Assembly (NCBI GenBank): GCA_963971285.1
Contig: OZ020246.1
Location: forward strand, 26,076,494-26,140,493
DNA: 64,000 nt
Source: Astropecten irregularis
Taxonomy: Eukaryota; Echinodermata; Asteroidea; Paxillosida; Astropectinidae
Reading direction: 5' to 3'
Shown here: positions 1-64,000 of the stretch, piece by piece
Layout: each line of letters opens with the position of its first letter
Position numbering within the stretch: the stretch's first letter is position 1
Program-made: the position numbers and the translations under genes
The notes under the pieces: generated by a model
What the model was told of the DNA's origin: nothing
Database searches by the model: none
Seen by the model: only the letters and a program-made list of their open reading frames with translations

Positions 1-107
1 CTAAAATTGCATTTTTCTTTTGCTCAAAGAATGTATCTTTCTTACCCAGACCCAGCAACTGGATCGCTGAACTCCCTTTTCATGCCCTTTGAATTTGTTA
101 ATTTTGT

Positions 108-418
108 CTAGCCGAAAGAGGTCAACTCATACGCCGTCCAACTCGTACACTATTTGGTCTACTCATAGTTATACACCGACCAACTCGAATGCTGACCAAC
201 TTGTATGTTCAAAAATTCAAAATCCATCAGATTCAGAAGAGAAGTCATTTCATTGGAAATGGTCTTCAAAAAGTACAAGTTGGTAGGTGTACGAGTTGGT
301 CGGCGTACTATTTGCTCTGTGCATGAGCTAACTTTAGATAGCGTACGAGTTGGTTGGCGTATGACGAGTTGGGGCATACAAGTTGGTCGGCGTACGAGTT
401 GACCAGCATTCGGTCTAG
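108..418. repeat. Foldback (inverted-repeat) element
   Basis: Both ends carry inverted copies of a motif of the form CTAG-CCGAA-GTCAACTC-TACGCCG-CCAACT. The interior repeats a CGTACGAGTTGG-type motif several times. The layout is that of a foldback or MITE element with subterminal repeats. No coding potential or clear target-site duplication was seen. It lies in the Derlin-1 intron upstream of the first exon visible here. Confidence 0.6.
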
Positions 419-546
419 CGCCCTAGAGAATCCCATTCGAGATTTTGTACACAGACAAAAATTGGTACTTCACGGTACTTGACTTGATATCTTGTCTGAT
501 AACATTGATCTGTATATTATTATGTGTGTTTTTCCCTTGGATGTAG

Positions 547-658
547 ATCTGGCGTCCCATCACAGCCTTCTTTTACTATCCCATCACGCCAATGACTGGC
601 TTCCACTACTTGATACTGCTCTTTTTCCTGTACAACTACTCCCGTAGACTAGAAACAG
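547..658 (+). CDS. DERL1: Derlin-1 exon with W-R loop
   Basis: The exon follows a TAG acceptor and ends before GTGAGC. It is 112 nt and leaves one base of a split Gly codon. It encodes the W-R motif of the first luminal loop and the next membrane helix, ending in RRLETG. Confidence 0.92.
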
Positions 659-3600
659 GTGAGCAGTTAGGATTTAGCGTCATGTGAGGATTACCAAGTC
701 CCTGAAATACATCAACTTGGACTGTGGTGTGTGTTGATGGTCATTTCCCATATTTACAAAAACTGCAAAACTTGTCCTGGGGTCAATTTCATCGTAACTT
801 ACTATCAATCGTAGGAGTCATGATGCATTGCAGCCATACACAGGATACGACAGGTTATCTTTTGTAACTAACTAGAGTTACGATTGATCGTAGGGCTTCG
901 TCAAATCTATCACAGCGGCCAATTTCATAAAGCACCAAAATTTGCTTTTAAGCAACAAAAACCATGATAAATAAAATCAGTATGCCAGCCAAAACTCCTT
1001 GTGAATGTTATGCTCAGCAAAACAATGGCCGAATACAAGTCAAAAGCAGTAAATATTACATGTATGGTACATGGAAATTGGGTTGGCAATCCTGTTTGAT
1101 CAAGGAAGACTTTTCATGCTCAAGCAAATGTTTTTCAAATTCTTTTGTTTCATGTTTAAGAGCAGCCATGGTGGCTATGGTGCACAGTTTTAATCATCAT
1201 GTTTGTGGCCAAAAGTGCTGGTATTATTAAGGCCTGCAGTTTGCACTGTTGCAGTGTAGGTATTTCTGGAAAATTCAAACCATTTTGTAATTGTGTATTT
1301 GTGTAGAAATTTTACACCATTTGCAGTTCTAATTCTATAATTTGCTTTCCCGTTATTTTCCTGCAGGGATATTTGATGGTCGGCCTGCTGATTACTTGTT
1401 CATGCTGATATTCAACTGGATCATCTTGGTTGTATCCTTTCTGATGATGAAGTAGAAATTGGGAAGAACGTGGCAAAGGCCATTTAGGTCTTCACAATCA
1501 TATAGACAGATCCAACGGCACGATATACCATTCGCCATTACTGCGGTGGCCCACTTCTTTTTTGTCCGGCAGCAAAAGAATTTATGCTCCGCCGCACTCT
1601 ATGCTGGTTGTACATAGGTATACCCTGCAGTATAGGGTGCGGCGGAGCGTAAATTATTTTGTTGCCACACAAAAAAGAACGGGGAAACCGCAGTAATGGC
1701 AGATGGAATCGTGCTGTGGGATCGGTCTATATGGTCATTGGGCCAAATCTGTCACTACAGGAGCACAAAGAAATACTTGAAAAAGACAAATTTGAAAAAG
1801 AGGGGAAAATATGTTATGTGATATGCTAAGAATGGGCGTTTGTTTTTTGTCAACCTTAACCTCCTCACCAGATTTTTGGCTTCATCGTACCACTGCCAGT
1901 AAGTTGATGAATCTATTTGGGTTATTTTATTTTGGTCTTATAAGATTTAATATTCAGATCAGGCAGAGTGTGACCCAAGAAACTCATTACACCCGCATAG
2001 AAATTTAAAGAAAATATTTATTATGAAGACAGAAAATGAAGAAGAAACCTTTAATTCACCATGTCAATGGAGATTCAGTGAAATCAGCTGAGCACGACAA
2101 ATCTGCTTAGCACAAAAAGTCTTGCTTATGACAAAATGGGTCAGCATTTCCACATGATGTTGTGTATTTGCTTGTGACTAATAACAGTAAGAATTTGTTT
2201 AGCTTAGCGTAAAAACTGAGCTTGGAAAGTAAAAAAAAACAAGAAAAATATGAGAATTTGTAGAAAAATTAACAGATATCAACAAAAATGTGTTGGCATT
2301 TTATAATTTCACTTTTTGTTTGCTTCCAAGTAATTTTCTATCCCCATTCTTTGAAATTTTTGTCTTCAGTTTCTTATGGATCCGATGGTGTTGAGTGTTC
2401 TCTACATTTGGTGCCAGTTGAACCGGGATACTATCGTTCAGTTCTGGTTTGGCACCCAGTTCAAGGCCATGTATCTGCCGTGGGTCTTAGTTGCCTTCAA
2501 CATGATCATCAGAGGAGCGTAAGTAGCACTTGGGGTCTTTCTCAAAGCTCAGCTCCATTTTGTGAATCCATTTTAGAATTACGGGTATCAATTTGGAGAC
2601 TTTTTGGCAGCAGTCCGGAAGTAGATTCTCAGGTTTGGAAAAGAAAACAAAGCTTTATCTTCGATGAAAAACCCATTTTCAGCATACATGTATATAGGGA
2701 TAACAGAGACGAAGTCGGAGCCTGAGCCGGAGCATGACAACTTTGACCAGGGTTCATTGCCTTTCACCAAACTCATTGTACAGGTGTATTACAATTACAA
2801 GTATTACAAGTTAAACTTCCTATCAATTGTAGGACGTATGATGCATTGCAGCCATACGCAGGATACCATCTTTTATAACTCGAGTTGCAATCGATCGTAG
2901 AGCTTCATGAAATCAACTCCTGGACTGGTATTTCACAGAGGTCGTGGGCATTTCTTTCCCAGGGGTGCGTTCCGCTTGCGAACAAACATATGCGAACATG
3001 TTCGCGCCGTTTCCGTTACGCTTGGATTTTGTAGTGGAACGCACACGCAACAAACCGCGAACATGTGTTGCGTACTGCGTCCATCTTTCATTCAAAGTAG
3101 TTAGCCAACTTCAGCAAACATCTCCTCTACACCGTTAGCTTTGTTAGGCGAACGTTGTGTGCGTGTTTGGCGAACAGCGCGTTCCGGTTTGAAAACGGTG
3201 GCGCACATTGTGCGCCGTGCGCGTAGTTAGCTGGAGTGGAACGCACCCCTGGACTTGGTGCCCCTGAAAGTGCTTCTTTCCTCGGGAAAGTGAAATATTC
3301 CTGCTCTGACGCTGAAAGTTCTAGGAGTGGAGATGGTCTACGGAACATTTGAATGGCCAAGTGAGCAAGGGTGACAATGATGTTGATTATTTCAATTGTT
3401 TCAGTCTAATGACTGAAGTGATTTGCTGTTTTCTTTCTCCTCAGTGGATTATGGGAGCTACTTGGCATCGTAGTGGGCCACATGTACTTCTTCCTGATGT
3501 TCAAGTATCCCCAGGACTTTGGAGGTCGTGCCTTCCTCAAAACACCTGAAATTCTGTGAGTAATGGGGTTAAAATTCATAGCTAAATTGGACATTATTTT

Positions 3601-4545
3601 GAAGGCCGTTGCAGCTGCACCTATCTCATTTTTACATATTTTCAACATCCATTAGCAATGTGGAGTCAGGTTGGCGTAACGGTTCTTTCCTCGCCTTTCA
3701 CCTCTGGCAGACCGGGTTCAAGTCCGGCTCAGTTCACAAGTTATTTTGCACACTGCCAAATCAACTTTTATTGAAATCTGGGAAGCTGGAAAGCTAATCA
3801 TGAAAACTCAGATTGGTGGGAAAATCCAGGAGATGTTGTCCATTCCAAATATTCTTCTATAGTTCTTGTTCCTTTCAGGAATAAATCACGCCGAAATTGT
3901 AGTGCATGTAGATTGGAAATGCGCGGTATTTTTGAACGCTTGAGGGCGCTTCGAATTACTTCCGGGGGTCATTTGACAATGCCTTGTTCTTGTGTACCAC
4001 TGTGTCAGAATACAACTCGTACACGTCGTAGTAAAAATACACACTTCTGTCGTATCCCAAAATTGTCCGTAAATGACCTCTGCTCAATTGACAATTAACC
4101 GGACTGTACCCCCGGAAGTAAATAAAGTTGTACACCTAACAGCGCCCTCAAGCGTTCAAAAATACCGCGCATTGCCACCAGTTATCATATTAATCAAAAG
4201 AGGGCGCCATTTGAAAACTTGTGTTCGGTACTTCGGATTACAGTATTTTATATGCAGGGTAACATAGGTCAAATAATTTTTTTTCCTACCTTTTGTGATG
4301 ATAGAAAAAAACTACCCCAATATGTAATTATGTTGCGATATCAAACCCATTTTCTTCCAGTGACTAAATTTTACCTTTCTCCAATTTTTGCTTGCTCCAG
4401 ATACAAGTACTTTCCCAATCGTCAAGGGGGAGTCAGTGGATTCGGTATCGCTCCGACCAGTCGACGACCTCGTGATGAGAACAACGATCGTCCTGCTGGT
4501 GCCCGGTATCTGTGGGGCCAGGGACAGCAATTAGGGGGCCAGTGA
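547..4545 (+). CDS. DERL1: Derlin-1, 3' six coding exons (5' end outside window)
   Basis: Derlin-1 is a multi-pass ER membrane pseudoprotease of the rhomboid superfamily. It helps retrotranslocate misfolded proteins to the cytosol in ER-associated degradation with VCP/p97. Coding exons read at 547-658, 1367-1431, 1873-1899, 2370-2518, 3445-3555 and 4401-4545. All have GT-AG borders and a consistent frame (609 nt, 202 residues plus TGA). The first visible codons give IWRPITAFFY, the conserved W-R loop. STRLETGIFDGRPADYLFM and GHMYFFLMFKYP match Derlin-1 rather than Derlin-2/3, as recalled from the human proteins. The C-terminus WGQGQQLGGQ corresponds to the SHP-type VCP-binding tail. By alignment to human Derlin-1 (251 aa), about 51 N-terminal residues lie left of the window. 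Total length would then be about 253 aa, as expected. It converges with the HYR gene on the other strand. Confidence 0.93.
1367..1431 (+). CDS. DERL1: Derlin-1 exon, FDGRPADY motif
   Basis: 65-nt exon between CTGCAG and GTATCC. It completes the split Gly codon and encodes the invariant FDGRPADYLFM region plus part of a membrane helix ending NWIILV. Confidence 0.92.
1499..1733. mobile_element. 235-bp MITE with about 48-bp terminal inverted repeats
   Basis: Left end CATATAGACAGATCC and right end GGATCGGTCTATATG are inverted, and the match continues inward through GCCATTACTGCGG. The inner arms also pair around TGCGGCGGAGCGTAAATT. The right half recurs, decayed, in the introns of the HYR array (for example 43247-43370, 47640-47770, 61465-61590). 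This copy is therefore a near-complete reference for those relics. Confidence 0.75.
1873..1899 (+). CDS. DERL1: Derlin-1 27-nt microexon
   Basis: Nine codons (IFGFIVPLP) between CACCAG and GTAAGT, phase 0 on both sides. The length equals the nine residues separating the NWI-V and LLM/FLM segments in human Derlin-1. This supports a real microexon although it is very short. Confidence 0.8.
2370..2518 (+). CDS. DERL1: Derlin-1 exon, FWFGTQFKAMYLPWV
   Basis: 149-nt exon between TTCAG and GTAAGT. It encodes the membrane helix FLMDPMVLSVLY and the highly conserved loop QLNRD...FWFGTQFKAMYLPWV, ending in a split codon GC. Confidence 0.93.
2545..2735. repeat. GAGCC-rich interspersed repeat, copy 1
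   Basis: The segment ends in GGAGCCTGAGCCGGAGC and holds CTCCATTTTGTGAATCC. The same motifs occur in inverted order at 28430-28665, so this is a dispersed element. Family not recognised. Confidence 0.5.
2749..2922. repeat. Foldback repeat of the GGGTCGATTTCAC family
   Basis: It contains CACCAAACTCATTGTA at one end and the inverted partner AGCTTCATGAAATCAA at the other, around GATGCATTGCAGCC. Members recur at 779-906, 4689-4990, 5048-5186, 9270-9312 and 40430-40710. Confidence 0.6.
2960..3251. mobile_element. hAT-like MITE, CAGGGGTGCGTTCC termini
   Basis: Terminal inverted repeats CAGGGGTGCGTTCC and GGAACGCACCCCTG bound 292 bp with no coding content. A CAGGG start is typical of hAT termini. 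The expected 8-bp target duplication is not seen (flanks TTCTTTCC and GACTTGGT), so the insertion is old or rearranged. Confidence 0.65.
3445..3555 (+). CDS. DERL1: Derlin-1 exon, GHMYFFLMFKYP
   Basis: 111-nt exon between CCTCAG and GTGAGT. It encodes the conserved GHMYFFLMFKYPQDFGGR segment and ends in the split Leu codon of PEIL. Confidence 0.93.
3715..4245. mobile_element. Tc1/mariner-like MITE copy interrupted by a second MITE
   Basis: Contains the family core (ATTGAAATCTGGGAAGCTGG, AGCTAATCATGA, AGGGCGCCATTTGAAAA) and the right end CGGATTACAGTA. The left terminus is replaced by unrelated sequence with a tRNA B-box-like GGTTCAAGTCC. A different inverted-repeat element (3918-4173) sits inside it. 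Confidence 0.6.
3918..4173. mobile_element. 256-bp MITE nested in an older element
   Basis: The ends are near-perfect inverted repeats over about 33 bp, AATGCGCGGTATTTTTGAAC and its complement, extending through GCTTGAGGGCGCT. No coding potential. It interrupts the MITE copy spanning 3715-4245. Confidence 0.75.
4401..4545 (+). CDS. DERL1: Derlin-1 terminal coding exon
   Basis: Starts after CTCCAG. It encodes YKYFPNRQGGVSGFGIAP, a polar cytosolic tail, and WGQGQQLGGQ before TGA. The end resembles the SHP box through which Derlin-1 recruits VCP/p97. Confidence 0.93.
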
Positions 4546-6325
4546 CCGTAGGAAAAGGGTAGTCATCGCTCATAAGTCAAATGGAAGGATTTCATTTCAA
4601 TTTGAGCTGGATACTGTATATATGATGAAGACGGGAAAACAATAATAATAATGGGTGAAGTTAGATTGACAGCACCCAGCCTGCAAGGGTCGATTTCACT
4701 AAACTCATCGTAACTTACTATCAATTTTTTGACTTACGATGCATTGCAGCCCAGGTAAAAGTTGTGGGATAAGTGGTTGATTTCACGAAGCCCTGCGATT
4801 GATCGTAACTTGAGTTATGAAGGATAACCCATCGTACCCTACGACTTCTACATGGGGCTGCAATACGTCATAAGTCCTACGATTGATATAGTAAGTTATG
4901 ATGAGTTTGGTGAAATCGACCCAAGGTGGGTTATCCTTCGTAACTGGAGTGACGATCGAACATTGGGCTGCTCAGTGAAAATCGACCCCAGCATGCATAT
5001 GTAATGCTCTGTTTACACAGAAACTGTACTCCAGTTTTGCCTCCACGGGTCGGTTTCACCAAACTCATCGTAACTTACTATCAATTGTAGGACTTATGAT
5101 ACATTGCAGTCCTACGTAGGATACGATAGGTTATCCTTTGTAACTTGAGTTACAATCGATCGTGGGGCTTCGTGAAATTGACCCCAGAATGCATATGTAT
5201 TTAAAAAGAAACTTTTTCGTTTCATAACGTCAGTACATATCCACATACATGTACTTGCTTTTTGGCTCATGTACCATTTGTCACACGACTGGCATTCATA
5301 TGTCGTTTTGAAGCACAAATCTGTATAGCCCAAAATAAGGGACTACAAAAAATTGTTGACTACTAAAGAACAATTTCAAATTTGTACCATCACAAATTCT
5401 TTATGTATCATACAAAATTCTCTGACTACGTTAAAACCTTTTACAGGGTTTTCTAGCCTAATTACAAGTACAATCAATTTTAGAGTGTCATTTAAAAATA
5501 CAAAATTGTGATGACACCCGTTGAAAGATTTGTTTGTCGAGGCATCCCTCGTTCAGTACAGTCAACATTTTCATGAGATGCCAGTTTGTGTATAAAGCAA
5601 AGTTTAGCAGGCCTTATTTCGTCGGCACTATTTTCCCTACTTGTGTTAAACCAAAGTCTTAAGAATCGTTGATATTGCTAATAATGATAATGATGTGACT
5701 AACTTTGAATTATCCTGCTTAGGATTAAAATGTCAGGGCCCCTCCTAATGCCAAGCATTTTTTGTACATGCATGTATTTCAGATCGATGAAATTTTGGCC
5801 GATGAGCAGTTTGCAGCAGTTAATTACTTGTATTAACTTTGAAATATGCCAACGTTCAATAACACAGAGATTCAAAGAGCTGTCTCTCTCTAAGCCGAAG
5901 GTTTTTTTTTAACCAGTGGGAATTTCTTGATTTGGCAGCAATAAACAAACAATTGCAAAGGGAAACAGCAGTGTTTGTAATATGGTAATAAAGTAAATAC
6001 AACAGTGAACAATACTTCAATCCTTGTAAAATAACTGTACTATGGTTTTGTATAATTTGCTCCTCTAAGTTGTGATTCCGACCTCATGGGTTGGGGGTAT
6101 TAATACTAATAAATGAGTTTATATTAATGTTTTTTTCTGTTTTTTTTTTATAAGAACTGAGGTTTTTGTCAACCATTTATATTTATATATTTTTTGGTCT
6201 AGGAATGACAAACAGTGTATCCGAATTCTGATGTTTCCTGTCATCATTTGTGTAGTGTAGTAGTTATATTGTATCTCTTGTGGGGTTTCTAATTTCTACG
6301 AATAAACTGAATACAAATAATTATG
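4546..6325 (+). other. DERL1: Presumed Derlin-1 3' UTR
   Basis: No further coding sequence was seen. Candidate AATAAA polyadenylation signals lie at 5940-5945, 5987-5992 and 6301-6306. The end near 6325 is an estimate based on the last of these. Includes the foldback cluster and a Penelope-type fragment at about 5724-5838. Confidence 0.35.
4689..5186. repeat. Cluster of GGGTCGATTTCAC foldback repeats
   Basis: At least three copies or fragments (about 4689-4775, 4777-4990, 5048-5186), in both orientations, sit in the presumed Derlin-1 3' UTR. Each has ends like GGGTCGATTTCAC and GTGAAATTGACCCC around a centre with GATGCATTGCAG. The strong dyad symmetry predicts long hairpins in the transcript. 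Confidence 0.6.
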
Positions 6326-7129
6326 CTTTCTGGTAGTTGGAAAAATACGCATTGCTTCAGCTTGTATTTATTTTGTGGAATGCTTTGCAAAGGAAAGGCA
6401 AACTAGGCAAAGGAGTAAAGGTTTTATGTAGTGACTGTCCAAATATCCACAACCTTACAAAAACACAAATTACATATACACGTGCTTAGCATGGTGTTTA
6501 AAGATGCTCTCATTTACAATTGATACATTTGTTTAATATTTTAATGCTCTATTTACCAAAGAATATCATTGCATCAAAAACAACAATTTCTTAGTATGCC
6601 ATTTCAAATCACACTCATTTTTCATTTCAATAGCTGAATAGCCTTCCAAATGCAGTGACAAAAATTAGTATTTCATCATAGAGTGAGTACTCTATGTGAT
6701 TCAATTCAATTTTATTTCCATATATAAATTGATATTTTCCATGATAAATTGTTCTCACCAGTAATTTTCTAAAAATCATTGCTTTACTACTTTTGCTTGT
6801 CTTTATTATTAAAAAAAAGAAAGGAATATACAATCAAGAATATTAACATCAAAAGTTTGTATCAGTATTTACCCAAAACCACACACTTGATTTTTTTAAT
6901 CAAACGCATGGTATCACAATACAATCCAGTGATCCACTGATTTGTAATTTCCACCATGCTTGAATTGACAACTAAATTTAGTTGATATAGACTAAAGTCA
7001 CTAAACTCTAAATTAGTTTATATAGACTAAACTCTAAATTAGTTGATAAAGACTAAATTATAACGAAGTATTTCCTAAAAGCACTAATATGGTTCCAAAA
7101 CCTAAAATAATAATGAATTAACCATAAGG
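6326..7129. other. Convergent intergenic / 3' UTR interval
   Basis: AT-rich, with no coding signal. A minus-strand AATAAA (TTTATT on +, 6367-6372) could end the HYR transcript. Others occur near 6711. A degenerate TTTAGT/ACTAAA tract lies at about 6970-7060. Confidence 0.3.
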
Positions 7130-7445
7130 GAAACTGACTGAATTTACAGTCATTGAAAAGTGAACAAAGAAAAATTGACTTGAGCGGGATTCGAACCGGC
7201 AACCTCCTGTTGCCGGTAGAACGCCTATAGGCATTCTACCAACTGAGCTATCCAGCCATATGTTTGTGGTGATCCCAATAGACAATTATCTTTGTTTGTT
7301 TGGCAGTCAGAAGCCATGAAACCACGCACACACCACTATATCCCAAGGATCGTTTTTATCGATACTCGCAGCAATGCTGCAACCTGAGAATGGAACATGG
7401 GGGATCACTCAAAGAGGATACGGCTTTAGTCAATCCCGCTCCAGT
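7130..7445 (-). repeat. tRNA-derived SINE
   Basis: Reverse complement contains tRNA-like A box TAGCTCAGTTGGTAGAA and B box GGTTCGAATCCC, a degenerate cloverleaf, then a tail shared with other copies (TTTCTTTGTTCACTTTTCAA). The region upstream of the tRNA part (GATCCTTGGGATATGG-like) is also shared. Copies at 10630-10905, 29600-29860, 36200-36365, 40080-40330, 44765-45170 and 45182-45445 show a dispersed SINE, not a tRNA gene. Confidence 0.8.
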
Positions 7446-7637
7446 ACATTTTTCTGTGTTCACTTTTCAAATCCTAAAATGTTAGAATATTTTTAAAAAT
7501 CCTTTATGCAATAATATACACCATAATACGTGGGCAATAGGCATACAACTTTACTTATAATGAATGATTATAATGAATATAAACACAAGCCAGCACAATC
7601 TTCATTAAATGAGTTGTCCACACACAAAGACCTGGCA

Positions 7638-7860
7638 GGGACCAGTTTCATAGAGCTGTTAAGCACAAAAAAAATGCTTAGCAAAAATGAATCAAGACAT
7701 CCATGATATATCAAACCAGCATTTAAAATTCCATTTGAACGACAACCAAAGAACAACCACAAGTGTTAGAAAACACATGGAAATCTGGTTGTTAATCCTG
7801 TTTAGACAAATTTCATGGTTAGCAGATTTTTGTACTAAGCAGTGCCGTGGAATTGGCCCC
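7638..7860. repeat. GGGGCCAATTTCA-family interspersed repeat
   Basis: Bounded by CCAGTTTCATAGAGC and GGAATTGGCCCC, with internal AATCTGGTTGTTAATCCTG. Family members at 27348-27589, 27722-27946, 29866-30033 and 33741-33983 carry inverted GGGGCCAATTTCA-type ends. This suggests an approximately 230-bp non-autonomous DNA element. Confidence 0.6.
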
Positions 7861-8227
7861 TAAATTATCGATTTCATACACCTAGACACAAATTAACTTC
7901 AAAGTTACTTGTGCACTGTTCATTTTTTTGTAGTGAAAAAGAGAAGAATCTTCTTGTCATGCAGCGACACGCACACAAACAACACAATGACAGACATTCG
8001 CAGACACATTGAAAGTGCAAACAACATATGTATAAAATTGCCTTTATATGATAACTCTGCAGAAACTGGCTAAAACTACTTTTAGTGCTACGCAAATAAA
8101 AACCCCAGAATAATAACCCAAAATAAACGCTTATAAAAAATTTCCAATAAAAATTCAAATGAATTCAAACGGGAAAAAAAAAAAAAACACAAAAAATGCA
8201 GTTATACACAGCATCCATGGGCATCTT

Positions 8228-8421
8228 TTAGTGGATGACGGTCATTTCATCATTTCGTCGTCGCTTTGAGACGCCAGCAGCTCGCGGTACGAAGCGATAG
8301 TAGAGCAAAGCCAGAAGAAGCATGCATATTCCTAGGATGCATGCCATGGCTACTAGTAGCCAGGTTACTGTGCTGTGCACCACTGCTATCTCACTCCTGG
8401 TCTCCGGCTGGTGGCTCCTCA
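8228..8421 (-). CDS. Last exon: transmembrane helix, cytoplasmic tail, stop
   Basis: Acceptor TTTACAG, then 64 codons ending in TAA at 8228. A short juxtamembrane stretch precedes a hydrophobic run (TVTWLLVAMACILGICMLLL, continuing ALLYY). Then come RF and a basic tail with SKRRRNDEMTVIH at the end. Orientation implies type I topology with the HYR/EGF ectodomain outside. No signalling motif was recognised in the tail. Confidence 0.85.
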
Positions 8422-11400
8422 CTGTAAATATATTGAAGAATATGGAAGCAGGTCATTCATTGTGTGCATTATTTTATTCATCTGCATGCGGTTTGGACTG
8501 TGCTTGATGTCTCTGATTGGTTTGTATCCCCCCAACCTACCAATATCAATCAATCAATCAGTGGGAGCATGCGCCACAGCAGTGCGTTGCCGCATCTACC
8601 TTCGAGCAGTACTCCTTCGGTCTTCTGATGGCCATCCCCATTACAGCAAAATAACTATGCATCTGATGCAACCACGTGTCATGTGGACGCTGACGCTCAT
8701 GTATCATGCAGGTAATAGGTCTCATCTGACTCTCCCTGAGTTACCTCTCGTTGGACACATGGTCCAACCCAAGGATCCTCCTCAGAGACCCAGTACTGAA
8801 GATATTGAGTCGCCTCCACAATAGTGTACAGCCACACCTTAATAATGCCAAAATGCAGTGATGCATTTCACAGGAAGCATTGCTTATAAAAAACATTTAG
8901 CTTTCATCAAGCCAAAGAAAAATGTTGACTACTCTTCACTGGTCGACAAGTCAACGAGTCAGGTTTTCTGCCCAGCACTAGGCCCAACCAGTATAAAGAG
9001 ATTCTCTCCCTAAGTTAGCAATTAATCAATGGAATGTTGGCAGGGATCAAACCACTAGCATGGGGACTGCCCTAGGGACACTCTTGCCTACCTTTGCATC
9101 GTATTCCCTCCCATCCAGGCTGGCAGTTGCATTCATAGCCAAGAGCTCCGGTGGCAACGTGATGACAAGTGCCGTTGTTGGCGCACGGATTGGGCTCACA
9201 GACGCTCTTAGCTGTTATGAAGATAAACACACATGAGAGATTACTCAAAAATAAGCTGATATATTGCTCGCTGAGAGTTACAATCGATCGTAAGGCTTCA
9301 TGAAATCAACCCCAGGTCACTCTAATACCCCCATCCCCACTGTTCTGATGCTCTCATCCATTTATGTGTACATCTTTACTTGCATGTGTCCTCGTGTCAT
9401 TTAGCCTTCGATAAAGATCCTGCTAGGATCAAAATGCGTCAGGCCCTCCTAACTCCAAGCATTTTCGATAAAGATCCTGCTAGGATCAAAACGGGTCAGG
9501 CCCTCCTAACTCCAAGCATTTAGGGAGCAGGGAGAAAGTTTGGATTAAGAAATTACGCACTATTCAGCCGAACGGACTAAACCTCCAGGAAGGCAATGAC
9601 TAATATTCTTGTTTGCTTATCTCCTTTGTATTCATCCACAGGTACTCTCTAATCCCTCCCCCTTTTTGCATTCCTCTCCTTCCTCTTGCCCATCTTGATC
9701 TCCAATCCTCAAATTAACTCCTTTGTTAATCCCCCACCCCCAGCACCACTCTTTCTAACCCTTTTGTAGTCTGTTACCTTTGATCTTGCCTACCTGACCC
9801 CCACCCTGTGTTTGACCTATCTAACCTACCCCGACTCTCATACCACCCCTTCCCTTTGTCCATATCCTCTGATCCATTTTATGTATGCTTCCTTCACTTG
9901 CATGTTCATGTTTTTTGTCATTTAGCCTCTGAGAAAGATCCTGCTAGGATCGAAACGCGTCAGGCCCTCCTAACTTTAAGCATTTGATATATTTCAGGCC
10001 ATTTTGGCTGATGAGCAGTTTGCAGCAGTTTATTACTTGTATTGTCCAAGCATTTTCGATAAAGATCCTGCTAGGATCGAAACATGTCAGGCCCTCCTAA
10101 CTCGGAGCATCTTTACCTTTTTCACAGAACATCCCTGTGTAACCATAGGGGCACCTGCAGTAGAAGCTTGGAGGATCTACACTGGCTTCAACAGGTACTC
10201 CTCCATTCTCACACAGATTTAGAGTTGCTGCTGGACATAAAAACAGACAGAGAGGGGGGAAGGGGGGAGGAGAAGGTCGACAATAATTTATTATTTTTTA
10301 ATTGGAAGCTGGGTATGAACTCTTTCATGGATGGGCGGGAAATATATACAGAGGTCTACCGATATGAACAATGGAACAGTCAGTGATCAAATTAACAGTA
10401 CACAAACTCAGAGTTTGAACTTCAATTAAGGGGGGGGGCTATATCTACAAAAGAGTCTAAAAAGAGCTAGAAAAGTCATCAGAACCATTTTTAATCATAC
10501 TTATAATCATTCATCACCTTCAATATGGTTATTGTGGGTTTCTATTTGTATAAAGAAGTGTCATTTTAAATGAAGGGAGAATGCCCAAATATAAGTATTC
10601 ACAATGTTGCGCTTTTCGTGAGAATCATCATTCATTGAAAAGTGAACAAAGAAAAATTGACTGGAGCGTAATATGAACCGGCGACCTCCTGAATACCGTA
10701 CAGGCGCTCTACCAACTGAGCCATCCAGCCCTACGTTGGTGGTGTCCCTAATACTCAATTATCTTTGTTTGTTTGGCAGTCAGAAGCCATGAAACCACGC
10801 ACACACTGCCATATCCCAAGGATCATTTCATCGATACACGCAGCAATGCTGCAACCTGAGAACGGAACATGGGGGATCACTCAAAGAGGATACAGCTTTT
10901 TAATTATAATAATCAAATAACCTCCAGGGAAACTGACTGATAGTTGCTTTTTTAGACAGGAATAAACCACAGAACGGGAACCGATACTCACCATCATGCA
11001 TGTCATGGGTATCTCGTCTTTTTCTTGTTGCGGCTGTTTGGAGTAAAATACAAAAGGTACAAATTCAAAGGACTAAAAGTGACAGTCTAAATCGCTGCAG
11101 TTGGTGGTCTTTATAAAAGCACTGCTAGCATACACGTACATCTCTATAGGCCTCAACACTAATAAGACATGATATACATGTAATAAATGTACATTGCAAT
11201 AACTGTTCATCAGTTTCACTTACAATAAAAAGGCTGTTTCCTTCCTACAAATTCAATAACGTACTGGTAATTAGGAACAGCAATATATACATATATATAT
11301 TTGATGGGCTGCTCAATTTTTAATTTTTTTTTTCATTTTCATCAATTTCATTTAAAAGCAAAACTATACTAGATGGTGTTGAATTGATATGGCTTGACAT

Positions 11401-14400
11401 ATAACAAGAGTGAGATATTTGGGTGAATTGGTTGATGCATTGGTTGATAAGGCAAGGAGCCAATGTCATAGAGCTGCTTAAAATGTGCTTAAGCACCAAA
11501 AACCTTGGTAAATAAAATCAGTATGCCAACTGAACAACTACGGCTGTGGCTTAGGATGTTTCTGCATGAAGCCTTTGTTTCATACTGCAGTGGAAATCTC
11601 GAGACAAGACGTAGCCATAAATGTATAGCCATCGATTCTGCACTTGGCCTCAGCCCAAAATGAAAAAGTCAAACTTACGACGACAAATGTACATTGTGGC
11701 CGTGAAGAAGCATCGTTGATTAGCTTGGCAAGGAGCGCTGGTACATGGGTTGCTTACAGGGGAAGCTGTGGATTTCAATATAATTTCAATATAATCATTG
11801 ATAATCAACAATATCATCAATAATTGATATCAACAACAAACCATACTAACATAATGTGACTGCTACAGTATGTGACAGTGGAAATATTGCGCCGTCCCTA
11901 TAATTGTTACTGCCAGTATTTTAGAATCCACGGCAGCCGGGGCAAATGTGAGCAAATGTGACTGAGACACTAGCTATGGAATAAGACATAGAGAAGCCAA
12001 TGGGAGACTTTTGAGAACCGGTCTTCAAGTCAACAGCGCTCACGCGCGCAATTGTGAGCATGCGCGCGTTGTTTTGCGTGTGCGCTGTTGACTGGTTCTT
12101 AAAAGTCTCCCATTTCTATTTTTCATTCACCTAATACAGTGACTGAGACAAAATCAAAGTAAACAACACAAAGATGAATAAACAAAATGACTTCTGACTT
12201 CTTACAATCTGAATGCGGTGTATTTTACCTGAGACAGTGACAATGAAGCTACAGAATGCTTGATTTCCAGATGGATCAGTAAATGTGTATGTGACATTCG
12301 TCTGTCCTACTGAAAAACTTTGGCCTGGTGAGCGGTTTGACGTGCGTGTTACTTGACCTCCAGAGTTATCCGTCGCTGTGGGTGCAGTCCAAGTCACTGC
12401 GGTAGAGGTTGCACCCGATGCGGCTGTTCCTGTCACTCCTTGGGTTGGACATCCACTGATGGTAGGGGGAGTGGTGTCTCCGGCAGCTACAATACAATAC
12501 ATACATACAATTAAACTAGAAATAAAATAAATTACCACTGTACACTTGCTACAATCTACAGAAGTCAAACAAAGAAAAACACACAATTATTCATGATGGT
12601 GGCAGAAAAAGAGACAAATGCTAGGCATGTTCCTCTACCAAAGCGTACAAGTCACACTACATGTTACATGTAGTGGATGACCCTATTCCCAGCATCATAC
12701 TTAATAATGGAAACAATCGTTAGGAGACATGCCACTGATATAAGGAGTCAGTGTTCCGAGATGCGTCAAACAGGCGCATTGTGAAGATGCGTCAAACAGG
12801 CGCATTGTCATGGGAAAGCACACCACTTCACGGATGCAACTGAATGAACAAACTTATAGAGCTGTCAGCTACCATATCAATTCCTTTTCGCTCCTTTTCA
12901 AGGTACCACACAACCACCCAAACATCCCCCCATTGGAACAGTACATGGAATTATCAGACTTTTTTCAATTCCAATGTCATAACTAACAAACGCGGTAAAA
13001 GTTTCAGTTGTTAATCGAGTATGAGGAAGAATATATTATGTTCTTTCGATTACTGTGACTTTTTTTGGAATAAATGACAATTAAAAACCGTAATTTTTTG
13101 GATAAACTTCACAACTCTCTCCAGGTTTTGTCAAAATTTGTGTGTAGAATCGCTTTTTCCGCTACTTTCTGCTGCACTGCCCTTTTTCAACTCGCCACAA
13201 ATTTCGCTAGCGCCCTCCTTTGACTCTGTTAAAAGCACAGTAGACTCAGTGATTCCTAAGCTTACTATCAATATAAATTTCATTGTGATTAGCCAATGTT
13301 AACCACCGTCCAAATGGAGACGAAGAATCTTCAACCAATTGAATAATCTCTTATATCCATGGTCCACCAGCACTTAACACATGCGGTATGTACGTACGTG
13401 TACAGTACACTGCACATACTGTGCATGGTACATAGCTAGCTGTACTGTACACATGGCAGGAAGTTTGTTTACACAATACTCAAGGCCAAAGATCTAGAGA
13501 TAAGGGTACACGCACAGGGTTTTAAAAGGAGCGTTTTTGCTATGGAAGGAATTGACATGCTTCGTCTTACTGACACTGATGATGGACAAATGAAGAACAT
13601 CCACTCAATTCTGAAGGGCCTTCTTCACCAACAACGCACTGATGACGAGGGATTAGCCACCTTAATGTGCATTGTAGAGGGCATAGTAAATGGACGCCCC
13701 ATAACAAGGTTGTCTAAAGACCCACAGGATGCACTTCCGCTTACCCCTAACCACCTACTTCTTCTTCGACAGGGTCGGTCCCTACAACTAGGGTGCTTCA
13801 CTATCAATGATCTGTACAAGAGGCGATGGCGACAAGTACAATACCTGGCAGATGTCTTCTGAACCCGCTGGCTGAAGGAGTATCTACCACAACTACAAAA
13901 GCGCCAGAAATGGCTACACCCTCAACGCAACATTGTAACTGAATCTTGAAATCGGAGAGTCTGGTTCGGTACGAGAACACCTCTCGCAGCAAATGGCATT
14001 TGGGTCTCATCCTTGCCATATACCCAGGGGCAGATGGACGTGCTCGTTCTCTTCAAGTCAAGACTCAAGCCGGGGTCTACGATACACCGACAAACAAAAT
14101 CTGTCTTCTTGAAGCCAGCAGCGGACAGCCAATATTACCCAGGAGACTGTTCATGCCATCGTTCTTCAATGCTGAATAAACCATGGGAAGTATACTGTAC
14201 AATATAATGGGACACATTGTAAATTATTCCTTGATGGGTGTGAGCACCAAGTTAACTGAATCCTAGGTTCTGTAGCTGTAGTTGGTTACATCACCTGTTA
14301 TATAAGTCAATTAATTACCTGAGACAGTGACCGTGAAGCTACAGGTTGCTTGATTTCCAGATGTATCAGCAAATGTATACACGACATTCGTCTGTCCTAT

Positions 14401-17400
14401 TGGATAGGTTTGGCCTGGTGAGCGGTTTGACGTGCGTGTTACTTGTCCTCCAGAGTTATCCGTCGCTGTGGGTTCAATCCAAGTGACTGTGGTAGTGGTC
14501 GAACCCGATGGGGCTGCTGCTGACACTCCTTGGCTTGGACATCCGCTGATGGTCGGGGGAATGGTGTCTCCACCGACTGAAAAATAATTCCAGTGAAAAC
14601 AGACACACGATTAGACTGTACATTTTGCTACTACCTGTCACATTTTATGTGTCATGGTGTTTTCAAGTCATTTACCTGAGACAGTGACAATGAAGCTACA
14701 GGTTGCTACATTTCCAGATGGATCAGTAAATGTATACACGATATTCGTCTGTCCTATGAAATAGGTTTGGCCTGGTGAACGGTTTGATGTGCGTGTTACT
14801 TGTCCTCCAGAGTTATCCGTTGCTGTGGGTTCAATCCACGACACTGCGGTAGAGGTCGCACCCGATTGGGCTGTTGCTGTCACTCCTTGGGTTGGACATC
14901 CACTGATGGTAGGGGGAGTGGTGTCTCCACCGCCAACTGAAAAATAATTCCAGTGAAAACAAACACAAGATTAAAGGAATGTACATTACCGGAGACACTG
15001 ACTGTGGTGCCAGCTATACATACACATCAGTGTAATGTACGTCAAAAACCAGAACATTTAAAACTGCAGTGCACATTTCTATGCTTCAGTAGCCTGAAAA
15101 TAATGGAGCAACATGCAACATAATCTTTGAAGATTTACACGAAGCATTCACCGAGAAGTATGACAATATGCTCAATCTGTCATTGACAGAATTCAAACTG
15201 GAAGTAATTAGGGCTGAGTAATGTCATGTAAGACTTTTTTAAAGAAAACAAAAATGAAATCTTTATATTCTGAATAAGATGGTTGCACAACAATGCTATC
15301 TTTGGAAGCATAAACTGAATTTGATGAAAGTGGACAAATTTGAAAAGCTCATTCATCGTGGTGGATATCAATTGCAAGCACAATAAAATAAATGTACTTA
15401 TCTGTTGTCCCACAATGTGGTCAATGGTAGATTGAGTGATGTTTCAGAGACAAATGGGAATACTACAAAGGCTGGATTGGCAGTGCATACCAATAAAATG
15501 AAACCCCATTCTTTTAAAAAACACCAGAGCAGAAAAAAAGGAGAATGCAAGAGAGAAAGTTTATAATTACCAGAAACAGAGACAATAAAAGTGCAGGTTG
15601 CTTGATTGCCAGATGGATCAAAGAAGCTATATGTGACCATTGCATTTCCGATCTGGAACACACTGCCCGGTGAGCGGTTTGATGTGCGTGTTACTTGTCC
15701 TCCAGAGTTATCCGTCGCTGTGGGTTCAGTCCAAGTCACCACGGCAGAGGTCGCACCCGCTGGGGCTGTTGCTGACACTCCTTGGGTTGGACATCCGCTA
15801 ACAACTGGGGGAATCGTATCGCCACCTCCTGTTTAAAAATGGAATTGAATACCAAAAACGTAAAATCATTACAAAATAGTCATTCTGCCCCGCAAATGTT
15901 CCCTTGTTCCCTCCAATTTTCCTATTTTTTCATCTCTTGTCTCGTGGTGATGAAAATATCAAAGATGCAATCTGCACATAGAGCTATATTAAAATTACTA
16001 GAGCGCTAGCTCTGCATTCTCCGTGCGTAGACGCTTTGAAGCCTTCCTGGGCGCTGTCATTTTGAATTTGCGTACGTGTCTGTGGAACGTATACTCTACA
16101 TGCAACGCGCAAGTACGTGTTAACATTGCTGCTGTGCGCGACTAGACTGCTGATAAAATCCAACGTCATGGCAACATAAGTGCAGCACGTGTACGCTGGA
16201 CTGTGCAAAATGAAACGCGCATTTACTGGAGGTGCGTCAGATTTTTGGCTTATTTGGCTTCGATAATGCACCTGTATAGAACACAACGCAGATATGCAAA
16301 TGAACATACAAAAAAGGTTTGTGCACAAACATGGATGGGCCCAGCAGGCATCACTCTGTACACACAGCTAGCGCTCTAGTAATTTAAATATAGCTCTATG
16401 AATCTGCATAACTTGTGATGTAACTTGTGATGTATTCTGCAATTATCATAAATAGTCTAGAGGTCTGGAATGGCATTCTGTTTTACCATATCAGAAAATC
16501 ACATTATTTCCAAGTGTTTTTCATGGAACCTACACATTAATGGGGATTGTGATAACATTTTTTGATGAAGCAACCAGACCTGTTGGTAGTGTTTCTGGCT
16601 ATGGTAGCCCTCTACAATGGACCGTTTTGGCTTTGCTCTTGTACCCCGCCCACCTCAGCAACGCCATGTGTTTTACGTGCCGAATGTGACCGAGTTTGAC
16701 CCGAGATGATGGCGACAATGACACCAATTGGTCAATGGGCATAGTTTGATTGACAGCCCGGAAGCTCCATTCCCAGTCACTTAAGTATCAATCACATAAA
16801 AACAGCATATACAGTAATTTGAGCACACAATTTTGAATGGTGCCCTCTATTGATTAAAACAAGAAACTGCGGTGGTGTCAGTATATTAATTTGTACACCG
16901 CCAATCATCTTTTCATGTAATCTGGAAAGCTGGAAAGCTAATCATGAGCAAAAGACCACTGTGGAAATCCGGGAGATGTCGTCCATGCCGAATATTCTTC
17001 TAACTCCATGTTTCTTTCAGAAATAAACCATGCACCTGACGCAACACGCACCAAGCCGGAGTTGTAGTGCATTTAAATCGATAAACACCACCGCAGATTC
17101 TTCTTTTAATCAATAGAGGGCGCCATTCACACCGTGTGCTCGAATTACTGTATACATTGTTGTTTTTCACTTGCCTAGCTGCATGGGCTCCAGAAGAGAA
17201 TATAGTCTGACTATAGTCTGGAGTGCTCTTAACTATTATAATTCTTAGCTGGTGTTTAGATATGTAATAAATGACTAACCTGTTACAGTCACTGCAAACA
17301 TACAGGTAGCCTGGTTGCCAGATGGGTCAGTGAATGTGTATGTGATATCAGTCGTTCCAAGCTGGAATGACTGTCCAGGGGAACGGTTGACAGTGACGGT

Positions 17401-20400
17401 AGGAGTTGCACCCGAGTTGTCCACTGCTGTGGGCGGAGTCCAATTCACTACTACACTGCTGGATCCCTGGGGTAGCACCCCAAAGACACCTTGTGTGGGA
17501 CAGTTCATAACCATTGGAGCTTGCGTGTCTGTACCGCCATCTTCTGCAGAGGTGCAAAGTACATTCGTTCCAAGATTAAGCCATAAATAAAACAGAGATA
17601 CCATCACAAAATAACATGTTCTCAATATAAAACAGGGCACATAGGGCCTATACAATGCTTTATGATTGTTTTAATTCAAACGAAATGTTCACAGAAGACG
17701 GTAATGGTTGAAACATACTGTAAAAATGTTTTTCCCTGAAATGCTGTACTTATACTGAAGAAAAGAGCAAAACCAAACAGCAAAACATATTTGATCTCAG
17801 AATGATACAAAATGAGACAGCTATTCGAATACAATTTGGCGTAACAATTGCAAAGGTTTTTACTGTCTTCTACTGTATCGAATGATCAATTGAGCTGAAT
17901 ATTTTACAAGTTTGTTTTTATTTCATGACAAACGAATTATAAGCAGCCCTGCATAGTAGCTGTTCTGTCACCTTTACCGATCCTGTATTATGCCTTTACT
18001 ATAAAACGGGGCACATATACAATCTTTATGACTGTTCAAATTCAAAAGTCAGTCATAACTTATGAAACGATTCATAAATGCACAAAAATACTGTAGATTA
18101 TAATGAGAGTGAATAAGAAATTTAAAAATCGAAAAGATTCTTACGCTGCACAGTGATTGAAAATGAACACGCGGCGTTATTGAATGAGGCATCCCAGAAT
18201 GTGTAAGACACCACGTAGACTCTGCCAACATCAAATCTGCTTCCACTCATGTGCGTTTGAGCAACATTGGGCTGCACTCCGCTGTTATCTGTGGCCGTTG
18301 GATCCTGCCATGTCACAGTGGCATAGGTCTGACCCGGATCGGGTCCAACTATCATATTCTGTGGGCAGTTGAAGATCTGCGGATGTTCTGTGTCTACTCC
18401 AAATGCTGTGGGCACAAATAGAAGCCATGGCGTGAGAGTGCTTCTTCAGTTTGGACTTCATACTAAATTATTACCTCAGTCACTTTAAACTTTGTATTGT
18501 TACCCTGAACAAGTGATTGAGTTCAGAAAAATGTTAATGTTCAAAGACCCATCAAATCTGAAGGTGCATCTTACCGGAGACAGTGACCGTGAAGCTACAG
18601 GTTGCTACATTTCCAGATGTATCAGTAAATGTATACACAACATTCGTGCCTCCTATTGGATAGGTTTGGCCTGGTGAGCGGTTTGAGGTGCGTGTTACTT
18701 GTCCTCCAGAGTTATCCGTCGCTGTGGGTTCAGTCCACGACACTGTGGTAGAGGTCGAACCCGATGGGGCTGTTGCTGTCACTCCTTGGGTTGGACATCC
18801 ACTGATGGTAGGGGGAGTGGTGTCTCCACCGCCAACTGAAAAATAATTCCAGTGATAACAGACACAAGATTAAAGGAATGTACATTACCAGAGACACTGA
18901 CTGTGGTGCAAGCTTGTTCTATACATACACATCAAAACACAGAATGACCAGTGTAATGTACGTCAAAAACCAGAACATTTAAAACTGCAGTGCACATTTC
19001 TATGCTTCAGTAGCCTGAAATAATGGAGCAACATGCAACATAATCTTTGAAGATTTACACGAAGCATTCACTGAGAAGTATACCAATATGCTCAATCTGT
19101 CATTGACAGAATTCAAACTGGAAGTAATTAGGGCTGAGTAATGTCATGTAAGAGTTTTTTAAAGAAAACAAAAATGAAATCTTTATTCTCTGAATAAGAT
19201 GGTTGCACAACAATGCTATCTTTGGAAGCATAAACTGAATCTGATGAAAGTGGACAAATTTGAAAAGCTCATTCATCGTGGTGGATATCAATTGCAAGCA
19301 CAATAAAATAAATGTACTTATCTGTTGTCACACAATGTGGTCAATGGTAGATTGAGTGATGTTTCAGAGACAAATGGGAATACTACAAAGGCTGGATTGG
19401 CAGTGCATACCAATAAAATGAAACCCCATTCTATTAACACCAGAGCAGAAAAAAAGGAGAATGCAAGAGAGAAAGTTTATAATTACCGAAAACAGAGACA
19501 ATAAAAGTGCAGGTTGCTTGATTGCCAGACGGATCAAAGAAGCTATATGTGACCATTGCATTTCCGATCTGGAACACACTGCCCGGTGAGCGGTTTGATG
19601 TGCGTGTTACTTGTCCTCCAGAGTTATCCGTCGCTGTGGGTTCAGTCCAAGTCACCACGGCAGAGGTCGCACCCGCTGGGGCTGTTGCTGACACTCCTTG
19701 GGTTGGACATCCGCTAACAACTGGGGGAATCGTGTCGCCACCTCCTGTTTAAAAATGGAATTGAATACCAAAAACGTAAAATCATTACAAAATAGTCATT
19801 CTGCCCCGCAAATGTTCCCTCGTTCCCTCCAAATTTCTTATTTTTTCATCTCTTGCCTCATGGTGATGAAAATATCAAAGATGCAATCTGCACATAGAGC
19901 TATATTAAAATTACTAGAGCGCTAGCTCTGCGTTCTCCGTGCGTAGACGCTTTGAAGCCGTCCTGGGCGCTGTCATTTTGAATTTGAGTACGTGTCTGTG
20001 GAACAAGAAAACTTTGACATGCCTTTCGAAGAGTGTACTCTACATGCAACGCGCAAGTACGCGTTAACGCTGCTGCTGTTTGCGACTAGACTGCTGATAA
20101 AATCCAACGTAATGGCAACATAAGTGCAGCACGTGTACGCCGGACTGTGCAAAATGAAACGCGCATTTACTGGAAGTGAGTCGGATTGTTGGCTTATTTG
20201 GCTTCGATAATGCACCTGTATAGAACACAACGCAGATATGCAAATGAACGTACACAAAATTTACAAAATTTTGTGTTTTCTGTAGGTTTGTACACCGCCA
20301 ATCATCTTTTATTGAAATCTGGGAAGCTGGAAAGCTAATCATGAGCAAAAGACCACTGTGGAAATCCGGGATATGTCGTCCATGCCGAATATTCTTCTAA

Positions 20401-23400
20401 CTCCGTGTTTCTTTCAGGAATAAACCATGCACCACACAACACGCACTAAGCCAGAGTTGTAGTGCATTTAGATGGATAAAACCACCGCAGATTCTTCTTT
20501 TAATCAATAGAGGGCGCCATTCAAAACAGTGTGCTCGAATTACTGTATACATTGTTATTTTTCACTTGCCTAGCTGCATGGGCTTCAGAGGAGAATATAG
20601 TCTGACTATAGTCTGGAGTGCTCTTAACTATTATAATTCTTAGCTGGTGTCTAGATATATAATATATAATAAATGACTAACCTGTTACAGTCACTGCAAA
20701 CATACAGGTAGCCTGGTTGCCAGATGGGTCAGTGAATGTGTATGTGATATCAGTCGTTCCAAGCTGGAATGACTGTCCAGGGGAACGGTTGACAGTGACG
20801 GTAGGAGTTGCGCCCGAGTTGTCCACTGCTGTGGGCGGAGTCCAATTCACTACTACACTGCTGGATCCCTGGGGTAGCACCCCAAAGACACCTTGTGTGG
20901 GACAGTTCATAACCATTGGAGCTTGCGTGTCTGTACCGCCATCTTCTGCGGAGGTGCAAAGTACATTCGTTCCAAGATTAAGCCATCAATAAAACAGAGA
21001 TATCATAACAAAATAACATGTTCTCAATATAAAACAGGGCACATAGGACCTATACAATGCTTTATGATTGTTTAAATTCAAACGAAATGTTCACATTAGA
21101 CGGTAATGGTTGAAACATACTGTAAAAATGTTTTTCCCTGAAATGCTGTACTTATACTGAAGAAAAGAGCAAAACCAAACAGCAAAACATATTTGATCTC
21201 TGAATGATACAAAATGAGACAGCTATTCCCATACAATTTGGCGTAACAATTGCAAAGGTTTTTACTGTCTTCTACTGTTTCGAATGATCAATTGAGCTGA
21301 ATATTTTACAAGTTTGTTTTTATTTCATGACAAATGAATTATAAGCAGCCCTGCATAGCAGCTGTTCTGTCACCTTTACCAATCCTGTATTATGCCTTTT
21401 ACTATAAAACAGGGCACATATACAATCTTTATGACTGTTCAAATTCAAGAGTCAGTAATAACTTATGAAACGATTCATAAATGCACAAAAATACTGCAGA
21501 TTATAATGAGAGTGAATAGGAAATTTAAAAATCAAAAAGATTCTTACGCTGCACAGTGATTGAAAATGAACACGCGGCGTTATTGAATGAGGCATCCCAG
21601 AATGTGTAAGACACCACGTAGACTCCTCCAACATCAAATCTGCTTCCACTCATGTGCGTTTGAGCAACATTGGGCTGCACTCCGCTGTTATCTGTAGCCG
21701 TTGGATCCTGCCATGTCACAGTGGCATAGGTCTGACCCGGATCGGGTCCAACTATTATATTCTGTGGGCAGTTGAAGATCTGCGGAGGTTCTGTGTCTAC
21801 TCCAAATGCTGTGGGCACAAATAGAAACCATTACGTGAGAGTGCTTCTTCAGTTTGGACTTCATACTAAATTATTACCTCAGTCACTTTAAACTTTGTAT
21901 TGTTACCCTGAACAAGCGATTGAGTTCAGAAAAATGTTAATGTTCAAAGACCCATCAAATCTGAAGGTGCATCTTACCGGAGACAGTGACCGTGAAGCTA
22001 CATGTTGCTACATTTCCAGATGGATCAGTAAATGTATACACAACATTCGTGCCTCCTATTGGATAGGTTTGGCCTGGTGAGCGGTTTGACGTGCGTGTTA
22101 CTTGTCCTCCAGAGTTATCCGTCGCTGTGGGTTCAGTCCACGACACTGCGGTAGACGTCGCACCCGATTGGGCTGTTGCTGTCACTCCTTGGGTTGGACA
22201 TCCACTGATGGTAGGGGGAGTGGTGTCTCCACCACCGGCTGAAAAATATGACAAAAAACCTCATGAAAAAGAACGTCCACATAATGCAGGATCCCAAGAC
22301 GTTACGTGGACTTGCACATGTCCACATATTGTTTTGATGCGAACGAAAATGCCAAATGTGTCTTTATCTGCCGCAAATTGAAGTTTATCATTCAAGGGAT
22401 ATTCGGTCCAATGCCATGAAAAAATGGGTACGGTTCAAATACCAATGGTTTGAAGTTGTCCATTTGGTCAGTACATGAGAACAAAGGAAAGTCCACATAT
22501 GGTATATGTATGTAAAACAAACATGTGTGACGGTGGCACACACTTAGCATGTGTTTGTGTGAGACGGCCCATACAGATCCATAATGGTGTGGTTTGAATT
22601 CATTTTACATCTTCACAATTTTACACAAATACGATGCAGGAAATATTTTGGTAAAGAATGTAGAAGACTTACCGGAAACGATAACATCAAAGTGACAGGT
22701 TGCAGCATTTCCAGAAGGATCTGTGAATGTGTAGTCAATAGGAGTCGTGCCCAACGGGAACGATTGCCCAGGGGAACGAGTAGACGTCACAGTCACAAAA
22801 CCTCCTGAATCATCAGTTGCTGTAGGTGGGTTCCAACTGACTATGACGCTGGTAGCTCCAGTTGGAGCATTCCTCTGCAGAGCTTGCGTGGGACAATTTT
22901 GGACGGTAGGTGGGATAGTGTCTGTACCTCCACCTTAAAGAAGCAAGCATAATCCAAATACATGTATTACATTTACAAAGTAGCTAGCAACCTAATCACT
23001 GCAGCAGCAAAAATCTACCTCAAAAACAGTATGGTAGTTTCATATCTCATGAGATTATAGAAATAAATGTGTTGGTACAATTTAACCAAGTCAAGACTTG
23101 TAAGTAAGGTTGGGTCAACTGTTTAAAACCTTTTTGTGCAAATAAAATTTAATACAGGTACTCATTCATGCTTGTATTCAAGTCACAAAATATTCAGTCT
23201 GAGTCACATCTCTCAAGTCCGAGTCCAAGTCCCGTGTCATGCAGGTCGAGTCCGAGTCTGAGTCACAAGTCACAAAGGTCGAGTCTCGAGTCTGAATCAC
23301 CTTTAAATTGAATAGGCCCCTAGTCTGAGTCACATCTAACAAGTCCAGGTTCAAGTCCCGTGTAATGCAGGTCGAGTCTGAGTCCGAGTCACAAGTCACA

Positions 23401-26400
23401 AAGGTCGAGTCTTGAGCCTGAGTCACCTTTGTATTTAACAGGCCCCTACAGTACTGCAAATACATTTCCCGATTTCTGAGAGCTTTCCTCGAATCACACT
23501 ATTGGCCAACTTGAAAATATTCGAGAAAACGGTTCAGAGGAAATAATTTGATCAACAAATTTGTTTTATTAAAGTTGTGTTTGTGTTGAATTTTGATGAG
23601 ATGGGGATGGGTCGCGTGGCTGCCTAGGGGTTGGCCATCGGGAGACCGAAGGAGTACCGCTCGAAGGTAGATGCGGCAACGTGTTGTGGAGGTGCATGCT
23701 CCCACAGATTGATTGATTGTGTTGAATCTGATTTTATGAAAACTTTCCTGGACTGAGATGCATTCCTCCCAAAATTTTCTCTTCAGCCTCTATGCCTGCA
23801 GTCTTACATATGGACAGCTGGGTACATAAATTTGATACATTGATCTCCATAACTAATATCAGGAACTATACCACGTGCACCATGGCCCTGCCTGAGAACT
23901 TTATAAACGTCGCTAGCTGGTGACTACAGTTTGTCTCAGCGTGCTGCAAAATCAATTTTTTACGGCGCATGTTCTTTTCATCAAGTTACAAGTCACGCGA
24001 GTTGAGTCAGAGTCAGAATCAGAGTCTGTAGGTCCGAGTCCACACCGAGTCAGAGTCAGAGTCTGTAGGTCCGAGTCCACAACGAGTCACAGTCAGTAGG
24101 TCCGAGTCCACAACGAGTCAGAGTTAGAGTCTGTAGGTCCGAGTCCACAACGAGTCAGAGTCTGTAGGTCCGAGTCCACAACGAGTCAGAGTCAGTAGGT
24201 CCGAGTCCACACCGAGTCAGAGTCAGTAGGTCCGAGTCCAAACCGAGTCAGAGTCAGTAGGTCTGAGTCCACACCGAGTCAGAGTCAGAGTCTGTAGGTC
24301 TGAGTCCACAACAAGTCAGAGTCAGAGTCTGTAGGTCCGAGTCCACAACAAGTCAGAGTCAGTGTCTGTAGGTCCGAGTCCACACCGAGTCAGAGTCAGA
24401 GTCTGTAGGTCCGAGTCCACAACAAGTCAGAGTCAGTGTCTGTAGGTCCGAGTCCACACCGAGTCAGAGTCAGTAGGTCCGAGTCCACAACGAGTCAGAG
24501 TCAGAGTCTGTAGGTCCGAGTCCACAACGAGTCAGAGTCTGTAGGTCCGAGTCCACAACGAGTCAGAGTCAGTAGGTCCGAGTCCACACCGAGTCAGAGT
24601 CAGTAGGTCCGAGTCCAAACCGAGTCAGAGTCAGTAGGTCCGAGTCCACACCGAGTCAGAGTCAGAGTCTGTAGGTCTGAGTCCACAACAAGTCAGAGTC
24701 AGAGTCTGTAGGTCCGAGTCCACAACAAGTCAGAGTCAGTGTCTGTAGGTCCGAGTCCACAACGAGTCAGAGTCTGTAGGTCCGGGTCCACAACGAGTTA
24801 GAGTCAGTAGGTCTGAGTCCACACCGAGTCAGAGTCAGAGTCTGTAAGTCCGAGTCCACACCGAGTCAGAGTCAGTAGGTCCGAGTCCACACCGAGTCAG
24901 AGTCAGAGTCTGTAAGTCCGAGTCCACACCGAGTCAGAGTCAGTAGGTCCGAGTCCACACCGAGTCAGAGTCTGTAGGTCCGAGTCCACAACAAGTCAGA
25001 GTCAGAGTCTGTAGGTCCGAGTCCACAACAAGTCAGAGTCAGAGTCTGTAGGTCCGAGTCCACACCGAGTCAGAGTCTGTAGGTCCGAGTACACAACGAG
25101 TCAGAGTCAGTAGGTCCGAGTCCATAACGAGTCAGAGTCAGTGGGTCCGAGTCCACACTGAGTCAGAGTCTGTAGGTCCGAGTCCACACCGAGTCAGAGT
25201 CAGAGTCTGTAGGTCGGAGTCCATAATGAGTCAGAGTCTGTGGGTCCGAGTCCACAACGAGTCAGAGTCTGTAGGTCCGAGTTCACACCTGAGTCATCTG
25301 TATTTGTGACTCGAGTTTAAGTCCGAGTCATGGAAAAAGACTTGAGTCTGAGTCTGAGTCCAAGTCACGAGTCATACAAGTCTGATATCATTTACCAACA
25401 CTGCTGTGTTTGAGAAGATAAAACACACTTGGCATGTGTATGTGGGACAGCCCCTACAGCTTGTTTGGTTAGATTTGATCGAGAAGAAACAAATGTAGAA
25501 GACTTACTGGAAACTATGACATCAAAGTGACAGGTTGCAGTATTTCCAGAAGGATCTGTGAATGTGTAGTCAATGGGAGTCGTGCCCAACGGGAACGATT
25601 GCCCAGGGGAACGAGTAGACGTCACAGTCACAAAACCTCCTGAATTATCAGTTGCTGTAGGTGGGTTCCAACTGACTATGACGCTGGTAGCTCCAGTTGG
25701 AGCACTCCTCTGCAGAGCTTGCGTGGGACAATTTTGGACGGTAGGGGGGATGGTGTCTATAACTCCACCTTTAGGAAGCAAGCATAATCCAAATATTACA
25801 TTTACATAGTAGCTAGCAACCTGTTCAGCAACAAATATCTACCTCAACGGTAGTATGGCTGCTTCAAGCACTGTGCCGACATCTGCACTACCAAGTCAGA
25901 GTCAGAGTCAGTAGGTCCGAGTCCACACCGAGTCAGAGTCTGTAGGTCCAAGTACACAACGAGTCAGAGTCAGTAGGTCGGAGTCCACACTGAGTCAGAG
26001 TCTGTAGGTCCGAGTCCACACCGAGTCAGAGTCTGTAGGTCCGAGTCCACAACAAGTCAGAGTCAGAGTCTGTAGGTCCGAGTCCACAACAAGTCAGAGT
26101 CAGAGTCTGTAGGTCCGAGTCCACACCGAGTCAGAGTCTGTAGGTCCGAGTACACAACGAGTCAGAGTCAGTAGGTCCGAGTCCATAACGAGTCAGAGTC
26201 AGAGTCTGTAGGTCCGAGTCCACACCGAGTCAGAGTCAGTGGGTCCGAGTCCACACTGAGTCAGAGTCTGTAGGTACGAGTCCACACCGAGTCAGAGTCA
26301 GAGTCTGTAGGTGGGAGTCCATAATGAGTCAGAGTCTGTAGGTCGGAGTCCACAATGAGTCAGAGTCTGTAGGTCCGAGTCCACACCTGAGTCATCTGTA

Positions 26401-29400
26401 TTTGTGACTCGAGTTTAAGTCCGAGTCATGGAAAAAGACTTGAGTCTGAGTCTGAGTCCAAGTCACGAGTCATACAAGTCTGATATCATTTACCAACACT
26501 GCTGTGTTTGAGAAGATAAAACACACTTGGCATGTGTATGTGGGACAGCCCCTACAGCTTGTTTGGTTAGATTTGATCAAGAAGAAAAAAATGTAGAAGA
26601 CTTACCGGAAACTATGACATCAAAGTGACAGGTTGCAGTATTTCCAGAAGGATCTGTGAATGTGTAGTCAATGGGAGTCGTGCCCAACGGGAACGATTGC
26701 CCAGGGGAACGAGTAGACGTCACAGTCACAAAACCTCCTGAATTATCAGTTGCTGTAGGTGGGTTCCAACTGACTATGACACTGGTAGCTCCAGTTGGAG
26801 CACTCCTCTGCAGAGCTTGCGTGGGACAATTTTGGACGGTAGGTGGGATGGTGTCTATAACTCCACCTTTAGGAAGCAAGCATGATCCAAATATTACATT
26901 TACATAGTAGCTAGCAACCTGTTCAGCAACAAATATCTACCTCAACGGTAGTATGGCTGCTTCAAGCACTGTGCCGACATCTGCACTACCTGCAGGAAAC
27001 ATTTTAATGGAAAGAATGTAAAAGACTATACCTGAAACTCTGACATCAAATTGACAGGTTGCAGTGTTTCCAGAAGGATCAGTGAATGTGTAGACAACAG
27101 GTGTTGTACCAAATGGGAACAATTGCCCCGGGGAACGTGTAGACGTTACAGTCACTAAACCTCCTGAATTATCAGTTGCTGTAGGTGGGTTCCATGTGAC
27201 TATGGCGCTGGTAGCTCCAGGTTGTGCAGTCATCTGCACACCTTGCATGGGACAGTTTTGGATGGCAGGCGGGATATTGTCTGTAACTCCACCTTTAGGG
27301 AGCAAACAATAGTCCAAATATTACATTTAAACAGTAGCTAGCAACCTGGGGCCAATTTCACGGCCCTCCTTAGTACAACAAATTTGTTAACCGTGAATTT
27401 TCTGTCTTTTAATGAAAACAGAATTAACAAAATCTCCATGTGTTGTGTATCACCTGTGACTGTTCTTTGGCTGTTGTTTGCTGGCCATGAATATCAAATG
27501 GAATTTTTTAATGTTGGTTTGTTTTATTGAGCAAGACATTTTGTGCTAAGCATTTTTTGGGGGCTTAACAGCTATATGAAATTGACCCCTGTTCGGCAAC
27601 AAAAATCTACCTCAACAGTATGGTGGTTTCAAGCACTGTGCCAACATATCCCATGAGATTATGGAAATAAATGTACAATTTAACTGAGTCAGATTTGCTG
27701 TGTAAGGCTCAGGTCAGATCAGGGGCCAATTTCATGGCTCTGCTTAGCACAAAAATGTCTTCCCCAATAAAACAAACCACCGTTAAAAAATTTCATTTGA
27801 TATTCATTGTCAGTGAACAACAGCCAAAGAACAATCACAAGCGATAGACAACACACGGAAATTTGGTTGTTAATCCTGTTTTTATTAAGAGAGAAATGTC
27901 ATGCTTAGCACATTTTTGTGCTAAGCAGCGCTGTGAAATTGGCCCCAGGTAAGGTCGAGTAAATTTGAGTCAAGTTGAGTCAAACTGCTATCAAGTATTA
28001 CTTCAAGGTGTTTAATGCATCCTTGCAAAGAAGAAAAGAAAGAAAAAAAAAGAAGAGAAAACTAGCAATTCTTACTTGTGACAGTGATGAAGAATGAACA
28101 GACAGCACGGTTCCCACTAGGATCACGATACACATAGGAGACTGTCGTTATCCCAAGAGGGAACAAGCTGTTTGGCTGGTGGGAAACCGACTCCAGAGTG
28201 CTTACGCCAGAGTTGTCTGTAGATTGGGGCGGAGTCCAGCTGACCTGGGTGGCGCTCCCAGACGCAATGTTGCGGTATATTGAATTGGGACAGCCGGTGA
28301 TGGTTGGATTAATATTGTCACCTGTGCAGATGAAAGCACACATACAAATCCACATCAATGGAGCTTTGTCCTGTTACATATCTACAGCCAGCCTTGTAAA
28401 ATCTCACCAGAGTGCTTAGCCCACTTTTTCCAAATCTCGGCTCCGGCTCAGGCTCCGGTTCTGTCATCCATATGCTGAAATTATAGGTTGTTTTTCATTG
28501 AAGCTGAAGCTCTGATTACCTTTTTCAAACCAGAGAATCTACTTCTGAACCACAGCCAAAAACCTCTATTTTGAAACCCGGTATTTTAGAATGGATTCAC
28601 AAAATGGAGCCAGAGCCCGAACCAGAGCCAGAGCCGGAGCTAGAGTTGGAGCCAGAGCCGGAGCTAAGGGAACTATAGTTTGCCAACTTCCAACACCTAG
28701 GGAGCTAGAATCGACTGTCCACCCTCAAACCATATGATATTTGTATATTAGCTCCCGTGGTGTTGGCAGTTGACAAACGTTGACAAAATTCCACAGGTTT
28801 GTTTTGATTTCATGACAAATCAAATTATGAACAGACCGCAGCTGTTCTATCAACTTTACCAAAGTATGATAGTACCTTTGATTATTATTCATTTTTAAAG
28901 GGGAGGGATAGGTGCAACAATAATAGCCTGGAAATTGACTTACTACTAATTGGTGTCTCACAGCTGACTCCAGTGAAGCCAGACGGACATTGGCATACAA
29001 AATATGTGTTGAAGGATGAACACACGCCTCCATTCTGACAAGGGTTACTGGTACAGGGATTACCAACTGTAAGGGAAAAACCAAACAGGATTTTAAACCA
29101 CATTCATGTTCAATATGTCTGTTCTGCTAATTGCCTTCAGCACAGGGGCATATTGCCAAGGAAAGGACACCATCTCCCGCGAAAAATGATAGAGAGGGCC
29201 AATTTCACTGCCCTGCTTAGCACACAAATTTGCTTAAAATTAAATTGTTGCCTTAACTAGAGCAGCACAGCTGTCATGGCTCGCTGCAGCCTTACGTGCA
29301 GTTACAAACATGATAGCAAACACCCATCCATCACACACACACACACACCCATCAAAAAAATTCAAAATTTTGAAACAAGAGAAAAAACATCAACATTTTG

Positions 29401-32400
29401 AAACAATAGAAAAAACTTTTTCATTTACAATAATAATAATATTATTTTGGACAACGCACCCATCAAAAAAATGGGGGTTCAAGCACATACTTAAAAAAAC
29501 TCTAACATTTCAAGCGGACGGCCGAACGGTACGACAGACAGACGGGACGAATGGTACTACTACATAGGCTTCGCTTTGCTTCGCAGCTCGCCAATAAAAA
29601 AGACATTGAAAAGTGAACAAAAAAAGTGAAAAAAGTGAACCTCCTGAATACCATACAGGCGCTCTACTAACTGAGCCATCCAGCCCTACGTTGGTGGTGT
29701 CCCATATAGTCGATTATCTTTGTTCGTTTGGAAGTCAGAAGCATGAACGGTATTCAGGAGGTCGCTGGTTCGAATCCCGCTCCAGTCAATTTTTCTTTGT
29801 CCACCTGTCATTGACTTAAAATTTCAGTTTTCAGTCAGTTTCCCTCGTGGTTATTTGATGATTAATAAAAACAGAATTAACAACCAAATTTCCATGTGTT
29901 GTGTATCACTTGTGATTGTTCTTTGGCTGACCATGAATATCCAATGGAATTTTTAATGGTGGTTTGTTTTATTGAGCAAGACATTTTGTGCAATTTTGTT
30001 CATGCTTAAAACAGCTCCATGAAATTGGTCCTTAGCCTATCACAACAGTACTACAAATAGGACTGAGCCGGCCAGGATCCAAATCAGAGTTACTTAGCAG
30101 AAGAATAATATTACTCAGTATAATCGTTAAGCTATTATGAGGAAAAATGTGAGCGGAACCAGTCAGGAGCAAAAAATAAATTACAAATTTGTGCTAAGCA
30201 GGGCCGTGAAATTGGCCCCAGTAGATTTGTGCAGGGAAATTGAAGCAGTAATAATATAACTAGCCGCGGATGTGTGGGCACTTCACTTTGGTGACGTGTG
30301 AGTAGAGTTACCAATGCTTCTCACTTACACAGCATAGTTTTCTATCCAGACTCTCCCTGTCCCTCGGAACTTGCATTTTCTCATCCGCATGTACATGTAT
30401 GTATATGGACGATCGACGATTAACCTAACCAAATATAACCATCATCATTTGTAAGAACTTCCACTCATAACAAGAGGATATCAGACTATAAAATATGAAC
30501 AGCAGCATATAGAACTTACCCACAGTTTCACAGTTATGGCCAACGAAGCCAATCGGACAGATGCACATGTAGTCCACGTCACTATCAAAGCTGTGGAACA
30601 CGTTGCGGCATGGGGCACCTTGCTCGCAGGCCGGCCGAGTTGCCACAGAGCAAATATCAGCAGGAGGGTTTTGGGCTATGAATGAATAAGACAATAGGGC
30701 TCATGAATAGGGCTCATTGCGCGCGAGTTGAGTAGAGTATGCGCTCTGTTAAAGGGCACCCCTGTTGAAATAACCGATCGACAATAGACGTTACAACGAG
30801 AGAACGAAATACTTAAGCCACAAATTTTGAGACAAGTGATAAATGGATTCGTAAAATAGTGTGCCCATTTGCTTGCTAGGACCTAATCCACTGCCTGGGC
30901 TGTTTCGTGTGTATGCCGCACACAGAACACACAGAACATGCAGTAATACGCCCTTATGCTGTCAAGAACGCACACATTATCAGCACCGTACCGTACGGAC
31001 ACACATGACCCGAAAACAGTCCAGTCAGTTTATTCAACTTCCCAGAGCAACCTTTTTTCCGCCCATATGCACAGTGCACGTTGCTGATTGGAGGAATCTC
31101 ACACACTTATACCTGTATCAGTGAAGCCCACATGAGCCAATTTAAAGGTACTATCAATCTTTGGTAGCATACTGAAACAGAAATGTTCACAGATTTACCT
31201 ATAACTTACAGGGTATAAAGAAGGTCATACCGTTAAAATGGTTCTGCCTGAAATGCTGTATTTATCCAGAAAAGAGTAAAACCAGTGACCAAAATTATTG
31301 TTGATCTTAAAAAGATCAACAATAAAAGAGAAAAGACTAAAGAAATACTGTGGCCGTTTTTCACTGTTTTCTCAAATAGTGGGCACCATATGGGACTGAA
31401 AGTTTCACAGATGACTGTTACTGTATCTTCCTTGATATTTTTGCCCATGAATCGTTATTTCTTTGACAAAAACCAAAGTATGATATTACCTTTAAGAACA
31501 AAAACCCAGGATAAAATAATAATCAGCAAAAGGTGTATTAAACAGAAACCTATAGTTACCTATGGCGACATTACAGTTGACACCACTGAAGCCTGGCTGA
31601 CAGATGCACGTGTACTCGGATGGGAAAGCATTGTTCTTATTGCTGTGGTAGCTGTTGTAGCATGATCCTCCATTATTGCATGGGGAGTTGTTGCAGCCAT
31701 TCAGTTGCGGTATAGAAGCTGACAAAAAAATTTGGTTTAGGTTAATACTTTCATTTAGCCGTTGAAAAAGATCCTCTAGGATCGAAATGTCAGGCCCGAC
31801 CTAACGATGAGCATTTTATTTTACTTCACTTTCATAAATTCATGTTTATATTCTTCACAAAAATGAGGCAAAAACCAAAAATGCTTATACAGTAATCCGA
31901 AGCAAACTTAAAGACGCTTGCTGGCGACAAACAGATTGTAACACTGTGGTGGTGTCAGTATATTATTTTGCACACTGCCAAATCATCTTTTATTGAAATC
32001 TGGGTGGCTGAAAAGCTAATCATGAGCAAAAGACCGGTGGGGAAATCATGTTGTCCATGCTAAATGTTCTTCTAACTCCGTGTTCACATCAGGAATAAAT
32101 TGCGTGCCACGTACCAATGCTGAAATTACAGCACATTTACCAATGGGATACTAGGTAACACAGATACTTATAATTCACATATCTATCTGGTGGAATGACT
32201 CATTCAAATGTGACATCTATCTTGTTATTGTTTTGTTGTCTCCTTTTTATTCATCTACCAGTACTCTCTAATCCCTTATGCTTTTTGTACTCCTAATTTC
32301 CTCCTTTGTTATTCCCTATTCCTCCAGCACCATTCTTCCCCAACCTTTTGTAGTGTGGTACCTTTGATCTTGCCTATCTGACCCCTCTTTGTTTGACTAA

Positions 32401-35400
32401 TCTGACCTACCAACCCCTCCAACCCACCCCCTCCTTTTGTCCCAATCCACTCATCCATTAATTTGTGTTTCTTTCAATTGCATGTTCTTGTCCTCTTGTC
32501 ATTCTGCCTTTGAGAAAGATCCTGCAAGGATTGAAACGCGTCAGGCCCCCTAACTCCAAGCATTTGATATATTTCAGTTCATTTTGGCTGATGACTAGTT
32601 TGCAGCAGTTTATTACTTGTAGGGATATCTACCTTGCCGAACTTGACTTACTTAAGGTTGACTGGCAGTTCTGTCCCAGGAAACCGTCAAGGCAGACGCA
32701 GATGTAGTGCGCTGCATCCATGGTGAGACAGGTCGCCCCATTCTGACAGGGGAAGCTGTTGCAAGGATTCGGGTTCACAGTTACAACTGCATTTTGTGAA
32801 AAAAATTGTCAAATGACAAGTCACATTTATACAAGTTTACAGATGTCCAATTAAAAAGTCAATCTGCCCTTTCCAAAACTGTGTAAGTACGAACGAATAT
32901 TACATTACATATACTTAGGGCATGTTTGTTAAACGCAAGATCATGAATCCTGAGGATCGGGATCCCATTTTAGCGTACCCTGCATAGGACGTGAATCCCA
33001 AGATCTGGGATCCCGTACGTTAAACAAACAGGCCCCAAGTGTCACCATCCAAAGCCTCAAGATCTTTCATAGCATTAACATTGAAATCTATAAATGGAGA
33101 AAACGATAATACTAACTGAGTTCACAATGTATTCCTGTGTGTGTGGCCGGACACAGGCAGGTGTAGCTGGTGCAAGCTCCCAGGACTGTGTTGCAGGTTC
33201 CACCGTTCTGGCACGGAGCCTGCTGGCATGGGTTCTGAATGGCTGGGAGGGAAGAAGGGAAGACACGACCATCAAAATGACATGAGCATTGCTGGCCATG
33301 GATATATCGTCAGTGTTGTTCTTTGAATACCATAGGCCAAATAAAATATCACATTATTTGGGGTGGTGTGGTATACAGTAATCCGAGCACACGGTTCTGA
33401 ATGGCGCCCTCTATTGATTAAAACAAGAAACTGCGGTGGTGTTTATCAATCTAAATGCACTACAACTCCAGCTTGGTACGTGGGTCACGATTTATTCCTG
33501 AAAGGAACACGGAGTTAGAAGAATATTTGACATGGACTACATCTCCGGGATTTCCCCACCTGTCTTTTTCTCCAGATTAGCTTTCCAGCTTCCCAGATTT
33601 CAATAAAAGATGGCAATGTACAAAATAATGTATTGACACCACCACAGTTTTCATTTTAATCAAAAGAGGGCGCCTTTCAAAAACTTGTGTTTGGATTACT
33701 GTATAAATGTGATCCATCAACACTGAGCGACGGAAATCTGGAGCCAATTTCACGGCCCTGCTTAGCACAAAAATTTGCTAACCATGAAATGTTTATCTTA
33801 ATAAAAACAAGATTAATAACCAAATTTCCATGTGCTGTGTATCACTTGTGATTGTTCTTTGGCTGTTGTTCGCTGACCATGAACATCAAATGAAATTTCA
33901 TAATGGTGGTTTGTTTTATTGAGCAAGACGCTTTGTGCTAAGCAATTCTTTGTTGTGCTTAACAGCTCCATGAAATTGGCCCCTGCTTGTAGAGAGAATT
34001 TCCGGATTGACGGTGTAATCTTTGTACTTACCCAGTTCACAGTTGTAACCAGTGAAGCAGCCGGTGCACTGACAGGAGTAGGCATAGCAATTGTCTTGGA
34101 GATTAGTGCACGAGGCACCGTTAAAGCATGGGTTGGGCTCACAGGCATTACGCGCTGCACAAGAAAGACGAGAATAAAAAACAAATACAAGGAAATGTTT
34201 ATAATTCAGGAAATTGAGAAAAACACCGCGTAGTAAGTAAGAGAGATACAATCACTGTCCAAAGAGAATGGATAATGAGATTTGGAAGACTTTGCTAATC
34301 ACTCAAATATATGCATTTATCTGTGTCCCAACTTGGTGGAATGACCCATGTTTTCAGAAAAGATAGCTTAAAGGTACAGTACATGATTGGTAACATACCC
34401 AAACAGAAATGTTCACAGATTTACGTATAACTTTCAGGGTATGACGATGGTGCTGAAAGAAACATACTATTACAATATTTCCGCCTGAAATGGTGTACCA
34501 GTATTCATCCAGAAATAAGTCAAACAAAGACTGAAACAAGTTTTGATCTTGGGGTAAGATTAAAACCATTCCTATAATGTTTTGAGTCGGGTTTTTGCTA
34601 TTTTCTCGTGACTCAGATGTCCGATTGAGCTCAAATTTTTCACAGGTTTATCATTTCATGTACATGCTGGATCAGACAGAGAGTGAGTGCTGTTCTGTGA
34701 CTTTTACCAATTATGTATTATACCTTTAATGAATGCTAGTTGATGTCAATTATATATCATAAAAAGGTACTTACCGCGTTCACAGAAGACTCCGGTGAAA
34801 CAGCCTGTACAGGCACAGGTGAATTCATAACAGGAAAACTGGGAGGCTGACGTAGTTGGCATACAGACACCACCATTCTGGCACAGGTTAGTGGAGCATT
34901 GAGCAATAGCTACAGGGGGCAAGTACAGGAGTTAACAATAAGAATCAATGCTATAATTTTAATCTTCTTGGAGTAAGGAGGGCCTGACACGTTCCGATCC
35001 TGACAGGATCCTGGTAGGATCGTAATGCGTCAGGCCCTCCTAACTCCAAGTATTTGATAAATTTCAGGCCATTTTTTGGGCTGATGAGAGGTTTGCAGCA
35101 GTTTATTACTTGTAGTCATTTTAATCTGATTATAATCGGCCACGTTAGCTGAGACTTCAAAACTTGGCATGTTGATTCAAGACAGAGTGCTAATAAATGG
35201 TCCTGAACTCTAGTCTCATTCATAGATGGCTGGACCGTGTTCCGGCCTCGTCAATTAAACTGGAACTGAGCACCCTGGTTATTGATTTAAAAGCAAACTG
35301 CCGTATCTAACAGGGACGTTTGCACATGATACATGTAAATACAAGAGCCAATACATGCAGTTGGATCTCGACTGCCAATTCATGCATACCAATTAATTAG

Positions 35401-38400
35401 TGGGAGCATGCGGCGCTGCAGTGCATTGCCGCATCTACCTTTGAGCAGTACTCCTTCGGTCTCCTGATGGCCATCCCCTAGGTAGCTAAGCGACCCACCC
35501 CCACCACAGCAAAATAACAATCTTCTTTGACGCAACCACGTGTCATGCGGATGCCCTACCGGGCGAGTCCTACCAGAAGGTTCTCTCGGTGGCTGCGTTC
35601 GAGCAGCTGAGTGCTCGAACGGCTGGAGTAAGACACCTGGGTCAGCGAGAGTATACTCTCTAGATATGGGGAGTATACTCCTGCACCGGAGAGTATTGCG
35701 CTCGCATCATACTCATGTTACCGGGAGTAACCGCTCAAACGCAGCCAAAGAGAGAATTCGCCTGGCAGGATCACTCGCAGGGAATCTTGCCACATGACTG
35801 TACAGTAGAATCTGTCACTCATGTATCATGCAGGTAGGTCTCATCTGACTCTCCCAACCTCAATGCTACAGAATTCATTGGACTTACGTATCGTGCAGAA
35901 CTGCCCGGTGAAACATGGTGGGCACTGGCAGGTGTACTGGAGACAGTTGTCCGTCCGGGGAACGCACATGGCTCCATTGGAACACTGATTGTTTTCGCAG
36001 CTGTCTACCCCTGGTGGGCCACAATCAAAACAGAAGGTATAGCATATGAAACCGTTCATATTTTCATGACTATTTGGAAGTCTACAAAAAATTGTTTAAT
36101 CTCTGCCTAAGAAAAGGATAAATTATATATGAGAAAGCCTATCCTAACTAGTCTAGCCTAACACAAAGAATAAATGACTAACTTCAATATAATCATCAAA
36201 TAACCACGAGGAAAATTGACTGAATTTAAAGTCATTGAAAAGTGAACAAAGAAAAATTTACTGGAGCGGGATTTGAAACAGTGACCTCCTGAATACCGTA
36301 CAGGCGCTCTACCAACTGAGCTATCCAGCCCTACGTTTGTAGTGTCCCGAATAGTCAATGACTACCTGTATGTGAACGCATTGACCAAATGAATAATACT
36401 GAACACAGTGGCTGCATTATTTGTATTGAACTAAAATTTCTGGAAATTGTGAATGAAATTGGGGCCCGTTTTAATCACACTAACAAAAAGGCCCATCCAT
36501 AATATGATCCGGCATATTTCAATGAATTCGTATCAAATTATGGATACTTGATCATTTCTAAGACAAAAATTTGTTTTTGCTTACTGTTTTCACAGGATCT
36601 TCCAGTGAAGCAATCAGGACACTGACATTGGAACAAAGTGCAGGAGCCTGGGATGGCCTGGCACACCCCACCGTTCTGGCACGTGTTTTGCTGGCAGGCA
36701 TTGCCGGCTGGTCAAAAGAAAAAACGATTGTTCATTAATACCATCAGGGGCTTTATTTATTTACCTTATTGCTGAGTTCAAAAGGAGTTTTGGCTGGCAT
36801 ACTGATTATATCAATCAAGGTTTTTGGTGCTTATGCAAATGTTGGTGCTTAAGCTGCTTTATGAAATTGGACCGAGAGTGGCTATCTGTTGACGGATCTA
36901 TGCAAGCGAGCCAGCAAATGGCAATCTCATATATATACACAATAGTTGTGCATCTGTAGTCTATTTAGAAAAATGCATTTGAAAGCGGTGAAAATTATGT
37001 GGGCACACAGGTTTAAATCTCAGCTCGTAATAGATTACTGGTTGACAAATTGGCACTTTGGTAGCCCCCTTCTTGTTTTGGCATCAGACATGTCAATGAG
37101 AAAGGTGAAAGAAAATATGAACTTACGATTCTGGCACTGGTTACCGGAGTAACACTCGGGGCACAAGCATCTGTAGGCAGTGACCGATTCAGGAACGCAC
37201 ACGCCACCATTCATGCAGGGCTGGGACAAGCAGGGGTTGGCTTTGAGACAAATAAAAAAACCATAATCATGATTACTTCAAACTGTCATCTCTCATTTAA
37301 ACCTTGTATTATGTCTCCAGAGATAAAACAGAAAGTTAGCGCTCCACACTAATGACGTCACATGAGTGATTTAGCCAGCGCGCGCATGTACAAAATCCCC
37401 AGATGTCAGACAAACTATATGCGATAAACATTGACTCATGACTCACACATGTTTGCATGGTTGCAATGTTTGTCTGAGATCCGGTGTGACGTCACAACAT
37501 TTAGCTTGCTATTGTAAGCGCTAGTGCGGAGCGCTATTATGGGAATAGACCCTATTCATGGTGAATCCATCCTACATTCGAAGCAGTGCAATCAAACTGC
37601 ATAGCTGCAAATGTTTCAAAATTCCAATTAGTAATGACGCCGATCAAGATGGACTAATATTAATTTCAAGTAATACAATGAGCAAGAAGACCAATAACAA
37701 CCCCCAAGTTACTGTATATAAATGAAATTATTGCTTTACATGTCAGCACGTTATATGTTCATACTTGATATTTGACAAACATTGCTATTCGTACACTGCA
37801 TGTACGAACAAATTTGGCATTGGTATCAATTGTTATTTTCATGATCGTGATTTTATTTAAATAATATTCACAAAATGATATTTTCTCTCAAAATTTTTTT
37901 TTTCCCCAGATAAAATATTAGAAAATAAGAAATTTTAAGGGAAAAAAAATCGTATTTTCATAATTAAACAAAAAAATTAGTAATAATTACTAAACATTTT
38001 TAATTGCTGGCAGCTATGAAACCGAGGCTTGGATTCAAAGTAGTCTGGTACCCATTTTCTTTTTAGAATTGGTGTTATCTTTTCCAATGGGGTATACAGG
38101 GAAGGTGACGAGACGGATGCGCCGTGAATAAGGTCTAATGACAGGGCAAAGATTTTGAATGTTTACATTCATGACGTTTGAAATGCACAATTTGAAATGA
38201 GGCTTTTTTCACACTACTCCCAACAAAATATAAAGCAATAATCTGTAGGGGCGGATCCAGGATTTTCCAAAAGGGGTAAAAATGGTAAAATAAATGCACC
38301 AATTACTGCTGTTGCTGTTGCCGCGTTGTTCAACCAAGATTTTATCAATCACAAGAAACATCCCAGAAAAAAAATAACTGTCCGTCCGTCCGTCCGCAAG

Positions 38401-41400
38401 TTACTCACAAAGAGACAAAAAAAAGAGATGAACATTACTTACCCTCCGTGATTTCCACAGTGAAAGAGCATGTCACCGAATTTCCAGCGACGTCCGCAAA
38501 GCGGTAGTTTACAACAGTCGTGCCGACGGGGAAGGCATCCCCGGGATTCCGGTTGTTGGACACAAGATTGACGGTGCCCGAGTTGTCTGTGGCTGTTGGA
38601 ACTGCAAAGTTCACAGCAACAGGAGCAGTGCCGCCGAGAACGGTGAAGGAAATGTCCGAGGGGCAGGTAACAAGTACGGGGGGTGTTCGATCCTCTGTAA
38701 AGCAAACGAGCGATAATGCAAGGAGTAAATTTTTAGTAACCTTCCATACAGAGTGGCCTCAACACCCTGCAATATCAACGCACATTGGTATAACCTACAG
38801 GGTGAGTCAAAAAGAAGTTCACTGGGATTGGTGATGTTTTTCAAAACAAACAAATGACACTCAAAAGTTCAGTAAAGCATATAAGCACTCTTTACTGTTT
38901 ATCATAAAAAAAGGGAAACAAATTATTCATTCCTAAGAGGAATTCTTTAATGAAGGTACTCATTTTGCAAGCTGTCCATGGAATGTTAATGCTTGACTGC
39001 ATCTAAGTAGCAAAGGATACGTACACAGCTAAAATGCTTACTTGAAATTTGTTTTATTAAGTATTCCATGGACAGCTTGCAAAATGAGTACCTTCTTTGT
39101 CTGTAAGACCAAGACATTAACATGTTGCGTACAAATCATGGCAATGAAAATGGTATAAAACCAAGTGAAGAACGAATGCAAACCAAGTTCACAATGTTGT
39201 TTATTACCTTCAGTAACTGTCACCGTGAAAGTGCACTGGCCCTGATTACCGGCGGAGTCAGCATACGTGTATGTGATTTGGCTTGAACCCACAGTGAAGA
39301 AATCCCCAGGGTTGCGAGTGTTGCTGACCAGGTTAGTGGTTCCTGCGTTGTCTGATACTGTGGGTAATGGCCATGTCACTGTCACGCCGCCCACACCTAG
39401 CAGGATTGTTTCTTGCATGTTTGGTGGGCACACAACTGATGGCGGTATGTTGTCCACTGCACGGAATCAATCCAAAAAAATAAGACAGGATGTATCAAAA
39501 TGACTTGACACTACAAGGGTTTTGTCGTACTGGACATAAGGTTACAATGAGATGTACCCTTACCTCGAAGCTCTGGACATTAAAGGGATGGTACAGAATT
39601 GGTAAGACAAAATACACTTTAAGATCACAGATTCACATAAAACTTACACAGTATAATGGTGATGATAGGAGAAAACATCCCATGAAATGTTTTTGTCTGA
39701 AATGCCATATTTGTTGAGAAATAAATGAAACTATTTTCCGATTGGAATAAATCGCTTTAAAGCGTTTTATTCATTCGTTGAAATGTGTAAACGGGTTTTC
39801 ACAATTTTCTTGTGACCCAGATGGCTGATTGACCTCAAACTTTCCACAGGTTTGTCAGTTGAGGTATATGATGGATTACATAATGTGCTTTCACTGTCAG
39901 CAACAGTTTTGTCGCAAAAACCAGTTCTGTACCATCCCTTTAAGTGCTTTCATATTAAGTGCCTGTGACCAAACAATTAGGGAAGGTTCACCCAAGATTT
40001 GAATTAAGTCATGGCGGTATGTGCATGGTCTCATGGCTTGTGATTGCCAAACGAGCATAGATAACTGGACGACTAGGGACACCACCAACATAGGGCTGGA
40101 AGGTAAGAGTGCTGGGCTGGATTTCACCAAGCACTCAGTACATGTATCACCATAGTGATTTGTATTGTGACATCACATGTTGCTTAGCAATTAAGACGAA
40201 TTCACATCTAAGATCAATCTTTAGTGCTTAGTGAAATCAGAGACTGGTATGGTATTTCAGAGGTCGCTGGTTGGAATCCCGATCTAGTAAATTTTTCTTT
40301 GATCACTTTGAATAGAGGGAAACTGCCTAAATAAAAAATAAAAATGTGAGCGGCCAGCAGCATACAGGCAAAACATATTTGATAAGTGTGCACACTCCTA
40401 TATGATTCAAAACATACATAAACATCCAGGGGTTGATTTCACAAAGCCCTATGATCGATCGTAACTGGAGTTATTAAAAAGGATCCCATCGTATCCTACA
40501 TAGGGCTCCAATGCATCTTAAGTCCTGTAATTAATAGTAAGTTACGATAAGTTTGGTGAAATCCACCCCAGGGGTCCATTTCATGAAACCCTATGACCGG
40601 TCGTAACTCAAATTATGAAGGATAACCCATTGTATCCTATGTAGGGCTGCAATGCATCATAAGTCCAACAATTGATGTTACGATGAGTTTGGTGAAATCG
40701 AGCCCAGGTCTTCCTTTTCTTTCATGATATACAACTGACCCGATGATTTGAGTACAAAAACTTACCAACATTGACAGTGAAACTGCATGAGGCTGAATTG
40801 CCTGACCCATCAGTGGCAGAGTAGGAAATGGAGTAGGATCCAAATGGGAGGTAGGAGTTAGGTCCTTGCTGTGGATTGGAGGACAGGACAACGCTCGGCT
40901 GCTGCCCAGAGTTGTCAGACGCAGTGGGTGCACTCCAGATGACATTAGCTCCATTCTGATTGCCCGTTGAAACTTGCTCTACGATGTTGTCAGGGCAGAC
41001 GATGATCGGGTTTACTCTATCCTCTGAAACAAAAGTGGAAGTCACAACTTAAACACAATCTCGGTAATTTGTGATATTGTAGCTCCCGAATGACCCTGCA
41101 TAAAAAGGGGGAAGATTCATGAAAGGAAAACAAGGAAAACCAGGAAAAGGACTTTTCACACGACCCTAAAAAAACTCTCAACAATTGAGGAATTCTCTCA
41201 TGGTTGCAAAATCTTACACAAATGTAATCGTGTGAAAGGACACCAATGCTTGAGAGTGACCGACATCCCTGGTGAATCATTGAGAGATTTTGACCACGGT
41301 CCAGACCTACGACAAAATTTCTCAAGGCACACTTGTGAAGTGCTTTGCAAAGGGCATGCGTGTCTTTTCTATGTGTGCAGACCGTGCAACGTCAGCATTG

Positions 41401-44400
41401 TGATGGTACTAGCAGCATTATACATTCATGATGAAATGCATAGTTTATCGATTACCCGCGTTCCGTCTCAAGGGAGGCTTGCAAAATGTTACACAGTGCC
41501 GTGTGAAAGGATGTAAAAACGGCCAGAATAAAACTGTTTTGTAAGATTTCATAGCCACGAGAACATTTCTCAATGCTTGAGAGTTTTTTTAGCGTCGTGT
41601 GAAAAGGCCTAAAGATGACTGAACAGCATGGCTGGTAGAGCAATGGAATAAGATCATATGAATCCACAATTCAACAATATCCTGGACTATGTCCAGGTTT
41701 AACTAAAAGGTAGTATTATACTTTGGTAAGAGACCAAAACAGAAATGTTCACAGATTTACTTATAACTTACAGGGTATGAAGATGGTGGTGGTAGAGACA
41801 TACTGTTAATTTTCTTCTACCTGAAATGGTGTATTATCCAGAAATAAGTAAAAAAATGACCGAAAATCTTTTTGATCTTTTAAAAGATCAAAAATAAAAG
41901 AGAAAAAACTTAAGAAATACTGTGGCCGTTTTTCGCTGTTTTCTCAAAAAGTGGGTAACGTATGGGACTGAAATTTTCAGAGATTGCTTTTACTGTATCT
42001 GCCTTGATATTTTTGTCCACAAATCTGTATTTCTTAGACAAAAACCAAAGTATGATACTACCTCTAAAGAACAAGACATAAATTTTTTTGAGACCATGTC
42101 ACTCAAAGAAAACTTACCAACTGTCACAGTAAATGTACAGGAATTTGAGTTGCCAGCCTGATCGGTAGCTCTGTAAGTAATACTGTAAGTTCCAAAGGTG
42201 AAGAAGGAACCAGTTCCTTGCTGTGCATTGGAGGTCAGGACAACAGTTGGAGGAATTCCGGTGTTGTCAGTAGCTGTTGGTGAATTCCAAGTCACTGTTG
42301 CTCCATTTTGATTGCCAGTTGTGACTTGACGAACAATGTTGTCTGGGCAGGTAATTGCTGGTGGTACACCATCGCCTGAAAACAAGTTTTATGAATTATT
42401 AAGTCACATAGATATATTTCAACAAGATAAAGATTACCAACCCAAGTCAATAATTCAATACATGACATACAATCTTAGAGCTGCAAATAGTTAAAAACAA
42501 AATAGATATTTTTAGTTCAATATTCCTATTAAACACAACAAACAAATCCAATCAAACAGTCCAGTGACAACTGTTTCACAAATGAGAAACATTTGCTATA
42601 GTACAACTGTCATTCTAGACATCACAGAGTCAAACCTCAGTTCAGTCCAATGTATTCATTCTGTCTCTATATTACCACATTACTTTCATTAATATCAGGG
42701 AAATTGGGATGAACCATCAATGAACCAAGAAAAACAATATTTACGTTCAGTTATTGTAACCGTAAAAGAGCACTGATTCCTGTTGCCAGCAGCATCCCGA
42801 TAGACGTAGGTTACTGTAGTCTGACCAACTTGGAACATATCATTCGAGTTGTGGGTGTTGGACACCAGAGTCACACTGCCAGAATTATCAGATACGGTAG
42901 GATCAGCCCAAGTCACCTCCCTTCCACCACTTCCAAAATCAATTGTGAAAGCTAAATTGACTGGGCATACAACCACGGGTGGCACTCCATCAACTAATGA
43001 AAGAAGGAGGAAAAAGAAAATTCATAACTTCAAAAATATTCATCAAATTTAAAGTAAATAAAATCGTGAAAGATTAAGAAATTCATCTTACTTCTTCAGT
43101 GAAAAGAGCAAAGGGTTCATTTTAAAAGACTGAATAATGGTTTTATGTTGGTCAAACATCACAAAGTTCTTTTTGAAGGGTTGGAGAAATCCCAAAAGAC
43201 TAATCCTGTATGTTGAGAAAAATCATTTCAAATCAACCAATCCTTGCAGTGTATCCCCACAGTAATAATTTGACGGAGCATAAATTCTATTGTTGCCACA
43301 CAAAAGGCGGGAAGGGACACTGCAGTAATGACGGATGGGATAATGTGCTGTCGAATCGGTGTATATTACCAAAAGTGCTGTGCATTTTCGGAGCTGTTGA
43401 AAATATGATAGGTTGCCCTAGCTCCGATTTATGAAATGAATGACAACGCTATATTGCGCATGTGTCGATAATGTGCACGATCAATGAAGGCATAGCGCTG
43501 TATGTAGGAGTGTGTAAAACATGCTACAACAATTGTTGCGGTGACATATACATGAGTTTCTGGTCTCGATCTACGTGCGTGTTTAGGAATCTTGCAATGA
43601 TTTGGTGCCGGCAACCTTACAGAATATTCAGTCAGAATGGTTCATTACTTGCTCAGCGTGACATGTCACATTTCTTACCGCAAAATCTGTGCCGAAGCCG
43701 GCTGCAACCCACGGTACTAAGCACGACTTGACTGCACCAAATACACATGTTGTACATACGATGTAGGCCTGCTTACTGCACAATTGCAAATTTGCGACTG
43801 TGTATTTCGCAGGTGCACTTCGTATGCTTTGAATGGTGCGGCGCGGTTACCAATCTTGGAATTTTCTGGATGCAATACTGCTGCATGAATCGGACCATGC
43901 GGCCACGTGGTGTGCATGCGGTGTGCATGATGCATCGTACGCGATATGTTTAAGTCTTCTTTCGTGCGATCGTCGCTTTAGGAAGGCTTTCCACAATATT
44001 TTTCAAGTATGCGAAAAGTTTGTTTCTACTTGGCAAAATGGAAAAAAAAGGACTTAAATTAAAGTATGTATTGTACAATTTAAACTTTTTGGGGTTGTTT
44101 AAAATTAGGCAAATGTCAGTCTACTTTTTAAAATGTTGGTTTCGTCATGGTTTTGTTATACCGTTTTTGAAATTTTAAAACCGGATGGCTAAATCCAAAG
44201 CGGGATCTCAGAAATCCGTTTGTAAAGCACAGCACTAATTACCACATTACTTTTATTAATATCAGGGCAATTGGGATTACTCATTATTTAATAAAGAAAA
44301 ACATTAATTACCTCCAGTTATTGAAACTGTAAAAAAAATGGAAAAAAGGGGAATTTGAGACCGCTTCACTCAAAGAAAACTTACCAACTGTCACAGTAAA

Positions 44401-47400
44401 TGTACAGGAATTTGAATTGCCAGCCTGATCAGTAGCTCTGTAAGTAATACTATAAGATCCAAAGGTGAAGAAGAAACCAGGTATTTGCTGTGCATTGGAG
44501 GTCAAGACAACAGTTGGAGGAATTCCGGTGTTGTCAGCAGCTGTTGGTGAAGTCCAAAACACTGTTGCTCCATTTTGATTGCCAGTTGTGATTTGCTGAA
44601 ATACGTTGTCCGGGCAGGTAATTGTTGGTGGTACACCATCGCCTGAAAACAAAATTCATAAGATATGAAGTCAGCACATAATGGAACAAGACAAAGTTAC
44701 CACCCCAAGTCAACAACTCAAGAAATATCATGTAATCCAGAAGTTAACAGTGTAAAAATTCAATCATCAAATAACCACAAGGGAAACTGCACACACCGCC
44801 ATATCACAGCGCCACACCGCGTGGTTTCCTGGCTTTTGACTGCCAAACGAACAAAGATAATGGGAGACTTTTGAGAACCGGTCTTCAAGTCAACAGCGCA
44901 CGCGCACGCAACTGTGAGCATGGGCGCGTTGTTTTGGGCCTGCGCTGTTGTGCGTGTGCGTACACTGTTGACTTGAAGACCGTTTCTCAAAAAACTCCTA
45001 TTGACTATTGGTGTCACCACCAACATAGGGCTGGATGGCTGAGTTGGTAGAGCGCATGTACTGTATTCAGGAGGTAGCCGATTCAAATCTCGCTCCAGTC
45101 AATATTTCTTTGTTCACTTTTCAATGACTTTAAAATTCAGTCAGTTTCCATTGTGGTCATTTGATGATTGTATAAATTAAAAAAAGCCGTATCCTCTTTG
45201 AGTGATCCCACATGTACCATTCCCAGGTTGCAGCATTGCTGCGCATATCGGTATAAATGATCCCTGGGATATGGCGGTGTGTGCGTGGTTTCACGACTTC
45301 TGACTGCCAAACAAACAAAGATAATTGACTATTGGTGTCACCACCAACATAGGGCTCGATGGCTCAGTTGGTAGAGCACCTGTACAGATTCAGAAGGTCG
45401 CCGGTTCGAATCCCTTTAAGGGATTCAAACCGGCGACCTTCTTAATACCAATCCCTCCTGAATACCAATCAATTTTTCAACAAACACATCCATTCAAACA
45501 TTTCGGGTACAACTGATTCACAAATTAGAAACATATGCTATAGTACAACTGTCATTCCAGACATCGCAGAGTCAAACCTCAGTCCAGTCCAATTTGATTC
45601 ATTCTGTCTCTATATTACCACATTACTTTCATTAATATCAGGGAAATTGGGATTAACCATCACTGAAACAAGAAAAACAATATTTACGTTCAGTTATTGA
45701 AACCGTAAAAGAGCACTGATTCCTGTTGCCAGCAGCATCCCGGTAGACGTAGGTTACTGTAGTCTGACCAACTTGGAACATATCATTCGAGTTGTGGGTG
45801 TTGGACACCAGAGTCACACTGCCAGAATTATCAGATACGGTAGGATCAGCCCAAGTCACCTCCCTTCCACCACTTCCAAAATCAATTGTGAAAACTAAAT
45901 TGACTGGGCATACAACCACGGGTGGCACTCCATCAACTAATGAAAGAAGGAGGAAAAAGAAAATTGATAACTTCAAAGGTACTTATCAAATTTAAAGTAA
46001 ATAAAATAGCGAAAGATTCAGAAATTCATCTTACTTCTCGAGTGAAAAGATTAAAGGGTTCATTTTAAAAGACTGAGTAATGGTTTTTTGTTTGTCACAC
46101 ATAAGAGAGTACTTTTTGAAGGGTGGGAGAAAAGCCAAAAGGCAAATAATGTATGTTGAGAAAAATCAATTCAAATCAACCAATCCTTAAAAAGAAAAAG
46201 AACAAATTATTTAAATATTTTGTAAATTTGTAAATAATTTGAGAAGAAGAGGAAGAAAAAAACCAAAACACAGAACAAACGCAATAGCTTTTCCGTTATC
46301 GCGGAAATGCAAAAAAACAGAACAAAAACAATAGCTTTTCAGCTATCATAGAAAAGCCAATACACGGTACTATAAAGCTTCAGACATGGACAAAATGCAA
46401 AATAGGGGAATTTGAGACCATGTCACTCAAAGAAAACTTACCAACTGTCACAGTAAATGTACAGGAATTTGAATTGCCAGATTGATCAGTAGCTCTGTAA
46501 GTAATACTATAAGATCCAAAGGTGAAGAAGGAACCAGGTATTTGCTGTGCATTGGAGGTCAGGACAACAGTTGGAGGAATTCCGGTGTTGTCAAGAGCTG
46601 TTGGTGAATTCCAAAACACTGTTGCTCCATTTTGATTGCCAGTTGTGATTTGCTGAAATACGTTGTCCGGGCAGGTAATTGTTGGTGGCACACCATCGCC
46701 TGAAAAAAAATTCATTAAGATATGAATTCAGCACAAAATGGAACAGAACAAAGTTTACCAAATCAAGTCAACAACTCAAGAAATATCACGCAATCCAGAA
46801 GTTAACAGTGTAAATATTCTTGGAGTTAGGAGGGCCTGACGAGTTTCGATCCTAACAGGATCTATATCGAAGGCTAAATGGCAAGAGGACAAGAACATGC
46901 AACCAAATGTCAGCACAAATGGATGAGAAGGTGAGTACAAAAGAGGGGTGTATGAAGGTGAAGGTGGGTAGGATTAAATGTGAACAATGGAGTGATCCTG
47001 CTAGGATCGAAACATGTCAGGCCCTCCTAACTCCAAGCATTTTATAAATTTCAGGTCATTATTTTGACTAATGAGCAGTTTGCAACAGCTTATTATTTGT
47101 AGTGTAAAAATGCATCAGAAAATACATACCCGTAATTATAGTTAAATCTTAAAAAAAAACCCAAAGACATCAATTCAAACATTTCGGTTTCAACTGGTTC
47201 ACAAAAAAGAAACATATGCTATAGTGCAACTGTCATTCTAGACATCGCACAGTCAAACCTCAGTTCAGTCCAATTTTTTCCCATTCCGCCTCTATACACG
47301 AATCCGATGAGTGATTTATTTAGTTGGCCCCAGGCGCGGTTCTACGGGGCGGGGGGCTGTAGCCCCCAAAGTTTTGTCTAGCCCCCCAAAAGAAATGCAA

Positions 47401-50400
47401 GTGAAAAAAACAATTCTTGAAAATACTGGATTTTTTCAGTTATTAAGTGCCAATTACATAAAAAACGCGTTGTGTGGGCTATAATGTGCATGTTTTTCGA
47501 CCCCTAATAAAACATAGCAGAAGCGAGTGTTAGAAGAACCCAAAATATTGGGTCTTCTAGCCCCCCCCAAAAAAAAAAAAAAATGGCTCTTCTAGCCCCC
47601 CCCCCCCCCCCAAATTTTGACTCTAGAACCGTGCCTGGTTGGCCCTGTGATGTATCCCCCACAGTAATAACGCGGCAGAGCGTAAATTATTTTGTTGCCA
47701 AACAAAAAGGGGCGGTGACACCGCAGTAATGGCAGATGGTATGTCGTTCTGTCGGATCGGTGTATATTACCACATTCCTTTCATTACTATCAAGCCAATT
47801 GGGATTAATCATTATCAACCTAGAAAAACAATATTTACGTTCAGTTATTGTAACCGTAAAAGAGCACTGATTCCTGTTGCCAGCAGCATCCCGATAGACG
47901 TAGGTTACTGTAGTCTGACCAACTTGGAACATATCATTTGAGTTGTGGGTGTTGGACACCAGCGTCACACTGCCAGAATTATCAGATACGGTAGGATCAG
48001 CCCAAGTCACCTCCCTTCCACCACTTCCAAAATCAATTGTGAAAGCTGAATTGGCTGGGCATACAACCACAGGTGGCACTCCATCAACTAATGAAAGAAG
48101 GAGGAAAAAGAAAGTAAGGTTTGAAGTTTTGCATGGTGGAGACACTAGAGAGAGTAAGGCTTGCGGTGACACCATGTATAAGGACGACTAGAGCACACTA
48201 GTCGAAACATCGAGAATCCACTCTCATCGGTCCTTTTCAGGACCACACATCTTTCTAAAAGAGATATTTATACATGGTGTCACCGCAAGCCTTACTCTCT
48301 CGAGGAAAAAGGAAATGGATAACTTCAAAAGTACTTATCAAATTTAAAGTAAATAAAATTGTGAAAGATTCAGAAATTTTCAGTGAATTTTTCAGTGACT
48401 TCTTCAGTGAAAAGAGCAAAGGGTTCATTTTATAAGACTGAATTATGGTTTTATGTTTGTCACACATCAGAGAGTTCTTTTTGAAGGGTGGGAGAAATGC
48501 CAAAAGACTAATACTGTATGCTGAGAAAAATTATGTCAAATCAACCAATCCATGCTGTGTATCCCCACCGTAATAGTGTGAAGGAGCGTAAATTCTTTTG
48601 TTGCCACACAAAAGACGCGCAGGGACACCGCAGTAATGACAGATGGGATGTAAATGTACAAACAAACATTTGAAAAAAGGGGAATTTGAGACCATGTAAT
48701 TTAAAGAAAACTTACCAACTGTCACAGTAAATGTACAGGAATTTGAATTGCCAGATTGATCAGTTGCTCTGTAAGTAATACTATAAGATCCAAAGGTGAA
48801 GAAGGAACCAGGTATTTGCTGTGCATTGGAGGTCAGGACAACAGTTGGAGGAATTCCGGTGTTGTCAGCAGCTGTTGGTGAATTCCAAAACACTGTTGCT
48901 CCATTTTGATTGCCAGTTGTGATTTGCTGAAAAACGTTGTCCGGGCAGGTAATTGTTGGTGGCACACCATCGCCTGAAAACAAAATTCATAAGATATGAA
49001 GTCAGCACATAATGGAACAAGACAAAGTTACCACCCCAAGTCAACAACTCAAGAAATATCATGTAATCCAGAAATTAACAGTGTAAAAATTCAACAGAAA
49101 ATATATAATAATACTTCAATCTTGCAAACACAACAAAGGCATCAATTCAAACATTTCAGTTTCAACAGTTTCACAAATGAGAAACATATGCTATAGTAAA
49201 ACTGTCATTCTAGACATCACAGAGTCAAACCTCAGTTCAGTCCAATTTGATTCATTCTGTCTCTATATTACCAGATTACTTTCATTAATATCAGGGAAAT
49301 TGGGATTAACCATCACTAAACCAAGAAAAACAATATTTACGTTCAGTTATTGAAACCGTAAAAGAGCACTGATTCCTGTTGCCAGCAGCATCCCGGTAGA
49401 CGTAGGTTACTGTAGTCTGACCAACTTGGAATATATCATTTGAGTTGTGGGTGTTGGACACCAGAGTCACACTGCCAGAATTATCAGATACGGTAGGATC
49501 AGCCCAAGTCACCTCCCTTCCACCACTTCCAAAATCAATTGTGAAAGCTGAATTGGCTGGGCATACAACCACGGGTGGCACTCCATCAACTAATGAAAGA
49601 AGGAGGAAAAAGAAAATTCATAACTTCAAAAATATTCATCAAATTTAAGGTCAAATAAATTGTGAAAGATTCAGAAATTAATTTTACTTCTTCAGTGAAA
49701 AGAGCAAAGGGTTCATTTTAAAAGACAGAATTATGGTTTTGTGTTTGTCACACATATGAGAGTTCTTTTTGAAGGGTTGGAGAAATGCCAAAAAACTAAT
49801 CCTGTATGTTGAGAAAAATTATTTCAAATCAAACAATCCTTGCAGTGTATCCCCACAGTAATAATGTGAAGAAGCGTAAATTCTATTGTTGCCACACAAA
49901 AGGCGGGAAGGGACACTGCAGTAATGACGGATGGGATGTTGTGCTGTGGAATTGGTGTTTATTACTGTATTCCTTTCATTAATATTATGGCATTTGGTAT
50001 TAATCATTATCTAAAAAAAGAAAACATAGAAAAATTTCAGTTATTGAAAATGTAAAAAACAAAAATTGGAAAATACACGAATTTGACACCACGTCACTCA
50101 AAGAAAACTTACCAATTGTCACAGTAAATGTACAGGAATTTGAATTGCCAGATTGATCAGTAGCTCTGTAAGTAATACTATAAGATCCAAAGGTGAAGAA
50201 GGAACCAGGTATTTGCTGTGCATTGGAGGTCAGGACAACAGTTGGAGGAATTCCGGTGTTGTCAGCAGCTGTTGGTGAATTCCAAAACACTGTTGCTCCA
50301 TTTTGATTGCCAGTTGTGACTTGCTGAAATACGTTGTCTGGGCAGGTAATTGTTGGTGGCACACCATCGCCTGAAAACAAAATTCATAAGATATGAAGTC

Positions 50401-53400
50401 AGCACATAATGGAACAAGACAAAGTTACCACCCCAAGTCAACAACTCAAGAAATATCATGTAATCCAGAAGTTAACAGTGTGAAAATGCAACAAAAAATA
50501 TATAATAATACTTCAATCTTGCAAACACAACAAAGACATCAATTCAAACATTTCAGTTTCAACTGTTTCACAAATGAGAAACATATGCTATAGTACAACT
50601 GTCATTCCAGACATCGCAGAGTCAAACCTCAGTTCAGTCCAATTTGATTCATTCTGTCTCTATGTTACCACATTACTTTCATTAATATCAGGGAAATTGG
50701 GATTAACCATCACTAAACCAAGAAAAACAATATTTACGTTCAGTTATTGAAACCGTAAAAGAGCACTGATTCCTGTTGCCAGCAGCATCCCGGTAGACGT
50801 AGGTTACTGTAGTCTGACCAACTTGGAACATATCATTCGAGTTGTGGGTGTTGGACACCAGAGTCACACTGCCAGAATTATCAGATACGGTAGGATCAGC
50901 CCAAGTCACCTCCCTTCCACCACTTCCAAAATCAATTGTGAAAGCTGAATTGGCTGGGCATACAACCACGGGTGGCACTCCATCAACTAATGAAAGAAGG
51001 AGGAAAAAGAAAATTCATAACTTCAAAAATATTCATCAAATTTAAGGTCAAATAAATTGTGAAAGATTCAGAAATAAATTTTACTTCTTCAGTGAAAAGA
51101 GCAACGGGTTCATTTTAAAAGACTGAATAATGTTTTCATGTTTGTCACACATAAGATAATTTTTTTGGAAGGGTGGGAGAAAAGCCAAAAGACTTATCCT
51201 GTATGTTGAGAAAAATTATGTCAAATCAACCAATCCATGCTGTGTATCCCCACCGTAATAGTGTGATGGAGCGTAAATTCTTTTGTTGCCACACAAAAGA
51301 CGCGCAGGGACACCGCAGTAATGACAGATGGGATGTAAATGTACAAACAAACATTTGAAAAAAGGGGAATTTGAGACCATGTAATTTAAAGAAAACTTAC
51401 CAACTGTCACAGTAAATGTACAGGAATTTGAATTGCCAGATTGATCAGTTGCTCTGTAAGTAATACTATAAGATCCAAAGGTGAAGAAGGAACCAGGTAT
51501 TTGCTGTGCATTGGAGGTCAGGACAACAGTTGGAGGAATTCCGGTGTTGTCAGCAGCTGTTGGTGAATTCCAAAACACTGTTGCTCCATTTTGATTGCCA
51601 GTTGTGACTTGCTGAAATACGTTGTCCGGGCAGGTAATTGTTGGTGGCACACCATCGCCTGAAAACAAAATTCATAAGATATGAAGTCAGCACATAATGG
51701 AACAAGACAAAGTTACCACCCCAAGTCAACAACTCAAGAAATATCATGTAATCCAGAAGTTAACAGTGTGAAAATGCAACACAAAATATATAATAATACT
51801 TCAATCTTGCAAACACAACAAAGACATCAATTCAAACATTTCAGTTTCAACTGTTTCACAAATGAGAAACATATGCTATAGTACAACTGTCATTCTAGAC
51901 ATCGCAGAGTCAAACCTCAGTTCAGTCCAATTTGATTCATTCTGTCTCTATATTACCACATTACTTTCATTAATATCAGGGAAATTGGGATTAACCATCA
52001 CTAAACCAAGAAAAACAATATTTACGTTCAGTTATTGAAACCGTAAAAGAACACTGATTCCTGTTGCCAGCAGCATCCCGGTAGACGTAGGTTACTGTAG
52101 TCTGACCAACTTGGAACATATCATTCGAGTTGTGGGTGTTGGACACCAGAGTCACACTGCCAGAATTATCAGATACGGTAGGATCAGCCCAAGTCACCTC
52201 CCTTCCACCACTTCCAAAATCAATTGTGAAAGCTGAATTGGCTGGGCATACAACCACGGGTGGCACTCCATCAACTAATGAAAGAAGGAGGAAAAAGAAA
52301 ATTCATAACTTCAAAAATATTCATCAAATTTAAGGTCAAATAAATTGTGAAAGATTCAGAAATAAATTTTACTTCTTCAGTGAAAAGAGCAAAGGGTTCA
52401 TTTTAAAAGACAGAATTATGGTTTTATGTTTGTCACACATATGAGAGTTCTTTTTGAAGGGTTGGAGAAATGCCAAAAAACTAATCCTGTATGTTGAGAA
52501 AAATTATTTCAAATCAAACAATCCTTGCAGTGTATCCCCACAGTAATAATGTGAAGAAGCGTAAATTCTATTGTTGCCACACAAAAGGCGGGAAGGGACA
52601 CTGCAGTAATGACGGATGGGATGTTGTGCTGTTGAATTGGTGTTTATTACTGTATTCCTTTCATTAATATTGGGGCATTTGGTATTAATCATTATCTAAA
52701 AAAAGAAAACATAGAAAAATTTCAGTTATTGAAAATGTAAAAAACAAAAATTGGAAAATACACGAATTTGACACCACGTCACTCAAAGAAATCTTACCAA
52801 TTGTCACAGTAAATGTACAGGAATTTGAATTGCCAGATTGATCAGTTGCTCTGTAAGTAATACTATAAGATCCAAAGGTGAAGAAGGAACCAGGTATTTG
52901 CTGTGCATTGGAGGTCAGGACAACAGTTGGAGGAATTCCGGTGTTGTCAGCAGCTGTTGGTGAATTCCAAAACACTGTTGCTCCATTTTGATTGCCAGTT
53001 GTGACTTGCTGAAATACGTTGTCCGGGCAGGTAATTGTTGGTGGCACACCATCGCCTGAAAACAAAATTCATAAGATATGAAGTCAGCACATAATGGAAC
53101 AAGACAAAGTTACCACCCCAAGTCAACAACTCAAGAAATATCATGTAATCCAGAAGTTAACAGTGTGAAAATACAACACAAAATATATAATAATACTTCA
53201 ATCTTGCAAACACAACAAAGACATCAATTCAAACATTTCAGTTTCAACTGTTTCACAAATGAGAAACATATGCTATAGTACAACTGTCATTCCAGACATC
53301 GCAGAGTCAAACCTCAGTTCAGTCCAATTTGATTCATTCTGTCTCTATATTACCACATTACTTTCATTAAAATCAGGAAAATTGGGATGAACTATCACTG

Positions 53401-56400
53401 AAACAAGAAAAACAATATTTACGTTCAGTTATTGAAACCGTAAAAGAGCACTGATTCCTGTTGCCAGCAGCATCCCGGTAGACGTAGGTTACTGTAGTCT
53501 GACCAACTTGGAACATATCATTCGAGTTGTGGGTGTTGGACACCAGAGTCACACTGCCAGAATTATCAGATACGGTAGGATCAGCCCAAGTCACCTCCCT
53601 TCCACCACTTCCAAAATCAATTGTGAAAGCTGAATTGGCTGGGCATACAACCACGGGTGGCACTCCATCAACTAATGAAAGAAGGAGGAAAAAGAAAATT
53701 CATAACTTCAAAAATATTCATCAAATTTAAGGTCAAATAAATTGTGAAAGATTCAGAAATTAATTTTACTTCTTCAGTGAAAAGAGCAAAGGGTTCATTT
53801 TAAAAGACAGAATTATGGTTTTATGTTTGTCACACATATGAGAGTTCTTTTTGAAGGGTTGGAGAAATGCCAAAAAACTAATCCTGTATGTTGAGAAAAA
53901 TTATTTCAAATCAAACAATCCTTGCAGTGTATCCCCACAGTAATAATGTGAAGAAGCGTAAATTCTATTGTTGCCACACAAAAGGCGGGAAGGGACACTG
54001 CAGTAATGACGGATGGGATGTTGTGCTGTTGAATTGGTGTTTATTACTGTATTCCTTTCATTAATATTGGGGCATTTGGTATTAATCATTATCTAAAAAA
54101 AGAAAACATAGAAAAATTTCAGTTATTGAAAATGTAAAAAACAAAAATTGGAAAATACACGAATTTGACACCACGTCACTCAAAGAAATCTTACCAATTG
54201 TCACAGTAAATGTACAGGAATTTGAATTGCCAGATTGATCAGTTGCTCTGTAAGTAATACTATAAGATCCAAAGGTGAAGAAGGAACCAGGTATTTGCTG
54301 TGCATTGGAGGTCAGGACAACAGTTGGAGGAATTCCGGTGTTGTCAGCAGCTGTTGGTGAATTCCAAAACACTGTTGCTCCATTTTGATTGCCAGTTGTG
54401 ACTTGCTGAAATACGTTGTCCGGGCAGGTAATTGTTGGTGGCACACCATCGCCTGAAAACAAAATTCATAAGATATGAAGTCAGCACATAATGGAACAAG
54501 ACAAAGTTACCACCCCAAGTCAACAACTCAAGAAATATCATGTAATCCAGAAGTTAACAGTGTGAAAATACAACACAAAATATATAATAATACTTCAATC
54601 TTGCAAACACAACAAAGACATCAATTCAAACATTTCAGTTTCAACTGTTTCACAAATGAGAAACATATGCTATAGTACAACTGTCATTCCAGACATCGCA
54701 GAGTCAAACCTCAGTTCAGTCCAATTTGATTCATTCTGTCTCTATATTACCACATTACTTTCATTAAAATCAGGAAAATTGGGATGAACTATCACTGAAA
54801 CAAGAAAAACAATATTTACGTTCAGTTATTGAAACCGTAAAAGAGCACTGATTCCTGTTGCCAGCAGCATCCCGGTAGACGTAGGTTACTGTAGTCTGAC
54901 CAACTTGGAACATATCATTCGAGTTGTGGGTGTTGGACACCAGAGTCACACTGCCAGAATTATCAGATACGGTAGGATCAGCCCAAGTCACCTCCCTTCC
55001 ACCACTTCCAAAATCAATTGTGAAAGCTGAATTGGCTGGGCATACAACCACGGGTGGCACTCCATCAACTAATGAAAGAAGGAGGAAAAAGACAATTCAT
55101 AACTTCAAAAATATTCATCAAATTTAAGGTCAAATAAATTGTGAAAGATTCAGAAATTAATTTTACTTCTTCAGTGAAAAGAGCAAAGGGTTCATTTTAA
55201 AAGACAGAATTATGGTTTTATGTTTGTCACACATATGAGAGTTCTTTTTGAAGGGTTGGAGAAATGCCAAAAAACTAATCCTGTATGTTGAGAAAAATTA
55301 TTTCAAATCAAACAATCCTTGCAGTGTATCCCCACAGTAATAATGTGAAGAAGCGTAAATTCTATTGTTGCCACACAAAAGGCGGGAAGGGACACTGCAG
55401 TTATGACGGATGGGATGTTGTGCTGTTGAATTGGTGTTTATTACTGTATTCCTTTCATTAATATTGGGGCATTTGGTATTAATCATTATCTAAAAAAAGA
55501 AAACATAGAAAAATTTCAGTTATTGAAAATGTAAAAAACAAAAATTGGAAAATACACGAATTTGACACCACGTCACTCAAAGAAAACTTACCAATTGTCA
55601 CAGTAAATGTACAGGAATTTGAATTGCCAGATTGATCAGTAGCTCTGTAAGTAATACTATAAGATCCAAAGGTGAAGAAGGAACCAGATCCTTGCTGTGC
55701 ATTGGAGGTCAGGACAACAGTTGGAGGAATTCCGGTGTTGTCAGCAGCTGTTGGTGAATTCCAAGTCACTGTTGCTCCATTTTGATTGCCAGTTGTGACT
55801 TGCTGAAATACGTTGTCCGGGCAGGCAATTGTTGGTGGCACACCATCGCCTGAAAACAAAATTCATCATATATGAAGTCAGATATGAAACATTTGCTATA
55901 GTACAACTGTCATTCTAGACATTGCAGAGTCAAACCTCAGTCCAGTCCAATTTGATTCATTCTGTATCTATATTGCCACATTACTTTCATTAGTATCAGG
56001 GAAATTGGGATGAACCATCAATGAACCAAGAAAAACAATATTTACGTTCAGTTATTGTAACCGTAAAAGAGCACTGATTCCTGTTGCCAGCAGCATCCCG
56101 ATAGACGTAGGTTACTGTAGTCTGACCAACTTGGAACATATCATTCGAGTTGCGGGTGTTGGACACCAGAGTCACACTGCCAGAATTATCAGATACGGTA
56201 GGATCAGGCCAAGTCACCTCCCTTCCACCACTCCCAAAATCAATTGTGAAAGCTAAATTGGCTGGGCATACAACCACGGGTGGCACTCCATCAACTAAAG
56301 AAAGAAGGAGGAAAAAGAAAATTGATAACTTCAAAGGTACTTATAAAAAAAAAGTAAATAAAATCGTGAAAGATTCAGGAGTTCATCTTACTTCTTCAGT

Positions 56401-59400
56401 GAAAAGAGCAACGGGTTCATTTTAAAAGACTGAATAATGTGTTCATGTTTGTCACACATAAGAGAATTTTTTTGGAAGGGTGGGAGAAAAGCCAAAAGAC
56501 TTATCCTGTATGTTGAGAAAAATTATGTCAAATCAACCAATCCATGCTGTGTATCCCCACCGTAATAGTGTGATGGAGCGTAAATTCTTTTGTTGCCACA
56601 CAAAAGACGCGCAGGGACACCGCAGTAATGACAGATGGGATGTAAATGTACAAACAAACATTTGAAAAAAGGGGGATTTGAGACCATGTAATTTAAAGAA
56701 AACTTACCAACTGTCACAGTAAATGTACAGGAATTTGAATTGCCAGATTGATCAGTTGCTCTGTAAGTAATACTATAAGATCCAAAGGTGAAGAAGGAAC
56801 CAGGTATTTGCTGTGCATTGGAGGTCAGGACAACAGTTGGAGGAATTCCGGTGTTGTCAGCAGCTGTTGGTGAATTCCAAAACACTGTTGCTCCATTTTG
56901 ATTGCCAGTTGTGACTTGCTGAAATACGTTGTCCGGGCAGGCAATTGTTGGTGGCACACCATCGCCTGAAAACAAAATTCATCATATATGAAGTCAGATA
57001 TGAAACATTTGCTATAGTACAACTGTCATTCTAGACATTGCAGAGTCAAACCTCAGTCCAGTCCAATTTGATTCATTCTGTATCTATATTGCCACATTAC
57101 TTTCATTAGTATCAGGGAAATTGGGATGAACCATCAATGAACCAAGAAAAACAATATTTACGTTCAGTTATTGTAACCGTAAAAGAGCACTGATTCCTGT
57201 TGCCAGCAGCATCCCGATAGACGTAGGTTACTGTAGTCTGACCAACTTGGAACATATCATTCGAGTTGCGGGTGTTGGACACCAGAGTCACACTGCCAGA
57301 ATTATCAGATACGGTAGGATCAGGCCAAGTCACCTCCCTTCCACCACTCCCAAAATCAATTGTGAAAGCTAAATTGGCTGGGCATACAACCACGGGTGGC
57401 ACTCCATCAACTAAAGAAAGAAGGAGGAAAAAGAAAATTGATAACTTCAAAGGTACTTATAAAAAAAAAGTAAATAAAATCGTGAAAGATTCAGGAGTTC
57501 ATCTTACTTCTTCAGTGAAAAGAGCAACGGGTTCATTTTAAAAGACTGAATAATGTGTTCATGTTTGTCACACATAAGAGAATTTTTTTGGAAGGGTGGG
57601 AGAAAAGCCAAAAGACTTATCCTGTATGTTGAGAAAAATTATGTCAAATCAACCAATCCATGCTGTGTATCCCCACCGTAATAGTGTGATGGAGCGTAAA
57701 TTCTTTTGTTGCCACACAAAAGACGCGCAGGGACACCGCAGTAATGACAGATGGGATGTAAATGTACAAACAAACATTTGAAAAAAGGGGGATTTGAGAC
57801 CATGTAATTTAAAGAAAACTTACCAACTGTCACAGTAAATGTACAGGAATTTGAATTGCCAGATTGATCAGTTGCTCTGTAAGTAATACTATAAGATCCA
57901 AAGGTGAAGAAGGAACCAGGTATTTGCTGTGCATTGGAGGTCAGGACAACAGTTGGAGGAATTCCGGTGTTGTCAGCAGCTGTTGGTGAATTCCAAAACA
58001 CTGTTGCTCCATTTTGATTGCCAGTTGTGACTTGCTGAAATACGTTGTCCGGGCAGGTAATTGTTGGTGGCACACCATCGCCTGAAAACAAAATTCATAA
58101 GATATGAAGTCAGCACATAATGGAACAAGACAAAGTTACCACCCCAAGTCAACAACTCAAGAAATATCATGTAATCCAGAAGTTAACAGTGTGAAAATGC
58201 AACACAAAATATATAATAATACTTCAATCTTGCAAACACAACAAAGACATCAATTCAAACATTTCAGTTTCAACTGTTTCACAAATGAGAAACATATGCT
58301 ATAGTACAACTGTCATTCCAGACATCGCAGAGTCAAACCTCAGTTCAGTCCAATTTGATTCATTCTGTCTCTATATTACCACATTACTTTCATTAATATC
58401 AGGGAAATTGGGATTAACCATCACTGAAACAAGAAAAACAATATTTACGTTCAGTTATTGAAACCGTAAAAGAACACTGATTCCTGTTGCCAGCAGCATC
58501 CCGGTAGACGTAGGTTACTGTAGTCTGACCAACTTGGAACATATCATTCGAGTTGTGGGTGTTGGACACCAGAGTCACACTGCCAGAATTATCAGATACG
58601 GTAGGATCAGCCCAAGTCACCTCCCTTCCACCACTTCCAAAATCAATTGTGAAAGCTGAATTGGCTGGGCATACAACCACGGGTGGCACTCCATCAACTA
58701 ATGAAAGAAGGAGGAAAAAGAAAATTCATAACTTCAAAAATATTCATCAAATTTAAGGTCAAATAAATTGTGAAAGATTCAGAAATTAATTTTACTTCTT
58801 CAGTGAAAAGAGCAAAGGGTTCATTTTAAAAGACAGAATTATGGTTTTATGTTTGTCACACATATGAGAGTTCTTTTTGAAGGGTTGGAGAAATGCCAAA
58901 AAACTAATCCTGTATGTTGAGAAAAATTATTTCAAATCAAACAATCCTTGCAGTGTATCCCCACAGTAATAATGTGAAGAAGCGTAAATTCTATTGTTGC
59001 CACACAAAAGGCGGGAAGGGACACTGCAGTAATGACGGATGGGATGTTGTGCTGTTGAATTGGTGTTTATTACTGCATTCCTTTCATACATATTAGGGCA
59101 ATTGGTATTAATCATTATCTAACAAAGAAAACATAAAAAAAAATCAGTTATTGAAAATGTAAAAAACAAAAATTGGAAAATACACGAATTTGACACCACG
59201 TCACTCAAAGAAAACTTACCAATTGTCACAGTAAATGTACAGGAATTTGAATTGCCAGATTGATCAGTAGCTCTGTAAGTAATACTATAAGATCCAAAGG
59301 TGAAGAAGGAACCAGATCCTTGCTGTGCATTGGAGGTCAGAACAACAGTTGGAGGAATTCCGGTGTTGTCAGCAGCTGTTGGTGAATTCCAAGTCACTGT

Positions 59401-62400
59401 TGCTCCATTTTGATTGCCAGTTGTGACTTGCTGAAATACGTTGTCCGGGCAGGCAATTGTTGGTGGCACACCATCGCCTGAAAACAAAATTCATCATATA
59501 TGAAGTCAGATATGAAACATTTGCTATAGTACAACTGTCATTCTAGACATTGCAGAGTCAAACCTCAGTCCAGTCCAATTTGATTCATTCTGTCTCTATA
59601 TTACCACATTACTTTCATTAGTATCAGGGAAATTGGGATGAACCATCAATGAACCAAGAAAAACAATATTTACGTTCAGTTATTGTAACCGTAAAAGAGC
59701 ACTGATTCCTGTTGCCAGCAGCATCCCGATAGACGTAGGTTACTGTAGTCTGACCAACTTGGAACATATCATTCGAGTTGCGGGTGTTGGACACCAGAGT
59801 CACACTGCCAGAATTATCAGATACGGTAGGATCAGGCCAAGTCACCTCCCTTCCACCACTCCCAAAATCAATTGTGAAAGCTAAATTGGCTGGGCATACA
59901 ACCACAGGTGGCACTCCATCAACTAAAGAAAGAAGGAGGAAAAAGAAAATTGATAACTTCAAAGGTACTTATAAAAAAAAAGTAAATAAAATCGTGAAAG
60001 ATTCAGGAGTTCATCTTACTTCTTCAGTGAAAAGAGCAACGGGTTCATTTTAAAAGACTGAATAATGTGTTCATGTTTGTCACACATAAGAGAATTTTTT
60101 TGGAAGGGTGGGAGAAAAGCCAAAAGACTTATCCTGTATGTTGAGAAAAATTATGTCAAATCAACCAATCCATGCTGTGTATCCCCACCGTAATAGTGTG
60201 AAGGAGCGTAAGTTCTTTTGTTGCCACACAAAAGACGCGCAGGGACACCGCAGTAATGACAGATGGGATGTAAATGTACAAACAAACATTTGAAAAAAGG
60301 GGGATTTGAGACCATGTAATTTAAAGAAAACTTACCAACTGTCACAGTAAATGTACAGGAATTTGAATTGCCAGATTGATCAGTAGCTCTGTAAGTAATA
60401 CTATAAGATCCAAAGGTGAAGAAGGAACCCGGTCCTTGCTGTGCATTGGATGTCAGGACAACAGTTGGAGGAATTCCGGTGTTGTCAGCAGCTGTTGGTG
60501 AATTCCAAAACACTGTTGCTCCATTTTGATTGCCAGTTGTGACTTGCTGAAATACGTTGTCCGGGCAGGTAATTGTTGGTGGCACACCATCGCCTGAAAA
60601 CAAAATTCATAAGATATGAAGTCAGCACATAATGGAACAAGACAAAGTTACCACCCCAAGTCAACAACTCAAGAAATATCATGTAATCCAGAAGTTAACA
60701 GTGTGAAAATGCAACACAAAATATATAATAATACTTCAATCTTGCAAACACAACAAAGACATCAATTCAAACATTTCAGTTTCAACTGTTTCACAAATGA
60801 GAAACATATGCTATAGTACAACTGTCATTCCAGACATCGCAGAGTCAAACCTCAGTTCAGTCCAATTTGATTCATTCTGTCTCTATATTACCACATTACT
60901 TTCATTAATATCAGGGAAATTGGGATTAACCATCACTGAAACAAGAAAAACAATATTTACGTTCAGTTATTGAAACCGTAAAAGAACACTGATTCCTGTT
61001 GCCAGCAGCATCCCGGTAGACGTAGGTTACTGTAGTCTGACCAACTTGGAACATATCATTCGAGTTGTGGGTGTTGGACACCAGAGTCACACTGCCAGAA
61101 TTATCAGATACGGTAGGATCAGCCCAAGTCACCTCCCTTCCACCACTTCCAAAATCAATTGTGAAAGCTGAATTGGCTGGGCACACAACCACGGGTGGCA
61201 CTCCATCAACTAATGAAAGAAGGAGGAAAAAGACAATTCATAACTTCAAAAATATTCATCAAATTTAAGGTCAAATAAATTGTGAAAGATTCAGAAATTA
61301 ATTTTACTTCTTCAGTGAAAAGAGCAAAGGGTTCATTTTAAAAGACAGAATTATGGTTTTATGTTTGTCACACATATGAGAGTTCTTTTTGAAGGGTTGG
61401 AGAAATGCCAAAAAACTAATCCTGTATGTTGAGAAAAATTATTTCAAATCAAACAATCCTTGCAGTGTATCCCCACAGTAATAATGTGAAGAAGCGTAAA
61501 TTCTATTGTTGCCACACAAAAGGCGGGTAGGTACACTGCAGTAATGACGGATGGGATGTTGTGCTGTTGAATTGGTGTTTATTACTGCATTCCTTTCATA
61601 CATATTAGGGCAATTGGTATTAATCATTATCTAACAAAGAAAACATTAAAAACAATCAGTTATTGAAAATGTAAAAAACAAAAATTGGAAAATACACGAA
61701 TTTGACACCACGTCACTCAAAGAAAACTTACCAATTGTCACAGTAAATGTACAGGAATTTGAATTGCCAGATTGATCAGTAGCTCTGTAAGTAATACTAT
61801 AAGATCCAAAGGTGAAGAAGGAACCAGATCCTTGCTGTGCATTGGAGGTCAGGACAACAGTTGGAGGAATTCCGGTGTTGTCAGCAGCTGTTGGTGAATT
61901 CCAAGTCACTGTTGCTCCATTTTGATTGCCAGTTGTGACTTGCTGAAATACGTTGTCCGGGCAGGCAATTGTTGGTGGCACACCATCGCCTGAAAACAAA
62001 ATTCATCATATATGAAGTCAGATATGAAACATTTGCTATAGTACAACTGTCATTCTAGACATTGCAGAGTCAAACCTCAGTCCAGTCCAATTTGATTCAT
62101 TCTGTCTCTATATTACCACATTACTTTCATTAGTATCAGGGAAATTGGGATGAACCATCAATGAACCAAGAAAAACAATATTTACGTTCAGTTATTGTAA
62201 CCGTAAAAGAGCACTGATTCCTGTTGCCAGCAGCATCCCGATAGACGTAGGTTACTGTAGTCTGACCAACTTGGAACATATCATTCGAGTTGCGGGTGTT
62301 GGACACCAGAGTCACACTGCCAGAATTATCAGATACGGTAGGATCAGGCCAAGTCACCTCCCTTCCACCACTCCCAAAATCAATTGTGAAAGCTAAATTG

Positions 62401-63721
62401 GCTGGGCATACAACCACAGGTGGCACTCCATCAACTAAAGAAAGAAGGAGGAAAAAGAAAATTGATAACTTCAAAGGTACTTATAAAAAAAAAGTAAATA
62501 AAATCGTGAAAGATTCAGGAGTTCATCTTACTTCTTCAGTGAAAAGAGCAACGGGTTCATTTTAAAAGACTGAATAATGTGTTCATGTTTGTCACACATA
62601 AGAGAATTTTTTTGGAAGGGTGGGAGAAAAGCCAAAAGACTTATCCTGTATGTTGAGAAAAATTATGTCAAATCAACCAATCCATGCTGTGTATCCCCAC
62701 CGTAATAGTGTGATGGAGCGTAAATTCTTTTGTTGCCACACAAAAGACGCGCAGGGACACCGCAGTAATGACAGATGGGATGTAAATGTACAAACAAACA
62801 TTTGAAAAAAGGGGAATTTGAGACCATGTAATTTAAAGAAAACTTACCAACTGTCACAGTAAATGTACAGGAATTTGAATTGCCAGATTGATCAGTTGCT
62901 CTGTAAGTAATACTATAAGATCCAAAGGTGAAGAAGGAACCGGGTCCTTGCTGTGCATTGGATGTCAGGACAACAGTTGGAGGAATTCCGGTGTTGTCAG
63001 CAGCTGTTGGTGAATTCCAAAACACTGTTGCTCCATTTTGATTGCCAGTTGTGACTTGCTGAAATACGTTGTCCGGGCAGGTAATTGTTGGTGGCACACC
63101 ATCGCCTGAAAACAAAATTCATAAGATATGAAGTCAGCACATAATGGAACAAGACAAAGTTACCACCCCAAGTCAACAACTCAAGAAATATCATGTAATC
63201 CAGAAGTTAACAGTGTGAAAATGCAACACAAAATATATAATAATACTTCAATCTTGCAAACACAACAAAGACATCAATTCAAACATTTCAGTTTCAACTG
63301 TTTCACAAATGAGAAACATATGCTATAGTACAACTGTCATTCTAGACATTGCAGAGTCAAACCTCAGTTCAGTCCAATTTGATTCATTCTGTCTCTATAT
63401 TACCACATTACTTTCATTAATATCAGGGAAATTGGGATGAACCATCACTGAAACAAGAAAAACAATATTTACGTTCAGTTATTGAAACCGTAAAAGAGCA
63501 CTGATTCCTGTTGCCAGCAGCATCCCGGTAGACGTAGGTTACTGTAGTCTGACCAACTTGGAACATATCATTCGAGTTGTGGGTGTTGGACACCAGAGTC
63601 ACACTGCCAGAATTATCAGATACGGTAGGATCAGCCCAAGTCACCTCCCTTCCACCACTTCCAAAATCAATTGTGAAAGCTGAATTGGCTGGGCATACAA
63701 CCACGGGTGGCACTCCATCAA
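8228..63721 (-). CDS. Giant HYR/EGF single-pass membrane protein (hyalin-like), 5' end outside window
   Basis: Sixty-four coding exons on the minus strand, all internal exons phase 1-1, so domains can be gained or lost without frame change. The window encodes about 4,800 residues: 49 HYR domains, 10 standard EGF exons, two EGF-like half domains flanking a furin-type site, one final EGF, one transmembrane helix and a 20-residue cytoplasmic tail. HYR domains are immunoglobulin-like modules known from sea urchin hyalin and other extracellular adhesion proteins. EGF modules serve as rigid spacers and binding units. I infer a very long cell-surface adhesion or matrix protein, possibly shed. The signal peptide and N-terminus are missing because the gene continues right of the window. 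Each exon encodes exactly one domain. No frameshift or stop was found in any exon. The near-identical array could also hide assembly errors. Confidence 0.85.
8525..8830. repeat. Dispersed repeat (GTGGGAGCATGCG family), copy 1
   Basis: Shares CAATCAATCAATCAGTGGGA, CGCATCTACCTTCGAGCAGT and ACCACGTGTCATG with 35395-35870 and, inverted, with 23590-23725. Contains no domain I recognise. Lies in the last intron of the HYR gene. Confidence 0.6.
9092..9211 (-). CDS. Membrane-proximal EGF exon
   Basis: 40-codon phase 1-1 exon, acceptor AACAG and donor GTAGGC. Reads KSVCEPNPCANNGTCHHV, then YECNCQPGWEGIRCK, a canonical six-cysteine EGF immediately before the transmembrane exon. Confidence 0.9.
9408..9522. 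repeat. Tandem pair of Penelope-type terminal repeat fragments
   Basis: Two consecutive copies of a 58-bp motif holding GATCCTGCTAGGATC, AAAACG/AAAATGCG, and GTCAGGCCCTCCTAACTCC. Same family as 9616-10113. Confidence 0.6.
9616..10113. mobile_element. Penelope-like element terminal region with hammerhead-like motif
   Basis: A pyrimidine-rich stretch (TCTCCTTTGTATTCATCCAC...) is followed at 9925-9965 by GCCT, CTGAGAA, a GATCC/GGATC hairpin, GAAAC, GCGTC and AGGC. This order matches a type I hammerhead ribozyme, as known in Penelope-like element terminal repeats. The CUGANGA core is degenerate. A trailer GCAGCAGTTTATTACTTGTA is shared with copies at 31755-31815, 32232-32625, 34976-35116 and 46815-47101. 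No reverse transcriptase was found. Confidence 0.55.
10117..10230 (-). CDS. Degenerate EGF-like exon
   Basis: 38-codon phase 1-1 exon. It reads ATLNLCENGGVPV and ends SFYCRCPYGYTGMFCEK, keeping only four EGF cysteines. The missing half may be supplied by exon 11679-11765 across the microexon at 10992-11033. The acceptor is a tandem CAGCAG, allowing a one-residue variant. Its donor lies directly beside a Penelope-type repeat. Confidence 0.8.
10630..10905 (-). repeat. tRNA-derived SINE
   Basis: Minus-strand copy with TGGCTCAGTTGGTAGAGCGC (A box) and GGTTCATATTACGC-like degenerate B box, plus the shared tail. More complete than the 36200-36365 copy. Confidence 0.75.
10992..11033 (-). CDS. 42-nt microexon encoding an RKRR furin-type site
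   Basis: Acceptor with a pyrimidine tract ending AACAG and a strong donor GTGAGT bound 42 nt that fit phase 1-1. They encode ATRKRRDTHDMHD in frame with both neighbours. RKRR/D is a consensus proprotein convertase site. It lies just N-terminal of the last EGF-like modules and the membrane helix. Skipping the exon keeps the frame, so it could be alternative. Transcript proof is lacking. Confidence 0.55.
11034..11678. other. Intron with one dispersed repeat fragment
   Basis: No exon seen. About 11459-11640 carries a repeat also found at 907-1050 and 36765-36875 (AAATAAAATCAGTATGCCA, GGTTTTTGGTGC). An AT dinucleotide run lies near 11283-11303. Confidence 0.4.
11679..11765 (-). CDS. EGF-like half-domain exon
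   Basis: 29-codon phase 1-1 exon, donor GTAAGT. Reads SPVSNPCTSAPCQANQRCFF and ends TATMYICR: four cysteines in the spacing of EGF cysteines 1-4, without the C-terminal CxxGFxGxxC part. It probably combines with the four cysteines of exon 10117-10230. Confidence 0.75.
12001..12112. mobile_element. 112-bp MITE, TGGGAGACTTTTGAG termini
   Basis: Near-palindromic element with ends TGGGAGACTTTTGAGAACC and TTAAAAGTCTCCCA and an inner TCAACAGCGC/GCGCTGTTGA pair. The same family interrupts a SINE at 44861-45000. Confidence 0.75.
12229..12486 (-). CDS. HYR exon h1
   Basis: 86 codons, phase 1-1. Has TPPTISGCPTQGVTG, TATDNSGGQVTRTSNRSPGQ, YTFTDPSGNQAFCSF and ends VTVSG. Closest to h2, h3, h7 and h11. 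Confidence 0.92.
12600..13530. other. Intron sequence without recognised feature
   Basis: No HYR or EGF exon. A GATGCGTCAAACAGGCGCAT motif is duplicated near 12760-12805. A TGTAC-rich palindromic stretch lies at 13388-13455. Part of it may belong to the BEL/Pao relic that follows. Confidence 0.3.
13535..14180 (+). mobile_element. BEL/Pao retrotransposon relic, 3' end of pol
   Basis: Plus-strand coding remnant, antisense within the HYR gene intron. Key motifs: LTPNHLLLLRQ, DLYKRRWRQVQYLADVF and LPQLQKRQKWLHPQRN in one frame, then SLVRYENTSRSKWHLG and KTQAGVYDTPTNKICLLE in another. These match the integrase C-terminal region and the DUF5641 tail of BEL/Pao elements. It is dead: an in-frame TGA at 13860-13862, another stop after RNIVTES, and a frame change near 13946. 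No LTR identified. Confidence 0.85.
14319..14576 (-). CDS. HYR exon h2
   Basis: 86 codons, phase 1-1, acceptor TTCAG and donor GTAATT. Variant residues GVSAAAPSGSTTTTVTWIEP and YTFADTSGNQATC. Confidence 0.92.
14676..14936 (-). CDS. HYR exon h3 (block copy 1)
   Basis: 87 codons, phase 1-1. Reads TATAQSGATSTAVSWIEPTA and FIGQTNIVYTFTDPSGNVATC. First exon, in genomic order, of a four-exon block repeated at h7-h10. Confidence 0.92.
15571..15828 (-). CDS. HYR exon h4 (block copy 1)
   Basis: 86 codons, phase 1-1. SATAPAGATSAVVTWTEP and NAMVTYSFFDPSGNQATCTF. Essentially identical to h8. Confidence 0.92.
15977..16400. mobile_element. 424-bp hAT-like MITE with 8-bp target duplication
   Basis: Ends CATAGAGCTATATTAAAATT and AATTTAAATATAGCTCTATG are inverted for about 36 bp (through ACTAGAGCGCTAGCT). 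Both sides are flanked by AATCTGCA (15969-15976 and 16401-16408), an 8-bp duplication as made by hAT-type transposases. The interior is non-coding. A right-truncated copy at the same site is present in the second block (19891-20277). Confidence 0.85.
16812..17150. mobile_element. Tc1/mariner-like MITE, CAGTAAT termini, TA flanks
   Basis: Left CAGTAATTTGAGCACACA and right TGTGCTCGAATTACTG are inverted and flanked by TA. Inner arms GGTGCCCTCTATTGATTAAA / TTTTAATCAATAGAGGGCGCC. Related copies: 3715-4245, 20285-20545, 31890-32135, 33376-33701. Confidence 0.8.
17280..17543 (-). CDS. HYR exon h5 (block copy 1)
   Basis: 88 codons, phase 1-1. Reads EDGGTDTQAPMVMNCPTQGV, GVLPQGSSSVVVNWTPP and SFQLGTTDITYTFTDPSGNQ. 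Same protein as h9. Confidence 0.92.
17660..18010. repeat. Diverged member of the AAATGTTCACAGATTTAC repeat family
   Basis: Shares AAATGTTCACAG, ACATACTGT, CTGAAATGCTGTA and a final GTATTATGCCTTT with 31141-31496, 34368-34728, 39581-39943 and 41705-42067. The corresponding copy in the duplicated block is 21080-21415. Confidence 0.5.
18145..18405 (-). CDS. HYR exon h6 (block copy 1)
   Basis: 87 codons, phase 1-1. A divergent HYR: FNCPQNMIVGPDPGQ, TWQDPTATDNSGVQPN, YTFWDASFNNAACSF, ending SITVQ. Differs from h10 at few residues (EHPQ versus EPPQ, GRVY versus GGVY). Confidence 0.9.
18575..18835 (-). CDS. HYR exon h7 (block copy 2)
   Basis: 87 codons, phase 1-1. TATAPSGSTSTTVSWTEP and GGTNVVYTFTDTSGNVATC. 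Paralogue of h3 in the duplicated block and also close to h11. Confidence 0.92.
19487..19744 (-). CDS. HYR exon h8 (block copy 2)
   Basis: 86 codons, phase 1-1. Sequence matches h4 almost exactly, differing at the last residues (VSVFG for VSVSG). Confidence 0.92.
19891..20277. mobile_element. Right-truncated copy of the 424-bp hAT-like MITE
   Basis: Begins CATAGAGCTATATTAAAATT after the same AATCTGCA flank as 15977. The right terminus and about 0.5 kb of following sequence are missing, and a short insertion (near 20006-20035) is present. It joins directly to the truncated MITE at 20285. Confidence 0.75.
20285..20545. mobile_element. Left-truncated Tc1/mariner-like MITE
   Basis: Keeps the core (TGTACACCGCCAATCATC, GGGAAGCTGGAAAGCTAATC) and right end GTGTGCTCGAATTACTG, then TA. 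The left end is lost in the deletion that removed the right end of the neighbouring hAT-like MITE. Confidence 0.7.
20682..20945 (-). CDS. HYR exon h9 (block copy 2)
   Basis: 88 codons, phase 1-1. Protein identical to h5 over the visible HYR domain (MVMNCPTQGVFGVLPQGSSS, TDITYTFTDPSGNQATC). Confidence 0.92.
21548..21808 (-). CDS. HYR exon h10 (block copy 2)
   Basis: 87 codons, phase 1-1. FNCPQNIIVGPDPGQ, DVGGVYVVSYTFWDAS and NNAACSFSITVQ. Paralogue of h6. Confidence 0.9.
21978..22238 (-). CDS. HYR exon h11
   Basis: 87 codons, phase 1-1. TATAQSGATSTAVSWTEP and GGTNVVYTFTDPSGNVATC. It sits where a third copy of the block would begin, so it may be the ancestral edge of the h3-h10 duplication. 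Confidence 0.92.
22673..22933 (-). CDS. HYR exon h12
   Basis: 87 codons, phase 1-1. GGGTDTIPPTVQNCPTQA, TATDDSGGFVTVTSTRSPGQ and IDYTFTDPSGNAATCHFDV. Sister of h13 and h14. Confidence 0.92.
23165..23430. repeat. GAGTC-rich minisatellite, short tract
   Basis: Two tandem units of about 120 bp built from GAGTC-type motifs (for example CAGGTCGAGTCCGAGTCTGA). Same motif vocabulary as the larger tracts at 23990-25380 and 25893-26490. Confidence 0.8.
23590..23725. repeat. Dispersed repeat (GTGGGAGCATGCG family), inverted copy
   Basis: Contains GGAGACCGAAGGAGTACCGC, AGGTAGATGCGGCAACG and GCATGCTCCCACAGATTGAT, the reverse complement of motifs at 8525-8830 and 35395-35540. Confidence 0.6.
23990..25380. 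repeat. Long GAGTC minisatellite
   Basis: About 1.4 kb of tandem units of roughly 24-36 bp of the form GTAGGTCCGAGTCCACAAC-GAGTCAGAGTC, with AGAGTC added or lost between units. Purely intronic, between h12 and h13. Nested higher-order periodicity is visible (a run of units at about 24150-24360 recurs at about 24510-24720). Confidence 0.92.
25508..25768 (-). CDS. HYR exon h13
   Basis: 87 codons, phase 1-1. GGVIDTIPPTVQNCPTQ, LQRSAPTGATSVIVSW and YTFTDPSGNTATCHFDVIVS. The HYR sequence is identical in protein to h14. The two exons, their flanks and the adjoining minisatellite were duplicated together. Confidence 0.92.
25893..26490. repeat. GAGTC minisatellite, second tract
   Basis: About 0.6 kb of the same units as 23990-25380, followed by the same unique border (CATCTGTATTTGTGACTCGA, then TTACCAACACTGCTGTGTTT). 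The tract and exon h14 form a duplicate of the tract and exon h13. Confidence 0.9.
26606..26866 (-). CDS. HYR exon h14
   Basis: 87 codons, phase 1-1, identical in HYR protein sequence to h13. Duplicated intron flanks of about 200 bp on each side show a very recent tandem duplication of about 1.1 kb. Confidence 0.92.
27032..27292 (-). CDS. HYR exon h15
   Basis: 87 codons, phase 1-1. GGVTDNIPPAIQNCPMQGV, TATDNSGGLVTVTSTRSPGQ and TCQFDVRVSG. Diverged sister of h12-h14. Confidence 0.92.
27348..27589. repeat. GGGGCCAATTTCA-family repeat
   Basis: Starts GGGGCCAATTTCACGGCCC and ends TATATGAAATTGACCCC in inverted orientation, about 242 bp. Non-coding. Confidence 0.65.
27722..27946. repeat. GGGGCCAATTTCA-family repeat
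   Basis: Starts GGGGCCAATTTCATGGC and ends GTGAAATTGGCCCC, opposite in orientation to the copy at 27348. Confidence 0.65.
28076..28321 (-). CDS. HYR exon h16
   Basis: 82 codons, phase 1-1, the shortest HYR here. GDNINPTITGCPNSIYRN, TDNSGVSTLESVSHQPN, YVYRDPSGNRAVCSFFITV. Marks the border between the EGF block and the C-terminal HYR block. Confidence 0.9.
28430..28665. repeat. GAGCC-rich interspersed repeat, copy 2
   Basis: Contains CTCGGCTCCGGCTCAGGCTC at one end and a GAGCCAGAGCCGGAGC run at the other. Inverted relative to 2545-2735. Confidence 0.5.
28944..29066 (-). CDS. EGF exon e10
   Basis: 41 codons, phase 1-1, six cysteines. VGNPCTSNPCQNGGVC, YFVCQCPSGFTGVSCETP. The donor region GTAGTAAGT offers two in-frame sites three bases apart. 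Confidence 0.92.
29250..29600. other. Intron with CA microsatellite and A-rich repeat debris
   Basis: An ACACACACAC tract lies near 29331-29348, followed by A-rich sequence and a distinctive GACAGACAGACGGGACGAA tail. Probably a decayed mobile element; family not recognised. Confidence 0.3.
29600..29860. repeat. Rearranged tRNA-derived SINE (two halves head to head)
   Basis: The minus-strand tRNA part (GAGCCATCCAGCCCTACG) is followed by a plus-strand half (GGTATTCAGGAGGTCGCTGG, TTCGAATCCCGCTCCAGTC). The copy is therefore an inversion chimera. Confidence 0.65.
29866..30033. repeat. GGGGCCAATTTCA-family repeat, partial
   Basis: Starts inside the element (AAAACAGAATTAACAACC) and ends CCATGAAATTGGTCC. 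A further fragment lies at 30170-30221. Confidence 0.55.
30520..30675 (-). CDS. EGF exon e9
   Basis: 52 codons, phase 1-1, six cysteines with a long loop between cysteines 3 and 4 (CRNVFHSFDSDVDYMC). Ends ICPIGFVGHNCETVG. Confidence 0.9.
30680..31140. other. Intron without recognised feature
   Basis: No exon, RNA or clear repeat seen. GC content is somewhat higher than in the neighbouring introns. Confidence 0.3.
31141..31496. repeat. TIR repeat of the AAATGTTCACAGATTTAC family
   Basis: Ends TTTAAAGGTACTATCAATC and AAGTATGATATTACCTTTAA are approximately inverted. Internal AAAAGATCAACAATAAAAGA. A non-autonomous element repeated five or more times in this gene. Confidence 0.65.
31560..31718 (-). 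CDS. EGF exon e8
   Basis: 53 codons, phase 1-1, six cysteines. NGCNNSPCNNGGSC, a long N-rich loop (YNSYHSNKNNAFPSEY), then TCICQPGFSGVNC. Confidence 0.92.
31890..32135. mobile_element. Truncated Tc1/mariner-like MITE
   Basis: Left end CAGTAATCCGAAGCA after TA, and core motifs (TTATTGAAATCTGGGTGGCT, AAGCTAATCATGAGC). The right end is missing. Confidence 0.6.
32232..32625. mobile_element. Penelope-type terminal repeat
   Basis: Pyrimidine-rich leader, then GCCTTTGAGAAAGATCC-TGCAA-GGATTGAAACGCGTCAGGC (split here for length) and the GCAGCAGTTTATTACTTGTA trailer. Same hammerhead-like order as 9925-9965. Confidence 0.55.
32652..32786 (-). CDS. EGF exon e7
   Basis: 45 codons, phase 1-1, six cysteines. 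VTVNPNPCNSFPCQNGATC, ICVCLDGFLGQNCQ. Its donor lies about 25 bp from a Penelope-type repeat end. Confidence 0.92.
32917..33036. mobile_element. 120-bp palindromic MITE
   Basis: Ends AGGGCATGTTTGTTAAACGC and CGTTAAACAAACAGGCCCC are inverted, with an inner GGGATCCC/GGGATCCC pair. No coding potential. Confidence 0.6.
33117..33242 (-). CDS. EGF exon e6, seven cysteines
   Basis: 42 codons, phase 1-1. IQNPCQQAPCQNGGTCNTV, GACTSYTCLCPATHTGIHC. Has the extra cysteine of the eight-cysteine subtype (GAC) but Thr where the partner cysteine (PxC) should be. Confidence 0.9.
33376..33701. mobile_element. Complete Tc1/mariner-like MITE, 326 bp
   Basis: TA-flanked CAGTAATCCGAGCACACGG ... AAACTTGTGTTTGGATTACTG. 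Best-preserved member of the family in this window. Confidence 0.8.
33741..33983. repeat. GGGGCCAATTTCA-family repeat
   Basis: Starts GAGCCAATTTCACGGCCC and ends CTCCATGAAATTGGCCCC. About 243 bp and nearly complete. Confidence 0.65.
34032..34154 (-). CDS. EGF exon e5, eight cysteines
   Basis: 41 codons, phase 1-1. RNACEPNPCFNGASC, QDNCYAYSCQCTGCFTGYNC. Two cysteines beyond the EGF norm: one before cysteine 4 (DNC) and one in CxCxxC. Confidence 0.92.
34368..34728. repeat. TIR repeat of the AAATGTTCACAGATTTAC family
   Basis: Contains AAAGGTACAGTACATGATT, GAAATGTTCACAGATTTACG and the end TATGTATTATACCTTT. Fills most of the e5-e4 intron. Confidence 0.6.
34775..34909 (-). CDS. EGF exon e4, eight cysteines
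   Basis: 45 codons, phase 1-1. AQCSTNLCQNGGVC, FSCYEFTCACTGCFTGVFC. Eight-cysteine subtype. Confidence 0.92.
34976..35116. mobile_element. Penelope-type terminal repeat, rearranged
   Basis: An inverted fragment (GGAGGGCCTGACACG) joins a direct fragment (GGTAGGATCGTAATGCGTCA) and the GCAGCAGTTTATTACTTGTA trailer. Confidence 0.5.
35395..35870. repeat. Dispersed repeat (GTGGGAGCATGCG family) split by a MITE
   Basis: Left part 35395-35545 and right part 35815-35870 match the continuous copy at 8525-8830. The intervening 35575-35758 stretch is a separate inverted-repeat element. Confidence 0.6.
35575..35758. mobile_element. MITE with GGCTGCGTT(C/T)GAGC termini
   Basis: TTCTCTCGGTGGCTGCGTTC at left is inverted at right as GCTCAAACGCAGCCAAAGAG. 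Includes palindromic GAGTATACTC motifs. Non-coding. Confidence 0.65.
35888..36010 (-). CDS. EGF exon e3, eight cysteines
   Basis: 41 codons, phase 1-1. VDSCENNQCSNGAMCVP, TDNCLQYTCQCPPCFTGQFC. Eight-cysteine subtype. Confidence 0.92.
36200..36365 (-). repeat. tRNA-derived SINE, partial
   Basis: Minus-strand tRNA-like core (GCTCAGTTGGTAGAGCGCCT with TAGCTCAG variant) and shared tail. The 5' region present at 7130 and 10630 is absent. Confidence 0.7.
36585..36707 (-). CDS. EGF exon e2, eight cysteines
   Basis: 41 codons, phase 1-1. GNACQQNTCQNGGVC, PGSCTLFQCQCPDCFTGRSC. Eight-cysteine subtype. Confidence 0.92.
37127..37240 (-). CDS. EGF exon e1, seven cysteines
   Basis: 38 codons, phase 1-1. 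ANPCLSQPCMNGGVC, ESVTAYRCLCPECYSGNQC. Keeps the PxC extra cysteine but has Val where its partner (DNC) would be, the mirror image of exon e6. Confidence 0.9.
37241..38442. other. Intron separating HYR and EGF blocks
   Basis: No exon seen in 1.2 kb. A possible inverted-repeat element with TAGCGCTCC ends and GTGACGTCAC motifs lies at about 37338-37545. AT-rich sequence lies at 37850-37995 and a CCGT microsatellite at 38381-38396. Confidence 0.4.
38443..38694 (-). CDS. HYR exon h17
   Basis: 84 codons, phase 1-1. EDRTPPVLVTCPSDISF, PTATDNSGTVNLVSNNRNPG, YRFADVAGNSVTCSF, ending VEITE. Resembles array type B. Confidence 0.9.
38952..39095. repeat. Perfect-arm inverted repeat
   Basis: GAAGGTACTCATTTTGCAAG (continuing CTGTCCATGGAAT) at 38952 is inverted at 39063-39095, separated by about 78 bp. 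It could be the end region of a foldback element. Confidence 0.75.
39208..39456 (-). CDS. HYR exon h18
   Basis: 83 codons, phase 1-1. DNIPPSVVCPPNMQETI, LPTVSDNAGTTNLVSNTRN, YTYADSAGNQGQCTF, ending VTVTE. Same length as type B exons. Confidence 0.92.
39581..39943. repeat. TIR repeat of the AAATGTTCACAGATTTAC family
   Basis: Clear inverted ends TTAAAGGGATGGTACAGAAT and GTTCTGTACCATCCCTTTAA, 363 bp. The best-preserved termini of this family. Confidence 0.75.
40080..40330 (+). repeat. tRNA-derived SINE with internal insertion
   Basis: ACACCACCAACATAGGGCTG and GGTCGCTGGTTGGAATCCCG are parts of one SINE, separated by about 130 bp of unrelated sequence (about 40115-40245). Confidence 0.55.
40430..40710. 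repeat. Two tandem GGGTCGATTTCAC-family foldback repeats
   Basis: Copies at about 40430-40571 and 40572-40710 in the same orientation. Each has CGTAACT, ATCCCATCGTATCCTA-like arms and a GGTGAAATC(G/C)A end. Confidence 0.6.
40766..41023 (-). CDS. HYR exon h19
   Basis: 86 codons, phase 1-1. EDRVNPIIVCPDNIVEQV, TGNQNGANVIWSAPTASDNS, YSATDGSGNSASCSFTV. Same length and pattern as array type A, so probably its single-copy relative at the array border. Confidence 0.92.
41152..41606. mobile_element. 455-bp MITE with CTTTTCACACGAC termini
   Basis: CTTTTCACACGACCCTAAAA and TTTTAGCGTCGTGTGAAAAG are inverted, extending to AAAACTCTCAA. Internal palindromic copies of CTCAA(T/G)CATTGAG-like motifs. No TSD detected. 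Confidence 0.75.
41705..42067. repeat. TIR repeat of the AAATGTTCACAGATTTAC family
   Basis: Ends AAAGGTAGTATTATACTTTG and AAAGTATGATACTACCTCT are inverted. Very close in sequence to 31141-31496. Confidence 0.7.
42118..42993 (-). CDS. Array dimer u1: HYR exons A1 (42118-42375) and B1 (42745-42993)
   Basis: C-terminal dimer of the array. Type A exons have 86 codons and type B 83, all phase 1-1. A1 is the most divergent A copy (CPDNIVRQVTTG, QQGTGSFFTFGTYS, TDQAGN). B1 has CPVNLAFTIDFGSGG, TWADPTVSDNSGS and ends VTITE. Confidence 0.93.
42994..44384. other. Long array intron with MITE relic and about 1 kb unique insert
   Basis: 43247-43370 is the decayed right half of the MITE seen at 1499-1733. 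About 43390-44230 has no counterpart in other array units and no recognised coding sequence; it explains the long A1-A2 spacing. Confidence 0.45.
44385..45936 (-). CDS. Array dimer u2: HYR exons A2 (44385-44642) and B2 (45688-45936)
   Basis: A2 carries QQITTG, ATVFWTSP and IPGFFFTFG. B2 carries CPVNLVFTIDF and ends VSITE. The A2-B2 intron is enlarged by two SINEs, one containing a MITE. Confidence 0.93.
44765..45170 (+). repeat. tRNA-derived SINE interrupted by a MITE
   Basis: Plus-strand SINE with GGCTGAGTTGGTAGAGCGCA and shared tail. It is broken between GATAA and TTGAC by the element at 44861-45000. The neighbouring SINE at 45182 shows the unbroken GATAATTGACTATTGG. Confidence 0.8.
44861..45000. 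mobile_element. 140-bp MITE, TGGGAGACTTTTGAG termini, inside a SINE
   Basis: TGGGAGACTTTTGAGAACCG at left, inverted at right as CGTTTCTCAAAAAACTCCTA, with inner GTCTTCAAGTCAACAG arms. Same family as 12001-12112. Confidence 0.8.
45182..45445 (+). repeat. tRNA-derived SINE
   Basis: Plus-strand copy with GGCTCAGTTGGTAGAGCACC and GGTCGCCGGTTCGAATCCC. Followed immediately by a short inverted copy of its own B-box region (GGATTCAAACCGGCGACC). Confidence 0.8.
46442..48087 (-). CDS. Array dimer u3: HYR exons A3 (46442-46699) and B3 (47839-48087)
   Basis: A3 carries QQITTG, ATVFWNSPTALDN and IPGSFF. B3 carries CPANSAFTIDF, THNSNDMF and VTITE. The intron holds a Penelope-type fragment and a hAT-like MITE. 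Confidence 0.93.
46815..47101. mobile_element. Penelope-type terminal repeat, composite
   Basis: An inverted piece (GAGTTTCGATCCTAACAGGA, ATCGAAGGCTAAATGGCAAG) is followed by a direct piece (GATCCTGCTAGGATCGAAAC, GTCAGGCCCTCCTAACTCC) and the TTTGCAACAGCTTATTATTT trailer. Confidence 0.55.
47331..47637. mobile_element. 307-bp hAT-like MITE with perfect 8-bp target duplication
   Basis: CAGGCGCGGTTCTA and TAGAACCGTGCCTG are inverted. Both sides are flanked by GTTGGCCC (47323-47330, 47638-47645). Contains GGGGCTGTAGCCCCC and long C/A homopolymer runs. Non-coding and apparently young. Confidence 0.88.
48141..48301. repeat. Foldback: 36-bp inverted arms around a second hairpin
   Basis: GAGAGTAAGGCTTGCGGTGA (continuing CACCATGTATAA) is inverted at 48266-48301. 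Between the arms lies GACTAG-AGCACA-CTAGTC followed by GAAAC, a hairpin-plus-GAAAC layout reminiscent of Penelope or hammerhead-type sequences. Confidence 0.7.
48716..49589 (-). CDS. Array dimer u4: HYR exons A4 (48716-48973) and B4 (49341-49589)
   Basis: First dimer of the homogenised part. A4: QQITTG, ATVFWNSPTAADN, IPGSFF, ending VTVG. B4: PANSAF, NSNDIF (others NDMF), VSITE. Distance to the next A exon is 1,397 bp. Confidence 0.94.
50113..50986 (-). CDS. Array dimer u5: HYR exons A5 (50113-50370) and B5 (50738-50986)
   Basis: A5: QQVTTG, ATVFWNSP, IPGSFF, ending VTIG. B5: PANSAF, WADPT, THNSNDMF, VSITE. Unit length to A6 is 1,288 bp. Confidence 0.94.
51401..52274 (-). CDS. Array dimer u6: HYR exons A6 (51401-51658) and B6 (52026-52274)
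   Basis: A6: QQVTTG, ATVFWNSP, IPGSFF, VTVG. B6: PANSAF type. Unit length 1,397 bp. Confidence 0.94.
52798..53671 (-). CDS. Array dimer u7: HYR exons A7 (52798-53055) and B7 (53423-53671)
   Basis: A7: ATVFWNSP, IPGSFF, VTIG. B7: PANSAF type. Unit length 1,397 bp; its sequence is almost indistinguishable from u8, introns included. Confidence 0.94.
54195..55068 (-). CDS. Array dimer u8: HYR exons A8 (54195-54452) and B8 (54820-55068)
   Basis: Same protein as u7. Unit length 1,397 bp. Confidence 0.94.
55592..56294 (-). CDS. Array dimer u9: HYR exons A9 (55592-55849) and B9 (56046-56294)
   Basis: Second subtype. A9: IACPDN, ATVTWNSP, QQGSGSFF, VTIG. B9: PANLAF, WPDPT, NTRNSNDMF, VTITE. Its A-B intron is short (196 bp), giving a 1,116-bp unit. 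Confidence 0.94.
56708..57410 (-). CDS. Array dimer u10: HYR exons A10 (56708-56965) and B10 (57162-57410)
   Basis: Chimeric copy: A10 starts IACPDN like A9 but continues ATVFWNSP, IPGSFF, VTVG like A6. B10 is PANLAF/TRNS type. Unit 1,116 bp, a tandem copy of the stretch before it. Confidence 0.94.
57824..58697 (-). CDS. Array dimer u11: HYR exons A11 (57824-58081) and B11 (58449-58697)
   Basis: A11: ITCPDN, ATVFWNSP, IPGSFF, VTVG. B11: PANSAF/THNS type. Unit 1,396 bp; first half of a 2,512-bp higher-order unit. Confidence 0.94.
59220..59922 (-). CDS. Array dimer u12: HYR exons A12 (59220-59477) and B12 (59674-59922)
   Basis: A12: IACPDN, ATVTWNSP, QQGSGSFF, VTIG. B12: PANLAF/TRNS type. Unit 1,116 bp; second half of the higher-order unit. 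Confidence 0.94.
60336..61209 (-). CDS. Array dimer u13: HYR exons A13 (60336-60593) and B13 (60961-61209)
   Basis: A13: ITCPDN, ATVFWNSP, QQGPGSFF, VTVG. B13: PANSAF/THNS type. Unit 1,396 bp; corresponds to u11 and u15. Confidence 0.94.
61732..62434 (-). CDS. Array dimer u14: HYR exons A14 (61732-61989) and B14 (62186-62434)
   Basis: Protein identical in type to u12 (VTW, GSG, PANLAF, TRNS). Unit 1,116 bp. Confidence 0.94.
62848..63721 (-). CDS. Array dimer u15: HYR exons A15 (62848-63105) and B15 (63473-63721)
   Basis: A15 has GPGSFF like A13. B15 is PANSAF/THNS type. It is the most N-terminal dimer visible. The following intron (63722-64000) repeats the usual array intron, so the array continues beyond the window. 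Confidence 0.94.
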
Positions 63722-64000
63722 CTAATGAAAGAAGGAGGAAAAAGAAAATTCATAACTTCAAAAATATTCATCAAATTTAAGGTCAAATAAATTGTGAAAG
63801 ATTCAGAAATTAATTTTACTTCTTCAGTGAAAAGAGCAAAGGGTTCATTTTAAAAGACAGAATTATGGTTTTATGTTTGTCACACATATGAGAGTTCTTT
63901 TTGAAGGGTTGGAGAAATGCCAAAAAAATAATCCTGTATGTTGAGAAAAATTATTTCAAATCAAACAATCCTTGCAGTGTATCCCCACAGTAATAATGTG
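63722..64000. other. Array intron cut by the window edge
   Basis: Matches the B-side intron of the 1,396-bp units, including the start of the MITE relic (CAGTGTATCCCCACAGTAAT). The next A exon is expected a few hundred bases outside the window. Confidence 0.7.

Follow-up and report, generated by a model that had tools for sequence, protein, structure and literature searches.

Tandem repeats of extracellular domains, among them kringle IV-2 of LPA, may be altered by unequal exchange or undergo homogenisation in which their introns take part. The same has been described for the exons and introns of Tenascin-X and for Drosophila dumpy (both as cited in PMC9779670). In the Argiope MaSp2 spider-silk genes, repeated exons occur with two alternating, homogenised intron types that are near-identical within a gene and group by gene, a pattern for which unequal exchange was invoked, and the authors of that study stated that they were unaware of another eukaryotic gene in which two homogenised introns alternate (PMC9779670). 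Primate NBPF/Olduvai sequences form a coding triplet higher-order repeat of ~1.6 kb monomers that expanded in one lineage (PMC11675761). In sea urchins, 21 hyalin genes have been reported for S. purpuratus, and the egg receptor-like protein EBR1_5 has seven HYR domains (PMC11212366, PMC5521101).

Here we describe an array of HYR exons in a 64,000-nucleotide stretch of Astropecten irregularis DNA (the window; 26076494-26140493 of contig OZ020246.1, called C9 below). Like MaSp2, the array has two intron types that alternate strictly and are uniform within the gene, and like NBPF/Olduvai it is a higher-order repeat of protein-coding units. It differs from MaSp2 in being made of HYR domains, one per exon, in an echinoderm genome, with a further level of two alternating dimer types; from NBPF/Olduvai, a three-unit repeat of an unrelated domain, in being a two-dimer repeat of 2,512 bp; and from sea urchin hyalin and EBR1-like proteins in having HYR exons of two types, 45 in all and near-identical. 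Tenascin-X, dumpy and LPA kringle IV-2 consist of other domains, and we know of no nested two-type dimer repeat in any of them. Among the matches listed for literature on HYR/hyalin in echinoderms or adhesion GPCRs, no title or abstract opening reported the array. The locus offers a clean case for testing the origin of higher-order repeats within coding sequence, as one 32 kb stretch shows a likely ancestral dimer, two derived dimers, hybrids and a tetramer, with sister arrays as a control.

The exon chain is a prediction from genomic sequence. A preliminary description of the window counted 30 one-domain exons in strict B/A alternation, of 249 and 258 nt, and all 30 were recovered exactly on the minus strand at 42118-63721, as 15 A exons (258 nt) and 15 B exons (249 nt). 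The distances it gave between successive A exons from A4 on (1397, 1288, 1397, 1397, 1397, 1116, 1116, 1396, 1116, 1396, 1116) and the 2512 bp spacing of A11-A13 and A13-A15 were also exact. The features are given below in window positions, where u denotes an A-B dimer unit and P and Q are the two dimer types.

42118-63721, minus strand: A-B HYR exon array, 15 A and 15 B exons, 29 introns
62848-64000, minus strand: third tetramer, from exon A15 through its intron and exon B15 onward, cut by the window end
60336-62847, minus strand: tetramer of 2,512 bp, A13, B13, A14, B14 and introns
57824-60335, minus strand: tetramer of 2,512 bp, A11, B11, A12, B12 and introns
56295-57410, minus strand: u10, hybrid with Q front and P back
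53672-55068, minus strand: u8, long/long dimer, introns 367 and 523 bp (u5 and u7 alike)
50987-52274, minus strand: u6, almost entirely P-type, with Q-type at its end
63473-63721, minus strand: exon B15, P type (PANSAF, THNS)
62848-63105, minus strand: exon A15
62186-62434, minus strand: exon B14, Q type (PANLAF, TRNS)
61732-61989, minus strand: exon A14
60961-61209, minus strand: exon B13
60336-60593, minus strand: exon A13
59674-59922, minus strand: exon B12
59220-59477, minus strand: exon A12
58449-58697, minus strand: exon B11
57824-58081, minus strand: exon A11
57162-57410, minus strand: exon B10
56708-56965, minus strand: exon A10 (hybrid)
56046-56294, minus strand: exon B9
55592-55849, minus strand: exon A9
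54820-55068, minus strand: exon B8
54195-54452, minus strand: exon A8
53423-53671, minus strand: exon B7
52798-53055, minus strand: exon A7
52026-52274, minus strand: exon B6
51401-51658, minus strand: exon A6
50738-50986, minus strand: exon B5
50113-50370, minus strand: exon A5
49341-49589, minus strand: exon B4
48716-48973, minus strand: exon A4
47839-48087, minus strand: exon B3
46442-46699, minus strand: exon A3
45688-45936, minus strand: exon B2
44385-44642, minus strand: exon A2
42745-42993, minus strand: exon B1
42118-42375, minus strand: exon A1
40767-41021, minus strand: A' exon body, an HYR of older A type with 64% amino acid identity to A, directly 3' of the array
39212-39454, minus strand: B' exon body, an HYR of older B type with 57% amino acid identity to B
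38447-38692, minus strand: another HYR exon body of older B type, with 51% amino acid identity to B
12233-28319, minus strand: 16 more HYR exons, more diverged, of the same gene or neighbouring genes

The array exceeds the window by 10.2 kb, to window-equivalent 74193, and the 8 A and 7 B exons added there bring the complete array to 23 A and 22 B exons. Its introns are GT-AG without exception (29/29 inside the window, 44/44 across the entire array), and B-to-A and A-to-B introns alternate throughout all 44, each with two main length forms in the array core and longer forms at the edges. Every array exon is phase 1-1 and encodes one domain, so the frame is kept whatever the exon number; if domain number varies among animals, the length of the surface protein would shift in-frame by hundreds to thousands of residues. 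When the species' own genome was searched with the HYR profile (PF02494), the listed array exons scored 78-92 bits against a cut-off of 21.7 (150 best of 808 candidates), and the long B-to-A intron matched only C9 and one other contig with like arrays, C19 (40 best of 65 candidates scored). Tandem Repeats Finder, for which the longest period handled is 500, did not report the array. The intron after A1 is not part of the array, and u1 was therefore left out of the unit tables.

P dimers have introns of 367 and 413 bp and Q dimers have introns of 196 and 522 bp, showing complementary intron deletions, and the domains of the two types have fixed residue differences (THNS/TRNS, TVFW/TVTW). A short form that is a simple deletion of the long form in one dimer was rejected because each dimer type has one of the two deletions. 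On C19, dimers are long in both introns (351-369 and 510-521 bp, four longer gaps aside), so each of the P and Q deletions looks derived.

Blocks more alike than neighbouring units, as expected of a higher-order repeat, were found in u11-u18, where dimers two apart (lag 2) are 99.47% identical with 0.2 gap bases and neighbouring dimers (lag 1) are 91.64% identical with 279.7 gap bases. When the order of units u4-u22 was shuffled 20000 times, the observed excess of lag-2 over lag-1 identity was reached 40 times. This comparison of unit identities, suggested in the preliminary description as a check, shows the tetra-domain repeat proposed there to be real in u11-u18, in four copies, but not array-wide; u4-u8 are dimeric. 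The alternation of PANLAF/TRNS with PANSAF/THNS follows the 2,512 bp period as claimed, from B10 to B15 and in B16 and B17 past the window; the motif alternation begins at this point because B9, like B10, has PANLAF/TRNS. These results support the dimer, which is common to the C19 arrays, as probably the older unit and the tetramer as the younger one.

Typing of units at 100 diagnostic sites identified dimers of mixed type. In u10, 25 consecutive Q sites are followed by 75 P sites: B10, the 196-bp intron and the start of A10 are Q, the rest of A10 and the 413-bp intron are P, and the switch lies within exon A10. u6 is P except for 2 sites and then 17 Q sites at its end, with Q beginning late in the A6-to-B5 intron, and u19 has a P background that holds a patch of 3 neighbouring Q sites and a further Q site on its own. 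The pattern marks u6, u10 and u19 as P/Q mosaics that need recombination, which is what unequal exchange and conversion predict. The long/long units u5, u7 and u8 could be a P front joined to a Q back, or could be the ancestral form rather than recombinant.

We consider it likely that the array grows and stays uniform via unequal homologous exchange and conversion of misaligned dimers, with a P/Q pairing bias yielding the tetramer. Exchange and conversion between misaligned dimers would multiply copies and even them out. Two dimer types, P and Q, arose, which differ in the complementary deletions and in an A-to-B intron that is 16% diverged. This divergence would favour like-with-like pairing, so that exchange would now tend toward the 2,512 bp register and produce the tetra-domain repeat. 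The exchange is presumably unequal crossing-over, and pairing bias probably sets the tetramer register. Given the small divergence, exchange may continue today, as the word 'active' in the preliminary description implied; a recent burst would look alike. That description's proposal of unequal crossing-over and conversion on dimers and now on tetramers agrees with the relative ages of the two units, the mosaics, the diverged edges and the mostly locus-wise clustering, and holds less well for a tetramer that is local and for B-to-A introns that are unsplit by locus. The array is a good natural example of growth and homogenisation in a repetitive gene, for which misaligned exchange is the most likely mechanism.

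An explanation that we regard as possible, though rather unlikely, is recent saltatory amplification, in which the tetramers arose a single time through duplication of one large block or a few, and no homogenisation acts now. It would fit the very close unit pairs u15/u17 and u7/u8, at 99.9%, but the u6 and u10 mosaics and the u19 patch require exchange later than the divergence of P from Q. Also against it, best-partner identity climbs from the edge to the middle of the array (Spearman 0.62, p 0.003, 21 units), and uniformity follows the locus in exons, A-to-B introns and whole units.

Introns had been described as conserved to the same degree as exons. This is true of same-type copies in u11-u18 (introns 0.5-1.1% different, exons 0.5-1.1%), but not between P and Q (A-to-B introns 15.9% different, B-to-A introns 6.25%, exons 3.0-3.3%) and not in u1-u3, where introns, several with insertions, are 67-94% identical to other units in aligned bases. 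Same-type copies could equally stem from a recent burst via another duplication mechanism. The C9 exons have pN/pS values of 0.64 (A) and 0.43 (B), variants in u4-u22 number 22 nonsynonymous and 18 synonymous where ~2.3:1 is expected, and the exons look constrained. Selection for a four-domain protein module, rather than recombination, might maintain the P-Q order, with the fixed P/Q residue differences and this constraint in its favour, but we find it improbable, as the period extends to introns, whose uniformity within a type equals that of exons, it is limited to part of the array, and P/Q hybrids are present. An assembly artefact, in which the assembler laid allelic copies or repeats end to end, would account for some units being nearly identical but is very doubtful given 104 kb without any N, copies with their own variants (13/22 B, 18/23 A, 16/22 B-to-A introns and 20/22 A-to-B introns distinct), intron lengths that vary between units, a lag-4 identity in u11-u18 (99.12%) below that at lag 2, which argues against a simple copy of a larger block, and the presence of such arrays on C19 too.

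The C19 arrays of A-B dimers lie in two tandem adhesion-GPCR-like genes, in which GPS matches (4.5e-15, 4e-15) are followed by 7tm_2 matches (2.9e-6, 7.4e-9, 1.4e-8); finding the same dimer arrayed in two such predicted genes is new here. An orphan array on C19 (no nearby HYR exon, pN/pS ~1) was rejected because GPS and 7tm_2 matches lie 3' of both blocks. The label Reeler, first given to an 87-aa frame that lies 5' of each C19 block, was dropped for lack of a Pfam match. The frames between the C19 array and the GPS, for which position suggested the label GAIN, gave no Pfam match either.

For comparisons between loci, four C19 gaps >1,500 bp (4748, 2133, 55580, 1749) were excluded from intron alignments and trees, as was from all comparisons one A exon of C19, at 17865265. 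C9 and C19 copies separate with no copy misplaced in trees of A exons (44 copies, split support 0.83), B exons (42, 0.82), A-to-B introns (39, 0.99) and whole units (36, 0.99). The 41 B-to-A introns do not split by locus, with 7/7 of C19 block 1 grouping on the C9 side, so either ancient variants have persisted or there is exchange between the loci. A-to-B introns of Q and of C19 block 1 are 10.5% different, less than P and Q are from each other, indicating that homogenisation has left an old difference in place.

Judged by its predicted domains, the window gene is a large, HYR-rich, hyalin-like gene with EGF and CUB matches nearby and without a GPS. It has the tandem HYR repeats of hyalin, the main protein of the embryonic hyaline layer. 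EBR1, the egg bindin receptor, has TSP1 and metalloprotease parts beside CUB; no TSP1 or protease match was found in window-equivalent 1-39996 and 74001-103999 on the minus strand, nor a SEA match in the parts scanned for Pfam domains. No GPS was found 3' of the window array, the nearest listed on C9 being at 26998543 and 23865172 (92/92 candidates scored), and one A-B pair gave no solved-structure relative by sequence search (E up to 0.01). The protein is probably a long extracellular adhesive rod. As a long shot, the A-B HYR rod might serve a secreted matrix protein on C9 and the two receptor genes on C19, with like arrays binding and polymorphic domain number setting the matrix-receptor match, as in a recognition system. 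One CUB match lies near window-equivalent 78.4 kb, at 24.0 bits against a cut-off of 21.4.

Searching with one A-type and one B-type peptide identified 15 exons of each of these two alternating HYR types on the minus strand between 42118 and 63721. A exons are 258 nt and B exons 249 nt in the window array, every exon is open, and the 29 introns between them begin with GT and end with AG, with exons in phase 1-1. The window corresponds to positions 26076494-26140493 of contig C9 in an assembly of 475.7 Mb and 168 contigs, and examining its flanks showed that the array extends 10.2 kb beyond the window end, giving 23 A and 22 B exons and 3,804 residues in total.

The preliminary description proposed A-B dimers organized into a four-domain higher-order repeat under homogenization, and both its A-to-A distances and its two intervals of 2,512 bp were exact when exon coordinates were rechecked. 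The period comes from two dimer types, which in transcript order are B-367-A-413 (P, 1,287 bp) and B-196-A-522 (Q, 1,225 bp) and together span 2,512 bp; the reported A-to-A steps of 1396 and 1116 bp are this same period in another frame. Among the successive dimer units u1-u22, P and Q alternate for four rounds from u11 to u18, where unit identity is 91.64% at lag 1, 99.47% at lag 2, 91.63% at lag 3 and 99.12% at lag 4. The lag-2 excess over u4-u22 was equalled in 40 of 20,000 shuffles of unit order.

With P defined from u11, 13, 15 and 17 and Q from u12, 14, 16 and 18, 100 diagnostic sites were scored in u2-u22, at which the defining units agree by construction. Outside these, u9 was Q at 99 sites and neither type at one, and u10 carried 25 Q sites followed by 75 P sites, with the switch inside its A exon. 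Unit u6 was P except at two sites until its last 17 sites, which were Q, and u19 was P at 95 sites, with Q at a run of three neighbouring sites and at a single isolated site. Units u5, u7 and u8 share a P front (27-28 sites) and a Q back (71 sites), a form that could alternatively be ancestral. Units u21 and u22 were mainly P (96 and 90 sites), and the mixed P and Q sites of u2, u3, u4 and u20 are as expected for older units. Unequal exchange theory predicts diverged edges. Best-partner identity was 97.9-99.9% for u5-u19, 86.9-96.5% for u2-u4, and 93.6%, 98.0% and 95.3% for u20, u21 and u22, and identity correlated with distance from the edge (Spearman 0.62, p 0.003, n=21 units).

Within a type, B-to-A introns differ by 0.5-0.8%, A-to-B introns by 0.5-1.1%, A exons by 0.5-1.1% and B exons by 0.5-0.6%, while between P and Q the values are 6.25%, 15.9%, 3.3% and 3.0%. 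Together with C9 pN/pS values of 0.64 (A) and 0.43 (B), these differences indicate that introns were carried along in exchange and that selection seems to hold back exon divergence. Variable columns in core C9 units numbered 20/258 in A, 15/249 in B, 38/367 in B-to-A introns and 122/414 in A-to-B introns.

Another contig, C19, carries two further A-B arrays:

C19:17865265-17892368, plus strand, block 1, 8 A and 7 B exons
C19:17947952-17967479, plus strand, second block, 14 A and 13 B exons

Since dimer introns on C19 are 351-369 and 510-521 bp long, apart from four longer gaps, the 196 and 413 bp forms in the window array each look like a loss. The P form of the A-to-B intron is more than a deletion: its identity is 84.1% with the Q form and 85.7% with C19 block 1, and the Q form matches block 1 at 89.5%. 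This old P/Q difference persisted while the exons stayed within about 3%. FastTree separated C9 from C19 without a misplaced copy for A exons (44), B exons (42), A-to-B introns (39) and whole units (36), and in the B-to-A introns (41) all seven from C19 block 1 grouped with C9.

C19 comparisons used 41 of the 42 exons. Their pN/pS was 1.12 for A and 1.40 for B, with 46 nonsynonymous and 16 synonymous variants, close to the neutral expectation; one further B variant makes a stop only if placed alone in the consensus codon. No stops occurred in the 41 exons, which alone says little because about 2 would be expected without selection (2.4-3.2% of changes make a stop). These exons also carried no indels, whereas 36 of the accompanying introns contained 20 distinct gap runs. 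The frame is kept and residues vary, as could result from either relaxed or diversifying selection.

On its 3' side each C19 block is followed by conserved frames that lack a Pfam match, by a GPS motif and by matches to 7tm_2, so the blocks appear to form the outer portions of adhesion GPCRs. Three tandem GPS motifs lie about 64-72 kb apart in C19:17835987-17971518 (the third at 17835987), two of them 3' of A-B arrays. A GPS search of the genome's contigs found none near the window gene. HYR exons at C11:10160533 and C23:13274755 lie about 10 and 6.5 kb from same-strand GPS motifs, and HYR-bearing adhesion GPCRs may therefore be more widespread in this genome.

The probable process behind the window array is already known. 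Coding higher-order repeats have been described in NBPF (PMC11675761), and Argiope MaSp2 has alternating homogenized introns, a case whose authors in 2022 were aware of no other (PMC9779670). The window locus adds a case in which each HYR domain occupies one exon and a second level of repetition is nested on the first. Its interest lies in how clearly the stages can be read, and in one domain pair common to a matrix-like gene and receptor-like genes.

Three older, diverged exons adjoin the array on its 3' side:

40767-41021, minus strand, older A-type HYR exon (A')
39212-39454, minus strand, older B-type HYR exon (B')
38447-38692, minus strand, second older B-type HYR exon

That A' and B' adjoin the array suggests that the A-B pair arose within the window gene. 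Further 3' are EGF matches above cut-off near 32.7, 29.0 and 9.1 kb, a weaker one below cut-off near 37.2 kb, and 16 HYR exons at 12-28 kb. On the 5' side, in window numbering continued past its end, are seven HYR exons (75.5, 77.7 and 83.7-86.5 kb), as well as a single match to CUB at about 78.4 kb. If all belonged together, the HYR exons of this stretch would total 71.

Diverged HYR exons at 15575-22227 have the appearance of a duplicated block, with pairs 20931/17529, 21797/18394 and 22227/18824 spaced 3,402-3,403 bp apart and pair 19736/15820 spaced 3,916 bp. In the array, an insert in the A4-to-B3 intron (48148-48301) has perfect 34-bp terminal inverted repeats and includes a match to the histone 3' stem-loop family of Rfam (RF00032; 36.7 bits; 48224-48269, plus strand). 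Three near-threshold tRNA-like matches (10658-10730, 36258-36330 and 7176-7257), the first two resembling each other, are perhaps tRNA-derived repeats. Elsewhere in the assembly, a COX1 fragment from the mitochondrial contig (C168, 16,335 bp) scored highest with genetic code table 9, used by echinoderms and flatworms, at 345.7 bits; tables 13, 4, 21 and 5 gave 343.0, 340.9, 339.9 and 338.1 bits, so table 9 leads table 13 only narrowly. In this fragment AAA occupies positions where Asn is common and AGA positions where Ser is common, and the genome is probably that of an echinoderm, perhaps a sea star. In contrast to the mitochondrial copy, a COX1 frame at C131:32162-33484 runs for 552 codons with no TGA, and this contig may be bacterial.
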